From: Aphrocallistes beatrix
Lineage: Eukaryota; Porifera; Hexactinellida; Sceptrulophora; Aphrocallistidae
DNA length: 64,000 nucleotides
Assembly (NCBI GenBank): GCA_963281255.1
Contig: OY725492.1
Span: 4,963,571-5,027,570 of the forward strand
Direction: 5' to 3'
The notes under the pieces are model-generated. The model was not told the DNA's origin and did not search any database. It saw only the letters and a list, made by a program, of their open reading frames with translations. Below are positions 1-64,000 of the stretch, in pieces. A program made the position numbers and the translations under genes. Position 1 is the stretch's first letter. Every line of letters begins with the position of its first letter.

Positions 1-550
1 GGCTTTTCAAAGTCTTTTGTGTTGTTCTCACCTGTTAAAATTTAAGAATGGTTAAATTGTACATTTTTAGAATCGCCTTTTCAAATGGGTTAACCTCATA
101 ATGGTATTTGTGAATGGATTTCTGCCATTCTCCTAATTGAATGGGAAACCATCTATTAATATTTAATCAATTTATTATTATTATTACTTACGTTAGGAGC
201 TATTCATCTTTACAAATTCCTAGAGCACATGATTAATCTTGATTGATTCTCTAACGAGGCGCATGCGTTTGTTCGAATTTTTATGTTGTCACTTGTTCGA
301 CTCTGTTTTTGGAGGAGTTGTCACTTGTTCGACTCTGATTCTAAAGGAGTTGTATCACGTTTCCGACATCAAATGCCTACTTTTCCGCTCATTTGGTCAC
401 ATTCCTTTCTGAAAAGGTCACTGTACCCCCCCACAGGAAAGAGGAATAAAATGCCCAAATTCACTTGAACTCTTTAAGAACAAGTGACAGCATAAAAATT
501 CGAACAAATGCAGCGTCCCCTCTCTAACCACTATTGTTTTAGAACATTTT
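1..550. repeat. Long direct repeat, copy 1 (interrupted by a MITE)
   Basis: The sequence from the left edge to about 550 is repeated at about 2785-3061 with only scattered substitutions. Shared landmarks are the run before 'aatgggttaacctcataatg' and the end 'actattgttttagaacattt'. Copy 1 is longer only because a 265-bp element sits inside it at 256-520. The two copies flank the small secreted-peptide gene at 1954-2631. The left boundary may lie outside the window. Confidence 0.85.
256..520. mobile_element. 265-bp MITE with 8-bp target-site duplication
   Basis: The element has imperfect terminal inverted repeats of about 40 bp: 'tttgttcgaatttttatg' near the left end matches the reverse complement of the right end. 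It is flanked by the 8-bp duplication TCTCTAAC at 248-255 and 521-528. The second copy of the surrounding repeat has one TCTCTAAC at the equivalent place (about 3035) and no insert, so it preserves the empty site. An 8-bp duplication fits hAT, P or Merlin-type elements; the ends (GAGG/GGGG) do not decide between them. It carries no transposase. Confidence 0.85.
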
Positions 551-720
551 ATGTTAAGTAGAATTCAGGATTATTGTCTAATTGGCTTCGTAGCCTAGGC
601 GGATAAAAACAACGACAGACAAAATATCCGATTATTTTGTAATTTAGTTATTTCTATTAATAAAGCAATGTTTACAGAGTCTTAGCGAAGAAAACGATGG
701 ACAAAAATTTCAGAGTAAAA

Positions 721-833
721 AAGCCCCTCACAGACGGACTAGAAGTGTGCTTCCACATTCCTTGGAGGATGACACAATACTTGTCATCCAAGGAATTTGG
801 ATGCACACTTCTAGCCCGTCTGTGAGGAGCTTT
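721..833. repeat. Long hairpin (inverted repeat)
   Basis: The arms at about 721-750 and 803-833 are near-perfect reverse complements around a second inverted pair containing 'attccttgga'. The whole stretch can fold into one hairpin. A related half-arm ('cccacagacgggatggaagt') occurs at about 35968, which suggests a dispersed MITE family. Confidence 0.7.
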
Positions 834-1254
834 CTTACATCAATTAAAGTTTGTAGGATTAAAATTGTGGATGTAAATTTTGGCTGTGTCATCATGATGA
901 CGTCAGCATAATTAATTAGCATAGTTTTGTAGAGTCATCCACACTGACACTTTATACAATACAAGCGCGCTTCGCTTGCTTGCGCTGCGCGGCTTGCAGA
1001 CACTGCGTGTCCGCAGATTTCCCCAGTGGGCGCTTGCGGATATTAGAGAAACAATACATCGCTTTCTTGTTATTATACTAAGTACACTGGATTGTCATTT
1101 GTCTACGGTTACATTAATGAAATCAGAACTGTAGCAGAAATTTTGTTTTGTGATAAATATAATTTACTTCGTATTAAGTCTTAAGTCAACTATCCTGAAT
1201 GTAAGCTCAATTTGAATTCACAAAGTTCACATTGCTTAAGATTATTGTACTAAA

Positions 1255-1580
1255 ATAATCAATTCCAGTCCATGTCGTTAAAAGTTATTTTATGATCGAA
1301 TTGATTGATCGTAGCATATAACACACTTTAATTATTGTTAACAATCAAATAATAGACTCAAAATAGCAGTATTCAATCATTTATATAAAATAGAATCATG
1401 TGAATGGCATTATAAAAGGCTGATAATTGATTGGTTCACATAAACCAATGAATTTCAATCAAAAATAGTTCTTTTGATTGTATGCATAAGTCACTACTAT
1501 TTTATTCCAATGTATTTGCATTATAAAATAATCGAATTTGATTGATCAGCACATTTTGTCACCTATCTCGGCGAGGTGTG
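1255..1580. repeat. Dispersed repeat, copy A (second copy at 36035-36370)
   Basis: About 320 bp here match 36035-36370 almost base for base, from 'aataatcaattccagtccat' to 'cacctatctcggcgaggtgt'. No coding potential is visible. The two copies lie about 35 kb apart in the same orientation, so this is an interspersed element and not a local duplication. Confidence 0.8.
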
Positions 1581-1953
1581 AACATTTCGCTTAGATCTTC
1601 GAACCTAATCCTAGATTCATCATTTGACACCTACATGCCAATTTTGGTATCTCTACGACTTGCCAATTCTTCAATCAATTCGGACAAACAAAACAAAAAA
1701 CAAAAAAACAAAAAAAATCCTAGCATTTTAATATATAAGATATGTTTATTCACTGTATGGAGGTGTTCAGTACTACCCAATTCCTCTCCCTCTACTCTGT
1801 AAGGAGCATTGTTTACTGAATACTTTAATGGCCTAAATACTCAATACAATTACTCTGATACAATTTACTCTGCCTAAATATAGAATATTGTTAATCGGGC
1901 CTAAATATAGAATAGAGCATTAGACTTGAATTCTGAGCGTCTGTCATTCTCCT
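1581..1953. other. Non-coding stretch
   Basis: No gene is supported. It contains an A-rich tract near 1685-1720 and short repeats of 'cctaaatatagaatat' near 1870-1910. The peptide gene on the minus strand ends immediately to the right, so part of this is probably its 3' UTR. Confidence 0.5.
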
Positions 1954-2631
1954 TCAAGCGCCACATCTCTCATGGCAATGCTTTGTCAGGAAATTTTCAA
2001 GACTAAAAATAGAAAAAAGTTAAAAATTATCTGTTTACTAAGTAACAATGCTAACATTGTCCTGTTTAATGTTGTTGTTGTTTTTGTTTTTCCATTGAAG
2101 CAATCTAGATTTTTCTCGTGATTTTCTTTGTATTTTAAAACTGACGCTTGATTGGTCAGCAATGCAAAAAAGACTAATCACATTCAACCTTATGACTCAT
2201 ATATTGGATTAACACTAATAACTCTCTATATTGATTGGCTATTTGTGAACATATCTTATATTAGTAAATATACTAAATTTAGTTAACTCACGCTGTAGCA
2301 GAATTTTGACATTTTTCTGCGTCACCCAAGAAATGATCGCACATGACTAGCTCAGCTGCATCTACCCTTTTGGGAAAATACAGTTTTAAAGTAAACAAAA
2401 TAAATTATTATTATTGCTATTATTATTTGAGCTTAACTTACTTGCTAATTAGATAGTCGCACACCTGGTCACAACATGTTTCACCTAAATTTAAACAAAT
2501 TAAATATAATTTACATAAATAATTTGAGAATATTTTTTTAAAATACTTTCGCCAAGTTCCACTCTTCTCGCAGTCAGCTGTGAAACAGCTGCTACCATCA
2601 CGATCAAGCATAGAACGTAAGCTGCCTTCAT
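1954..2631 (-). CDS. Small secreted cysteine-rich peptide, four exons
   Basis: Minus-strand exons 2631-2547, 2484-2442, 2366-2292 and 2002-1954 join in consistent phases (85, 43, 75 and 49 nt) to give 83 residues and a stop. Every intron starts GT and ends AG; donors two and three read GTAAGT and GTGAGT. Residues 1-21 are a clear signal peptide (short Lys-containing n-region, hydrophobic core, likely cut after LTA). The mature part has seven cysteines, at 32, 33, 37, 52, 62, 77 and 81, with an adjacent Cys pair and a C-terminal CxxxCG. A TATAAATA box lies about 140 bp upstream (2771-2778 on this strand). I recognise no family. The C-terminal CxxxCG recalls disulfide-rich secreted domains of the ShKT kind, but the spacing does not match well and the last expected Cys is absent. 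The role is unknown; secretion is the safe inference. Confidence 0.75.
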
Positions 2632-2770
2632 TTGATTGGTTATCTAGAACATGTATATGCATATGATTAATTAATTTGAAGAAATTATTCAGAATAATTA
2701 ACAAATTATACTCACTTATTGTTGATTGTTGTTTGTTAGGAAAAAGTTTTGCTTTTCACTAATCTTTTCC

Positions 2771-2778
2771 TATTTATA
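2771..2778 (-). promoter_or_regulatory. TATA box of the secreted-peptide gene
   Basis: On the minus strand this reads TATAAATA, about 140 bp before the start codon at 2631. Minus-strand TRAF-like genes further right have the same octamer at a similar distance, which supports a promoter role. Confidence 0.5.
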
Positions 2779-2784
2779 GGAAAC

Positions 2785-3061
2785 AGGTTTTTCAAAGTTT
2801 TTTTTGTTGTTCTTACTTGTTAAAATTTAACAATAGTGAAAATGTGTATTCTAGGTGTCACCTTTTCAAATGGGTTAACCTCATAATGATATTTGTGAAT
2901 GGATTTCTGCCATTCTCCTAATTGAATGGGAAACCACCTATTAATATTTAATCAATTTATTATTATTATTACTTACGTTAGGAGCTATTCATCTATACAA
3001 ATTCCTAGAGCACATGATTAATCTAGATTGATTCTCTAACCACTATTGTTTTAGAACATTT
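2785..3061. repeat. Long direct repeat, copy 2 (uninterrupted)
   Basis: This matches positions 1-550 without the MITE. It carries the unoccupied TCTCTAAC target at about 3035. Downstream of 'actattgttttagaacattt' the two copies diverge at once, which marks the right boundary of the repeat. Confidence 0.85.
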
Positions 3062-3850
3062 TGAGTGCTTAAGTTAGTATTCAAACCATGAAACAAATTA
3101 AAAAATATTTTTAATCGACATAAATTTCAACACTTTCACCTCCAACGATTAAAAAGAAAAAGGATCGGATCGAATTCAGTGAAAGTTTCGATCCGATCTC
3201 GATCCTCAAAAAAGGATCGCGATCGAAAGATCCTAATGCCCTTACCCAACGGTGTTCTTATAACCGGGATCCACTGTACTAATAATATAATTAGCAACCA
3301 GGGTATTATACAGCCCTCCAGAGATACGCTCCTAATCTCAAACCCCTAAATTTTCATACGCCTAAATCGATAAATTACGTCATAATAGAGGGTAAATTGG
3401 GTACTATTCTGGATTTTCACGCTCCTAAACACTTAAAATCATACGCCTAAAGGAGCGTCTCGCGCTCCTAGATAATCCCTTGTTAGCAACATAGATTTTT
3501 CAAATACTCATTGATTTTTTGATGAATATTATCTCGTATTAGTAGCCACTTTAAATCTTGGATATAAAATTTTCGATTAAAGATAGAGTAACTAAGTGGG
3601 ACCAACGGCCACTCCATATAGCGATCACTTCTGCAAAACGGGTACTCTAAATATAATAGCGGTCAGTCCATACCTACCAACCCCTCTGGAAAATTTCCCT
3701 CGATTTGGGAGTGAAATCCCTGGATGTTATTACTATATTTTCAATTTTATTGACTAAATTAACATGAATCAATAGACAGGTTAAATTTCGAATTTTACAA
3801 TCCAGGGAAATCTCTGGATATCTAGGAAATTTCCTGGATTTTAAATAAAG
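3062..3850. other. Gene-free region with short inverted repeats
   Basis: No coding region is supported. At 3165-3240 there are repeated GATCGGATC-type words in both orientations, and at 3320-3470 repeated 'gctcctaa'/'cgcctaaa' words with an inverted partner. Both look like decayed small transposons. Confidence 0.5.
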
Positions 3851-3851
3851 G

Positions 3852-4203
3852 CCGAATACCGTATTGCTTCGAATAAGCGCCCGGGCGCTTATTTATTTCG
3901 TGAACTCTTTAGACCCGGCGCTTATTCAAACCGACGCTTATTCAAGCCCCGGCGCTTATTTTTTTCATTCGCTATTTTGACCCGGCGCTCTTTTTTTTGT
4001 TTACTACATTGACTGGCGCTTTTATTTTTGCCACAACTGGGAATGTTAGTTCTATTAAAAAAGGATAATGTAATGTTTCAAAAAGCACTTGTATCTATGC
4101 CACTACTGAGAATACTAGTTTGATATGATGTTCAGAGAACTAAAATGCCCCGGCGTCCGACGCTTATTCGAGCCCCGGCGCTTATTCAGGGAAATACGGT
4201 ATA
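3852..4203. mobile_element. MITE with GCGCTTATTC subterminal repeats
   Basis: The left end 'ataccgtattgcttcgaata' is matched by the reverse complement of the right end near 4185-4203. Inside, the word GCGCTTATT occurs many times in both orientations close to the termini. A related decayed copy lies at about 7127-7215. No transposase is present. Confidence 0.65.
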
Positions 4204-5080
4204 TGTAATTTAAATTAAAAAAGATAGAATTCCAATAACGTTTCAGACACTTAAAGCGATTCCTTTTATGGTTATTTGCAATGGAATAAGAGGTGCCGCT
4301 TTAAAAAATGTCTTATTTACTTTGTAGACTTCTAAGACAAAGAATCTTTTGTTGCATTTTGATGTATCATAAAATTAATAGAATATTTTAGTCGTTTGGA
4401 ATTCCCTACATTTTTAAAGTTCTACGCATTTAGCACATGGGATGTTTGGTTGCATTTGTTGGTTTGCTCAACTCTTGAGTTATACATTTGATAATATCAT
4501 TCCTGACCACTTAACTTGATTCTATTTTAAAACTGGGATCAGACTCAATTCATAGGAATAGCGTTAAGGAGGGCAACCTTCCATAGATTTTGGTGCAGAT
4601 CCTAGTATAGAAGATGCCTTATGTCATGAAGTACGTACTTCTATCTTCTCGCTCCTGGAAATTCTATTCGACCAAATTGCGCCAAATTTGGACCATGTGT
4701 TCCTTATATGATGGAGATTTGAACCTGGGTCCAAATTCTGGAAAATTCAAGGTGTCCAAATGTATGACCAATCATAATCCAGGGATTTAACATTACAGTT
4801 GGCTTTCATTCATTGACTAATAGGGATTATACCTGACTCAATGCATATAAATGAATCACACTGACTCTCTAAACTTAAATCTGATTGGTTGTCTTCATGG
4901 AGAAAATTGTTGAAAACGTAATTAAGGATGTATATTATGCAAATACCCTACGAGCCAAGTTACTTAAGGGAACTGCATTATCATTCTGTCGACTGACACT
5001 TTTATTATATGGTATCGGTATAATACATTCAACACCCCCTGGAAATAATCTATTTATATCCATATATTCTATTTTTAGAT
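4204..5080. other. AT-rich non-coding stretch upstream of the SCOC-like exon
   Basis: No gene is firmly supported. A reading frame open from about 4885 runs through intron-like sequence and is not convincing. Earlier exons of the gene ending at 5223 may lie here but could not be identified. Confidence 0.4.
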
Positions 5081-5223
5081 ACACGAATCGCATCACAGAA
5101 ATGAAGGACAAGTTGGAACAGGCCAATTCTTCCACGAGGAGTATGCAGAACTATATTCAGTTCCTCAAAACTTCTTACACGTCCGTGTTTAGCGATCCCA
5201 CCGAAAAGCCGATCACTTACTAG
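5081..5223 (+). CDS. Terminal exon of a short coiled-coil (SCOC-like) protein
   Basis: After a pyrimidine-rich acceptor ending TTTTTAG, the frame encodes a short Lys/Glu-rich coiled coil followed by QNYIQFLKTSYTSVF and stops at 5223. The pattern R-hydrophobic-x-x-hydrophobic-K, then YI-x-x-L, then S-x-VF resembles the C-terminal end of SCOC, a small Golgi coiled-coil protein that works with ARL1 and in autophagy. The match is by eye and short. The upstream exon or exons were not found, so the start is unknown. It ends about 250 bp before the first IPMK-type gene on the same strand. Confidence 0.4.
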
Positions 5224-5476
5224 TCACTTCTAGCTCTTACTAATTTACCTTCGTTTCCTTAACACTATTACCCAATCATTTACCTTTTTCACTACTCAAT
5301 AACGCGATATACTTTTGTTATTCTGTACGAATGTTTATTTTATAATTACAATATTAACCTTATCAACGTGATAGAACCATTGGAATTTAATGAGACAATC
5401 CTCATATAACTGATCCGCTAAAATTATCTTTGAACTTTTTTCTCAAAAATTATGGGGATTTTAGTATTTGTTAAAA

Positions 5477-6921
5477 ATGGCTGTAAAGGACGGTGGCACA
5501 AGGAATGTGTTGGATATTTTGAGCCACTTAGAGAATGGCTCAGACTCAAAAGTCTTGACAGAAGAAGCTATTCATGTCCTGAGTTCTATTCCAGAAGGCT
5601 ACATTCCTCTTCCCCATCAGATAGCTGGGCACAAGCACACTAATGGAAAAGAAGGTTCAGTTTATCTAATTGCTGTTTAAGGAAGTTTATATTTAGTGTT
5701 CCTTTCTTATTGGATAGTTTGGGGAAACCGTTCTCTCCACAGTGGGCCTTCATAATCTCGCTGGAACATGGAAAACTTACCAAATTATGTATTTATTGCC
5801 TCTTACCATTACTAAATCACTCCGATGGTTGCAATTATCAAAAGGTCTCTTCGAAGGCAACTTTTTCATTGATAGAAAAGGTGAAAATAACTAAAAAATA
5901 GTAATTCTCTCGCTTCGAGGTAAATCGTATCAATATTCGCCCATTATTTGATTCTAAATTTACTATTAAAGTTGTATTAAAGTATGTTTTTAGGATTTTT
6001 GAGAAATATGAAGAAGCCAGAAGTTCTTTTGAAACCGTTGGTTAGAAAAGAGTTGAAGTTCTACCAGTACCTGCAGTCACCTGATGCCATTCAGGAAGTG
6101 GCAGAGCTGAGGAAATTTGTGCCACAATTTAAGGGTTTAGTACACCTTGAAGATATAAATAGCTCAGGTGGATCAAAATTAGAACTCACACCTTTTATTG
6201 TTGTTCTATTTATATAACCTTTTGTAGAGTATCTGTGTTTGGAAGATTGTGTGAATCCTTTTTCAAAAGCTTCAATTGTCGATCTTAAAATCGGAAAAAA
6301 ATTCTACGAAAAAGGGACTGACGAAAGTAAGGTAATGCGCACCCGCGTGAAATACACTATCCTAGAGTCAGCTGGTTTCCAGATTGTCGGAATGCGGGTA
6401 AGAGTGGATTAGGCGCGCGTTCTATTTATAGAATCCTTCTTCTGATTGCTTCTCCTCGCTAGGTTTATCAACCAGCAGAGGATAATTTTAGATTTTATGA
6501 CATAAAGTTCGGACAAGGCCTATATGACGACCAATCAATGAACCAAGGTACTTAGTTACTATTTTAGGTACAAATTCTATTTTTAGTATCATTAGTATTC
6601 ATTACAGGACTACTGAAATTCCTTGACAACGGAACACAAATTAGGTATGATGTCCTCCCGAAAATTATTGAGAAATTGACAGAGATTAAAGATTGGCTTT
6701 CAAAACAGAAAACTTTTAAGTTATTCGCCACTTCGATTCTTCTCATGTATGAAGGAGAATTGGGGCTTAAAGTGGGATCTACAAAGTTCGATATCCGATT
6801 GGTCGATTTCGCGCACACAACCCTAGCAACGGAAGCGGAATGTGACCCTAATTGTCTGTGTGGTGTGGAGAGAATATTGCAGCATTTTGAACAAATTCAA
6901 TCTAACATTCCAGATTTGTAG
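5477..6921 (+). CDS. Inositol polyphosphate multikinase-like, copy 1
   Basis: Five exons (5477-5654, 5994-6167, 6228-6397, 6463-6547, 6608-6921) join in phase to 306 residues. The introns are 60-339 bp. The protein follows the IPMK/IP6K/IP3K fold: an N-terminal PLPHQIAGH segment, the inositol-binding region ASIVDLKIG, the conserved GFQIVGMR-VY junction, TSILLMYEG, and the LVDFAH metal-binding motif near the C-terminus. IPMKs phosphorylate inositol phosphates (IP3 to IP5), and in animals also PIP2, in nucleus and cytosol. The usual PxxxDxKxG motif has Ala in place of the Pro; Asp, Lys and Gly are kept. IPMK is favoured over IP3K because the N-terminus is short. The chosen ATG is the first that keeps the conserved N-terminal region in frame. 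Confidence 0.85.
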
Positions 6922-8241
6922 TTTATTATGACACCTCACTTATCAACATTTGTTATTTTTTGTCACCCAATCAACTCCACTTCTAATCTTGTAACATTGA
7001 CAATCAAAAACCGTTCAGATAATTTTGTAAATATACCTTGAGTTAATTGAATTGTGTAGCGTATATCTTCGAATAGAACCGGGGCGGTTTTGAATTATTT
7101 ATTCAGTTCCTTACTCGAGTCTAGAGCCCGAATAAACGCCCCCCCCTCCCCCCGCTTATTCATTTAGGGATTCTCTTCGAAACCCTGCGTTTATTCCTAT
7201 CCCCCATTTATTCCATTTCTTAAATTTTTATCTAAAAACCACCAAGGCTGGATTCGGTTAACCGGTTAACCACCGTCAATCACGGTTAACGGCTAAGAAA
7301 ATCTTGGATCGGTTAGCCGATCTGCTTTATTTTCTAAATATTTAGACTAATTTCATTGTTTTTCGATGAAGATTCATGAATATTACTTTAAAATTTTGAT
7401 ATTACAATATTATTTCTATTTTTCTAACCAAATAGTATATTTCGAGACCACTGAAAATTGTAAATTTTTCAATATCAGGTTAAATATTAGTCGACAAATC
7501 CATATTTATACTAATTATTATTGACATCGGTTAACCGGTTAACCGCCCTGGAGGAAACCAAAATAACCGACCCCGAATATCGGTTAACCAACCCCAGCCC
7601 TGACACCACTTTTTATTGGCTGTTTTGTATCACTTATTTCCATCTGAATTCAAGATTTAATTAGTAACTAAATCATTATTTTAAGGCGGTGTTTCTCCCC
7701 CATTGGCGCCTAGAAACCAAGTGAGAAATGGGGTGAGTCTAAAAATAAATATCCCGTGTTTTATGAACATTTTGGTTGTCTTCGGTGTTTAATACGCGCT
7801 AGCTTTTCTCTCGTAATAAGGGGTTGCTTCAAAAACTTTATTGACTACTCGATTAAGTGGATACACAGCTAATTACACTCAAGTATGAGTATACGTATAG
7901 TAAACACTTCTCTATTACCAAACACAGTTTGATTATGTCAGTTGATAGATTGAAAATCGTTTACAGAAGCTAAATTAGTCTGGAATACTGCCTCAACTAA
8001 TTCTCGTCCTTGCGTCACTACGGCTGTGATTAGTTAAAGTGTTATGAATGCCAGGTCGTAAGACTTTTAGTTTAAAACTGACTAATAAGCAGAATTATTA
8101 TTGATATATAAAGCACCAAATTAATTGGAATAGAAAGCATTAAATCCTCCGTTCCAATTTGATCTTCGTGATTCCAGTCAAAATGAGTAATCAATAACAC
8201 AAATAGCAATCAATAATATAGAGTATCGACTATTTTCAATA
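6922..8241. other. Repeat-rich intergenic region between the two IPMK-type genes
   Basis: This holds a decayed copy of the GCGCTTATTC element (about 7127-7215) and a palindromic element at about 7228-7605. The latter has 'cggttaaccggttaacc' near both ends and internal inverted copies. No coding sequence is supported. Confidence 0.55.
7228..7605. mobile_element. MITE with GGTTAACC-rich inverted termini
   Basis: 'ggctggattcggttaaccgg' at the left is matched in reverse complement by 'ggttaaccaaccccagccct' at the right. The palindrome GGTTAACC occurs repeatedly at both ends. The interior is AT-rich and non-coding. The ends resemble hAT-type termini (CAGGGCTGG), but no clean target duplication was seen. 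Confidence 0.6.
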
Positions 8242-8396
8242 CAGTCGACTCCGCTTAATAGGGTCACATCGGTCAGAGGACATTTTGCCCCGATTAAGCG
8301 GCGAACCCTGTTAACCGAAAATATTTTGTATTAGCTTCTATGTGTGAGAGCTATTCCGGTCCTGCCAAAAGTGACCCGATTAAACGGAGTCTACTC
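8242..8396. mobile_element. Tc1/mariner-type MITE
   Basis: The left end CAGTCGACTCCGCTTAATAG and the reverse complement of the right end (AGACTCCGTTTAATCGG) form inverted repeats of about 25 bp. They are flanked by TA on both sides, the target of Tc1/mariner elements. It is non-coding. Confidence 0.75.
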
Positions 8397-8748
8397 TATA
8401 TACAAACGCTTCACACACTTGCGTAGCGCGGCAAGCGATTTTTATCATTTGATATAAAATAATAAATAGATAATCATTCCCCTATTTTCAGAATTTGTTT
8501 ATTTTATGTATCATTGTCAACAAAAACAAACAAAATATTTATCATATAAATTCGAAAATAAGATATTCGGCATCTGATTGCATCTTTTCAGACGAAAATT
8601 CTGATAAACAATCTTCGTTTATTTTTTTGAAGAATCGATTTGTATTTATTGATCGTTTTAGTTCTATTTATATATTTTGACTAGATTTATTTTTAACACA
8701 TTCTACACAATTCCGTTTTATTTTAATCACATCACTTCAACCAATCAA

Positions 8749-10906
8749 ATGGCAGAGAGAAGAGACCCCACTCCACCCCCGTCCCCTTCTAGCGACTCAG
8801 ATTCTGAAACACCATTTCCGTTTATGGAACTAACACCTGTGGAGACTGCCACTTCTCCAGATAGTTCCAAAAATGATAAGAAACTACAGGACATGCTGTC
8901 ACTGGTGGATCACTATTGCGATACAGATGTATTGTCTAGTGAGGCCATCAAACTTTTATGCGCCATTCCAGACGGGTACATCCCTGTGGCACACCAAATG
9001 GGCGGGCACAAATATGTCAACGGAAAACCAGGTTTGGAATGTATACACTTATTAACACAACACTATAACTGCGATTTCACAAATTTATATATATCCTGTA
9101 TATACTATGTTTCTAGGATTTTTACGGGAAAAGAAGAAACCTGAATACCTTTTGAAACCAGTGCAACCTTTCCCCAAAGGAAACAGAGAGCTAAACTTCT
9201 ATGAATTCCTGCAGGGACAGGAATTAAGTAAAGACATGCAGGAGCTAAAGAAATTTCTTCCTAAATTCTATGGAGTGCATAGCGTTCCTCAAAATCCTAG
9301 TGGTAGCGAATCTAAGTGTGAGTTATGATGAAATACAAATAGATACGCATAGAGTAGCTCCATAGAGTGAATAGAGATGTGAATAGCCCGATAGATGTGG
9401 AAATATTTGAGATATCGTTTCTGTTGTCAATATGAATTAGTATTATGGTATCAGGTGTGAAAATATTAATTTATTTGTGATAATATACAGCTTTAGTTGT
9501 TTTGTAAGCATTTTTTCATTTCAGCCAATCAGATCTCAAGTTTAGGATCTCTATAAATTATTTGCATCCATTGAGTCATGTACTATAATCTCTATTTTAT
9601 ATAGAAATAGAACCCTGTGATTTAATTGGTCGATACAACTTGTCTAGTTTACAATTTATCCTCAGCATATATGGATCATAATATTTCAAGTCCATTCTAT
9701 TTATAATTTCAAGTCCATTCTATTTATATATTGCTGTTATTTATTCTATTAATAACTCCACAGCTGACTACTTCTCCTTAGAAGACTGTACTCACCCATT
9801 CATCAAGCCTTGCATCCTGGATCTCAAGATAGGAAGGAAGGTGTGTGAGGAAGGAAGTGATCACGAAAAGATGATCAGAGCTAAGGAGAAGTATCCCGTG
9901 CAGGAAGCTATCGGCTTCAGGATCGTGGGAATGAGAGTAAGTGTACCACAGGCGCCGAACCCGGGGGGGCTGGGGGTTTGAGCCCCTCCTGGATTCGAAG
10001 GCCCAGGGACATGTTACAAATTTTCAGACTGAGCCCCCCTAGGATTTCCCATAGATTTCGAAAAGTTTGTATTGATTAGTATTGGAATTCCACATTTATG
10101 ATCAAAATTCTACATTTTCTGATAAAAATATAGGCTCAACAAAATAGAGATTTTGTGCCTTTCTCTCATGGTTTAATTAGTCGTTTACTTTTGAATTGGA
10201 AGCTATATACTCAATTTATGATTTCTTTGAGATTTGAACGTTTGTTTACTTTATGGATATTTAGTAAACGAAACAAAACACCAACATACGTGCCATTTGT
10301 CATAGAGATTTACCATTTTGGGATCTAAATGTTCTATATGATGATACTCAACAGTGAAGCTATATAGATAATAGGTTTTTCGAAGAGAAGTGAATTTCGA
10401 TTAGATCAAAATTCCTTTCTGGACAAATTGATGTGACTGCTATTCTAGGTCTACAAGGTCCTCTCTGACACTTATAAGTACTACAAGAGATCCTATGGAC
10501 TGAGTCTACAAGACGATGAACACATTCAACAAGGTATTACACAATTATTAGAGTTCTATTTTCGTCATCATACCTATTTACATTCTTAATTACAGGATTA
10601 TTGAACTTTTTGGACAACGGGAATTCAGTTCGGCAGGATATTCTACCGATTATTATCGAGAAAATTACGGAAATCAGGGACTGGTTTGCGAAACAAACAA
10701 CTTATAAATTATTTGCCACATCCATTCTATTGATCTATGAAGGCTCACAGGCACCTGGTGTTGATTCTACTCTTGTGGACGTTCGATTGGTTGATTTTGC
10801 GCACGCATATTTCTCATTCGAAGTGGATGATTTGGGTGCGAATTGTCTCTATGGCGCTAACCGTGTGATACATAATTTCGAACAGATTAAGGAGAATAAG
10901 CAGTGA
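8749..10906 (+). CDS. Inositol polyphosphate multikinase-like, copy 2
   Basis: Exons 8749-9031, 9117-9317, 9764-9936, 10449-10533 and 10596-10906 join in phase to 350 residues. Intron positions and phases match copy 1, and exon four is 85 bp in both, so the two are tandem duplicates. The N-terminus adds about 50 residues rich in Pro, Ser, Asp and Glu. Conserved elements in order are PVAHQMGGHKY, the substrate motif PCILDLKIG (intact PxxxDxKxG), IGFRIVGMR, TSILLIYEG and LVDFAH. This is the more canonical of the pair and probably keeps IPMK activity. Intron three (9937-10448) carries a fragment of a CAGGCGCCGAAC-ended repeat also found at 61956. Confidence 0.88.
9949..10068. mobile_element. hAT-like MITE fragment in an IPMK intron
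   Basis: The run starting CAGGCGCCGAACCCGG matches the complete element at 61956-62096, including the internal 'cccatagatttcgaa'. The right terminal repeat is missing, so the copy is truncated or decayed. Confidence 0.65.
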
Positions 10907-11590
10907 TAGTTTCTGTTTTGCAGTAAATAAGGTAGATTTTCCAATATTTAAGCTATATTTATGTTAGTATGTATATATTGATTTGAGAAGTATTTTGCCT
11001 ATCATTAAATTATCATACAGACACCTCCGTAATTTGTCTCCCAATATTAATCCCACATATCTACCTTAGATACTGAACACAGGGGGACTTAATATTAAGC
11101 TTTATTTAACAATTTTTAGAAAAATTTTGAACTTTATTTTTATGTTTCCAGAATAAAATTTGGAATCTAAAGCTTAAAATAACTGACCCCAGTCTATATC
11201 CTGATACATAGAATACCATAGGTATTGGATATAGTGATACTTTGACCGAAAAATTACTCTCTGGCACTATCACTGTATCCAATATATACTGTACGTATAT
11301 AATCCATAACTGATCAAAACTCCACTTTGGAGTAACCTAAAGTTTATTTTGTGACAATGGCACCTACCCATGCCACATGGTTTGAGCATTAAATGATGCA
11401 CAAAACTGAAAAGCTATTTCACCATCTCTTATGCAGAATACAGCGTTTCTGCTGTATGCAATCAGTCTACCTTTAAAGCATAGCCATTATCTTTCCTTGT
11501 TAGATGTTAGTAGCAGCTTAGCACATCTTATACTCTAGATTCTAGAGTCTAGTGCAAGCACATAATTATAATGTTGTTCTTAAATTAGCT
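10907..11590. other. Intergenic region
   Basis: No gene is seen. A short inverted pair of 'tattggatata' words lies near 11220-11290. The end of this region should contain the promoter or a 5' UTR intron of the gene starting at 11591. Confidence 0.4.
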
Positions 11591-14500
11591 ATGCATACTA
11601 CATATACGAATCCCCGCATTTCTAACCTTAAACTTAAATCCCGATCTTCCCCCTCATCTCCTGGCAACCACAAATCGCATAGGAATGCGCGCCAAATTCA
11701 GAGTCAACTAGACGCACTTCGAGCGCGCGAACGCTCCAGTTTATCGCGCAATTCAGCTCTAATATCTGACATTTCCCGCCTAAAACAGCAGGTAACACAT
11801 ATGAACGTATCATTCAACAAACTTGAGCGCGCGCGGGATTCCTATGACCGGTATGTGCAGGACTGTATGGTCACCTGGATACAGAAGGAATTCAGAGAAA
11901 GTGAAACTAACAATCCGGTTAGTTCCAGTTATAACCCGGGATCAGAGCATGCTGCATCAGCTGTTCACGTGACACCCACTAAGACCATTGGAATCCAGAC
12001 AACTGAAGAACACCTGTCTATCCAGGTCTCTGATTGGTCCATTTCTCCTGAGACACAAAGTCAGCTGATCCCGCCTATGCATTCCACAATGATGGTTCCA
12101 AATGTGAGCGCCAAACCACCTCGCGACACTTCACAGCGACATACTGCCCCATCTTCACAGAGCAAAACTGAAACTAGCTTTGTTCCACCAATCATCAATT
12201 TCTCAGATCTGCGCACCCCTATTGTTCCACCTGATGCCACTTTATTTTCTTACGACCAATCGAATTTCTCGGCTTATCCCGGTGCTGTATCAGCACTTCC
12301 TGAATCTCCTGTGCCACCTGGATTAACTTCACACCTCCCGAGACAGCCTATGCCATCCAACTCCACTCCGAGACTATTCTCCGCTGGGAATCCCGCATCC
12401 CATTCTATCCCTAACGTATCCATGATTCAATCTCAGGAAGGTGTCGTATATTCCCAACATTCTTACGGGTTGCCACAGCAACCAGTATATGTGGATGTTC
12501 CCAATTATCCACTAACTCAAACGCAACAGCCGACACTTAGGCCTATGGCACCAAACACTATACAACCACCTGCCACTATGCAACCGCCCACTTTTATTCA
12601 AGGACAAACCACTCTGCCACAAACCGGAACTGTCCAATACCATCCTTCAATTCATCTACCCCCGTCTAGTTTGTTTGGACAAAACATTCCTCTATCCAGT
12701 GCAGCTTTTCAAACACCCATCCCATTGGTTCAAACTACTATGCCACCAACTGCCACTATACAACCACCGAATTACTCTCAAGGACAGACCACTTTGCCAC
12801 AAAATGGGACTTTTCTTGACCATTCTTCGACACTACAGCCCCCAACCAGATTTCCAGCACAAAACATTCTCCCACAAAATCCCACTTTTCAACCTATTCA
12901 ACAGGGACACTCTGAACTGCCACCCAGTGCCACAATCTTCCCACCACCTATCCCTCAAGTACAGGCCACTCTGCCACAAACCGAGACACATGAGCCTTCT
13001 CAAGGCCGCGTCCAGCCTTCTGCCACTTTCCAACTCCCAATCAGTACTCAGCCACTAGACCACTTTCCTAGGAATGAAGTTCTCTCCGCTGAGTTTGCTC
13101 AAGGAATGCCACTGAGTGCCAGTTTTACTCCATCAGTAATGCCTCAGATTCAACCACAACTCAACACAGCTCAACCACCAATCAGATCTCAGGAAGAAAC
13201 CATCCTTCCTGGACAATTTCCTCTGCCACTTCAAGAGATAACACAACCGCCTAAAATAGAACAGACTTCTCCGACAACCCAACCACTTCACACCTCAGAT
13301 ATCCATACATTGTCTCCCAGATCAGGTGAGTCAGGGAGACACCAGGTGGCACAACCACTCCGACACATTGTGTCGCCTCCATCCAGCAAACCAGCCCCAC
13401 CTCCTCCCATTCACTCCATCCTGTCCCCTTCTAAACCAGTGTCACACCATGAGACACAATTATCACACTCTCGACAACCCAGCACACTTCCAACCATCCC
13501 AGAGCCAGAACATGAACTATTTGAAGTGGCAGCGACACATGAACCACTTCTTGCAGCCATTAACACCTATACACAGGTACCTCGCATTCCCAGCGCACAA
13601 GACTTCCCACTCCAATACCCAATCAATTTAGAGAGGAGAGCCACTCTTGATTTAGGCCAAGCCAATGAATTCGAGCTTAAGTTTTCTCTGAATCCCAGTG
13701 TCTCAATTTCTCCCACTGAAGACTCCACTGTTCTGCGACACAATTCCCGCTCTACGCCGACACTTGACACCTTGAACGATGGGGCAGTGTCTGAAGGAAG
13801 TTCCGGAAGTGAGAAAGGCTCACAGCTTCAGAGCAGTCGGAATCAGTTCGATCTAACAGCTGGAGCAGATTCGGAAGAAGAAGTAAGGCGGAAAGAGAGT
13901 CAAATTATGGTAGACACAGCTGCCGCTGCTAAACCACGCGCCACTGTGTCGGTGATCAGGAAGATTGGCACAGCCCTGAATGCCTACTGCCTCGACACAA
14001 CTGTTTCTGGAAGTGTGAAAATGTATGACAGTATTGCGCCCAGTGACCACATGAAAGGACAGATCGCGGAGAGTAATGTGTTGACCAATCGGATTCTCTC
14101 ACAAGCTGAGGCGCCAGATTCCAATCTGGGCAGCTGGGATGTCCAGACTTTAGGCGCCATATTTCTTTCTGAAATTTCGAAATATGTGAGTGAGAATGGT
14201 CCCATCTTGACGAATGGAATGTTGTCTCAAACTCGAGTTGACCTGGAGAGTTTCAATCGACTTCTACCAATCAACTCTCAGGATTTATGGCGCGCGATTA
14301 ACGAACACTTTGCTTCCCTGATTGAAGGCAAGATGTCAGCTGATGAGATAGGTGTCACTTTCACACCTTATCTGATGAAGAAAAGTTCTTCCAGTGAAGA
14401 CATCAAGAAGGGAACTCACATCCTAGTCTCTCTACTCAGTGAGATGTTTGATTTGGATGCGAAGAGAGAGAGCATTGTGGAACTGACTCAAGACTACAGT

Positions 14501-14953
14501 TCAGATTCTGTCAGTGATTATGTCCCAGAAGACAAAGGTGGAGCGTACCAGCTTCTACTCAAGACTATGGCCTCCAAGAGTGTCGACGAAGGTGTGAAAA
14601 GTGGCATCGATGAGGACACAGTGTCCATTCCGAGCTCCCTCGTGAGTGAGGGGTCAGCTGATGTGGATTTGGGTCTGATGGTCTCACCGGTTGCGCCTAA
14701 AAATAGCGACCAATCACCGACTCAGCTTTTGGAAGAAGCTGTGGGGGAGAAAATGGAGTCGAGTGATTCTGATTGTGAAGAAGAGTCAGCGGGCTACGTT
14801 CCTGACTTTGGAGGAAGTGGATCCATGTCTGATCGAGAGAAGAAGAAGAAGTTTGATAAATTCTGGGGCAGCGATCTCGATTCAGAATCGGAAGAAGAGA
14901 GAGTTAAGCCCGCCAAGAAGAAGTCTAGCTTGGACGATTTCGACTTTGATTAA
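11591..14953 (+). CDS. Large Pro/Gln-rich protein, possibly Kizuna-like centrosomal
   Basis: A single uninterrupted exon gives 1,120 residues from the first ATG. Residues about 30-100 form a basic coiled coil. About 130-640 is low-complexity, dominated by Pro, Gln, Thr and Ser in loose repeats such as 'LPQ-T-T', 'ATIQPP' and 'TTLPQ'. The C-terminal third is more ordered and ends in an acidic/basic tail with FWGSDLDSESEEE and a terminal DDFDFD. The coiled-coil start plus an FWG-acidic-DDFD ending resembles Kizuna, a PLK1 substrate of the centrosome, but this rests on tail similarity only. The 3' third and 3' UTR (14198 to about 15026) have been copied twice downstream as broken fragments. Confidence 0.5.
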   Translation: MHTTYTNPRISNLKLKSRSSPSSPGNHKSHRNARQIQSQLDALRARERSSLSRNSALISDISRLKQQVTHMNVSFNKLERARDSYDRYVQDCMVTWIQKEFRESETNNPVSSSYNPGSEHAASAVHVTPTKTIGIQTTEEHLSIQVSDWSISPETQSQLIPPMHSTMMVPNVSAKPPRDTSQRHTAPSSQSKTETSFVPPIINFSDLRTPIVPPDATLFSYDQSNFSAYPGAVSALPESPVPPGLTSHLPRQPMPSNSTPRLFSAGNPASHSIPNVSMIQSQEGVVYSQHSYGLPQQPVYVDVPNYPLTQTQQPTLRPMAPNTIQPPATMQPPTFIQGQTTLPQTGTVQYHPSIHLPPSSLFGQNIPLSSAAFQTPIPLVQTTMPPTATIQPPNYSQGQTTLPQNGTFLDHSSTLQPPTRFPAQNILPQNPTFQPIQQGHSELPPSATIFPPPIPQVQATLPQTETHEPSQGRVQPSATFQLPISTQPLDHFPRNEVLSAEFAQGMPLSASFTPSVMPQIQPQLNTAQPPIRSQEETILPGQFPLPLQEITQPPKIEQTSPTTQPLHTSDIHTLSPRSGESGRHQVAQPLRHIVSPPSSKPAPPPPIHSILSPSKPVSHHETQLSHSRQPSTLPTIPEPEHELFEVAATHEPLLAAINTYTQVPRIPSAQDFPLQYPINLERRATLDLGQANEFELKFSLNPSVSISPTEDSTVLRHNSRSTPTLDTLNDGAVSEGSSGSEKGSQLQSSRNQFDLTAGADSEEEVRRKESQIMVDTAAAAKPRATVSVIRKIGTALNAYCLDTTVSGSVKMYDSIAPSDHMKGQIAESNVLTNRILSQAEAPDSNLGSWDVQTLGAIFLSEISKYVSENGPILTNGMLSQTRVDLESFNRLLPINSQDLWRAINEHFASLIEGKMSADEIGVTFTPYLMKKSSSSEDIKKGTHILVSLLSEMFDLDAKRESIVELTQDYSSDSVSDYVPEDKGGAYQLLLKTMASKSVDEGVKSGIDEDTVSIPSSLVSEGSADVDLGLMVSPVAPKNSDQSPTQLLEEAVGEKMESSDSDCEEESAGYVPDFGGSGSMSDREKKKKFDKFWGSDLDSESEEERVKPAKKKSSLDDFDFD

Positions 14954-14955
14954 CT

Positions 14956-15224
14956 TTTTGATTTCTAGTACTTTATGACGTGTGAACTCTTTTGTTTATT
15001 GAATCCCGAAATATATTATATTAACTAAAATTATTTATTTGGGGAAATTTCGAAAAAACTAAATCATATTTACGAGTACATTAACAGAAGATAATTGTTG
15101 TTTACTTAGCAAAATAATACTAAATATAATTCGAAATATCCTTTTTTGCCATCTCTTCCGATCTCAATCTGGTACAGAGAGTTTAAAAGGGATAAAATCT
15201 ATTTTAAACATTGATCTAAATTTA
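14956..15224. other. 3' flank of the Pro/Gln-rich gene
   Basis: The 3' UTR continues to about 15026, as judged by conservation with the downstream copies. After that the sequence is AT-rich with no feature seen until the conserved NHL-gene upstream block begins. Confidence 0.45.
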
Positions 15225-15408
15225 GTATTTATACTCTTAGTAACTTGATCTCCTCTCTGAGTGTAGTATTCACTGTGCAGTATTTGTATGTGAATCGATA
15301 GAATCGAGTTGAGTTGAGTAGAATTGCTAACTGCGTTATTATCTGTTGAATAGAATAGTGAGACATCTCTGTACTCTGTTGCTAGCTGAGAGAGAATAGG
15401 AGTGAAGG
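15225..15408 (+). promoter_or_regulatory. Conserved upstream block of NHL gene 1
   Basis: About 180 bp immediately before the start codon is nearly identical in front of all four NHL-family copies (also 18965-19148, 22708-22891, 25162-25345). It holds GATCTCCTCTCTGAGTGTAG and GAATCGAGTTGAGTTGAGTA. Its end at the ATG and its conservation suggest promoter plus 5' UTR. No clear TATA box lies inside it. Confidence 0.6.
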
Positions 15409-16698
15409 ATGGCGACAAAAGATGTGTTATCTGCTCCTGTCACTGCATTCCCTGAGAGTGAGAAGCTACAGCGTAAAGTGAATGTGTTCCGTGAAGTGAT
15501 TGAGAGTGAGAAAATGATTGTGCGTCGAATTGGGAGAGAAATGAGAGAAGTTATCTCAAGGAAAGAAGAGGAAGTGATCCGAGAGTTGGACGCTATCTGG
15601 GACTCTGTGAGTGTCAGGATTGAAGAGAAGAAACAAGAAATCCAGAACAAGATTAGAGAGATAGAGAAACGCGACCAAGAAATGAGGAGAAATTACGAGG
15701 AAATGAAATCTCTGTTTCAAGGTATTGATCAACCTTTTGCGCAACCTAATTTTCCAAATATATCTAACGGAATAAAATTACTAAAAGAGAAAATGGACAT
15801 TCCTATTCCCTATGTGAAGGTAACGTTAAGATTAGATGAGTTGAAAGAGTCTATGAAGATAATGTTCAGCTGTGAACAACGATCTAAAGAAGATATTTCC
15901 TACAAACTGAAATGGAATAAAGATACCAAATATCAACTCTCTCCACATGGTATTGCGATTAACTCACTGAATGATAATATTTATGCGACTGATCGCCATT
16001 TTCTTCCATACAGAATTCAAATATTCTCAAAAGAAGGAGAATGGATTAGAACCTTGAAACACCACGAATTGATTAAACCAGAAAATATTCTATTTCTAAC
16101 TGAGTCAGTCTACGTACAATGTGAAGAGAGAATTGTTCAATTCAATGAATCCAGTGAGAAGATTGAAAAGTGGAAATCTTATGCTTTTCCTCTCAGAGGT
16201 ATTTGCACAGACAAATCTAGCATTTTTGTTGGTAACCGCAGAGCAATGAAGTTAATCAAGTTAACAGCTGACTTGACAGAAGAAAAACAAATAACTCTAA
16301 ACACTGAATTGTGTAAACAAGGTGCTACTGAGATCAGAGATATTTCTCTATCAGCAGAAGAGATCTATGTTTTGCTATCTGGAACAGAATATCCCATCCA
16401 ATCATTCTCTGAGGAAGGAACTCTAACGAGATGTGTGATTGGGAAAGATAGCATTGGAGATGCTTATCACTTCTGTTTAGACCAACAACTGAACTTGATA
16501 GTGTCAGACAGAGGAGAGAAGTGTGTGAAGATATTCTCTAACGAAGGAAATCTCCTCACAAAGTTACACAGACAACAAGGACAGTTCACTAATTTATCAG
16601 GAATAGCTGTAGATAAATTAGGCTGTGTTCTTGCTGCAGAGAATTATTCAAGTTGGGTTTTTAATCCTGTTTTCCCTACTCTTCATAAATTTTTCTGA
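15409..16698 (+). CDS. Coiled-coil/NHL-repeat protein, copy 1
   Basis: An intronless gene of 429 residues. About 15-115 is a highly charged coiled coil. From about 165 to the end there are six-bladed-propeller-type NHL repeats, recognisable from SPHGIAINSLNDNIYATD, RIQIFSKEG and a final LSGIAVDKLGCVLAAE. The layout matches TRIM-NHL proteins without RING or B-box, so ubiquitin-ligase activity is not expected; NHL domains bind RNA or protein. It differs from copies 2 and 3 in the coiled coil and first propeller blades but is identical to copy 2 in the last third. The role is unknown. Confidence 0.8.
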   Translation: MATKDVLSAPVTAFPESEKLQRKVNVFREVIESEKMIVRRIGREMREVISRKEEEVIRELDAIWDSVSVRIEEKKQEIQNKIREIEKRDQEMRRNYEEMKSLFQGIDQPFAQPNFPNISNGIKLLKEKMDIPIPYVKVTLRLDELKESMKIMFSCEQRSKEDISYKLKWNKDTKYQLSPHGIAINSLNDNIYATDRHFLPYRIQIFSKEGEWIRTLKHHELIKPENILFLTESVYVQCEERIVQFNESSEKIEKWKSYAFPLRGICTDKSSIFVGNRRAMKLIKLTADLTEEKQITLNTELCKQGATEIRDISLSAEEIYVLLSGTEYPIQSFSEEGTLTRCVIGKDSIGDAYHFCLDQQLNLIVSDRGEKCVKIFSNEGNLLTKLHRQQGQFTNLSGIAVDKLGCVLAAENYSSWVFNPVFPTLHKFF

Positions 16699-17169
16699 AT
16701 TCTTTTTATTGTTTCGTTGAATAATTCGTATACTTTTGATGTTTTGTTTTTCTGTATAAACAACAATATTATATCTTATTGGTTTAAATGTAGTTTCTTG
16801 ACTTGTTACCATTCTTTTCATGGTGCAATCCAATATATTATCGGCTTCCACCCAAGTCTGACTTAACTGGGAATGAGTTAGCAAATCCATAGTCTATCTT
16901 TGGAAAATTATTATTTACATTTCTACAGTTGTTAAGTAGAAAACTTTTCTGTCTTTATGTTTAAATCTAAATTTGTCTCAAATGAATTTTATGTAATCTA
17001 TTTTTATCGAAAAACATTCCTACGTATTGTAGCTGTTTACCCTATAGCAATATAGAGAAGTCGCACAAAAACGACTTTCCGAAAGTAAAAAACCCTCTAC
17101 AATATACAAACCTTGTGCAATAAAGTGAATTTATTTAATATAGATGGAATAGTTAAGCACTGTCGAGTT
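16699..17169. other. 3' flank of NHL copy 1
   Basis: No gene. The sequence is repeated without visible change at 20442-20912 as part of the 3,743-bp duplication. Confidence 0.6.
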
Positions 17170-17996
17170 GGTCCCATCTTGACGAATGGAATATTGTCTC
17201 AAACTCGAGCTGACCTGGAGAGTTTCAATCGACTCCTACCAATCAACTCTCAGGATTTGTGGCCCGCGATTAACGAGCACTTTGCTTCCTTGATTGAAGG
17301 TAAGATGTCAGCTGATGAGATAGGTGTCACTTTCACACCTTATCTGATGAAGAGAAGTTCTTCCAGTGAAGACATCAAGAAGGGAACTCACATCCTAGTC
17401 TCTCTACTCAGTGAGATGTTTGATTTGGATGCGAAGAGAGAGAGCATTGTGGAACTGACTCAAGACTACAGTTCAGATTCTGTCAGTGATTATGTCCCAG
17501 AAGACAAAGGTGGAGCGTACCAGCTTCTACTCAAGACTATGGCCTCTAAGTGTCGATGAAGGTGTGAAAAGTGGCATCGATGAGGACATAGTGTCCATTC
17601 CGAGCTCCCTCGTGAGTGAGGGATCAGCTGATGTGGATTTGGGTCTGATGGTCTCACCGGTTGCGCCTAAAAATAGCGACCAATCACCGACTCAGCTTTT
17701 GGAAGAAGCTGTGGGGGAGAAAATGGAGTCGAGTGATTCTGATTCTGAAGAAGAGCCAGCGGGCTACGTTTCTGACTTTGGAGGAAGTGGATCCATGTCT
17801 GATCGAGAGAAGAAGAAGAAGTTTGATAAATTCTGGGGCAGCGATCTCGATTCAGAATCGGAAGAAGAGAGAGTTAAGCCCGCCAAGAAGAAGTCTAGCT
17901 TGGACGATTTCGACTTTGATTAACTTTTTGATTTCTAGCACTTTATGACGTGTGAACTCTTTTGTTTATTGAATCCCGAAATATATTATATTAAAC
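17170..17996 (+). pseudogene. Truncated, frameshifted copy of the Pro/Gln-rich gene 3' end (copy 1)
   Basis: Similarity to 14198-15026 starts abruptly at GGTCCCATCTTGACGAATGG and runs through the stop codon into the 3' UTR. A 2-nt deletion near 17550 (AAGAGTGTCG in the parent, AAGTGTCG here) breaks the frame into two overlapping ORFs, one ending at 17559 and one ending at 17923. No start or promoter of the parent is included. It is expected to be non-functional, although the downstream frame still encodes the acidic DDFDFD tail. Confidence 0.85.
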
Positions 17997-18106
17997 TTCA
18001 ATTATCTATTTGGGTTAAGGTTTCTCGAAACTAAATCATATTTGCATTGAGAAGAGGCTTGTTAAGGAGATAATTTCCCTTTTAAACATTTTCTAAATTT
18101 AGTATA

Positions 18107-18741
18107 CACTGCCTGGACAATCGTATTGGAATACCATATTGCATTGCATCATAAATAATACTAAAATGAGTCATTTCTTTGATGCCAAATCAATAAAAGC
18201 ATGATAGCTACTGAAGATCTGATCAGATTCAAAATCTATAGACTCGAATTACTCAGTTTAGAAGTTTCCATTCATCAATTATGTCTATAGGGTCATTATT
18301 ATCTCTTGTGCCACATTGATCCAATTGTTCCCATACTATATAATGATCATAACAAGTAGCTAATGGAACAAGGTGATACATCCTTACTATTAAAACTCGA
18401 TTAATGTGTGTGTATGTGTGTGTATATATACGTATATCTCTCTGTAACGAATTGATTGAAGAAACTGCCAGGCGTAGAAAGCTGATTTTTGGCATGTGGG
18501 AGTCTTTTGGCTATGGCTCCAGTAAGTTCTGAGCTCAGAGCAAAATGTCGACTCATCATGGAAAAGATTCTAGTAATTACGCTTTGGAAGGATGCATCTA
18601 TAGGAAGCTTCTAGATTGATTTATTCGAGTGTATTCTAACTGTTTTTAATTGATTGGCCTCCATAGTTCAAACCACTTTATTATTACTCATGATGGAAAA
18701 CAACATGGCGTTCCAATGATTTTTTGACCATGTAGTCAGTG
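18107..18741. mobile_element. Tc1-like element remnant
   Basis: The left end CACTGCCTGGACAATCGTAT, flanked by TA, and the reverse complement of the right end (CACTGACTACATGGTCAAAA) resemble Tc1-type termini that share a downstream 'TTGGAA' word. Inside, 18431-18557 matches a repeat at 41771-41880. No intact transposase is present. An identical copy lies at 21850-22484. Confidence 0.5.
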
Positions 18742-18954
18742 CATACCTGCCAACTGTCCCGTTTTTGGCGGGACGTCCCGCTTTTTTCACTCTTCTATTG
18801 AGCTATTTTTACGAGTGTCCCGCTTTTACTTGAAATTTCCCCATTATGTCCCGCTTTTTTAATTCTATGTATAGTACATTTCTATTGCGTCCCGCCATGT
18901 CCCGCCAAATTCAACGCTGAGTCCCGCTTTTATCATGGCTCAGGTTGGCATGTA
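18742..18954. mobile_element. MITE with GTCCCGCTTTT motifs
   Basis: The left end CATACCTGCCAACTGTCCCG and the reverse complement of the right end (TACATGCCAACCTGAG) form inverted termini. Inside are repeated 'gtcccgctttt' words in both orientations. A second identical copy lies at 22485-22697 in the duplicated unit. Termini of this type are typical of hAT-like non-autonomous elements. Confidence 0.6.
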
Positions 18955-18964
18955 TATCAGTGTA

Positions 18965-19148
18965 ATATTATACTCTTAAGTAACCTGATCTCCTCTCTGA
19001 GTGTAGTATTCACTGTGCAGTATTTGTATGTGAATCGATAGAATCGAGTTGAGTTGAGTAGAATTGCTAACTGCGTTATTATCTGTTGAATAGAATAGTG
19101 AGACATCTCTGTACTCTGTTGCTAGCTGAGAGAGAATAGGAGTGAAGG
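18965..19148 (+). promoter_or_regulatory. Conserved upstream block of NHL gene 2
   Basis: Same block as at 15225-15408. Conservation begins near 'atactcttaagtaacctgat', directly after the MITE at 18742-18954. Confidence 0.6.
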
Positions 19149-20441
19149 ATGGCGACAAAAGATGTGTTATCTGCTCCTGTGACTGCATTCCCTGAGAGTG
19201 AGAAGCTACAGCGTAAAGTGAATGTGTTCCGTGAAGTGATTGAGAGTGAGAAAATGATTGTGCGTCGAATTGGGAGAGAAATGAGAGAAGTTATCTCAAG
19301 GAAAGAAGAGGAAGTGATCCGAGAGTTGGACGCTATCTGGGACTCTGTGAGTGTCGGGATTGAAAGGAAGAAACAAGAAATCCAGAACAAGATTAGAGAG
19401 ATAGAGAAACGCGACCAAGAAATAAGGGAAAAATATGAAGAAATGAAATCTCTGTTTCAAGATATTAATGAACCTTTTGCCCTACCAGCTTTTGCAAATG
19501 TATCCAACGGAATCAATTCACTAAAACAGAAAATGGACATTTCTATTCCCTATGTGAAGGTAACGTTAAGATTAGATGAGTTGAAAGAGTCTATGAAGAT
19601 AATGTTCAGCTGTGAACAACGATCTAAGGAAGATATTTCCTACAAACTGAAATGGTGTAAGGGTGAAAAATATCAACTTCATTCTCCACATGGTATTGCG
19701 ATTAGCTCACTGAATAATAATATTTATGTGACTGATCGGCATTATAATCCAGACAGAATTCAAATATTCTCAAAAGAAGGAGAATTGATTAGAACTTTTA
19801 AACACAACGAGCTGATTAAACCAGAAAATATTCTATTTCTAACTGAGTCAATCTACGTGCAATGTGAGGAGAGAATTGTTCAATTCAATGAATCCAGTGA
19901 GAAGATTGAAAAGTGGAAATCTTATGCTTTTCCTCTCAGAGGTATTTGCACAGACAAATCTAGCATTTTTGTTGGTAACCACAGAGGAATGAAGTTAATC
20001 AAGTTAACAGCTGACTTGACAGAAGAAAAACAAATAACTCTAAACACTGAATTGTGTAAACAAGGTGCTACTGAGATCAGAGATATTTCTCTATCAGCAG
20101 AAGAGATCTATGTTTTGCTATCTGGAACAGAATATCCCATCCAATCATTCTCTGAGGAAGGAACTCTAACGAGATGTGTGATTGGGAAAGATAGCATTGG
20201 AGATGCTTATCACTTCTGTTTAGACCAACAACTGAACTTGATAGTGTCAGACAGAGGAGAGAAGTGTGTGAAGATATTCTCTAACGAAGGAAATCTCCTC
20301 ACAAAGTTACACAGACAACAAGGACAGTTCACTAATTTATCAGGAATAGCTGTAGATAAATTAGGCTGTGTTCTTGCTGCAGAGAATTATTCAAGTTGGG
20401 TTTTTAATCCTGTTTTCCCTACTCTTCATAAATTTTTCTGA
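19149..20441 (+). CDS. Coiled-coil/NHL-repeat protein, copy 2 (chimeric)
   Basis: 430 residues, intronless, same architecture as copy 1. The first two thirds (for example IERKKQEIQN, INEPFALPAFANVSNG, WCKGEKYQLHSPHG, GNHRGMKLIK) are identical to copy 3 and differ from copy 1. The C-terminal end (HRQQGQFTNLSG through NPVFPTLHKFF) is identical to copy 1 and differs from copy 3. This is the expected product of unequal crossing-over between genes like copies 1 and 3, and it explains the 3,743-bp tandem unit. Confidence 0.82.
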   Translation: MATKDVLSAPVTAFPESEKLQRKVNVFREVIESEKMIVRRIGREMREVISRKEEEVIRELDAIWDSVSVGIERKKQEIQNKIREIEKRDQEIREKYEEMKSLFQDINEPFALPAFANVSNGINSLKQKMDISIPYVKVTLRLDELKESMKIMFSCEQRSKEDISYKLKWCKGEKYQLHSPHGIAISSLNNNIYVTDRHYNPDRIQIFSKEGELIRTFKHNELIKPENILFLTESIYVQCEERIVQFNESSEKIEKWKSYAFPLRGICTDKSSIFVGNHRGMKLIKLTADLTEEKQITLNTELCKQGATEIRDISLSAEEIYVLLSGTEYPIQSFSEEGTLTRCVIGKDSIGDAYHFCLDQQLNLIVSDRGEKCVKIFSNEGNLLTKLHRQQGQFTNLSGIAVDKLGCVLAAENYSSWVFNPVFPTLHKFF

Positions 20442-20912
20442 ATTCTTTTTATTGTTTCGTTGAATAATTCGTATACTTTTGATGTTTTGTTTTTCTGTAT
20501 AAACAACAATATTATATCTTATTGGTTTAAATGTAGTTTCTTGACTTGTTACCATTCTTTTCATGGTGCAATCCAATATATTATCGGCTTCCACCCAAGT
20601 CTGACTTAACTGGGAATGAGTTAGCAAATCCATAGTCTATCTTTGGAAAATTATTATTTACATTTCTACAGTTGTTAAGTAGAAAACTTTTCTGTCTTTA
20701 TGTTTAAATCTAAATTTGTCTCAAATGAATTTTATGTAATCTATTTTTATCGAAAAACATTCCTACGTATTGTAGCTGTTTACCCTATAGCAATATAGAG
20801 AAGTCGCACAAAAACGACTTTCCGAAAGTAAAAAACCCTCTACAATATACAAACCTTGTGCAATAAAGTGAATTTATTTAATATAGATGGAATAGTTAAG
20901 CACTGTCGAGTT

Positions 20913-21739
20913 GGTCCCATCTTGACGAATGGAATATTGTCTCAAACTCGAGCTGACCTGGAGAGTTTCAATCGACTCCTACCAATCAACTCTCAGGATT
21001 TGTGGCCCGCGATTAACGAGCACTTTGCTTCCTTGATTGAAGGTAAGATGTCAGCTGATGAGATAGGTGTCACTTTCACACCTTATCTGATGAAGAGAAG
21101 TTCTTCCAGTGAAGACATCAAGAAGGGAACTCACATCCTAGTCTCTCTACTCAGTGAGATGTTTGATTTGGATGCGAAGAGAGAGAGCATTGTGGAACTG
21201 ACTCAAGACTACAGTTCAGATTCTGTCAGTGATTATGTCCCAGAAGACAAAGGTGGAGCGTACCAGCTTCTACTCAAGACTATGGCCTCTAAGTGTCGAT
21301 GAAGGTGTGAAAAGTGGCATCGATGAGGACATAGTGTCCATTCCGAGCTCCCTCGTGAGTGAGGGATCAGCTGATGTGGATTTGGGTCTGATGGTCTCAC
21401 CGGTTGCGCCTAAAAATAGCGACCAATCACCGACTCAGCTTTTGGAAGAAGCTGTGGGGGAGAAAATGGAGTCGAGTGATTCTGATTCTGAAGAAGAGCC
21501 AGCGGGCTACGTTTCTGACTTTGGAGGAAGTGGATCCATGTCTGATCGAGAGAAGAAGAAGAAGTTTGATAAATTCTGGGGCAGCGATCTCGATTCAGAA
21601 TCGGAAGAAGAGAGAGTTAAGCCCGCCAAGAAGAAGTCTAGCTTGGACGATTTCGACTTTGATTAACTTTTTGATTTCTAGCACTTTATGACGTGTGAAC
21701 TCTTTTGTTTATTGAATCCCGAAATATATTATATTAAAC
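20913..21739 (+). pseudogene. Truncated, frameshifted copy of the Pro/Gln-rich gene 3' end (copy 2)
   Basis: Identical, as far as can be seen, to 17170-17996 including the same 2-nt deletion, so it was made by the tandem duplication and not by a second copying event from the parent gene. Confidence 0.85.
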
Positions 21740-22707
21740 TTCAATTATCTATTTGGGTTAAGGTTTCTCGAAACTAAATCATATTTGCATTGAGAAGAGG
21801 CTTGTTAAGGAGATAATTTCCCTTTTAAACATTTTCTAAATTTAGTATACACTGCCTGGACAATCGTATTGGAATACCATATTGCATTGCATCATAAATA
21901 ATACTAAAATGAGTCATTTCTTTGATGCCAAATCAATAAAAGCATGATAGCTACTGAAGATCTGATCAGATTCAAAATCTATAGACTCGAATTACTCAGT
22001 TTAGAAGTTTCCATTCATCAATTATGTCTATAGGGTCATTATTATCTCTTGTGCCACATTGATCCAATTGTTCCCATACTATATAATGATCATAACAAGT
22101 AGCTAATGGAACAAGGTGATACATCCTTACTATTAAAACTCGATTAATGTGTGTGTATGTGTGTGTATATATACGTATATCTCTCTGTAACGAATTGATT
22201 GAAGAAACTGCCAGGCGTAGAAAGCTGATTTTTGGCATGTGGGAGTCTTTTGGCTATGGCTCCAGTAAGTTCTGAGCTCAGAGCAAAATGTCGACTCATC
22301 ATGGAAAAGATTCTAGTAATTACGCTTTGGAAGGATGCATCTATAGGAAGCTTCTAGATTGATTTATTCGAGTGTATTCTAACTGTTTTTAATTGATTGG
22401 CCTCCATAGTTCAAACCACTTTATTATTACTCATGATGGAAAACAACATGGCGTTCCAATGATTTTTTGACCATGTAGTCAGTGCATACCTGCCAACTGT
22501 CCCGTTTTTGGCGGGACGTCCCGCTTTTTTCACTCTTCTATTGAGCTATTTTTACGAGTGTCCCGCTTTTACTTGAAATTTCCCCATTATGTCCCGCTTT
22601 TTTAATTCTATGTATAGTACATTTCTATTGCGTCCCGCCATGTCCCGCCAAATTCAACGCTGAGTCCCGCTTTTATCATGGCTCAGGTTGGCATGTATAT
22701 CAGTGTA
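21740..22707. other. Duplicate of 17997-18964 (transposon remnants)
   Basis: This carries the second copies of the Tc1-like remnant and the GTCCCGCTTTT MITE. No gene is supported. Confidence 0.7.
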
Positions 22708-22891
22708 ATATTATACTCTTAAGTAACCTGATCTCCTCTCTGAGTGTAGTATTCACTGTGCAGTATTTGTATGTGAATCGATAGAATCGAGTTGAGTTGA
22801 GTAGAATTGCTAACTGCGTTATTATCTGTTGAATAGAATAGTGAGACATCTCTGTACTCTGTTGCTAGCTGAGAGAGAATAGGAGTGAAGG
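22708..22891 (+). promoter_or_regulatory. Conserved upstream block of NHL gene 3
   Basis: Same conserved block as before the other NHL copies, ending at the start codon. Confidence 0.6.
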
Positions 22892-24184
22892 ATGGCGACA
22901 AAAGATGTGTTATCTGCTCCTGTGACTGCATTCCCTGAGAGTGAGAAGCTACAGCGTAAAGTGAATGTGTTCCGTGAAGTGATTGAGAGTGAGAAAATGA
23001 TTGTGCGTCGAATTGGGAGAGAAATGAGAGAAGTTATCTCAAGGAAAGAAGAGGAAGTGATCCGAGAGTTGGACGCTATCTGGGACTCTGTGAGTGTCGG
23101 GATTGAAAGGAAGAAACAAGAAATCCAGAACAAGATTAGAGAGATAGAGAAACGCGACCAAGAAATAAGGGAAAAATATGAAGAAATGAAATCTCTGTTT
23201 CAAGATATTAATGAACCTTTTGCCCTACCAGCTTTTGCAAATGTATCCAACGGAATCAATTCACTAAAACAGAAAATGGACATTTCTATTCCCTATGTGA
23301 AGGTAACGTTAAGATTAGATGAGTTGAAAGAGTCTATGAAGATAATGTTCAGCTGTGAACAACGATCTAAGGAAGATATTTCCTACAAACTGAAATGGTG
23401 TAAGGGTGAAAAATATCAACTTCATTCTCCACATGGTATTGCGATTAGCTCACTGAATAATAATATTTATGTGACTGATCGGCATTATAATCCAGACAGA
23501 ATTCAAATATTCTCAAAAGAAGGAGAATTGATTAGAACTTTTAAACACAACGAGCTGATTAAACCAGAAAATATTCTATTTCTAACTGAGTCAATCTACG
23601 TGCAATGTGAGGAGAGAATTGTTCAATTCAATGAATCCAGTGAGAAGATTGAAAAGTGGAAATCTTATGCTTTTCCTCTCAGAGGTATTTGCACAGACAA
23701 ATCTAGCATTTTTGTTGGTAACCACAGAGGAATGAAGTTAATCAAGTTAACAGCTGACTTGACAGAAGAAAAACAAATAACTCTAAACACTGAATTGTGT
23801 AAACAAGGTGCTACTGAGATCAGAGATATTTCTCTATCAGCAGAAGAGATCTATGTTTTGCTATCTGGAACAGAATATCCCATCCAATCATTCTCTGAGG
23901 AAGGAACTCTAACGAGATGTGTGATTGGGAAAGATAGCATTGGAGATGCTTATCACTTCTGTTTAGACCAACAACTGAACTTGATAGTGTCAGACAGAGG
24001 AGAGAAGTGTGTGAAGATATTTTCTAATGAAGGAAATCTCCTCACAAAGTTCCATAGACAACAAAGACAGTTCATTTGTTTATCAGGAATAGCTTTAGAT
24101 AAGTTAGGCTGTGTTATTGCTGTGGAAAGTCTTGGTTTACGTCATTGCTTGTCTGCTCACCCTATTCTTCATAAATATTTCTGA
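22892..24184 (+). CDS. Coiled-coil/NHL-repeat protein, copy 3
   Basis: 430 residues, intronless. The N-terminal two thirds equal copy 2. After SDRGEKCVKIFSNEGNLLTK the ending is different (FHRQQRQFICLSGIALDKLG, then a unique tail ending HPILHKYF). Coiled coil about 15-115, NHL propeller about 165-430. It is likely the unrearranged neighbour that donated the 5' part of copy 2. Confidence 0.8.
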   Translation: MATKDVLSAPVTAFPESEKLQRKVNVFREVIESEKMIVRRIGREMREVISRKEEEVIRELDAIWDSVSVGIERKKQEIQNKIREIEKRDQEIREKYEEMKSLFQDINEPFALPAFANVSNGINSLKQKMDISIPYVKVTLRLDELKESMKIMFSCEQRSKEDISYKLKWCKGEKYQLHSPHGIAISSLNNNIYVTDRHYNPDRIQIFSKEGELIRTFKHNELIKPENILFLTESIYVQCEERIVQFNESSEKIEKWKSYAFPLRGICTDKSSIFVGNHRGMKLIKLTADLTEEKQITLNTELCKQGATEIRDISLSAEEIYVLLSGTEYPIQSFSEEGTLTRCVIGKDSIGDAYHFCLDQQLNLIVSDRGEKCVKIFSNEGNLLTKFHRQQRQFICLSGIALDKLGCVIAVESLGLRHCLSAHPILHKYF

Positions 24185-25161
24185 ACTCATTTTATTATTC
24201 TCTTTGAATAGTTTCTTACTTTTATTGTTTGTTTATTTGTATGCAACAATGATGCATCTTGTAATTATAAATGATATAGTATATTTGACTAAGTTAATTG
24301 TATTAATAATTGCAACCCTTCATACACTATGCATAGCTTAAGTTCCTCAAGAGCTGTAGTTTCCCATATAATTCACGCCTTTTTGCTAATAAGAAATTTT
24401 TCGAAATCCCATCCGTTGACATATTATAGTGAGTGTCATCCATAAATAGGCAAATAGGACTTCATTATAATGTTCGCGAAGCAAAACGGCTGCCTTATTC
24501 ATCCATGTTTCAAAGTGGACAATATAAAAGTAGCACTATACGAGTATATATACACTGCCTGAATAAAAGTATTCGTACACCTCATAATTTCCCATACAAA
24601 TAGTTATAATACTGATTTATTTAGCGAGTTAAGGTATTAAAGATACGCTTGATTTAACAAATTCGAATTCTCCATATTCGAATTACTCATTTTATGATCT
24701 TTCCACTCGATTAATCTCCCACAAGGTTAAATATTCTCAGACTGTGCCACCTCGTACCACTTATGCCATCATAGACAATGGTGATAACTCGTGATGTGTG
24801 GGTAGCAAATGCCGAAAATACTTAATTTTGAAGGAGAGTAATCAAGTTAAAAGCTTATAAAGTGGGTAATTCGAATTTGAAGTAAAATTAAGTGTATCTC
24901 TTACCAATTAATACCTTGTAAGTATTCCTTAATTGGTACCTCGTGACAGTTAACGATGTCATCGCGGGGAGTCCTCGGCTCGCACAACCCGCGGGCCGAC
25001 AAGAAAAGTCAACCCGCGTCCAACCGTTGCCCATTATGAAGATCCGAATATTGAATTTTGTGAGAATTATTGGAAATATCCTTTGTTTTGTAAAATTAAT
25101 TTGTAGATAAGTAAAACTACGCAACAGAAGATAACTATTTTTAAGATTGTCTAAATTTAGT
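24185..25161. other. Intergenic region with transposon ends
   Basis: A Tc1-like terminus (CACTGCCTGAATAAAAGTAT, flanked by TA) lies at about 24549, without an identified partner. A GC-rich patch with inverted words lies at 24955-25030. No gene is supported. Confidence 0.45.
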
Positions 25162-25345
25162 ATATTATACTCTTAAGTAACTTGATCTCCTCTCTGAGTG
25201 TAGTATTCACTGTGCAGTATTTGTATGTGAATCGATAGAATCGAGTTGAGTTGAGTAGAATTGCTAACTGCGTTATTATCTGTTGAATAGAATAGTGAGA
25301 CATCTCTGTACTCTGTTGCTAGCTGAGAGAGAATAGGAGTGAAGG
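25162..25345 (+). promoter_or_regulatory. Conserved upstream block of NHL copy 4
   Basis: Same block as before the three intact genes, still well conserved although the downstream frame is broken. Confidence 0.55.
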
Positions 25346-26620
25346 ATGGCGACAAAATATGTGTTATCTGCTCCTGTGACTGCATTCCCTGAGAGTGAGA
25401 AGCTACAGCGTAAAGTGAATGTGTTCCGTGAAGTGATTGAGAGTGAGAAAATGATTGTTCGTCGAATTGGGAGAGAAATGAGAGAAGTTATCTCAAGGAA
25501 AGAAGAGGAAGTGATCCGAGAGTTGGACGCTATCTGGGACTCTGTGAGTGTACGCATCGTTGAAAAGAAACAAAAAATTGAAGAGATAGAGAAACGCGAC
25601 CAAGAAATGCGGAAAACTTTGAGGAAATTAAATATCTGTATCATGATATTGATGAACCTTTTGCACAACCAAATTTTCCAATCATATCCAACGGAATCAA
25701 GTCACTAAAACAGAAAATGGACATTCCTATTCCCTATGTGAAGGTATCGTTAAGATTAAATGAGTTGAAAGAGTCTATAAAGATAATGTTCAGCTGTGAA
25801 CAACGATCTAAAGAAGATATTTCCTACAAACTGAAATGGAGTACGGTTCTCCAAGATTTAAAACAACTCCTTTCTCCACATGGTATTGCGATTAACTCAC
25901 TGAATGATAATATTTATATGACTGATTTGTTTAATAATTCATACGGAATTCAAATATTCTCAAAAGAAGGAAAATTGATTAGAACTTTGAAAACACAACG
26001 AACTGATTAAACCAGACAATATTCTATTTCTAACTGAGTCAATCTACGTACAATGTGAAGAGAGAATTGTTCAATTCAATGAATCCACTGAGAAGATTGA
26101 AAAGTGGAAATCTTATGCTTTTCCTCTCAGAGGTATTTGCACAGACAAATCTAGCATTTTTGTTGGTAACCACAGAGGAATGAAGTTAATCAAGTTAACA
26201 GCTGACTTGAGAGAAGAAAAACAAATAACTCTAAACACTGAATTGTGTAAACAAGGAGCTACTGAGATCAGAGATATTTCTCTATCAGCAGAAGAGATCT
26301 ATGTTTTGCTATCTGGAACAGAATATCCCATCCAATCATTCTCTGAGGAAGGAACTCTAACGAGATGTGTGATTGGGAAAGATAGCATTGGAGATGCTTA
26401 TCACTTCTGTTTAGACCAACAACTGAACTTGATAGTGTCAGACAGAGGAGAGAAGTGTGTGAAGATATTTTCTAATGAAGGAAATCTCCTCACAAAGTTA
26501 CACAGACAACAAGAACAGTTCCTTAATTTATCAGGAGTAGCTGTAGATAAGTTAGGCTGTGTTGTTGCTGTAGAGAATTTCGCGTTTCCTTATTACTATA
26601 CTATTCATAAATTTTTCTAA
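25346..26620 (+). pseudogene. Coiled-coil/NHL-repeat protein, copy 4 (frameshifted)
   Basis: The whole length of the family can be aligned, but the frame breaks twice. A 1-nt loss near 25615 ends the first frame at 25708. A 1-nt gain near 25987 (ACTTTGAAAACACAACG against ACTTTTAAACACAACG) ends the second at 26010. The last third reads on in frame to 26620. Codon 6 is Tyr where the other copies have Asp. It has the four-gene family's conserved upstream block, so the loss may be recent. Sequencing errors are possible but two independent shifts make that less likely. Confidence 0.8.
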
Positions 26621-27814
26621 AATTTTATTATTCTTTATTATTCTCGTTGAATAAGTTGTTTACTTTTAGTGTTTTTTGTCTATATTACAACAATAATTTT
26701 TCTTGTATGTTGAGGAATTATTATTTACATTTCTACAGTCGTTTGGTTGTCTACTTACGTATTCTTTCTATCTTTATGTTAAAATCTATATTTGTCTAAA
26801 ATGAATTATGTCATCTATTTTAACCGAAAAATATTCCAAATATTTAGTGCAACTGTTTTCAACCTTTCATTTGTCGTGGACGTATACTATAGCAATATAG
26901 AAGATTCTCCCAAAACTGACTCTCCGAGAAGCGGTAAACCCCTCTACAATGGACAAACTTCATGAAACGGAGAGAATTTACTGTATACATATGTGATAGT
27001 TAAGCAATCTCCGACGAGAAGCAGACATCTCTACAATCTCTCTACAACGGACTAAAGCCATATCTCCAATGTGTCCGTTATTTCAGAGACTCCACTATAT
27101 TCATTTACTATGTAGACATCCTCCATTAACCGTAATGCTAAATTTCAAACCCAAAAAAAAAAAAGTTCGGACCTGTTTATATCTTCCGTAGACCTCCCAG
27201 GTGGAAACCGGAGAACTTTGTATTGTCATGGAGCATCGATTTATGGAATGACTAGCACTAACTCCCTATTTAGATCCAATTGAGAATCTGTGTTATCTTC
27301 GCAGCAAGAATTCAAGAGTACGTCCCACCAATCAAGACTCAGAAGTTATGGGGGGGGGGGCTAGGCTCTAGAACCTAGCTACCTTCTTCTAGAGCTGCAA
27401 AGGAATGTGAAGCAATTTATATATTTATAAGAAGCATAGACGATATACAAATGCACTTTCCTCATAGACCTTAATAACGTATTACTCCAGTGTCTAAATC
27501 AAGACTTGAGATAGCTAAGAGAGACATGACGTAACTCCTCAAGATCACAATAAATCATTCCTCCACGCAATAGTGTCTTTGAATCATTGTCTATTAAACG
27601 TTATATCCTTAGTAGATTTGAGTTATACCCATAGTAGATTTCTGCTCTTTTCTTATATTTCTCCCTGACTTCTAGACAGTACTGCTAATTAACTATGCAT
27701 GTCCTCATTACTTTATGTCGCAATCCTTGTCAAACTAACTACAGTTACTACACATATTCTAATCCATAATTTCTTCCATTAATTACTGTCTATATTAGTT
27801 GAACATTAATTTTA
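26621..27814. other. Intergenic region; right part is the LRR upstream duplicate
   Basis: 26621-27400 shows no gene; there is a poly-G run at 27350-27360. From about 27410 to 27814 the sequence is related to 30050-30538 upstream of the second LRR gene, so the LRR tandem duplication includes about 400 bp of promoter-side DNA. Confidence 0.6.
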
Positions 27815-28864
27815 ATGAACTATATATTGATTTTCGTCTTATTTATACCTCCGATCTTGTGCTGGGAGACAACGCATTGTAAAGATACTTCGACCATCAC
27901 CTGCATAGAAAGTGTAGGCTGCGTTTGCGTAATTCATTTGGACAACTTAGCCTGTGTGAATGAGGGAATCGAAAACTGCACTAAATGCAATGTGACTGCC
28001 ATGGTTATAACAGTCACAGCTCATCTAAGTGGAGAACTCAGCTTGGATGTGATTGGGGGTTCTCCAATGCTATATTTAGACCTTAATATCGTAGATGGTT
28101 TGGATGAGTCTGTTAAACTGACTGTACAATCTGATCTCCTTAACATACGCGCTCTAGCTATAGGATCTTATGAAATAATCAGTGATACATTCTTCTCGCA
28201 CTTCCCTCGCATTGAGAAACTGACTTTACACGATACCTCCCTCCCCTCCCTCCCTTCCTTCTCTCAGTTACGCTATCTCTCTTTCCTTAGTCTAACTTCC
28301 ATATCTTTCTCTCAGACTCAGAGAGTAGAATTGGGAAATAACATCTTGAAAGGTTTATACTTACTCAAATTCTTTGATTTAACTAATTCCAATGTTGAAG
28401 TGTCACTATCTACATCTTCTTTCCGAGATCTCACATCTCTAATCAACCTCCAACTCGACAACAACTCGATACAGTCTATATCTGAAACTCAGTTTAGAGG
28501 GTTGCACAATCTTGAAGTGGTATCTCTTGCTAACAATAATATATCGTATCTACCTCATCTAGCATTCCAACAGCTGCCTAGCCTTACTTCCATAGATTTA
28601 TCAGGAAATCCGTTCAACTGCTCCTGTGCACTGCAATGGATGGCGATCGCCAAGAGTAGTTTCAGTTTCCCATTTATTAAAGACCCTATGTGTAGTAATG
28701 GTAGCTGTAGTGTTACAGATTCTAGTGTCTACTCTGAGTGTGCACCTCTCTCAGTGTCTTTACAGTGTCTCAATAGGTCCCTTCCCCTCTGTCCTACCCC
28801 TCTCTCATGCTATGACACCCCCACCAGCTCCCAATGTAGCTCTTGTCCCCCTGGATTTGTGTAG
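27815..28864 (+). CDS. Leucine-rich-repeat membrane protein, copy 1, cut by an in-frame TAG
   Basis: From the ATG the frame gives a signal peptide (residues 1-17), a Cys-rich N-terminal cap, about five LRRs including LINLQLDNNSIQSI and LEVVSLANNNISYLP, an LRRCT cap (NPFNCSCALQW) and a Cys-rich EGF-like stretch. It stops at TAG (28862-28864) after CPPGFV. The paralog has CAG (Gln) there. Beyond the TAG the same frame stays open to a TAA at 29132-29134 and encodes the membrane helix and a basic juxtamembrane stretch. So the gene makes a secreted ectodomain, or is a young pseudogene, or is read through. 349 residues to the TAG. Confidence 0.75.
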   Translation: MNYILIFVLFIPPILCWETTHCKDTSTITCIESVGCVCVIHLDNLACVNEGIENCTKCNVTAMVITVTAHLSGELSLDVIGGSPMLYLDLNIVDGLDESVKLTVQSDLLNIRALAIGSYEIISDTFFSHFPRIEKLTLHDTSLPSLPSFSQLRYLSFLSLTSISFSQTQRVELGNNILKGLYLLKFFDLTNSNVEVSLSTSSFRDLTSLINLQLDNNSIQSISETQFRGLHNLEVVSLANNNISYLPHLAFQQLPSLTSIDLSGNPFNCSCALQWMAIAKSSFSFPFIKDPMCSNGSCSVTDSSVYSECAPLSVSLQCLNRSLPLCPTPLSCYDTPTSSQCSSCPPGFV

Positions 28865-29134
28865 GGAGTAGATTCTAAGTGTATAACCCTAAAAACTAAT
28901 TTCTATACTCCTGCACCCTATCTCAATCTCTCTAACGTTACTATTCCCACTTACGTCATTCTTGAATCCACTACAGCCATTGTGTTCTGTGTCATACTTT
29001 CCTTCATCTTGATTAGTGTTGTTGTTGCTGTTAGCGTTGTGGTTATTGTTAAAATTATCGTTTGGCTGGGAAAGAGGAACAAGATAAGGGGAGGACTGTT
29101 TGCTTACGAGAGAGTTGAAGTTGATGTTTTCTAA
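28865..29134 (+). pseudogene. Post-stop remainder of LRR copy 1 (membrane helix and tail)
   Basis: In frame with the ORF ending at 28864. It encodes about 89 codons including ILESTTAIVFCVILSFIL and a Val-rich helix, then a short tail that ends earlier than in the paralog. The tail also differs by insertions that keep frame. Retained frame after the stop is compatible with a recent nonsense change or with readthrough. Confidence 0.65.
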
Positions 29135-30538
29135 AATTGATCTTCAAAGACTGAAATTATTTTTAAAACTTTTAATTGTACTATTTATACTTTTAGAATT
29201 CTTTATGTATAAAGTATTGTATTTAATTCAATCCAGTTTCATTCAGTTACAACAAATGTACTGTAATTCAATTGTATTAGTTGGATATTTTAACACTATT
29301 GGGAGAGACCATGAATTATTAGTGAACCAATGTTGTGATTGCTTAAGATTCCAACCAACAAGTTTGTATAATAATGCGTATCTACTTTATAAGTAAGTGT
29401 TTCTGCTGTTTCTCTCATTTCAATTTTGTAATCGCTTGTTTCAACACATTATCTCGATATCATACAAGTGCACGCATCACAATTCTACTCAACCACTTAG
29501 CTACAATGGATTCCCAGCGATTCCATCCGCTACGACAGCCAATGGATTCTGAGACAGATGTGATTCTCTTTACCGGAATATTTCACCTAAGTTGTATATG
29601 AATTGCAGCTGTCCCGCGCTTTTCTTATCTTCTGACTAGTATAAATAGATCCAGTGTATGCGTTAATCAGTACGCATTTTAATTCATCGCGATTCTCTCA
29701 TTTCCTCTGCTGAAGGTGCGTGAGTTACACTTTTATTTATAATGAGTACTGTTTTAGAAAACTTGAAATACGTTTAATTAAGAATACTCGAATTCGTTCG
29801 AAAAACCTAAGAAAATATCTAGCATTAATTGTCAGATAATAAACTATACTACAAGTGTATATACATATATGCAGTGGAGTTTGTTGTATCATTAGTAACT
29901 CCCCTATTAGCAAACAATTTTCAAGTCCCAAGTGTAGAATTTTGTATAATTATGTTCCCTTAGCAATTTTTTGTGAGCAAAACTCGAGTTGCTAATAAGC
30001 GAATTCCACTGTAATAATAATACTCCGAAATTGTTTCTATAGATTATTAACGATGAACTTAGATATTTATAAGAAACTAGACGATATACATTTGCATTTT
30101 CCATGAACTTAATAACGTACGAGTATTACTCCAGTGTTTAAATCATCAAGACTTGAGATAGCTAGTAAGAGGGACACTTATTACTTGAAATTTGAGACAA
30201 ACTCTGACATTCTCATTGCATGAAAGGAAGCATGACGTAACTCAATCAGAAGCAATAATTGACAATACATCATTCCTCAATGTAATAGCGTCTAGTCCCT
30301 TTGAATTATTGTGTAATATGACTGAACGTAATGTCTCTAGTAGATATCCGCTCTTTCCTGGATTTCTCCCTAACTTCTAGAAAGTACTACTAATTAACTT
30401 ATGTAACATATTCTCATTACTTTATGTCGCAATCCTTTTCATACTAGCTACACCATATACTAATCCATAATTTCTCCTATTAATTACTGTATATATTAGT
30501 TGAACAGGAATACATGGCACCCTTCAAAATTAATTTCA
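29135..30538. other. Intergenic region between LRR genes
   Basis: Only short doubtful ORFs are seen, for example near 29505-29598. 29872-30011 is a MITE. From about 30050 the sequence matches the region upstream of LRR copy 1. Confidence 0.5.
29872..30011. mobile_element. Mariner-like MITE (CAGTGGAATTCGC family)
   Basis: The right end reads, in reverse complement, CAGTGGAATTCGCTTATTAG and is matched imperfectly by the left CAGTGGAGTTTGTTG. TA follows the right end. A related fragment ('gttgctaataagcgaatta') lies at about 42815-42910. Confidence 0.55.
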
Positions 30539-31876
30539 ATGAATTATATATTGCTTTTCGTCTTATTTATACCTCCGATCTTGTGCTGGGAGACAACGCA
30601 TTGTAAAAATACCTCCGCCATCACCTGCATGGAAAGTTTAGGTTGCACCTGCGTAATTCGTTTGGACAACTTAACCTGTGTGAATGAAGGAATCGAAAAC
30701 TGCACTGAATACAATGTGACTGCCATGATTATAACAGTCACAGCTCATCTAAGTGGAGAACTCAGCTTGGATGTGATTGGGAACAATTTAATTCTATATT
30801 TAGACTTAAATATCGTAGATGGTTTGGATGAGTCTGTTAGAGTCAGACTGACTGTACAATCTGATCTCCTTAACATACGCACTCTAGCGGTAGGATCTTA
30901 TGAAATAATCAGTGATTCATTCTTCTCTCACTTCCCTCGCATTGAGAAACTGACTTTACGCGATACCTCCCTCCCCTCCCTCCCTTCCTTCTCTCAGTTA
31001 CGCTATCTCTCTTTCCTTGGCCTAACTTCCATATCTTTCAATCAGACTCAGAGGGTAGAATTGGGAGATAACATCTTGAGAGGTTTATACTTACTCAAAT
31101 TCTTTGATTTAACTAATTCCAATGTTGAAGTGTCACTATCTACATCTTCTTTCCGCGATCTCACATCTCTAATCAACCTCCAACTCGATAACAACTCGAT
31201 ACAGTCTATATCTGAAACTCAGTTTAGAGGGTTGCACAATATTGAATTGGTATCTCTTGCTAACAATAATATATCGTATCTACCTCATCTAGCATTCCAA
31301 CAGCTGCCTAGCCTTATTTTCATAAATGTATCAGGAAATCCGTTCAACTGCTCCTGTGCACTGCAATGGATGGCGATCGCCAAGAATAATTTCAGTTTCC
31401 CATTTATTAAAGACCCTATGTGTAGTAACGGTAGCTGTAGTGTTACAGATTCTAGTGTCTACTCTGAGTGTCCACCTCTTTCAGTGTCTTTACAGTGTCT
31501 GAATAGGTCCCTTCCCCTCTGTCCTACCCCTCTCTCATGCTATGACACCCCCACCAGCTCCCAATGTAGCTCTTGTCCTCCTGGATTTGTGCAGGGAGTA
31601 GACTCTAAGTGCATAACACTAAAACCTAATTCCCATACTTCTGCACCCTCTAACGTCAGCATTCCCACTATCGTCATTCTTGAATCCACTACTGCCATTG
31701 TGTTCTGTGTCATACTTTCCTTCATCTTGGTTAGCGGTGTCGTTGTTGTTATTGTTGTTTGGCTGAGAAAGAGGTGCAAAGAAAGGAGACTGTTTGCTTA
31801 CAATGAGAAACTTGAAGGGGAAGATCCTAATCTCATGGAGATGCAAGAGATCCCACATCCTGATACTGAGCTATAA
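30539..31876 (+). CDS. Leucine-rich-repeat type I membrane protein, copy 2
   Basis: 445 residues, intronless. Signal peptide 1-17 (ends around ILCW); Cys-rich N-terminal region; five or so LRRs (LINLQLDNNSIQSI, IELVSLANNNISYLP); LRRCT cap NPFNCSCALQW; Cys-rich EGF-like segment CSSCPPGFVQGVDSKC; a single membrane helix rich in Val and Ile; basic stop-transfer RKRCKERR; and an acidic tail of about 35 residues with no obvious signalling domain. The layout suggests a cell-surface binding or adhesion receptor. The start matches the paralog; an upstream in-frame extension has no ATG. Confidence 0.8.
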   Translation: MNYILLFVLFIPPILCWETTHCKNTSAITCMESLGCTCVIRLDNLTCVNEGIENCTEYNVTAMIITVTAHLSGELSLDVIGNNLILYLDLNIVDGLDESVRVRLTVQSDLLNIRTLAVGSYEIISDSFFSHFPRIEKLTLRDTSLPSLPSFSQLRYLSFLGLTSISFNQTQRVELGDNILRGLYLLKFFDLTNSNVEVSLSTSSFRDLTSLINLQLDNNSIQSISETQFRGLHNIELVSLANNNISYLPHLAFQQLPSLIFINVSGNPFNCSCALQWMAIAKNNFSFPFIKDPMCSNGSCSVTDSSVYSECPPLSVSLQCLNRSLPLCPTPLSCYDTPTSSQCSSCPPGFVQGVDSKCITLKPNSHTSAPSNVSIPTIVILESTTAIVFCVILSFILVSGVVVVIVVWLRKRCKERRLFAYNEKLEGEDPNLMEMQEIPHPDTEL

Positions 31877-32269
31877 ACTGAAAACCCAGTTTTAAACTTC
31901 CCCGTTTACATTCTAGAAATGTCCACAGTAGCTGTGGTGTAGCATGAGTATTACATACTAATTACTGTGGCATATGATTATATCTACTTACGTGCTCATT
32001 GAATATTGCAGGATTTGATTCAATTTGCCTGCTTCATAAGCCTTACAATACAATGCTTGATTTGTACTTATATGCTTAAGGACATAATGAATAAAAATAT
32101 TTGCTTATTCTGACTTTTTTTTCACAATTCATTCACGAGTGTGTCTACTCCCTCACCCGTCCAGAGAAGTTCGATCTCATGACACAGTCCATTACACATC
32201 GTCTCAGATTTCAGTTCTAAGTATTTATAAGTAGTACCGTTACACTGCTTGGAATTAGTATTTTATATA
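31877..32269. other. Intergenic region with polyadenylation signal
   Basis: AATAAA at about 32090 may end the LRR copy 2 transcript. No other feature is seen. Confidence 0.5.
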
Positions 32270-33415
32270 ATGTTGCATTACCTGAAAAGGCTTAGGATCG
32301 TTCAAGTCTATCTCACATACATTCTGGTGTTCAGTTGTCTCACTTGTACGTTCGGTCAAATCCTGATTCTCCCGATCAAGCTGTTCCGTAAGCAGCTGTT
32401 CTACTCTCTGAATGCGAAACTCTGCTACTGCTACTTCTGTCTAATCCCTTACCTGGTGGAGAACTGGGGGGGATTCAAGGTGCAGGCTTATGGAGACAAA
32501 GAAGTGTTAGAGATTTTCAAGCGGTCTAACGACAAGAACATGTTGGTAGTGATGAACCACACCGGGGAGGTGGACTGGATGATCGGCTGGAGCATAATAG
32601 ATAAGATCGGACTTCTCGGCGAAGTCAAAACCGTCATTAAAGACATGGTCAAATACGTCCCAGTGTTCGGCTGGTCGTTCTACCTCAGCGATTACATCTT
32701 CGTGAAGAGATCCGCACAGAAGGACATCCCACGCATCACAAAGGCCTGCGACCTGTTCAAGGATTACCCGCACAACTTCGTGATGAGTATTTTCCCTGAG
32801 GGGACACGCTTCACGGAGGAGAAACACGAACAGAGTTTGAAGTACGCCGCTTCTAACGGACTACCCCAGTACAAGTACCATCTCCTCCCCCGTACGAAGG
32901 GGCTGTACCACCTGGTGACCATGATGAAGCAGAACAAAAGGTCCAAGTACATCTTCGACCTCGAGTACGCGTACAGAGGTGAGGAGGGAACTGCTCTCCG
33001 CTTCCTGAACGCGGAACAGGGACACTGTGACGTGCACATAAGGTTCTTCCCGCTAGCAGATGTCCCTGACGACGAAGGAGGCTTCACGGAATGGCTGTAT
33101 CAGCTGTTCGAGGAGAAGGACAGACTCATGGACTACCACAAGCGACACAATGACTTCCCAGGCGACAAGCTGGTAGCCGAGGAATGCTACTGGCGCAGCA
33201 AACTCTCTCTCTTCTGGGCCGTGGCCTCTACCCTCCCGATCCTCTACACCGTCTGCCAGCTGATCTGTGCCGGACAGCTGTGGTACCTGTCTTTACTGCT
33301 CGGCATCATCCCGCTTGGAAGTTTCGGGTTTAATCTGCTGATTAGGATAACGCAATCTAAACACAGTTCTTCCTACGGACGAAGCTCAAACTCTTCTACG
33401 AAGAAACAGGACTAG
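32270..33415 (+). CDS. 1-acylglycerol-3-phosphate acyltransferase (AGPAT3/4/LCLAT-type)
   Basis: 381 residues, intronless. The acyltransferase motifs are NHTGEVD at 96-102 (NHxxxxD catalytic His/Asp), FPEGTRFT at 175-182 and LLPRTKG after it. GLLGEVK, VPVFGW and HEQSLKYAASNGLP also match AGPAT3/4. There is a hydrophobic segment near residues 13-35 and one or two helices near the C-terminus. The enzyme converts lysophosphatidic acid to phosphatidic acid, or acylates related lysolipids, at ER/Golgi membranes. Its coding sequence is clearly richer in GC than the LRR and NHL genes. Confidence 0.88.
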   Translation: MLHYLKRLRIVQVYLTYILVFSCLTCTFGQILILPIKLFRKQLFYSLNAKLCYCYFCLIPYLVENWGGFKVQAYGDKEVLEIFKRSNDKNMLVVMNHTGEVDWMIGWSIIDKIGLLGEVKTVIKDMVKYVPVFGWSFYLSDYIFVKRSAQKDIPRITKACDLFKDYPHNFVMSIFPEGTRFTEEKHEQSLKYAASNGLPQYKYHLLPRTKGLYHLVTMMKQNKRSKYIFDLEYAYRGEEGTALRFLNAEQGHCDVHIRFFPLADVPDDEGGFTEWLYQLFEEKDRLMDYHKRHNDFPGDKLVAEECYWRSKLSLFWAVASTLPILYTVCQLICAGQLWYLSLLLGIIPLGSFGFNLLIRITQSKHSSSYGRSSNSSTKKQD

Positions 33416-33510
33416 GGATGGGTAAGGATGTTTCATTATTTTAGTCATTTTATGTTTTATTCACTCGTGTACAAATAATTAGCTGAACTAACGGAAATTA
33501 TATACGTGTA

Positions 33511-33768
33511 CTAAGACTCTACTACAAGCTTATCAATCTGGTACATCTGACTAAGTTTCGTCTGTCTCTGTAACAGTCCGACACTCTCAGTAGCTTCTGA
33601 GTGTAACTGCGTCAGCTGTTCAATGTCCGTGACTCCCTTGTTCGTTCTGAACCCGTCCCTCACCCTCCTCACTGCGTACTCGCGGTAATTGTAGATGCTG
33701 AACCCCCGCGATAGCCTGAGCAGACGTCTGTAAGTGGAGAGGAGCTGTGTGCGTGTGAGGAGTGACAT
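33511..33768 (-). CDS. LYRM4: LYR-motif protein 4 / ISD11
   Basis: 85 residues on the minus strand, convergent with the acyltransferase and about 95 bp from it. The sequence has the LYR-type start TYRRLLR and the family signature FSIYNYREYAVRRVRD, close to the ISD11 pattern. It ends with QIDKLVVES like the ISD11 C-terminus. ISD11 stabilises the cysteine desulfurase NFS1 together with acyl carrier protein in mitochondrial iron-sulfur cluster assembly. The full family length is present, and no intron is needed. Confidence 0.9.
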   Translation of the reverse strand: MSLLTRTQLLSTYRRLLRLSRGFSIYNYREYAVRRVRDGFRTNKGVTDIEQLTQLHSEATESVGLLQRQTKLSQMYQIDKLVVES

Positions 33769-33841
33769 TGTATGCTAAATATAGTAACACAACTCTGTTA
33801 GTACGCTCTTCTCCCTGAAATCCATTGTGGGTGCATATCAT

Positions 33842-34411
33842 TGCGCAGATTTATCCTACTTTCATATATTTCTCACAATTCTCGAATTATAATAATGATC
33901 CTTATCTAATGCGAGAATTCACAAAAATTCTTTCAGAAGAATATCGGTCCATGATTAGACTTTGTCCCACAATAAATTTAATGTACCTATATCCTGGAAG
34001 CCAGGGCAATTATTTAATTTTAGCCCCGTTTATCACCTGAGAGAAAATGAATATTTCAGAGATAAGATTTTTACAAAATATAACCATGTGTTGATTGAAT
34101 AAATGGGAGAAGATAATTTGTGGTAAAACTTTATTCAAATGGATAGCAAAATAAAATTACCACCCTTTCTGGTAATTTTATCTTTGACGACTATTTGAGT
34201 ATATTTACAGTACATATCTTTCCTGGACAATTGATTCTAGTTAGACCTCGCTTATCACTTCTCAGGTTTTTGCGTCCATGGTTAGATAGCTAAATCTGTG
34301 ATACACCTATATAGTGCCTAGAATATCCAACACTCGTAGTACACAATACCTCATACACCTCTTTCATGTATAACTTTGTGTGACTGACTGAACTAGACAC
34401 TTAGCTTGAGA
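33842..34411. other. Intergenic region before creatine kinase
   Basis: No gene is supported. A self-complementary stretch 'aaaattaccaccctttctgg'/'ggtaattttat' lies at about 34150-34180. The promoter of the kinase must lie near the right end; a TATATA-containing word (ctatatagtg) occurs at about 34308. Confidence 0.4.
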
Positions 34412-35515
34412 ATGGCTGACAAGAGCACAGCACTGCCTCCCAACTACCCAGACCTGGAGAAGCACAACAACTGGATGTCCCGCTGCTTGACCCCGGACCT
34501 CTACCGGCAGCTGCAGGGGGTGAAGACGGACACCGGATTCACACTCGACGAGGCCATCCAGACCGGAGTGGACAACCCGGGCCACCCCTTCATCATGACG
34601 GTGGGTGTGGTCGCAGGGGACGAGGACACATACAAGGCATTCGCACCCTTTCTCGATGACGTCATCGAGAAGCGACACGGAGGCTACAGCAAGGACGCGA
34701 AGCACAAGACAGACCTGAACCCCGCCAACATCAAAGGCGACGGACAGTTCGACCCGAAGTACGTCCTGAGCAGCCGCGTCCGCACCGGTAGGAGTATCCG
34801 TGGGTACCGGCTCCCACCGGCATGCAACCGCGGAGAGCGCCGGGCCGTGGAGGAGATTCTGCAGAACGGATTGGCGGCTCTGTCCGGCGATTTCACAGGC
34901 AAGTACTACCCTCTCAAGGACATGACGGACCAGGAGCAGGAACAGCTGATCAACGACCATTTCCTGTTCGACAAACCGGTCTCCCCGCTCCTGCTGGCTT
35001 CCGGCATGGCCCGGGATTGGCCGGACGCGCGCGGCATCTGGCACAACGGGAAGAAGAACTTCCTTATATGGGTAAACGAGGAGGACCACATGCGCATAAT
35101 CTCCATGCAGAAGGGAGGCGACATGATGGAGGTGTTCAAGAGGTGGTGCGAGGGTCTCAGTCTCGTGGAGAAAGCCATCAAGGCGCAGGGCGGGAAGGAG
35201 TACATGCACAACGAGCACCTGGGCTACATCCTCACATGTCCGTCCAACCTCGGCACCGGGATGCGAGCTGGAGTCCACGTCAAGCTCCCGCTCCTCTCCG
35301 CGAACCCAAAGTTCGCCGAAATCGTGGACGGCCTCCGTCTGCAGAAGAGAGGGACCGGCGGGGTGGACACTGCGGCGGAAGGCGGCGTGTTCGACATCAG
35401 TAATCGGGACCGACTCGGCAGCTCTGAGGTGGAGCAGCTGCAGGCGGTGCTGGACGGAGTGAACCGCTTGGTCGAGCTGGAGAAGAAGTTGGAGAAAGGA
35501 GAGTCCATTGACTAG
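34412..35515 (+). CDS. Creatine kinase, cytosolic type
   Basis: 367 residues, intronless. Conserved phosphagen-kinase elements are all present: [14 protein letters not shown] (creatine-type N-domain loop), [10 protein letters not shown] at 120-129 (nucleotide-binding arginines), GIWHN and WVNEEDH at 208-226, and [18 protein letters not shown] with reactive Cys276. The loop and spacing fit creatine kinase better than arginine kinase. It catalyses creatine + ATP to phosphocreatine + ADP. No mitochondrial presequence is visible. The GC-rich coding sequence contrasts strongly with its flanks and gives long antisense ORFs, which I treat as shadows. Confidence 0.93.
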
Positions 35516-36034
35516 CTCCTGCCCCTGTGTAGTATATAGTTTAGGACTCTACAGTAGTTAGTTTGGTATACTCTCTCTCTCTCTCTCTCTCTCTCTTATA
35601 GTTCAATGTGTGCAATTACTCGAATATATTAGGTTTCTACTCTACACTCTTATCTTGTTGGTTTACTTTGGGAGGGTAGAAGTGATGGAGATTAGTTTTA
35701 ATTAATGACAGTCTAGTATCAGTGAGTGGGACAGTTTCAGAGTTTTAGACTCCGCAAAATGAGTTCGCTATTCCACTGATAAAGAATTAATTAAAAAGCT
35801 GGCAGATGTAGACTGGACCTTTTGTCCTAGACTGTCTAGTTATTTTGAATTTGAGATTTGTCCAGTTTTTTCCGAAGCAAATTTCGTACAAATATAAACA
35901 CAAATAAGGGAAATTGTTTGTTTTGTTTCTATGGGCGGACTCGGCGAAGAATCAAAGAAAAAAAAACCCCCCACAGACGGGATGGAAGTGTGCTTCCAAA
36001 TCTCATAAGTCACCTTAAGTCACCTTTATTATAC

Positions 36035-36370
36035 TTAAATAATCAATTCCAGTCCATGTCGTTAAAAGTTATTTTATGATCGAATTGATTGATCGTAGCA
36101 TATAACACACTTTAATTGTTGTGAACAATCAAATTATAGACTCAAAATAGCAGTATTCAATCATTTATATGAAATAGAATCGTATGAATGGCATTATAAA
36201 AGGCTGATAATTGATTGGTTGTCACATGAACCAATGAATTTCAATCACAATTAGTTCTTTTGATTGTATGCATAAGTCACTACTATTTTATTCCAATGTA
36301 TTTGCATTATAAAATAATCGAATTTGATTGGCCAGCACATTTTGTCACCTATCTCGGCGAGGTGTGAACT
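36035..36370. repeat. Dispersed repeat, copy B
   Basis: Matches 1255-1580. At its right end 'cggcgaggtgtgaac' is followed by a partial repetition, 'cggcgagatgtgaac'. Confidence 0.8.
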
Positions 36371-36520
36371 CGGCGAGATGTGAACACCGAGGTGCACATC
36401 TCCATATCACTTTGCACCTCCTGTAAAAATTTCAAGACGATATCTCTTAAACTCGGGTCAGGACACGAATTTCGGACGGCCGGCCGGAACATCCTCATTT
36501 TAGTACTGTGCATCCTATAC

Positions 36521-36553
36521 TATTAGTATAGTAGCTATGCTACTATACTAATA
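36521..36553. repeat. Perfect 15-bp-stem hairpin
   Basis: TATTAGTATAGTAGC, a 3-nt spacer, then its exact reverse complement. Flanking CCTATA and TATAGG extend the symmetry. It probably belongs to a small transposon end or a degenerate MITE. Confidence 0.7.
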
Positions 36554-36750
36554 TTATAGGAAGCACACTAAAAATATGGGAATGTCCAGGGGTTTATACG
36601 GCCTCAAAGAAAGTCAATGTTTTATGAGTAAACTGTCCAGGTTTTTATAAAATATTCTGGTCATCTTACTAGATGAGCCCCAATATGCTTCCTTGTAGAT
36701 TATCACTGCATTCCATTCTCTCTAACCGTAGTTATTCCTGACATAGCGTG

Positions 36751-39700
36751 ATGACGTCACTGGAATCAGACCCAGTGGTACGTTCCTATGACGTATTCAT
36801 ATCCCAGGCGCTGAACGAACAGCTGCATGTGCTGCAGTACCCCACCAGACCTGCCTACCTCCCCTTCAACCCCAACCAACTCCAGTCCGCCAAGGTTAAA
36901 CCCAACCAGATACGCGTCCAGCTGGAATACCAGGTTCCTGTCCCTAACAACCCCGCCAGATTCTGCCCAATCAGGGCTCAGCAGCAAGCTCTAGGTGTGA
37001 AGATTTTATGTTAATTATATTTTTATGTTTTGATATATGATAAATCGCCTTTTTTACATAGGTTGAAGGTTTTTCGTATAATAATTAGCTATCTTTTATT
37101 TCAAATTGTTAACTTATTGAAAATGGAGCTCACCTTATCTAATGCATTGCTCTTATGAATCTCACTGCCATACTGAGGTATCTATTTTGGTAGAGACAGG
37201 CTAGAACTAAACTCTAGAATAAGTTTAAAATTATTGGATAATTATTTAAGACAAGAGCGGATCACTTGTTGCGCTGTGTGGTGTCAATTTTCGAATATTC
37301 TCAACTGAAAAAGCTGTTTTCACAGATTTCTTATTAATACGTATATATATTCCAAAAATGCCACACAAATCAAGCATTTTCAATCGATTCCTTTCTCAAG
37401 ATAAACACAAACTAACGAATATGTAATAGTGAGATAAGACACTCAATTCAATTTGATCCAATACTTAAGATTATAAATGAGAGAAAATCCAGATAATTGA
37501 TTGGTGCTAGTATAGTTATGCATATTTTGGTTGTCTGAACTCGGTACTGACATGACAACACTCTAGAGCAGTCAGCTGATTACTTGGAGACACATCCCCC
37601 CTCCTACACCCTCACTTCTGAGTCTGGAGACAGATCTGGAGATAGGTATGCGGTGGCCGTACTGAAAGACAGGTCTCTCCACCTCAACCCACTCCAGGCC
37701 GTCATCCAGCTCAGACCGGATGTGACACACCGAGGAGACAAGGATCAGCTGATCAAGCAGGAAGATGAGACAGATGGTGAGCTATTTATAGAAGAGGACT
37801 AGAGGAGATTGATTGGATTGGTTGCAAACTAATATTCAGTGAAACTGATGATATCTAGTACACAATAGTATGTCCATTGATTTGATAGGGAAAAGATAAC
37901 ACAGCTGGAATTCATTACGAGATTCTGTATATAAGTGAATGCGAGTAGAAACTTGATTAGTCATTGTATGTGCTATCAGTAGGCTATTTCCATATCTTAA
38001 TAAGGATGTAAGTTTAGTTGTTTTTATTCCTATTTATATCTCAGAACAGAACGAGGAGATCGTTCCTCTCCAGATGAAAGTGGCGCGTCCTTCGACCAAT
38101 CAGAATCGCGCTTCTCAGCGCAGGAAGGAGAGGGAGCAGCTGGAGGAGAACTGGGTGCCGCTGTCCTATAACAACTTCGAGAGTGGCACTGCCAGCTATC
38201 TGCGGAGTCTCTTGTTCGGGAATGTGGAAGCAGAGCAGACCGGAACTCAGCCAATCAGCAACGAGGAGTATATGGAACAGCTGGCACAGGTGTCACGGAA
38301 AGTGGAGACACCAACGGTAGGTGTTAGTTCCGGTTTTAGGGGAGCTTAAAATTGGTAAATTTTGTACTGATATGGGAAAATTTAACGAAATACAGTTTGT
38401 GATTGGCTCGAGAGATTTAGTCTAGTCTGCATAGTTAATGATTTATTCTAAATGAATTAATTTAATCACATACTTGTAATATCACCTAAGAGTAACTTAT
38501 GGATTTTGGACTAGGGATACACATAAACTATTCAAGAAGATTTAAATTCTATTACACAATATTCTAACTGATGTCCAAATAAATGGGCTTTTAGAGCGAA
38601 TGAAAAGTTGTGTTTTTCATGATGCAAATCGTGATTTCCAAATTCAAACAATCCGATCTGATAAAATCTTCTAAATCAGTAGAGAGAGGGATAGAACATA
38701 TTTCTATCGGTTTAGAAGAAAGTAAACCAAAATTCCCTCTTTGCATTTCTATTAATGGAATTGTAGTCAGTAGAGAATCTTTTACGTCCTTTTGGCTGAT
38801 CACACGCGTGATAATTGTCATGCTGAGAGGCCAATCTAAGCTTTCATGGTTACTAGATTTGACAAGAGTTAAATATATTTTAAAACCCGCACCAGTTGTG
38901 TGATGTGACAATGTGAAGGGGTACATCGCTATACTAAAATCTTTAGACAAAGTAGAGCCTAGAGAACTGAAGAATCCCAGATGTGGCTTAAAGTATTTGA
39001 GGATGTGTTTGATACTCCATTTCACGATTCCCTTTTGCCTGAATTGATTTGCTTCTACCAATGATTTGATCTCTACATCTTTCACTTCCAACTCATGTTC
39101 TAAACCTTGGATATGTTTCTTTAGCAATATATTGTCCTCCGCTAACGTGTCAAGTTTCAGTTCTGTGTGTAACAATCTATTCTCTTCTAAATGTTGCTTC
39201 AACTCCCTTCGCTTTAACCCCATTACTTCACACCCGTACTTGACATACGGACACATAACTGTCTCTTCAGAACATTCATTCTGTCTGTGGTATAATGTGT
39301 CTTCGCGATGCATACGTGTCCCACATCCCAATTCACACATTACTTCTACTTTCCCACACACCTCCACATGCGCTGCCATCTCACACACTTTATACATTCC
39401 TGAACAGTGCAAACACGCCTCTTCACGTTGAGTGCATTCTTCTCGCACATGTCCTATCATCTCATCTCTTGTTAACACTACACCACACATTAGTTCACAT
39501 GACACATACACGTACTGACATACAGTCATATGGTATTCCACATTTCCTAGCTTTCCCAGCCAATCACATCCTCGCTTGGATAAAGGACAGCTGCACTTGA
39601 GTGATAGGATTGTGATACGAATTGGTGCATTGGAATGTGGTTGTTCTCCTACTATGAGACAGCAAGCACACAGCTGTTCTCCTTTCTCAGTAGTGGAACA

Positions 39701-41458
39701 ATCCTTCATTATCCCTTTACACCTTGGACACTTGTAGATTGCATTCTCCCTCTCAGAAAGATTTTCATTCAGAATTTCACACCTGTACCCTCCCAATGAT
39801 CCTCCCTTCAGCTCCACGCGACACAAATCAGTTCCTACTTCAGCCACTAATGGTACTATTCTTTCTGCCATATTTTCTAATGAACTCTAGTGAATAATAA
39901 TACTGCATATAAGCAGATCAGTTTAATATACATAGTATGTATATAGATAAGAACACTGAAAATAAGCGATCAATTACAATATTACCACTTACGGCATATA
40001 GGTCATATTTAATATACAGTCCGATATTTCAATGAAGTGATGCAGTTCTATACCAAATTCCATATCCTGGGTCAGTGGCGTAGGATGAATAATGGTGGCT
40101 TTTACCACTTTTTAGTGCAGCTCCTAGTATGCGTATAAGATGGATTATGTCATGATCGGCGTGCGACGTCTGCACATACTGATGAGATATGATAGTGGGA
40201 TATCCGAATTCCTACTTCAAGTATGAATATCCACCCCCCTAAAATTCTCTGCAGTGTTCGGCTGAATTAACATGGTTTTTACCAATGATTTTTATGTTGC
40301 GATTTAAAACTTTTTAAATATTTTTGATTTGTTTATTTATCTTGAATATTCGGTTTGAATTGGATGATACAACAATGCAAAAGCGAATATGTTCAGCAAA
40401 ACTTCATATGTTTACTTTATATATCAATCCAACTAAACTGTTTCTATGTGTAATTATAAACTATTTTTTTCTTCGTTACACGGCTTGTTTGAGAAATATG
40501 ACTGAACGCATTGTACCACTAGTTCCTGAGGTAAGGACTGAATTATCTCCTGGTTCACTAAGGCCACCAAAATAGCTAAGCAGGTTAGGAGAAACTGAGC
40601 GAAAGTGGTGTATGTCTAATGGCCTTAACGATCTGGCACAAAAGCAGAAGAATGTTGGGACACACCTAATGACTTGGAACGTCGCAAATTCTACTCTGAT
40701 TCAATTAGCCAGGTTAGTCAGGATCAATGATCTCTCTTTCTAAGCGAATTTCCTACTTGGCTTACATCAACAGCAGCTCTATCACCCCATTATGACATCG
40801 CTGCACTCTCACAGGAACTTTCGAATGTCTTTCTCCTGAGAGTAAACAACATCCGATTCCACCAACATATCATCTGTACGAGTCTCGTATCACCATCTTC
40901 TTATTCTTTGTCAGATTATTCCTCCATTTGTGCCATTTGAAATGTATTATTAACATATACGTACAAACATTATACAGTACACCCTCGATAGTCCGAACCT
41001 CGCTAATCCGAACACTTCATTCTTAAAATCCGAACACCCAAAATATAATTTTATTTGCCTCTATGCTTTGAATAAACGTATATAAACTTAAATCAATCAA
41101 TAAGATTGAGAAACCTCGTTAAATAAGCAATCATAGCGAAATATAATCCTTAATATTCTAACAGAACAGATTTATTATAATTAATGCCCTATTGAATTAG
41201 TGTTATTTCACTAATCGGAACAAATTCACTAATCCGAACGATTTTTTCGAACATTGTTACAGAGCTGTTCGGATTAGCGAGGGTGTACTGTATCAGAGTA
41301 TCCAATGCCGCTGTCAAAAATTTGGTATGTCATCATGTGATTGCGCAATAAGCTCTTTTTAGAGCGAAAAATGTTGTTGTTCTAGCTCATAGTAAACGTC
41401 GTTATCTGCATTTCTAATGCTTGATTTTTTGATGGAGCAATAGGAAGACCTAGGAAGA

Positions 41459-41534
<76 letters not shown>

Positions 41535-41725
41535 TAGAACTCGGTTAGTAGGTACCCCTCCGGGAAGCGGAAAAAAGTACGTACTATCCGTAAGTACGTA
41601 CTAACCGAGTTGATATTACATAGGAATCTATATATTAATTAAATGAATTTTGGTTTAGAGAAATGAGTACGTACTAAGCCGAAGTACGTCTTATCCCGAG
41701 TACGTACTAACCGAGTTCTACTGTA

Positions 41726-41772
<47 letters not shown>

Positions 41773-44700
41773 CGAATTGATTGAAGAAACTGCCGGGCGC
41801 AGAAAGCTGATTTTTGGAATGTGGGAGTCTTTTGGCTCCACTAAGTTCTGAGCTCAGAGCAAAATCTCGACTCATCATGGAATTATGACGTCATTGTCAC
41901 ATTTTTAAAAGTTAAGCAATACAGTTATTCGAGCATAACTCAGCCATTATAGGAGATATAAATTTTAATAGAATCTGTATATACTAACATCCTCACATAT
42001 GATACAACTATCATAAAAAAATGATGACTAATCACCTTGTTATGACGTCGATATAATGTTTGTATATGGTAGTATTACATTTCAAATGTCTGTCGGAAAC
42101 GGTTTTTGATTTATCGGTCTGATTAAATGTTGACTGTGTTAAAACTGGCCTTCTTGTTTGAAGACCTAGTCGGGGAACATATATAGCCGTATAATTAGTA
42201 AGCCATGGTCACTCTTGGGTGATGATGTGTACATAAAATGTTCAAAGGAAAAATGTAATTATCTTAGACAACTGATGCCAAATAATAGATTATTTAGAGT
42301 GAATGAAAAGAGGATTTCCCCTGTTGAGCGAAACTTTATTGAAAGTTTTTTAATACTTCTAGTACTCAAAAACATTATATTTGTCTGACAACTTAAAATT
42401 GAAGGGAGAGCGAATGTGGGCATTTTGAAGAGTAATATGTATAAGAACTTAATGAAAGGGGGCATTTTAGGTGTGAACTAGTTTTCACTGAGCGTGAAAG
42501 TGGCATTTTTGATCTTATTCTTATTTGCAGGTTTTAGGTCTTATTCCTACTTCAAATTAGGCCTTATTCCATCGATTCAGCGGAAGGTATAATAGGAAAG
42601 GAAGTTAAGAAGTTTTCGGACAAATTCCTGCATACAGAGTTGGACAAATGCATGTGCACCACACGCTATAGAAAAAAAAGTCGAATCCTGGCTATCATTA
42701 ATACTTTGCTCAATTAGGATTCGCTCAACTGGGACAAATCATGAAAAGTTGTGTTTTTTTAGGAATCCAAACAATCCTGATAAAATCTTAAATCTGTAGA
42801 GAGAGGGATAGACATACTTTGCTTATTAGCAATATTGCTCTATTAGCAACTTCGCGTAATAGCAAACATTTTATGAGCAAAAGTCGAGTTGCTAATAAGC
42901 GAATTACCTCTATTTAGGTATTCGTGTCATGGATATTGCATTCGAATTTATAATTATCCATTTTGAACTCAAATACGGTTTTGCTAATCAGCTGTATTTA
43001 TATTTATTTATCCCTACTTGGACTTGGGGTCAAAGGTATAAATAGAAAATTCCCACTTTCATTTTCACTTTCAATTAACTTTCACTTTCACTTCAACATT
43101 CCAAGTTCAATTAGGGATTTATAGTATCATTGTGGATAAATAATTTAATACATAAATAGGACGAAAAAGTCAAGGTAAAGTTTCAAATATAAATTTTCAC
43201 AAACAATGTTATCTGTCAATGGGGTGAGGAGTATTGGTTTTTAAATATGCGAGTTTTAACCTCTAAATCCAAACAGCCTGATCTGATGAAATCTTTCAGA
43301 TCGGTAGAGAGAGGAATAGAACAAATTTTCTGTCTTTCAGCAGAATAAGCATCTTTAATTTCGATAATTGGACTTTTATACAGCAGAGAATGTTCCATAT
43401 CTATATGGCAAATAACCCGTACGAAAAATTTTACTTTAAAAAGCCAATAAAGATTGAACATACTAGGAATCATGGGGACTAATGGTTGTATTATAGGATG
43501 GAAATAAATGTTGAAGTGAGTGGCATCAGTGGTATGGCTTAATCTAAATGTAAGCATTTCTAATGGTTCTAATAGTTTCGAAAAGTTATTCCCCCAAAAA
43601 TAATTGCTTTTATTCGGTTTAAAGTATTTAAGGATGTCCTGTATGCTCCATCCTGTAGTTCCTTCTCGCCCATACTGAACTTCTCCCAGCAAGAATTGTA
43701 TCTCTTTATCCTTCATTTCTAATTTGACATTTAGACTCTCAATTTGGCTTCTAAGCGATTGATTATTCTCAGCTAACGCGTTTAATTTCAGTTCTGTTTG
43801 TTCTTCCAATGTGTTAAGTTTCAGTTCTGTGTGTAACAATCGATTCTCTTCCAAATGTTGCTTCAATTCCCTTCGCTTTAACTCCACCACTTCACACCTG
43901 TACTTGACATACGGACACATAACTGTCTCTTCAGAACATTCATTCTCTCTGTGGTACAAAGTGTCTTCGCGATGAATACGTATCTCACATCCCAATTCAC
44001 ACATTACTTCTACTTTCCCACACACCTCCACATGCTCTGCCATCTCACACATTTTATGTATCCCCGAACAGTGCAAACACGCCTCTTCACGTTGAGTGCA
44101 TTCTTCTCGCACATGTCCTATCATCTCATTTCTTGTTAACACTACACCACACATCAGTTCACATGATACATACACGTACTGACATACAGCCATATGGTCT
44201 TCCACATTTCCTAGCTTACCCAGCCAATCACATCCTCGCTTGGATAATGGACAGCTGCACTTGAGTGATAGGATTGTGATATGAATTGGTTCATTGAAAT
44301 TGGAATTTGAAAGTTCTTCTTCTCTGAGACAGCAAGCACACAGCTGTTCTCCTTTCTCAGTAATGGAACAATCCTTCATTATCCCTTCACATCTCAGACA
44401 CTTGTAGATTGCATTCTCCCTCTCAGAAAGATTTTCAGTTAGGATTTCACACCTGTACCCTCCCAATGATCCTCCCTCCTGCTCCACGCGACACAAATCA
44501 GTTCCTACCTCAGCCACTAATGGTACAATTCTTTCTGCCATATTTCTGATGAACTCTAGTGAATGATATACTGTAAAGAAGCAGTTCAGTTTAATATATA
44601 TAGTATGCATAGAGATAAGAACCCTGCAAATATGCGATCAATCACGATAATTACCACTTACGGCATATAAGCCATATTTATTATACAGTCCAATATTTCA

Positions 44701-47700
44701 ATGAAGCACGATGCAGTTCTATACCAACTTTCATATCCTGAGTCAGTGCCATAGGATGAATAGTGTCCTTTACCACTTTTTAGTGCCGCTCCTAGTATAT
44801 AATTTATTATTACATTTTAAAACCAAATATTTTGATTTTTGTTTATCGAAATGATCAGTGCTTATTTTGCTGAAACAGTGAAAATTTATTCTCTTCCTCT
44901 TTCTACCGATCTGAAAGAATTCATCAATCCAGGCTGTTTGGATTTAGAGGTTAGGATCCGTATATTTAAAAACCAAGACTTCTCATCCCATTGACAAATA
45001 ACATTGTTCATGAACAATTATATTTGAAATTTTATATCTTTTTCGTCCTATTTATTTATTTATTTATTTATCCACAATAATATTCCAAATAGATATAAAT
45101 ACTTTATACTAGAATATTAAACACACAGCAATAAGGAGTCCGTTATAATCATGGTAGTTATATTGTTATTGTATATTTAGTTGACATTTTAGTTCGAGAC
45201 TGGCACTTGTTTGAGCTACTCAATATTCCATCAAGGTAAATAATGGTAAATAATAATTTCACACAAAATGAAACAATATATTCGATAATAGTAACACATA
45301 ACAGACAAGTAGAGGGGCAGCTAGATACACTGAGAAGAAGAATTGGAAATGATGACAAGCCCTATTGAAAATCATTTGTTTTTCAGTATATGAAGCGTCA
45401 CTTCCACTTCCAAATTATCAAACCAAATAAAATCTTTTAAATTGAACGACAAAGGAATAAAACATATTTGCACTCTAGATGAAGGTTTACCGTAATCTTT
45501 TCTATGAATTTCAATGAGTGGCGTTTTAGATATCTGAGAGTTTTTGATGTCTACATGACAGATAACTCGTGTGATGATCAGTACTCTTAGTGGCCAGATT
45601 AACATGTCATGATTACTTAATTTGGATGGAATAAAATGGATATGAAAATACTTAGCATTTGTTACATAGGACAATGTAAATGGGTACTTCCCGACTGCGA
45701 ATTCTTTAGAAACGTTAGACCCCGGAGTAGGGAATATCACATTTGGCTTAAAATAATTTTGTATGTTTTTAATGTTCCATTTGACAGTTCCTTCGAATCT
45801 GAATTGGTTTTCTTCTATCAAGAATTCTTTTTTGCATTTTAAATTCAATTTACATTCTAAATCTTCAATCTGTTGTTTAAATGACTCAACCATGGAATTA
45901 AATCTCATTTCTGTTTGTTCTTCCAATGTGTCAAGTTTCATTTCTGTGTGTAACAATCGATTCTCTTCTAAATGTTGTTTCAACTCCCTTCGCTTTAACT
46001 CCACCACTTCACACCCATACTTGACATACGGACACATAACTGTCTCTTCAGAACATTCACTCTGTCTGTGGTATAATGTGTCTTCGCGTTTCACACGTGT
46101 CCCACATCCCAATTCACACATTACTTCTACCTTCCCACACACCTCCACATGCTCTGCCATCTCACACACTTTATGCATTCCTGAACAGTGCCAACACGCC
46201 TCTTCACGTTGAGTGCATTCCTCTCTCACATGTCTTCTCATCTCATCTCTTGTTAACACTACACCGCACATCAGTTCACATGACACATACACGTACTCAC
46301 ATACAGCCAGATGGTATTCCACATTTCCCAGCTTACCCAGCCAATCACATCCTCGTTTGAATAGGGGACAGCTGCACTTGAGTGATTTTATTGTGATACG
46401 AATTGGTTCATTTGATTGTAGTTGTTCTCCTACTCTGAGACAACAAGCGCACATTTGTTCTCCTTCGTAATTGGAACAATCCTTCATTATCCCTTCACAC
46501 CTTGGGCACCTATAGCTGGTTTTCTCCTTTTCAGAAAGGTTTTCAGTTAGTATTTCACACATGTACCCTCCCAATGAACCTTCTCGCTTCACGCGACACA
46601 ACTCAAATCCTACCTCAGCCACTAACGGTACAATGCATTCTGCCATACTTCCTAATGAGCTCTGTACTGAATGATAATAGTTCAGTTAAATACATAATCT
46701 ACTACTTATTCTGTACTGAGCATATCAAGATGAAACACGATATGTCAGTGTTCTCTGTTCATACGCGAGCTTGCATTTTCAAACCAATATTTATAGTAGA
46801 ACCTGTTTACTAGTTGCACTTTTCAATATATAAAGGCCAGTTTTTTTTCTGTGACAAGCACCCAAAAACAGAAAATTATTTTGCTCGTCTACTTGCTTGC
46901 TCCTTCGGTCATTGACTGCACTACTTTTACTTCGCATCAAGTTTCAGTCAATGCCCTACGAGTCACTTAATTGAGCTGCACTTATCAGTCTGTCGACTGA
47001 CATTTTTAAATTTCTGTAAGTTGGGTTTTATATATCAGAGAATCTTATCATTATGTCAGATCACTTGCGTGATATTATAAGTATTTATCAAAGAAGTCAA
47101 ACTAATAACTCATATGATAGTTTGATTCGAGCTTAGATGGATCAGTAGAATCTCTATAATCTGACACTGTTTCGTATCCCAATAAGCTTCATACCATGCA
47201 ATTATACCGCATAATCCAACCGTTTGGCACTAACACTTTTTTCGTTTCCAGAGACCAAAATAAAGTTTCTCAAAAGATAACTGATTCTAGGTATAAAAAT
47301 GCACTAATCTATGTATTTTATACAGACTGAGTGGATCATATTGAAGCGAAAGTTAGTTCCATAACGTAATTACTCGAATCAGTTTCAATATAGTTGTGTT
47401 GTTTCAGAGATCGCGCTAGACTAATGTGGTTGCTTAGTCATGAAATTCAGTCTGCAAGGAATTTGTATTTTAAAATATTCGGTTTGAATTGGATGATGCA
47501 ACAATGCAAAAGCGAATATGCTCAACAAAACTATTTGTTTACCTTATATCAATCCAACTGACTGTTTCCAGACATAACTGTTCTTTCTTCGTTACACTTT
47601 ATTTTGAGAAATATGGCTGAACCCATTGTACCACTAGTTGCTGAGGTAGATGTTGAGTTGTGTCGCGTGAAGGGAGAAGGAGGCTCATTGAAAGGGTACA

Positions 47701-50700
47701 GGTGTGAAATAGTAACTGAGAATCTTTCTGAGAGGGAGAGGACAATCTACAAGTGTCTGAGGTGTAAAGGGATAATGAAGGATTGTTCCACTTCCAAAAG
47801 AGGCGCACAAATGTGTGCATGCTGTCTCAGAGTAGGAGAACAATCACATTCCAATGCACCAATTCGTAACACAATCCTATCACTGAAGTGCAGCTGTCCA
47901 TTATCCAAGCGAGGATGTGTTTGGCTGGGTAAGCTAGGAAATGTTGAGTACCATTTGGATGTATGTCAGTACGTGTATGTGTCATGTAAACTGATGTGTG
48001 GCGTAGTGTTAACACGAGATGAGATGAGAAGACATGTGCGGGAGGAATGCCCTCAACGTCCAAAGGCGTGTTTGCACTGTTCAGGAATGCATAAAGTGTG
48101 TGAGATGGCAGAGCATGTGGAGGTGTGTGGGAAGTTAGAAGTAATGTGTGAATTGGGATGTGGGACACGTGTGAAACGCGAAGACACATTATACCACAGA
48201 GAGAATGAATGTTCTGAAGAGACAGTTTTGTGTCCGTATTTCAAGTACAGGTGTGAAGTGGTGGAGTTAAAACGAAGGGAGTTGAAGCAACATTTGGAAG
48301 AGAATAGATTGTTACACACAGAACTGAAACTTAATACATTAGAAAAACAAACAGAACTGAAACTTAACAAATTAGAAAAACAAACAGAACTGAAACTTAA
48401 CAAATTAGAAGAACAAACAGAACTGAAACTTAACAAATTGGCAGAACATGTTGGATTTTTAGAAAATAAATTGCTTCTGAGAGAGAAAGAGATGGAATTA
48501 TTGCTTAAAGAGAGAACTAGACATGTGGGAACCGTTGAATGGAGCATACAGCATATCCTTAAATACTTCAGACCGAATCAAGGTAACTATTTTTGGGAGT
48601 CTAATTTTTCAAGACAATTGGAACTTGTGTTATTTCCGTTTAGGTTAAGCCATACCACTAATGCCACTCACTTCAACATTTATTTCCATCCTATAACTCC
48701 ATTATACCTCAAGATTTCAAATAATCACACTTTTTCATGGCCGATTAAAGTTATAATTTCCGTACGGGTTATTTGTCAAATGGATATAGAACAATCTCAG
48801 CTGTACAAAAGTCCGATTATCGAAATTAAAGATGCTTTTTCTGCAACAACAAAGAAAATTTGTTCTATTCCTCTCTCTACCGATCTGAAAGATTTCATCA
48901 GATCAGGCTGTTTGGATTTAGAGGTTAGGGTTCGTATATTTAAAGACTAAGTAGAACTTCTCACCCCATTAACATTATTCGTGAACATTTACATCTTTAC
49001 TTTTTCGTCATATTTATTTATTCAATTTTTATCCTTACTATTAAACTCGATTAATGTGTGTATATCATTGCTCGACAAATCAGGTGGTTTGGTGACGATA
49101 GCCACCAAAATTTATCGATAAGCAAATTCCCGAGCGTGGTGGCTAACTGAGCCACCAAACTTATTAGGTACTGAGTCTATTCATCTACCGCAGCGGTGGG
49201 CAACCTGGGGCCCGCGACTCTTCAAACACTATAATGGGGCCCACGTGTTAGTGATTGTAAGTATAATACAAAATGCAGAATAATTAATGCGACTACAAAA
49301 TAATTAATGTGACCCAAGGCGCCCATAGGACGTCTCAGGTGAAACCAGTCCAAGCAAGCGAAGCGCGTTTGTCTACAATGATGTTACAAATAAATATCAA
49401 AATGGGTAGTTTGGTATAAAATCTAGCTGAAATACGAATAAAAGAGTTATTTAGACTGATTGAAAAGTTGTATTTTTCAGGATACGAATCTTAACTTCCA
49501 AATCCAAAGAGTCTGATTTGATAAAATCTTCCAAATCAGTTGAGAAAGGGATAGAACATAGTACTATTAGTCTAGAAGAAAGCATCCCGCATTCTTCTTT
49601 CTGAATTTCTTCGAGTGGAGATGTAAATTCCATAGAATCTCTGTCGTCTCTATGACAGATTACTCGTGTACTGGTTACAACTCTTAGAGGCCAGTCCAAG
49701 TTATCATGATTGCTTGATTTGGATGGACTTAAATAGATACTGAAATAGTCGGAAGAATTTGCGTGATAATGCAAACTAAACTGATACATTGCTATTGTGA
49801 ATTCTTTGGAGCCATTTGAACCCAACGAAAATTTTCTCAGATTTGGTTTGAAAATTTTAAGAATGTTTTTGATGTTCCATTTCACAATTCCCTCTTGTTT
49901 TAATCGATTTTCCTCTGACAAGAAATCAATTTGGTTCTGAAGAAATTTATTGTCGTTGATTAATTCGTTAAGTTTGATTTTCGTTTGTTCTTCTAAAACT
50001 TTAAGTTTCAGTTCTGTTTGTTCTTCCAATGTGTTGAGTTTCATTTCTGTGTGTAACAATCGATTCTCTTCCAAATGTTGCTTCAACTCCCTCCGATTTA
50101 GTCCCATTACTTCACACCCATACTTGACGTACGGACACAAAACTGTCTCTTCAGAACATTCACTCTGTCTGTGGTACAAAGTGTCCTCACGATGCACACG
50201 TCTCCCACATCCCAATTCACACATTACTTCTACTTTCCCACACACCTCCACATGCTCTGCCATCTCACACACCTCATATATCCTTGAACAGTGCAAACAC
50301 ACCTCTTCACGTTGAGTGCATTCTTCCCGCACATGTCTTCTCATCTCACCTCTTGTTAACACTACGCCACACATCAGTTCACATGACACATACACGTACT
50401 CACATACAGCCAGATGGTATTCCACATTTCCTAGCTTACCCAGCCAATCACATCCTCGCTTGAATAAGGGACAGCTGCACTTGAGTGATAGGATTGTGAT
50501 ACGAATTGGTGCATTGGAATTGGAATGTGATCGTTCTTCTTCTCTGAGACAGCAAGCACACAGCTGTTCTCCTTTCTCAGTAGTGGAACAATCCTTCATT
50601 ATCCCTTCACACCTTGTGCACTTGTAGATAGTTTCCTCCCTCTCAGAAATGTTCTCAGTTAGAATTTCACACCTGTACCCTCCCAATGAACCTCCCTCCA

Positions 50701-53700
50701 GCTTCACGCGACACAACTCAAAACCTACCTCAGCCACTAATGGTACAATGCGTTCTGCCATACTTCCTAATGAGCTCTGTACTGAATGGTAATAGTTCAG
50801 TTAAATACATAATCTACTACTTATTCTGTATTGAGCATATCAAGATGAAACACGATATGTCAGTGTTCTCTGTTCATACGCGAGCTTGCATTTTGAAGCC
50901 AATATTTATAGTAGCACCTGTTTACTGGTTATGTCACGCCGTAACTGGTCCGGCCGGATCATCCACGGCAGCCGTGGATGGTCCCCCTATTAATATTACA
51001 GGAAATGTGCTCTCGTAACATTGTATTTGCATTTTTACTTTAGTATATTGTCTCAATCAATCTACGTATTTGGCAATACATTAAATAGGGGTAGGCCCAA
51101 CCAATATTTGGTGACAATAACTTATGAAGCTTAGAACCTTAAAAGAGAGAAATAATAATATAACACTTTACTTATACATCATTCAATATCGTTCTCTGAT
51201 TCAATAATTATGTCTAGTAGGTATGTATATAAAAACCCTTATTTGGTTACATATGAGTCGTCAATTGGTGACATGGTGGCATGCAGTGAATGTAAAAGCT
51301 GGTATCATGTTCACTGCGTTTCAGTACCTAAAGAAGCGCTTGAAGATAAGAAAGTGAGATGGCTGTGTGAAGAGTGTCAAGAAAAAATCTGATGAAAAAT
51401 AATAGCACTTAGTAATTTAGTCCTTTGGTGAATTAGATTAGTAGTACCATTATAGTAGTTAATAGTATTAGTTCTCTATTATTTTGCAAATAGGGGTAAG
51501 CAAGGGGCATGCTTAGGAATGAATTTGCGACGCCGTGAATAGTCGAAAAGTATATTATATGACAAAGGGGACCGTCCATGGCGCCGTACATGGTCCGGCG
51601 ACCATCCACGGCGCCGTGGATGGTCTCCCGGACCATGTACGGCGCCGTACTTGCGTGATAATTATAAGTATTAATCAAAGAAGTCAACCTAATATCTCAT
51701 ATGATAGTTTGATTCAGGCTTTGATGGATCAATTGAATCTCTATAATCCGACGCTGTTTCGTATCCCAATAACTTCATACCATGCAATTATACTGCATAA
51801 TCCAACCTCCAACACCTTTTTCGTTTCTCAGAGACCAAATAAAGATTCTCAAAAGATAATTGATTCTAGGATAAAAATGAGGTTCATTGAAAGAGTACAG
51901 GTGTGAAATGATGACTGCGAATCATTCTGAGAGGGAGAAGACAATCTACAAGTGAGATGTTTACTTTATGTATATATTGTAAACAAAAGCAAATAAATAA
52001 TTTATCATACGGACTTTCGAACTAATGCCAACGTCAGAATTAATTCGAACTAATGCATACCTTACTTTCGAACTAATGCCATCATATAAATTCGAAGGCC
52101 CGATTCTGTGAATTTTTTTGTTCTTTCAGAGATCACTCTTATTAGACTAATGATAAAATTCAGTCCATATAAGGAATTTGTACTTGAATATTCAGTTTGA
52201 ATTGGATGATGGCAACGATGCGAAAATGTATATGTGCTCAGCAAATACATATGCGTTTACCTTATATCTCAATCCAACTGAACTGTTCTATTATATAATT
52301 ATTGCAATAAACTATTTTTTCTTCGTTACACGGTTTATTTTGAGAAACATGGCTGAACGCATTGTACCACCAGTTGCTGAGGTAAGTATTGAGTTGTGTC
52401 GCGTGAAGGGAGAAGGGGGCTCATTGAGAGGATATATTCGTGAAATGATAACTGAGAATCTTTCTGAGAGGGAGAGAACGATCTACAGGTGTCCGAGGTG
52501 TGAAGGGATAATGAAGGATTGTTCCACTACTGAGAAAGGAGAACAGCTGTGTGCTTGCTGTCTTGGAGTAGGAGAAGAATCACATTCCAATGAACCAATT
52601 CGTATCAAAATCTTATCACTCAAGTGCAGCTGTCCATTATCCAAGCGAGGATGTGATTGGCTGGATAAGCTGGGAAACGTGGAAGACCATCTAGCTGTAT
52701 GTCAGTACGTGTATGAGTCATGTGTACTGATGTGTGGCGTAGTGTTAACAAGAGATGAGATGATAAGACATGTGCGAGAAGAATGCACTCAACGTGAAGA
52801 GGCGTGTTTGCACTGTTCAAGGATATATGAGGTGTGTGAGATGGCAGAGCATGTGGAGGTGTGTGGGAAGGTAGAAGTAATGTGTGAATTGGGATGTGGG
52901 ACACGTATGCGTCACGGAGACACTTTGTGTCACAGACATAATGAATGTTCTGAAGACACAGTTATGTGTCCATATGTCAAGTATGGGTGTAAAGCGATGG
53001 AATTAAAGCAAAGGGAATTGAGACAACATTTAGAAGAGAATCGATTGTTACACACAGAAATGAAATCAAACGCGCCGTTAGCTGAGAATAATCAATCGCT
53101 TAGAAACCAAATTGAGAGTCTAAATGTTAAATTAGAAATGAAGGATAAAGAGATAAAATTCTTGATAGAAGAAGTTCAATATGAGCGAGAAGAAACTGTG
53201 AGATGGCGCATACAGCGTATCCTCGAATACTTTAAACCGAATCAAGGTAATTATGTTTTGCTTCAAAAATTTTCAAGACAATTGGAATCTGTATTGTTCC
53301 CTTTTACGTTTAGATTAAGCCATACCACTAATGCCACTCACTTCAACATTTACTTTAATCATTCTAAAATACCGTGGTACCTCAATATTCCAAGGGGACC
53401 CAATTTTTATCATATTAAACTCGTATTTTTCGTACGGGTTATTTGCCATATAGGTATAGAACATTCTCTGCTGTATAAAAGTCCGATTGTCGAAATTAGG
53501 GATCCTTATTCTGCTGAAACAAATAAAATTTGTTCTATTCCTCTCTCTACCGATCTGAAAGGTTTCCTCAAATCAGGCTGTTTGGGTTTAGTGGTTAGGA
53601 TTTGTAAGTTTAAAGACCAAGACTTCTCACTCTATTAACATTTATGTTTGAAATTTTACAGCTTTACTTTTTTCTTCCTATTTATTTATTCAATTATTTA

Positions 53701-56700
53701 TCCACAATGATATTACAAATAAATATAAATACCTTTCTATTAGAATACTAAACACACAACAATAAATTTGACTAGCAAAACCATATTTGAGTTCAAAATG
53801 GGTAGTTTGGTACAATTTCTAACTGATATACAAATAAAGGAGTTATTTACACTGATTGAAAAGTTGTATTTTTCAGGATACGAATCGTGACTTCCAAATC
53901 CAAAGAGTCTGATTTGATAAAATCTTCTAAATCAGTTGAGAAAGGGATAGAACATAGTACTATTAGTTTAGAAGAAAGCATCCCGCAGTCTTCTTTCTGA
54001 ATTTCTTCGAGTGGAGGTGTAAATTCCATAGAATATATGTTGTTTCTATGACAGATTACTTGTGTACTGGTTACAACTCTTAGAGGCCAGTCCAAATTAT
54101 CATGATTGCTTGATTTGGATGGACTTAAATAGATACTGAAATAGTCGGGAGAGTTTGTGTGATAATGCAATCTAAACTGATACATCGCTATTGTGAATTC
54201 TTTGGAACCATTTGAACCCAAATTAAATAGTTTCAGATTTGGTTTGAAAATTTTAAGAATGTTTTTGATGTTCCATTTCACAATTCCCTCTTGTTTTAAT
54301 CGATTTTCCTCTGACAAGAAATCAATTTCTCTATCTTTCGCTAACAATCTATTTTCTAAACAGTCAATTTGGTTCTGAAGAAATTTATTGTCGTTGGTTA
54401 ATTCGTTAAGTTTGATTTTCGTTTGTTCTTCTAAAACTTTAAGTTTCAGTTCTGTTTGTTCTTCCAATGTGTTGAGTTTCATTTCTGTGTGGAAACATCG
54501 ATTCTCTTCCAAATGTTGTTTCAACTCCCTCCTATTTAACCCCATTACTTCACACCCATACTTGACGTACGGACACAAAACTGTCTCTTCAGAACATTCA
54601 CTCTGTCTGTGGTACAAAGTGTCCTCACGATGCACACGTCTCCCACATCCCAATTCACACATTACTTCTACCTTCCCACACACCTCCACATGCTCTGCCA
54701 TCTCACACACCTCATATATCCTTGAACAGTGCAAACACGCCTCTTCACGTTGAGTGCATTCTTCCCGCACATGTCTTCTCATCTCACCACTTGTTAACAC
54801 TGCACCACACATCAGTTCACATGATACATACACGTACAGACATGCAGCCAGATGGTCTTCCACATTTCCTAGCTTACCCAGCCAATCACATCCTCGCTTG
54901 AATTGGGGACAGCTGCACTTGAGTGATAGGATTGTGATACGAATTGGTGCATTGGAATTGGAATGTGATTCTTCTTTTTCTCTGAGACAGCAAGCACACA
55001 TCTGTTCTCCTTTCTCAGTAGTGGAACAATCCTTCATTATCCCTTCACATCTCAGACACTTGTAGATTGTCCTCTCCCTCTCAGAAAGATTCTCAGTTAG
55101 AATCCACCTGTACCCTCCCAATGAACCTCCCTCCATCTTCACGCGACACAACTCAATACCTTCCTCAGCCACTAACGGTGTAATGCGTTCTGCCATACTT
55201 GTATTGAATAATAATAGTTCAGTTAATTATATACTATACACTTATATATAGTAGTACGCGTATAGAGCATATCAATGATGAAACACGATATGTTAATGTT
55301 ACATTTCAAGATGCTATATTACTTGTATATAACTCATGACTCCAGCACCAATATTTATAGCATAATTTGTTGCTGGTTACACTTTTCAATATATAGAGGC
55401 CAAACTAATACATAGTCAGTTCTTCAAACGATCTTGAAACAGTATTTACATTGTGTTATTGATCTCATGATCTGAAAAATCATAAATTACAAATGCTTAT
55501 ATACTTATTGCTTATTCATACAAATGAAAATGAAAGGAGTATTTGTTCAATACATACTTCTAACATTGTTCTTTCATGGCCCCTCTTTTATCTGTTTTTG
55601 GGCCGCAGCCCACAATTTTTTCCATTAAGTCCGCCCTGGTCACACCATATAAGAAAAATAAACTTATTCATAAAGAGCATTTTATTAATTGAGAGGGAAA
55701 ATTTTTAAAATTAGTATTAACAGCTGTGGACTGTAAAGTTACTTCAGAAATGGTGCAGTCAATTCTCCTCCTATATGGTAGCAGTGTGTGCGATTAGACT
55801 TCCCACGAATAACCTTGGAGATCAGGACATACCACGTGTAGAAGGTGATGAAAACGAAAGGAGAAAATGCTGAGATACCTCCAAGATATGCTAAAGCATA
55901 CCCAGCTAGCGTTGAGTAGGAAGCAACTTCTTCTCCTATAGCATAATACTTAGAAGCAGTGAAGGCTTGTAGGAGAGGAGAGTGACATCTTAAATAAGCT
56001 ATTACACTGGTTAGAAATTCCGGATAGTCAATCAGGAAATTTGCCAGTATTATAAGTATGAAACCGAGGCGATAGAATAGCATGGTTATTTTGAAACGTC
56101 TATACTCTCGATGTTCTTCTTTGTTCCTTCCATATTGTGTGAGTCGTTCTCCTGCTCTCTGCAATAAAGTGGCCTCGAATCTCTTCACACCTCTCAAAAA
56201 TATGTATAGATATATAAGACCGATAATTGGAAATATGATCCTATTTATATAGACAGTTGATGATACTATTATTAGAAAGCTTAACACTACAGTGATGGCT
56301 ATAAAACATCTGGATTTTGACTTGTACGAAAATTGGATTTTCTTAATTCTCTGAGTAAGATATTGCATTAAAAGTACGGTCAATAAAATGATGTACAAAT
56401 ATGCAACATTTTGTAGAGCCCAGATAATGTTAATAACCGAGTTGATAACGAGTTCTCTCGAAATCTCATTACGAGTACAGTTCAGATCAGTTATGCCTCT
56501 AATTCCAGTTTCTGCTAAATAGTTCGCAGTTATATATTGACTCAAAGCATTCATTGTGATGGCGTAGCCTTCAGCGATGATAATTAATATTAGGAACTTG
56601 TATTTCTGAACATCTGTCTGATGATGGTAAGCAGCTTGTTCAAACATATTTCCAGAACTATTTGTGGCAGAAAATGTGTGTTGCAATGCCACTTTTATAT

Positions 56701-58732
56701 ATTTTCTGAGCTGAAGAATTCGGCTTATAAGGAACAAGATCCAATATATGCTCATGAGTAGGAAACACAGAGGCAATGCAGATAATATCACAATTGAAAC
56801 TTGCATTATAACTTTATATGTTAGTTAACTTGAAACTTAAATATACCTATTTATAGCCTATGATTTCAATTCGGAGACTGATGTAGCAGAAACTTTCCTT
56901 CTAGGATGATATCTCAACAAGGGATATCATATGTTAAATATATTTAATCTTATTTACAAGTTGAGTTGTGAGTTTATACTCGGCATTATGTCATCATATT
57001 TGAATTAGTTTATCCCAGTTTTATTCAATTTCAAAAAATGAAAAGGCCTCATGACTTAGAAATTTAACCTTAATTCTTTCTAAATCATAGTCATATGCTT
57101 ATCAACTCCACTCTACATCTGATATGAGTAGTGGCTACATATAATAAGTACAACTAATATATTATAAGCTCAGCTCTGTTTATTAAGTGCAAAAAGATCA
57201 TTTTTAATATTTCCTTTTTAATGGCACTCCTGGATAAAATATACTGCACTATCATACATATAAGGACTGCTCATTTTATGTAAGTTTTACCAAACTTGAT
57301 ATGAACAGTCCCTATATCATGTAGATTTGTAATGATTATTCATATTTTCACACCTTGTCTCAAAACGTGAAAACTAAGTTTATTTTATTATTATTTATTA
57401 ATGTAGGCGCCAATTGACACACAAGCACTCCTGGAGAGGAGTATCCGGAATAAACCAATCAAAGAGCAGCTTCTGCACACCCTGAGAAAGACAGCTGGCA
57501 ACTGTGTCAAGTTCTCATTCATACAGGGCTTGCTTGGCAACCAATTCTCTCCGGAGAATTTACTCAAGACACTGGAACAGATATCTATGTTAGTTCAGGG
57601 TTGGTTTGTCCTAAATTCCTGTGAGCTCTACCCTGCCAACGACACCTTGGAACCTGGACAAGTGGATCCTCTGGAGGTACAGAGGGGACGTGACTATATA
57701 TTGTGCCACTACGCACTATACAAGGGTCTCAACAAAAATGACACATTCCAATTACTCAAGTTGACTACTAGGCAGTTTAATGAGGTGTTCAGTGCTGTGT
57801 CTAGTTTCCATTTTAGAGACAAGCACTGCTTCAAATATGCAGAAGATTCTATTTTTATCAAAGAACACGCTCCCTTGTGTAGAAAGCATAATCTCTATTG
57901 GAACGAGGTAGGAACACTTAATGCCTCTCATTTCCTATACTAGTCTTCCATGGTTAGGAATTCTGAACATTTCAAATGGCGCACCCATGTTGAAACACCT
58001 ATTTTTTCATATTTCAGACTACAAAATATTTTTAAAACTTATAATTTATAATTTCTTCATAAATACTCCCTTGGTTAAATTCCTAACATTCCATTCATCA
58101 TGATCTGTATCTAGGTCTACGAGAAGATCAAGAAGCATTTCAAACTCGATAATCCAGTTCCCAAAGAAGTTACCATCTCTCAAAAAATCAAACACAGTTC
58201 CAAGAAAACCTTCTCCCCGGTAGACATAGTGTCTGATGGCATATCAGCTCCTGCCACCAAGAAACCACGTTCAACCACTTCCATAATAGAACCCAGCACC
58301 GTGCGACAGTTGCTGGGAGACTCGCCTATGCCACTGCAACACTTGAAGCAAAAAGTTTTTAAGATTTACAGAGAAATAAAACACGAAAATAAGGAGCTAA
58401 ATGATCTGTTCAAAACGCCAGAGTTGTTTGATGAAGTAATGCATACTATTCTACAGGAAATTAACGCGGCAATTATCCAAATCCCCGCCTCTTCTGGTTC
58501 TAATAATAGTATCATCGTCGTCGCGCGGGAGACCGGCAGTTCCAATGACGTGTACAGAATGGCGCTCATTTCTTCACTGCAGAATAGGCCCAGTCAGCGA
58601 AAAGCAGAACTGACATCAGAATTGAAGAAGTCGATTGGTTCAATTCCTGAGAAGAAAGAGCTGGATCAGATACTGGAGAGTGTCTGTGACGTCACTGGGG
58701 GCTTCTATCAGATCAAAGGATTGGATAGCTGA
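36751..58732 (+). CDS. POLR3E: RNA polymerase III subunit RPC5
   Basis: Exons 36751-36994, 37576-37776, 38045-38316, 57407-57907 and 58115-58732 join with matching phases to 611 residues. The N-terminus has DPVVRSYDVF and LQYPTRPA, typical of the RPC5 dimerisation domain that pairs with RPC4. Later pieces match the family order: RYAVAVLKDRSLHLNPL, LRPDVTHRGDK, RPSTNQNRASQRRK, MLVQGWFVLNSCELYP, and a C-terminal winged-helix-like end with VCDVTGGFYQIKGLD. RPC5 is a Pol III-specific subunit used in initiation at tRNA and 5S genes. Intron three is about 19 kb, and the cluster of TRAF-like genes and a membrane protein gene lie inside it. Joining across that intron is inferred from domain continuity, codon phase 0 on both sides, and GT-AG borders. 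Confidence 0.85.
38591..39871 (-). CDS. TRAF-like protein 1 (degenerate RING, TRAF zinc fingers, MATH)
   Basis: 426 residues, intronless, antisense to POLR3E. In order: residues about 46-72 align with a TRAF RING (YKCPRCKGIMKDC then LCACC), but the central CxH ligands are replaced; about 90-225 has Cys/His-rich TRAF-type zinc fingers (CDWLGKLGNVEYH, CELMCGVVLTRDEM, CELGCGTR); about 230-275 is a coiled coil; about 280-426 is a divergent MATH/TRAF-C domain (VKWSIKHILKYF, FKIYLTLV, IPLSTDLEDF). TRAFs are adaptors for TNF-type and Toll-type receptors; the damaged RING argues against ligase activity. The coiled coil has one 11-residue repeat. The upstream flank is shared with TRAF-like 2. Confidence 0.85.
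   Translation of the reverse strand: MAERIVPLVAEVGTDLCRVELKGGSLGGYRCEILNENLSERENAIYKCPRCKGIMKDCSTTEKGEQLCACCLIVGEQPHSNAPIRITILSLKCSCPLSKRGCDWLGKLGNVEYHMTVCQYVYVSCELMCGVVLTRDEMIGHVREECTQREEACLHCSGMYKVCEMAAHVEVCGKVEVMCELGCGTRMHREDTLYHRQNECSEETVMCPYVKYGCEVMGLKRRELKQHLEENRLLHTELKLDTLAEDNILLKKHIQGLEHELEVKDVEIKSLVEANQFRQKGIVKWSIKHILKYFKPHLGFFSSLGSTLSKDFSIAMYPFTLSHHTTGAGFKIYLTLVKSSNHESLDWPLSMTIITRVISQKDVKDSLLTTIPLIEMQRGNFGLLSSKPIEICSIPLSTDLEDFIRSDCLNLEITICIMKNTTFHSL
39872..40339 (-). promoter_or_regulatory. Upstream region class A of TRAF-like 1
   Basis: About 250 bp before the start codon matches the region upstream of TRAF-like 2 (44542-44800), through landmarks such as ACCACTTACGGCATATA and ACAGTCCGATATTTCAATGA. 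Neither the minus-strand class B nor the plus-strand class C genes have it. Confidence 0.55.
40340..40575 (+). pseudogene. Plus-strand TRAF-like 5' fragment
   Basis: It starts with the class C upstream block (GGTTTGAATTGGATGAT) seen before TRAF-like 4 and 6. It reaches an ATG at 40499 with the family N-terminus (TERIVPLVPEV) and diverges after about 15 codons, stopping at 40575. It is a truncated gene with its promoter left in place. Confidence 0.75.
40975..41290. mobile_element. Tc1/mariner-type MITE, 316 bp
   Basis: CAGTACACCCTCGATAGTCC at the left and GATTAGCGAGGGTGTACTG at the right are inverted copies. TA flanks both ends (40973-40974 and 41291-41292). The interior also has repeated CTAATCCGAAC words. 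It is non-coding. Confidence 0.85.
41461..41531. repeat. (AT)n microsatellite, left
   Basis: A nearly pure AT dinucleotide run of about 70 bp, ending exactly where a mariner-type MITE begins. Confidence 0.95.
41532..41723. mobile_element. Mariner-type MITE inside an AT microsatellite
   Basis: CAGTAGAACTCGGTTAGTA and its inverse TACTAACCGAGTTCTACTG form perfect 19-bp ends. TA flanks both. Internal 'agtacgta' words occur in both orientations. AT repeats on both sides show that it jumped into one microsatellite and split it. Confidence 0.88.
41729..41771. repeat. (TA)n microsatellite, right
   Basis: About 40 bp of TA repeat directly after the MITE, presumably the other half of the interrupted tract. 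Confidence 0.9.
41771..41880. repeat. Dispersed repeat shared with 18431 and 22174
   Basis: From CGAATTGATTGAAGAAACTG to CTCATCATGG this matches both copies inside the Tc1-like remnants with few changes. The minus strand reads as a short Ser/Leu-rich frame in both places, so it may be a worn piece of transposase; this is not certain. Confidence 0.6.
41881..43215. other. Non-coding with transposon and TRAF fragments
   Basis: 42740-42815 is a minus-strand fragment of a TRAF-like 3' coding end ('tgaaaagttgtgttttt', 'gtagagagagggatag'). 42815-42910 is a fragment of the 29872 MITE family. The rest shows nothing recognisable. Confidence 0.55.
43216..44541 (-). CDS. TRAF-like protein 2
   Basis: 441 residues from the family start MAERIVPLV; an in-frame extension of 23 codons upstream is not conserved in paralogs, so I reject it. 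Degenerate RING (YKCLRCEGIMKDC, LCACC), TRAF-type zinc fingers, a coiled coil with two 11-residue repeats (TELKLNTLEEQ, TELKLNALAEN), then MATH-like TGWSIQDILKYFKPN to the end. It shares its C-terminal style (SAERQKICSIPLSTDLKDFI) with TRAF-like 4 and 6, but its upstream region with TRAF-like 1. This mix suggests recombination or conversion within the cluster. Confidence 0.85.
   Translation of the reverse strand: MAERIVPLVAEVGTDLCRVEQEGGSLGGYRCEILTENLSERENAIYKCLRCEGIMKDCSITEKGEQLCACCLREEELSNSNFNEPIHITILSLKCSCPLSKRGCDWLGKLGNVEDHMAVCQYVYVSCELMCGVVLTRNEMIGHVREECTQREEACLHCSGIHKMCEMAEHVEVCGKVEVMCELGCEIRIHREDTLYHRENECSEETVMCPYVKYRCEVVELKRRELKQHLEENRLLHTELKLNTLEEQTELKLNALAENNQSLRSQIESLNVKLEMKDKEIQFLLGEVQYGREGTTGWSIQDILKYFKPNKSNYFWGNNFSKLLEPLEMLTFRLSHTTDATHFNIYFHPIIQPLVPMIPSMFNLYWLFKVKFFVRVICHIDMEHSLLYKSPIIEIKDAYSAERQKICSIPLSTDLKDFIRSGCLDLEVKTRIFKNQYSSPH
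44542..44800 (-). promoter_or_regulatory. Upstream region class A of TRAF-like 2
   Basis: Matches the flank of TRAF-like 1 for about 250 bp, including ACCACTTACGGCATATA and CAATATTTCAATGAAG. Confidence 0.55.
44869..44994 (+). pseudogene. Plus-strand TRAF-like C-terminal fragment
   Basis: An open frame here gives the last about 40 codons of the family (PLSTDLKEFINPGCLDLEV, then KNQDFSSH and stop), with no upstream coding part. It is a leftover of a plus-strand gene close to TRAF-like 2 and 6. Confidence 0.7.
45372..46646 (-). CDS. TRAF-like protein 3
   Basis: 424 residues, intronless. RING-like YRCPRCEGIMKDC and MCACC, TRAF-type zinc fingers, a coiled coil with two 11-residue repeats (TEMKLDTLEEQ, TEMRFNSMVES), and a MATH-like C-terminus starting VKWNIKNIQNYF. 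It is more diverged than the others in both the second repeat and the MATH part. Upstream region class B with a TATA box at 46788-46795. Confidence 0.85.
   Translation of the reverse strand: MAECIVPLVAEVGFELCRVKREGSLGGYMCEILTENLSEKEKTSYRCPRCEGIMKDCSNYEGEQMCACCLRVGEQLQSNEPIRITIKSLKCSCPLFKRGCDWLGKLGNVEYHLAVCEYVYVSCELMCGVVLTRDEMRRHVREECTQREEACWHCSGMHKVCEMAEHVEVCGKVEVMCELGCGTRVKREDTLYHRQSECSEETVMCPYVKYGCEVVELKRRELKQHLEENRLLHTEMKLDTLEEQTEMRFNSMVESFKQQIEDLECKLNLKCKKEFLIEENQFRFEGTVKWNIKNIQNYFKPNVIFPTPGSNVSKEFAVGKYPFTLSYVTNAKYFHIHFIPSKLSNHDMLIWPLRVLIITRVICHVDIKNSQISKTPLIEIHRKDYGKPSSRVQICFIPLSFNLKDFIWFDNLEVEVTLHILKNK
46788..46795 (-). promoter_or_regulatory. TATA box, TRAF-like 3 (class B)
   Basis: TATAAATA on the minus strand, 142 bp before the start codon, inside a block shared with the flanks of TRAF-like 5 and 7. 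Confidence 0.6.
46816..47470. other. Spacer with a duplicated protein-like remnant
   Basis: 47070-47290 matches 51655-51880. The latter has an open frame, while this copy carries several stops. 47330-47600 is the class C upstream block of TRAF-like 4. Confidence 0.6.
47471..47612 (+). promoter_or_regulatory. Upstream region class C of TRAF-like 4
   Basis: GGTTTGAATTGGATGAT through a TATA-like TTATATCAATCCAACTGA about 65 bp before the ATG. It is conserved before TRAF-like 6 (52184-52348) and the 40340 fragment. Confidence 0.6.
47613..48950 (+). CDS. TRAF-like protein 4
   Basis: 445 residues on the POLR3E strand. The start is the ATG after a TTG that opens the frame. RING-like YKCLRCKGIMKDC and MCACC, TRAF-type zinc fingers (CVWLGKLGNVEYH, CGTRVKREDTLYH), then four consecutive 11-residue repeats of the TELKLNxLExQ type (48318-48449), a further coiled coil, and a MATH-like domain from VEWSIQHILKYF. 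Four repeats is the largest number in the cluster. The C-terminus (KKICSIPLSTDLKDFI) groups it with 2 and 6. Confidence 0.85.
   Translation: MAEPIVPLVAEVDVELCRVKGEGGSLKGYRCEIVTENLSERERTIYKCLRCKGIMKDCSTSKRGAQMCACCLRVGEQSHSNAPIRNTILSLKCSCPLSKRGCVWLGKLGNVEYHLDVCQYVYVSCKLMCGVVLTRDEMRRHVREECPQRPKACLHCSGMHKVCEMAEHVEVCGKLEVMCELGCGTRVKREDTLYHRENECSEETVLCPYFKYRCEVVELKRRELKQHLEENRLLHTELKLNTLEKQTELKLNKLEKQTELKLNKLEEQTELKLNKLAEHVGFLENKLLLREKEMELLLKERTRHVGTVEWSIQHILKYFRPNQGNYFWESNFSRQLELVLFPFRLSHTTNATHFNIYFHPITPLYLKISNNHTFSWPIKVIISVRVICQMDIEQSQLYKSPIIEIKDAFSATTKKICSIPLSTDLKDFIRSGCLDLEVRVRIFKD
48318..48449 (+). repeat. 33-bp coding repeat, four copies
   Basis: The unit 'acagaactgaaacttaacaa' plus 'attagaaaaaca' recurs with period 33 bp. 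It encodes an 11-residue coiled-coil (hendecad) unit. Copy number differs between the paralogs. Confidence 0.85.
48951..49450. other. Spacer with hAT-like fragments
   Basis: 49070-49170 has 'accaccaaa'/'tttggtggc' inverted words. 49190-49250 (CAGCGGTGGGCAACCTGGGG) has the look of a hAT-type terminus. No gene. Confidence 0.5.
49451..50761 (-). CDS. TRAF-like protein 5
   Basis: 436 residues. RING-like YKCTRCEGIMKDC and LCACC; TRAF-type zinc fingers; coiled coil with three 11-residue repeats (TEMKLNTLEEQ, TELKLKVLEEQ, TKIKLNELIND); MATH-like domain from VKWNIKNILKIFKPN. It is a close duplicate of TRAF-like 7, differing mainly by lack of about 13 residues in the coiled coil. Class B upstream region. 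Confidence 0.85.
   Translation of the reverse strand: MAERIVPLVAEVGFELCRVKLEGGSLGGYRCEILTENISEREETIYKCTRCEGIMKDCSTTEKGEQLCACCLREEERSHSNSNAPIRITILSLKCSCPLFKRGCDWLGKLGNVEYHLAVCEYVYVSCELMCGVVLTRGEMRRHVREECTQREEVCLHCSRIYEVCEMAEHVEVCGKVEVMCELGCGRRVHREDTLYHRQSECSEETVLCPYVKYGCEVMGLNRRELKQHLEENRLLHTEMKLNTLEEQTELKLKVLEEQTKIKLNELINDNKFLQNQIDFLSEENRLKQEGIVKWNIKNILKIFKPNLRKFSLGSNGSKEFTIAMYQFSLHYHANSSDYFSIYLSPSKSSNHDNLDWPLRVVTSTRVICHRDDRDSMEFTSPLEEIQKEECGMLSSRLIVLCSIPFSTDLEDFIKSDSLDLEVKIRILKNTTFQSV
50903..50910 (-). promoter_or_regulatory. TATA box, TRAF-like 5 (class B)
   Basis: TATAAATA on the minus strand, 142 bp before the start, exactly the spacing seen for TRAF-like 3. Confidence 0.6.
50936..51209. 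other. Spacer with GGATCATCCACGGC inverted word
   Basis: Near 50945-50990 'catccacggcagccgtggatg' is a near-palindrome related to the larger palindrome at 51573-51653. Otherwise AT-rich and without a gene. Confidence 0.55.
51210..51392 (+). pseudogene. PHD-finger remnant
   Basis: A 60-codon frame ends in a PHD-like pattern: CSECKSWYHVHC ... WLCEEC gives CxxC-x4-H-x2-C ... CxxC. The first ligand pair expected in a PHD finger (CxC before KPY) reads YVYKNPY, with Tyr in place of both Cys. It stands alone, near a 51655-51880 remnant, and may derive from a transposon-encoded PHD domain. A donor-like AG|GTATGT after the fourth codon leaves open that it is an exon. Confidence 0.5.
51573..51653. repeat. 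Nested GC-rich palindrome
   Basis: The centre CCATCCACGGCGCCGTGGAT is palindromic, and it is surrounded by a second inverted pair (GCCGTACATGGTCCGG and CCGGACCATGTACGGC). The whole can form a long cruciform. GC content is far above the AT-rich surroundings. Confidence 0.8.
51655..51955 (+). pseudogene. Unknown coding remnant followed by a TRAF-like fragment
   Basis: The frame over 51655-51890 reads as protein (SYDSLIQALMDQLNLYNPTL, RIPITSYHAIILHNP), and a decayed copy sits at 47070-47290. It joins at about 51880 to a piece of TRAF-like 5' coding (GGTTCATTGAAAGAGTACAG to CTACAAGTGA). I do not recognise the first part. Confidence 0.5.
52184..52348 (+). promoter_or_regulatory. Upstream region class C of TRAF-like 6
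   Basis: Shares GTTTGAATTGGATGAT and TTATATCTCAATCCAACTGA with the flanks of TRAF-like 4 and the 40340 fragment. The TATA-like word is about 85 bp before the ATG. Confidence 0.6.
52349..53638 (+). CDS. TRAF-like protein 6
   Basis: 429 residues from the family ATG; a longer in-frame extension through the class C promoter block is rejected because it is promoter sequence in the paralogs. RING-like YRCPRCEGIMKDC and LCACC; zinc fingers (CDWLDKLGNVEDH, CGTRMRHGDTLCH); one short 11-residue unit; a coiled coil; MATH-like domain from VRWRIQRILEYFKPN. The C-terminus groups with TRAF-like 2 and 4. Confidence 0.85.
   Translation: MAERIVPPVAEVSIELCRVKGEGGSLRGYIREMITENLSERERTIYRCPRCEGIMKDCSTTEKGEQLCACCLGVGEESHSNEPIRIKILSLKCSCPLSKRGCDWLDKLGNVEDHLAVCQYVYESCVLMCGVVLTRDEMIRHVREECTQREEACLHCSRIYEVCEMAEHVEVCGKVEVMCELGCGTRMRHGDTLCHRHNECSEDTVMCPYVKYGCKAMELKQRELRQHLEENRLLHTEMKSNAPLAENNQSLRNQIESLNVKLEMKDKEIKFLIEEVQYEREETVRWRIQRILEYFKPNQGNYVLLQKFSRQLESVLFPFTFRLSHTTNATHFNIYFNHSKIPWYLNIPRGPNFYHIKLVFFVRVICHIGIEHSLLYKSPIVEIRDPYSAETNKICSIPLSTDLKGFLKSGCLGLVVRICKFKDQDFSLY
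53847..55196 (-). CDS. TRAF-like protein 7
   Basis: 449 residues, nearly identical to TRAF-like 5. RING-like YKCLRCEGIMKDC and MCACC; zinc fingers; three 11-residue repeats (TEMKLNTLEEQ, TELKLKVLEEQ, TKIKLNELTND), then about 13 extra coiled-coil residues (CLENRLLAKDREI) missing from TRAF-like 5; MATH-like domain. One residue of the N-terminal GGYRC is lost (GGYRW). Class B upstream region. Confidence 0.85.
   Translation of the reverse strand: MAERITPLVAEEGIELCRVKMEGGSLGGYRWILTENLSERERTIYKCLRCEGIMKDCSTTEKGEQMCACCLREKEESHSNSNAPIRITILSLKCSCPQFKRGCDWLGKLGNVEDHLAACLYVYVSCELMCGAVLTSGEMRRHVREECTQREEACLHCSRIYEVCEMAEHVEVCGKVEVMCELGCGRRVHREDTLYHRQSECSEETVLCPYVKYGCEVMGLNRRELKQHLEENRCFHTEMKLNTLEEQTELKLKVLEEQTKIKLNELTNDNKFLQNQIDCLENRLLAKDREIDFLSEENRLKQEGIVKWNIKNILKIFKPNLKLFNLGSNGSKEFTIAMYQFRLHYHTNSPDYFSIYLSPSKSSNHDNLDWPLRVVTSTQVICHRNNIYSMEFTPPLEEIQKEDCGMLSSKLIVLCSIPFSTDLEDFIKSDSLDLEVTIRILKNTTFQSV
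55352..55359 (-). promoter_or_regulatory. TATA box, TRAF-like 7 (class B)
   Basis: TATAAATA on the minus strand, 156 bp before the start, in a diverged version of the class B flank. Confidence 0.55.
55386..55738. other. Spacer
   Basis: No gene. A stretch near 55580-55640 ('tgggccgcagcccacaattt') resembles a hAT-type terminus. Confidence 0.4.
55739..56806 (-). CDS. Seven-helix membrane protein, family unknown
   Basis: 355 residues, intronless, last gene inside the POLR3E intron. Hydrophobic segments lie near residues 3-29, 69-93, 120-149, 167-186, 189-204, 240-260 and 299-331, which fits seven membrane helices with basic loops (RIKKIQFSYKSKSR, REYRRFK). No DRY-like or NPxxY motif is seen, so it is not a plain rhodopsin-type GPCR. 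It could be a chemoreceptor-like or orphan receptor; only the membrane topology is supported. Confidence 0.65.
   Translation of the reverse strand: MQVSIVILSALPLCFLLMSIYWILFLISRILQLRKYIKVALQHTFSATNSSGNMFEQAAYHHQTDVQKYKFLILIIIAEGYAITMNALSQYITANYLAETGIRGITDLNCTRNEISRELVINSVINIIWALQNVAYLYIILLTVLLMQYLTQRIKKIQFSYKSKSRCFIAITVVLSFLIIVSSTVYINRIIFPIIGLIYLYIFLRGVKRFEATLLQRAGERLTQYGRNKEEHREYRRFKITMLFYRLGFILIILANFLIDYPEFLTSVIAYLRCHSPLLQAFTASKYYAIGEEVASYSTLAGYALAYLGGISAFSPFVFITFYTWYVLISKVIRGKSNRTHCYHIGGELTAPFLK
56807..57406. other. Right end of the large POLR3E intron
   Basis: AT-rich with no gene. The branch and acceptor region before 57407 is rich in T and A (TTATTATTATTTATTAATGTAG). Confidence 0.5.
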
Positions 58733-59320
58733 GGGATTAGGTTCTGTTTTATTAATACTCTGATCTAATTTAATTAAATTTAATTTGATAAATCTTTTTA
58801 AACGGAAACGGGCAATTTATAAAGTTCTTTTTCCAACAATCACAAACTGATATTAAATGCTGAATAACAAACAAACAAACAACTTACCATCTCTTCCAAA
58901 TATGTACTTGGAACTTTTCTCACCTATCTTCATTTCTGAGTCAGATTGTTCGTTGGTGGTGGAATGGAACTCTCGGGGTTCATCAGCAAGTGGAGCATTA
59001 GGAAGATCCACTTTGACACCTTCGCTATCTCCTTCGCTGATGTGGATTGTGAGATATGGCGCGCATTACTTGTTGACAGGCGCGTAATCTTACCTGACAG
59101 AACAAACATTAAATTATTTTTACACAGTAGTCCAGTAACAATTTGACTTTTTCTTCTGTGTTACCAAAAGTATGCTCTCTATCTATGAACTTTCTAAAGT
59201 CTAATCTTTCTACAAGCGTATAAAAATGAGAATATCTATAAATATCAAATTGCAAATAGGCTTCCAGCCACTACTGACTATACAAATAGACAGGACACTA
59301 CCACTAAATACCTTAAAACA
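58733..59320. other. Flank of zinc-finger/coiled-coil gene 1, duplicated downstream
   Basis: 58862-59320 matches about 62570-63137 apart from one inserted element. It has a minus-strand frame (EFHSTTNEQSDSEMKIGE) with splice-like borders, open here but with a stop in the second copy, so I do not call a gene. Confidence 0.6.
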
Positions 59321-61771
59321 ATGTCTCATTATTCTGTCAGACCCCAGCTACTACAGAACGCGTGGGTATACACTTTCTGTGGAGCGAAACACCCGACTGA
59401 GAAAGAACGTGATCTACACATGGCAGGCAACTGCAAGGACTCGCCAATCCCACTAACTGAAGAACTTAAACAATCCAGACAAAGACCACCCATGGTGAAA
59501 GCGAAAAAGTTTTCACACTCTAAATGGTCATTGGACCAACCGTTCTCATTAAGAGGGTACGTCCCTCCTCATGTCCAGCAGGAGATAGGATACAGTGGGG
59601 ACGGAGTGAACAGAGGTAGATCACTCTCTGAGGAGACGCAGGAAGTAACCAGATCAGTGAGGCCGCCGAGACCCTTTCATTGGACAGTTCCTGCCCAACT
59701 CTCGTCGCTGACAGGATTTGGGGATGGAGCGGCGAGTCAACAGAAAAACAGGCGGGTTTCTGACTCGCAAGAACTACCGACATATTTCAGCCACAATGCA
59801 CCACCAAATGAACAGGATATGTCACCTCTAGCAGAGGTGAACAGTCCCGTAACATCTTCAGGAGATAAAGCGAAAGTCACAATAATCTGGAAAAAAGAAA
59901 ATCAAACTTCGGAGAGAGAAGTTACGTACATCGACAACATTCCAGATCCTGTCACTTTAGCTTGGAGCGATACTAAGGAATTATTCCAAGGCAACGCTAC
60001 TTTCAGTCAAGGGAACCACACTGGAAGTATCTTCTTTCCTACTAGCGGTGAAATGGAGGCAGTTCAGCCATTCGAAGTGAAGAAGAAAGGGGTGGCGATG
60101 TCGATGGTGACCCTGAAACTAGCTGAAGTGAAATCTCCGATAAAATCAGAGCCCTCAAAACTGCCGATGCCAAGCCCCATCCCTAAACTGAACCCCAAGA
60201 ATGAGAGCGAAGAAGCGAAGAGTGTTCCTCCGACTGAGAAGGAAAAGAAAGGAATGAGGGAACAGCTGCTGAAACAGAACCAGGATTTGAAGGATAAAGA
60301 AGAGAGGATCAGGAGGATGAAGGAAGAAATACATTGTCTAAATAAAACAATTGACACAGTGAAAGACGATAAACAAAAACTGAAGACAGAAATTGTAAAA
60401 TTGGATGAACAGCTGATCCAGGTGATGACGGAGCTGAGCAGTATTCGTGCATATGGAACCAGTGAAGGGCAGAAACTTGAAAAGGAAAGCAAAAGTTTGA
60501 AAGATGAGCTAGAGTTACTCCGACACAAAGAACCGATTGGTGGAGACGAGTTACTAGCTGCAAAGGAACAAATTGATCAATTAAAATCTCACATTAATTC
60601 TATGAAAAATACAAAGCTGCAAGACCACCGACTCAATGAGAATATTCAAACATTGCAAGTAGAATTAAAGGCATTTCAAGGCAAAGAAGAGGAATTACAA
60701 AAGATAAAAAAAGAACAACAAGAATTAGTAAACACAAATAAAGATCTCCATGCAGAACTTAATGCCTCCATTAAAGATAGAAAAGAGTTGGAAAAAAAGA
60801 CAAGCGAATTGAAGGCAGAAGTAATGGAGAAAGTAGAGAGAATCCAAAAAGAACTGGAAAACTACGAAAAAGAGAAAAACTCACTAAGACAGGAGCAAGG
60901 AGAACTGATCAAAAACCTGAAAGCGTCCCTGGAGGAAAGTAAAAAGAAAGTCAATGACAAAGAGAAGGAAATTATAAATTTAGTAAAATCAAAAATGAGC
61001 ATTGAGTCCGACCTAAAACAAGCTAGAAACGAGCTGAAGGAGAATTCAGGAAATAAAGAAGCAACGGAACAAGTGGAACAGTTAAAGAAAGATAATTCTG
61101 AACTTAAAGAAGAAATAAACAAATTGAGAGAGAACAATAAAAAATATAAAAACGAAGAACTGGAACAGCACGAAGAGTTAAGAGGCGAATTAAAGATATT
61201 GGGGAAAAAGCTAGAGGGAAAGAAGAATGATTTCGAAGAGATATCGATGGAATTAGCAAAATACAAAGACAGCATGCAAGACAGTTACTCCAAAATTGAA
61301 GAAGAGAAACGAGATCTACAAGAGCAAGTGGATGGACTTCACACCTTGGTAAACGGCCTAAAGGTTAGTACAAGTGACTTGAAATTCAAACTCGAATATT
61401 CTGATAAAGAAAGGGAAAAAATGATAACAGAAAATGCCAAGTTGGGGATGGAATTGGAGAGTGAAAGAGAGAGTTTAGCTATTCTCAAACAGCTGATTGG
61501 AAAACTGAATAAAGAAAATCAGACTGGAGATGAGATAGTCATAAAGCTGAAGGAGGAGTTGGAACAAATGATCAAGTATAAAAACAGTTTAGAATACAAA
61601 TTAGAACAAATGTCTCAAGGAATAGCAGACAAAAATTCAGAACTTCTTGACCCAACGAAAAACGTGAACAAACAAGTATTGGGTCCCATCTACAATAATG
61701 TCGAACTGGGGAAACTCACGACTTTATACTCGAAGTACCAACTAGAATCGGAAAAACAGCCAAGTGACTAA
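59321..61771 (+). CDS. Zinc-finger/coiled-coil protein, copy 1
   Basis: 816 residues, intronless. Residues about 14-38 correspond to a small C2HC-type finger in the downstream copy, but here the first Cys is Tyr (VYTFCG). About 50-180 is Pro/Ser-rich and disordered. About 185-265 is a compact domain (KVTIIWKKENQTSEREVTYI, then LAWSDTKELFQGNATFSQG). From about 305 to 790 there is a long charged coiled coil. A finger, a beta-like domain and a long coiled coil suggest an adaptor or scaffold, somewhat like autophagy and ubiquitin receptors, but no family match is secure. Confidence 0.75.
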   Translation: MSHYSVRPQLLQNAWVYTFCGAKHPTEKERDLHMAGNCKDSPIPLTEELKQSRQRPPMVKAKKFSHSKWSLDQPFSLRGYVPPHVQQEIGYSGDGVNRGRSLSEETQEVTRSVRPPRPFHWTVPAQLSSLTGFGDGAASQQKNRRVSDSQELPTYFSHNAPPNEQDMSPLAEVNSPVTSSGDKAKVTIIWKKENQTSEREVTYIDNIPDPVTLAWSDTKELFQGNATFSQGNHTGSIFFPTSGEMEAVQPFEVKKKGVAMSMVTLKLAEVKSPIKSEPSKLPMPSPIPKLNPKNESEEAKSVPPTEKEKKGMREQLLKQNQDLKDKEERIRRMKEEIHCLNKTIDTVKDDKQKLKTEIVKLDEQLIQVMTELSSIRAYGTSEGQKLEKESKSLKDELELLRHKEPIGGDELLAAKEQIDQLKSHINSMKNTKLQDHRLNENIQTLQVELKAFQGKEEELQKIKKEQQELVNTNKDLHAELNASIKDRKELEKKTSELKAEVMEKVERIQKELENYEKEKNSLRQEQGELIKNLKASLEESKKKVNDKEKEIINLVKSKMSIESDLKQARNELKENSGNKEATEQVEQLKKDNSELKEEINKLRENNKKYKNEELEQHEELRGELKILGKKLEGKKNDFEEISMELAKYKDSMQDSYSKIEEEKRDLQEQVDGLHTLVNGLKVSTSDLKFKLEYSDKEREKMITENAKLGMELESERESLAILKQLIGKLNKENQTGDEIVIKLKEELEQMIKYKNSLEYKLEQMSQGIADKNSELLDPTKNVNKQVLGPIYNNVELGKLTTLYSKYQLESEKQPSD

Positions 61772-61955
61772 ATACGTGGGAGCGACTAAATGTAGCTGTG
61801 GGAGATGTGATGGGACATACCATGGATGGTTTGCACCCTTGGAGATGTCTACTTTGTCCTAGTAGTAGAGTTTAGAGCTATGCAATGGAACAGTATCGAT
61901 TTTAAAGTTTGTAAATATATTCTTTTGTAATGATACAAATAAGTACACACATTAT

Positions 61956-62096
61956 CATGGGCGCCGAACCCGGGAGGGCTGGGGGGGCTTGAGCCCCCCC
62001 TGGATCCGAAAATAGCACATAGACGCAATACAAAATTTAAGACAGCCCCTAGAACCCAAAAATTGCCCATAGATTTCGAATAGTTCGGCGCCCCTG
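61956..62096. mobile_element. hAT-type MITE, 141 bp, with 8-bp target duplication
   Basis: Ends CATGGGCGCCGAA and CAGGGGCGCCGAA (reverse complement) are inverted repeats. The 8-bp duplication CACATTAT lies at 61948-61955 and 62097-62104. CAGGGGC-type ends plus an 8-bp duplication fit the hAT superfamily. A truncated relative lies at 9949. Confidence 0.88.
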
Positions 62097-62164
62097 CACA
62101 TTATGAACCATAAACACAGTAGCTCTGTGAGAGTGAGCGTCTGAAAATTTTGTATATCTTATAT

Positions 62165-62306
62165 CAGTGGTTCCCAACCTGGGGTCCATGGAGCCCTTAG
62201 TGGTCCACAGGATTCGAAATTTTGTGTTACGGTTAATAGGAAGGGGTCCACAGAATATAGGGACATTTTTATAGGGGGTCCACTGCCCAAAAAGGTTGAA
62301 AACCAC
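62165..62306. mobile_element. hAT-type MITE (CAGTGGTTCCCAACC ends)
   Basis: The left end CAGTGGTTCCCAACCTGGGG and the inverted right end GGTTGAAAACCAC are typical of hAT elements. The interior has 'ggggtccac' words in both orientations. It is close kin to the element at 62915-63015. Confidence 0.7.
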
Positions 62307-62914
62307 ATATGAATTTACAGCTGTTTTTTTTGTCTCCAATGAGCAATTATTTTAGCTTACTTCATTACCAAAATATAATCAATCAATGTTAGTATGTACA
62401 TATTTACGGTATTTAAACATTGGTAATACTGTCTATTTCATTTTAAGGCAGGGCGAGGGGCAGCACTTTAAGAATTCGCCCCTAGCGCCTACTAGTGGTA
62501 ATAGCTATTCGCCTGTACCCCACTATACATGAATTGTACATGTACAAAAACTCTGCTAATAAATCTTGAATAACAAACAAACAAACAACTTAACATCTCT
62601 TCCAAATACTTGGAACTTCTCTCACCTATCTTCATTTCTGAGTCAGGTTGTTCGTTGGTGGTGGAATGGAACTCTCGGGTTTCATCAGTAAGTGGAGCAT
62701 TAAGAAGATCCACTTTGTCACCTTCGCTATCTCCTTAGCTGATGTGGATTGTGAGATATGGCGCGCATTACTTGTTGACAGGCGCGTAATCTTACCTGAC
62801 AGAACAAACATTAAATTATTTTGTTTACACAACAGTACAGTAACATTTTGATTTAAACTTATTGCTGTGTTACCAGAAGTATGCTCTCTATCTATGAGCT
62901 TTCTAAAGTCTAAT

Positions 62915-63015
62915 GCAGTGGTTCTAAGAGCTCCATGGACCCCTTAGTGGTCCACATAATAATATAGGAAAATTGCTATAGGGGGTCCACAGTCAGAAAT
63001 GGTTGAAAACCGCTT
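62915..63015. mobile_element. hAT-type MITE with visible empty site
   Basis: Starts GCAGTGGTTCTAAG and ends GGTTGAAAACCGCTT, flanked by GTCTAAT at 62908-62914 and 63016-63022. In the upstream copy of the flank (about 59197-59210) GTCTAAT occurs once with no insert. The element therefore jumped in after the tandem duplication. Confidence 0.82.
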
Positions 63016-63137
63016 GTCTAATCTTTCTACAAGTGTATAAAAATAACAATGTCTATAAATATCGGATTGCAAATAGGCTTCTAGCCACTACTGACTATAC
63101 AAATAGGCAGGATACTATCGTTAAATATCTTACAGCA

Positions 63138-64000
63138 ATGTCTCATTATTCCATCAGACCTCAGCTACTACAGAACGCATCGGTATGCACTGTCTGTGGA
63201 GCGAACTACCCGACTGAGAATGAACGTGATCTGCACACGTGCAAAGACTCGCCAGTCCAACTACTTGAAGAACCTCAACGATCCAGACAAAGACCACCCA
63301 TATTGAAAGCGATTTCACACCCTGTAGACGGTCAGTACCATCCTAGACAGGATCAAGGACAGGGATACGGATACGGGTACCCTAAGACCCCTCCTCAACC
63401 CCTCTTCCAATCGGAACTGCAGCCTCCCAGTAGGCAAACCTTCTCCCTACGACCAGGACTCTCGGTACCCACACAGATGCAGTACACCCCTGTACGCCCT
63501 TGGGACCAACCGTCCCCATTAATAGGGTACGCCCCTCCTCATGTCCAGCAGGAGACAGGACACAGTGGCTACGATCTCGGCGGTCTCACTGACCTGGTTC
63601 CACAGGAAGAAGCCAGGGCAATGGGGCCACCGAGACCTCATTCGTTAGTTCCCAGTCATTTCTCGTCGCTGACAGGATTTTGGGAAGGAGAGGCGAGTCA
63701 ACAGAAAAACAGGCGGATTTCTGATCCACAAGAACGGGAGACACATTTCGGCCACAATGCACCACCAAATGAACCGGATATGTTACCTCTTGCAAAGGCT
63801 AACACTCCAACAACACCTCCAGCAGATAAAGCGAAAGTAATAATCATCTGGAAGAAAGAATTCCCAACTTTAGAGAAAGAAGTTGTGTACGCCGACAACA
63901 TTCAAGATCCTGTTAAATTAGCTTGGAGCGATTATAAGGAGCAATTCCAAGGCAACGCTACTTTCAGTCAAGGGATTCACACTGGGAGTATAATCTTTCC
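63138..64000 (+). CDS. Zinc-finger/coiled-coil protein, copy 2 (partial, runs off the right edge)
   Basis: An open frame from the ATG at 63138 continues to the window end (287 codons). It parallels copy 1: SHYSIRPQLLQNA start, a C2HC-type finger with intact ligands (VCTVCGANYPTENERDLHTC), a longer Pro/Gln/Tyr-rich stretch absent from copy 1 (about residues 66-115), and the compact domain (KVIIIWKKEFPTLEKEVVYA). The coiled coil should follow outside the window. Its finger is the ancestral-looking version. Confidence 0.75.
   Translation, partial: MSHYSIRPQLLQNASVCTVCGANYPTENERDLHTCKDSPVQLLEEPQRSRQRPPILKAISHPVDGQYHPRQDQGQGYGYGYPKTPPQPLFQSELQPPSRQTFSLRPGLSVPTQMQYTPVRPWDQPSPLIGYAPPHVQQETGHSGYDLGGLTDLVPQEEARAMGPPRPHSLVPSHFSSLTGFWEGEASQQKNRRISDPQERETHFGHNAPPNEPDMLPLAKANTPTTPPADKAKVIIIWKKEFPTLEKEVVYADNIQDPVKLAWSDYKEQFQGNATFSQGIHTGSIIF

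What the first reader, a model, noticed from the sequence alone, without database searches (positions are those of the whole stretch)
38317..57406. A cluster of seven TRAF-like genes and a membrane-protein gene nested in one intron of POLR3E
Exons 1-3 of POLR3E end at 38316 and exons 4-5 start at 57407. Phases, GT-AG borders and RPC5 domain order agree across the gap, while the other introns are under 600 bp. Inside are seven intact TRAF-like genes (five antisense, if the membrane gene is not counted; two on the host strand), fragments and a seven-helix protein. A fast-growing adaptor family living inside a Pol III subunit gene links its expression and copy-number changes to an essential host gene. 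Plus-strand members and their polyadenylation signals should also interfere with host transcription.
Basis: partly seen in the sequence, partly recalled or inferred. Interest (0 to 1): 0.88.

Follow-up and report, generated by a model that had tools for sequence, protein, structure and literature searches.

The report
Gene family nested in POLR3E intron
One 19-kb intron of an animal's gene for an RNA polymerase III subunit holds seven intact copies of an immune-adaptor-like gene plus one membrane-protein gene; this is a real and unusually dense case of a known arrangement, genes nested inside an intron, and the nested genes probably have their own control sequences.

Summary
POLR3E (RPC5) is modelled as one five-exon gene (36751-58732, 614 aa) whose third intron is 19,090 bp (38317-57406, phase 0, GT-AG). 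The RPC5 profile is continuous across the junction, the joined protein aligns to human RPC5, and the RPC5 domain has no second copy in the 100.5-Mb assembly. Inside lie seven intact single-exon TRAF-like genes (five antisense, two sense), three fragments and a gene with seven hydrophobic segments; coding fills 54%. The seven form one clade apart from 21 other members compared, were duplicated with flanking DNA, and are under purifying selection. Five share a promoter-like motif with two unlinked members, so independent promoters are likely; coupling to POLR3E expression is not shown. Their N-terminal halves look homogenised by gene conversion while MATH halves diverge. Introns of 15-24 kb occur elsewhere here (3 of 66 exon pairs sampled), and nested genes make up about 12% of genes or exonic bases in a glass sponge and a ctenophore, so the kind is known. 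Unusual are the density, the fact that every family match found on this contig is in this intron, and perfect self-complementary runs up to 124 nt. No RNA or relative genome was available.

The parts
36751..36994 (+). POLR3E exon 1 (first ATG to donor)
   Evidence: profile 1-75 of PF04801
37567..37776 (+). POLR3E exon 2 (start has alternatives of a few codons)
   Evidence: profile 96-147
38045..38316 (+). POLR3E exon 3, donor ACG|GTAGGT, phase 0
   Evidence: profile 161-251
38317..57406 (+). POLR3E intron 3, 19,090 bp, host of the nested genes; 53.6% coding
38591..39871 (-). Nested TRAF-like gene N1m, 426 aa
43216..44541 (-). Nested TRAF-like gene N2m, 441 aa
45372..46646 (-). Nested TRAF-like gene N3m, 424 aa
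47613..48950 (+). Nested TRAF-like gene N4p, 445 aa, host-sense
49451..50761 (-). Nested TRAF-like gene N5m, 436 aa; model has a TRAF-C/MATH fold
52349..53638 (+). Nested TRAF-like gene N6p, 429 aa, host-sense
53847..55196 (-). Nested TRAF-like gene N7m, 449 aa
40488..40549 (+). Fragment of the 5' end of a TRAF-like gene
   Evidence: family D13, 82-85% identical to the N4p and N6p starts
44821..44991 (+). Fragment of the 3' (MATH) end of a TRAF-like gene
51881..51952 (+). Fragment of the N-terminal part of a TRAF-like gene
55739..56806 (-). Nested membrane-protein gene, 355 aa, 7 hydrophobic segments; large family in the genome, no significant Pfam or PDB match
47516..47560 (+). Promoter-like motif ATATGCTC..AACTG upstream of N4p; similar motifs upstream of N6p (from 52230, +), N3m (from 46725, -), N5m (from 50840, -), N7m (from 55272, -)
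   Evidence: defined after inspection
52778..54764 (.). Outer limits of the longest perfect self-complementary pair (124 nt per arm) on the host strand, N6p against N7m
57407..57907 (+). POLR3E exon 4, phase 0
   Evidence: profile 263-422
58115..58732 (+). POLR3E exon 5 to stop

Best explanation
POLR3E is an intact gene whose third intron was entered by a single-exon TRAF-like gene. That founder multiplied in place by DNA duplication and inversion (shown by clade structure, shared flanks and opposite orientations) to seven intact copies and three fragments. A separate single-exon membrane-protein gene also lies there. The nested genes are probably transcribed from their own family-type promoters (inferred from shared upstream motifs), while POLR3E is transcribed through the whole 19 kb and the intron is spliced out (inferred from splice sites and frame). 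Gene conversion probably keeps the N-terminal zinc-finger halves alike while the MATH (ligand-binding) halves diverge. The proteins probably act as TRAF-like adaptors with a constant signalling part and a variable recognition part (inferred).
Against: No RNA evidence for the splice junction or for nested promoters. The motif was defined after looking at these sequences and its regex form is missing from N1m, N2m, the C8 satellite (L010) and all 18 C9 members tested. A second control weakens the gene-conversion step: nested against C9 members also differ less in the N-terminal half (0.333) than in MATH (0.599) at fourfold sites, so part of the contrast may be regional; confidence was lowered for this on re-checking. 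The MATH-only tree gives the nested clade less support (95/88) and a 10-sequence MATH tree does not keep it together, so two founders are possible. Splice sites were not scored against a genome-wide consensus. The N-terminal half of the structure model is of low confidence.
Confidence: 0.78

Rival explanations
1. Split gene: exons 1-3 and exons 4-5 are separate transcription units, giving a short Rpc37-like protein and a separate C-terminal protein, or are joined only by trans-splicing.
For: Two 282-residue RPC5 chains in the PDB (yeast Rpc37, organism recalled) match only query 5-173, against 708 residues in the human-like chain, so a short form can work. Exon 3 read-through meets a stop at 38347-38349 and an AATAAA at 38578. 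The glass sponge A. vastus uses some trans-splicing (PMC10282587, passages).
Against: Exon 4's frame has a stop directly before it and no ATG until well inside the conserved RPC5 region. Splice sites and phase agree. AATAAA at 38578 is one of 21 on that strand, only a mild excess over chance.
Confidence: 0.06
2. Assembly error: the TRAF cluster was misjoined into POLR3E.
For: Similar copies within the cluster could mislead assembly; reads could not be inspected.
Against: No N in the window; both POLR3E halves are in the right order, orientation and phase on one 5.6-Mb contig, and the RPC5 domain matches nowhere else. A random misjoin would not be expected to do this.
Confidence: 0.03
3. Regulatory nesting: transcription of the nested genes, mostly antisense, tunes POLR3E by collision or premature polyadenylation, like the antisense MIR inside mammalian Polr3e.
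For: Precedent in mammalian Polr3e (PMC5358760, abstract and Discussion read). Five antisense genes; poly(A) hexamers mildly enriched on both strands.
Against: No Pol III type unit found in the window (0 tRNA, 0 Rfam matches at gathering score). Intron residence is not seen for three other family islands: among 10 flanking ORFs scanned around the C8, C11 and C19 members no host gene appears on both sides (for C19 only one ORF). No expression data.
Confidence: 0.12

Closest known systems
Nested intronic genes of non-bilaterian animals (glass sponge Aphrocallistes vastus, ctenophore Hormiphora californensis)
   Same: Genes inside introns of unrelated host genes, on either strand; 2432 nested genes (12.4%) in A. 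vastus (PMC10282587, passages); 2357 nested genes in 1654 hosts in H. californensis, 12.24% of exonic bases (PMC8527503, passages).
   Different: Here one intron holds eight genes, seven from one family multiplied in place, filling over half of the intron.
Polr3e antisense MIR of mammals
   Same: A transcription unit nested antisense in an intron of the same host gene (PMC5358760, abstract and Discussion).
   Different: There a Pol III transcribed SINE in intron 1; here protein-coding genes in intron 3 and no recognisable Pol III gene.
AIG1-domain cluster of A. vastus
   Same: Lineage-specific local expansion of a family linked to immunity; 50 genes in one block, 38 of them single-exon (PMC10282587, passages).
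   Different: Different family; the passages describe genes interleaved with others, not one intron.
TRAF family
   Same: TRAF zinc fingers, long helix, C-terminal MATH/TRAF-C fold.
   Different: No RING family found by Pfam in 28 members; single exon; 108 match rows in one genome; MATH below Pfam's cut-off in the nested members.

Membership tests
POLR3E / RPC5 | RPC5 domain over the curated cut-off and collinear with human RPC5 | tested here: met
   4 exon matches in order, all over the cut-off; RPC5 chain 7asv_B E 1.1e-44
Nested intronic gene cluster | Genes lie wholly between the splice sites of one host intron | tested here: met
   By sequence: GT-AG, phase 0, all eight ORFs inside 38317-57406
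Nested intronic gene cluster | Host mRNA joins the flanking exons and nested genes have their own transcripts | not testable with these tools
   No RNA data for this genome
TRAF | TRAF-type zinc fingers | tested here: met
   zf-TRAF in 28 of 28 members scanned; over the cut-off in all 7 nested
TRAF | C-terminal MATH/TRAF-C domain | tested here: met
TRAF | Coiled coil before the MATH domain | tested here: inconclusive
   One helix 223-284 in the model directly before the beta sandwich; coiled-coil character was not scored
TRAF | N-terminal RING | tested here: inconclusive
   No RING family in 28 scanned, but invariant C48, C51, C68, C71; model there mostly near or below pLDDT 50
Polr3e-MIR type interference | Pol III transcription unit inside the intron | tested here: inconclusive
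   0 tRNA and 0 Rfam matches in the window; a lineage-specific SINE would not be in these libraries
Retrogene cluster | Intronless copies without shared flanks, with poly(A) or target-site duplications | tested here: inconclusive
   Intronless; nested copies share flanks, so they duplicated as DNA; the founder's origin, tails and target sites were not tested

The most novel reading that the evidence does not exclude
The POLR3E pre-mRNA itself is an RNA regulator of the TRAF family. Its intron carries sense and antisense copies with 159 maximal perfect complementary runs of 21 nt or more (up to 124 nt), which could fold into long double-stranded RNA, be cut by the several Dicer-like enzymes, and silence or edit TRAF transcripts in step with Pol III subunit production.
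Probability: 0.05. Interest if true: 0.75.

Novelty: new member of a known kind. Interest (0 to 1): 0.4.

Why it matters
It is a compact natural case for how a large adaptor family spreads through a small animal genome: a gene lands in an intron of a gene needed by every cell, multiplies there, apparently with its own promoter, and seems to exchange its N-terminal half by gene conversion while its recognition half diverges. It also gives a clean test of whether a housekeeping gene pays a cost for carrying eight genes and long self-complementary sequence in one intron. In the main C9 array, the MATH halves of the 18 intact members tested evolve at a rate not distinguishable from neutral (omega 0.96), which is worth testing as a recognition repertoire.

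Tried and rejected
Pol III units in the intron, to match the mammalian Polr3e case: none found. Preference of the family for introns: the C8, C11 and C19 members were looked at by flanking ORFs, 10 of which (chosen by eye) were scanned with Pfam; matches were WAPL, DNAAF11, an Rpc31-domain gene, a Na/H exchanger, actin, Ras, an NHL gene and a death-effector match below its cut-off, two ORFs had none, and no host gene appeared on both sides. Only these 3 islands were examined, C19 with a single ORF. Uniqueness of a 19-kb intron: rejected, 3 of 66 adjacent exon pairs in myosin and kinesin heads are 15 kb or longer (pairs kept only if nearly adjacent in the profile; 5 of the 66 gaps are negative or under 25 bp and are overlapping or split matches rather than introns). 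Two of those long introns were sampled: 19,981 of 20,789 bp of one had 0 ATG ORFs of 200 aa or more; the first 9,976 of 23,575 bp of another had 1; the POLR3E intron has 8, and the first 36.5 kb of the window also 8. Wnt search gave 0; the tool warns this does not show absence, so the glass-sponge assignment stays an inference. PDB profile searches with the TRAF and membrane-protein alignments found nothing significant. A Foldseek search was never accepted, and the structure of the membrane protein was never returned (last asked). Codon-model output did not give omega; obtained. Searches in print: (Trichoplax or Hexactinellida with TRAF, placozoa with nested genes, Polr3e interference, KRTAP10/TSPEAR, nested tandem clusters, MATH expansion, glass-sponge genomes); none of the titles and abstracts listed showed this locus. 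Passages or sections were read of four papers only: PMC10282587, PMC8527503, PMC10280926, PMC5358760.

Full report
Host gene. The four RPC5 (PF04801) matches in the whole 100.5-Mb, 28-contig assembly all lie in this window, in order and on one strand. The gene model is 36751-36994, 37567-37776, 38045-38316, 57407-57907 and 58115-58732, 614 aa, with introns of 572, 268, 19,090 and 207 bp. The exon 1/2 and exon 4/5 borders have alternatives of a few codons; the long intron does not depend on them. Around the junction, 11 residues fill exactly the 11 profile positions between the exon-3 and exon-4 matches. The joined protein aligns to human RPC5 from residue 2 to 443 through the junction (the query typed there lacks two residues of the later model). 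Exon 4's frame has a stop directly before it and no ATG before conserved RPC5 sequence. One gene with a long intron is therefore by far the best reading, though no RNA was available.

The family in the genome. A search with N5m gave 108 match rows, some genes split in two rows, from 96 scored of 480 candidates, so counts are lower bounds. 85 of the 108 rows are on C9, nearly all at 3.92-4.43 Mb. All 8 rows on C6 are the seven nested genes. Of 24 other family loci read (L010, L012-L034, the best-scoring ones), 23 have no in-frame stop and one (L024) has one; lower-scoring rows include copies with several stops, so this sample leans towards intact genes. Trees used the 21 whose ORF the script picked up, plus the seven nested. 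The seven form one clade (100/100). With the N-terminal part alone the clade holds (100/99) and with the MATH part less firmly (95/88); a ten-sequence MATH tree puts three nested genes apart from the other four, which group with the satellites. One founder is likely, two are possible.

How the cluster grew. Upstream and downstream flanks (600 bp each compared) are shared between nested copies (N1m/N2m 260 bp at 87%; N3m/N5m 169 bp at 96%) but, apart from two short downstream matches (25 and 42 nt), not with members on other contigs. So copies multiplied as DNA inside the intron. Between the two nested MATH clades, fourfold sites differ at 0.17 in the N-terminal half and 0.59 in MATH; nested against satellites gives 0.395 in both halves; but nested against C9 gives 0.333 and 0.599, so part of the contrast may be regional. 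Within C9 it is 0.061 and 0.113, between satellites 0.303 and 0.283. For N1m and N2m, dS is 0.12 in the N-terminal half and 2.42, that is saturated, in MATH, and the two halves of N1m place it differently in the trees. Gene conversion of the N-terminal half with its upstream DNA explains this best. A 124-nt perfect inverted match between N6p and N7m fits recent exchange. Codon models on gap-free columns give omega 0.47 and 0.51 for the two halves of the nested genes, both below 1 (p 2.7e-8 and 3.7e-8), 0.59 for the C9 N-terminal half (p 5.7e-6) and 0.96 for C9 MATH, not different from 1 (p 0.66) (18 C9 members with an intact ORF).

Transcription. A motif ATATGCTC with AACTG downstream, noticed by eye in the upstream regions, lies 76-119 bp before the ATG of 5 of 7 nested genes and of 2 of 3 satellites (C11, C19); its regex form is missing before N1m, N2m, the C8 satellite and the 18 C9 members, and it is nowhere else in the window on either strand. 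A stricter form occurs 18 times in the genome (reversed control 6), 4 of them directly upstream of family genes, three nested and C11. It was defined after the fact, yet its presence at unlinked members argues that nested genes brought a family promoter along. AATAAA counts in the intron are 21 on the host strand (expected 14.3, sd 3.5; 7 of 200 simulations reach it) and 30 on the other (19.6, sd 4.5; 5 of 200). Some interference with POLR3E is possible, and mammalian Polr3e gives a precedent with an antisense Pol III unit (PMC5358760; abstract and Discussion read), but no Pol III gene was found here.

How unusual it is. Among 66 adjacent exon pairs of myosin and kinesin genes in this genome, the median gap is 161 bp and 3 are 15.6-23.6 kb, so the length alone is not unique. 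The two other long introns sampled had 0 and 1 ORFs of 200 aa or more, in stretches of 19,981 and 9,976 bp, against 8 in 19,090 bp here; the first 36.5 kb of the window, ordinary gene-bearing sequence, has 8. In print, 12.4% of genes are nested in the glass sponge A. vastus (PMC10282587, passages) and 12.24% of exonic bases lie in nested genes in the ctenophore H. californensis (PMC8527503, passages). The organism here is unnamed. The many single-exon genes and the lack of a Wnt match (no positive control) fit a glass sponge, for which loss of Wnt signalling is reported (PMC5684314, seen as a listing; PMC10280926, passage); this is inference.

Most novel reading. The host strand of the intron has 159 maximal perfect self-complementary runs of 21 nt or more; two same-size stretches of the window have none. 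The genome has three places with paired RNase III domains in one long frame, a fourth with two matches, adenosine-deaminase (A_deamin) matches at two loci and many Piwi-domain genes (the names Dicer, Drosha and ADAR are my reading). A POLR3E-derived double-stranded RNA acting on the TRAF family is thus not excluded, but nothing shows it.

Noticed in passing
window 14197-26620: Tandem repeat of about 3.74 kb: NHL-repeat single-exon genes (15409, 19149, 22892, and a broken fourth at 25346), with copies of the 3' end of the upstream 1120-aa ORF gene between them.
   Followed up: partly
L056:3262-3903 (C8:3298961-3299602): A gene with an Rpc31 domain, another Pol III subunit, lies about 3 kb from the C8 TRAF satellite; the DNAAF11 gene lies between them, so the satellite does not look nested in it; probably coincidence.
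   Followed up: partly
C9:3.92-4.43 Mb (L012-L022, L024-L033 except L017): Array of tens of TRAF-like genes with near-constant N-terminal halves and MATH halves at omega 0.96 in the intact members tested; could be a recognition repertoire.
   Followed up: partly
window 34412-35515: Single-exon phosphagen (guanidino) kinase gene in the stretch of highest G+C of the window (0.496 in the 34001-36000 bin).
   Followed up: no
genome C13, C8, C11, C16, C1, C7, C3, C19: Many Piwi-domain genes (24 match rows, 11 spanning most of the domain), including four close together on C13.
   Followed up: no
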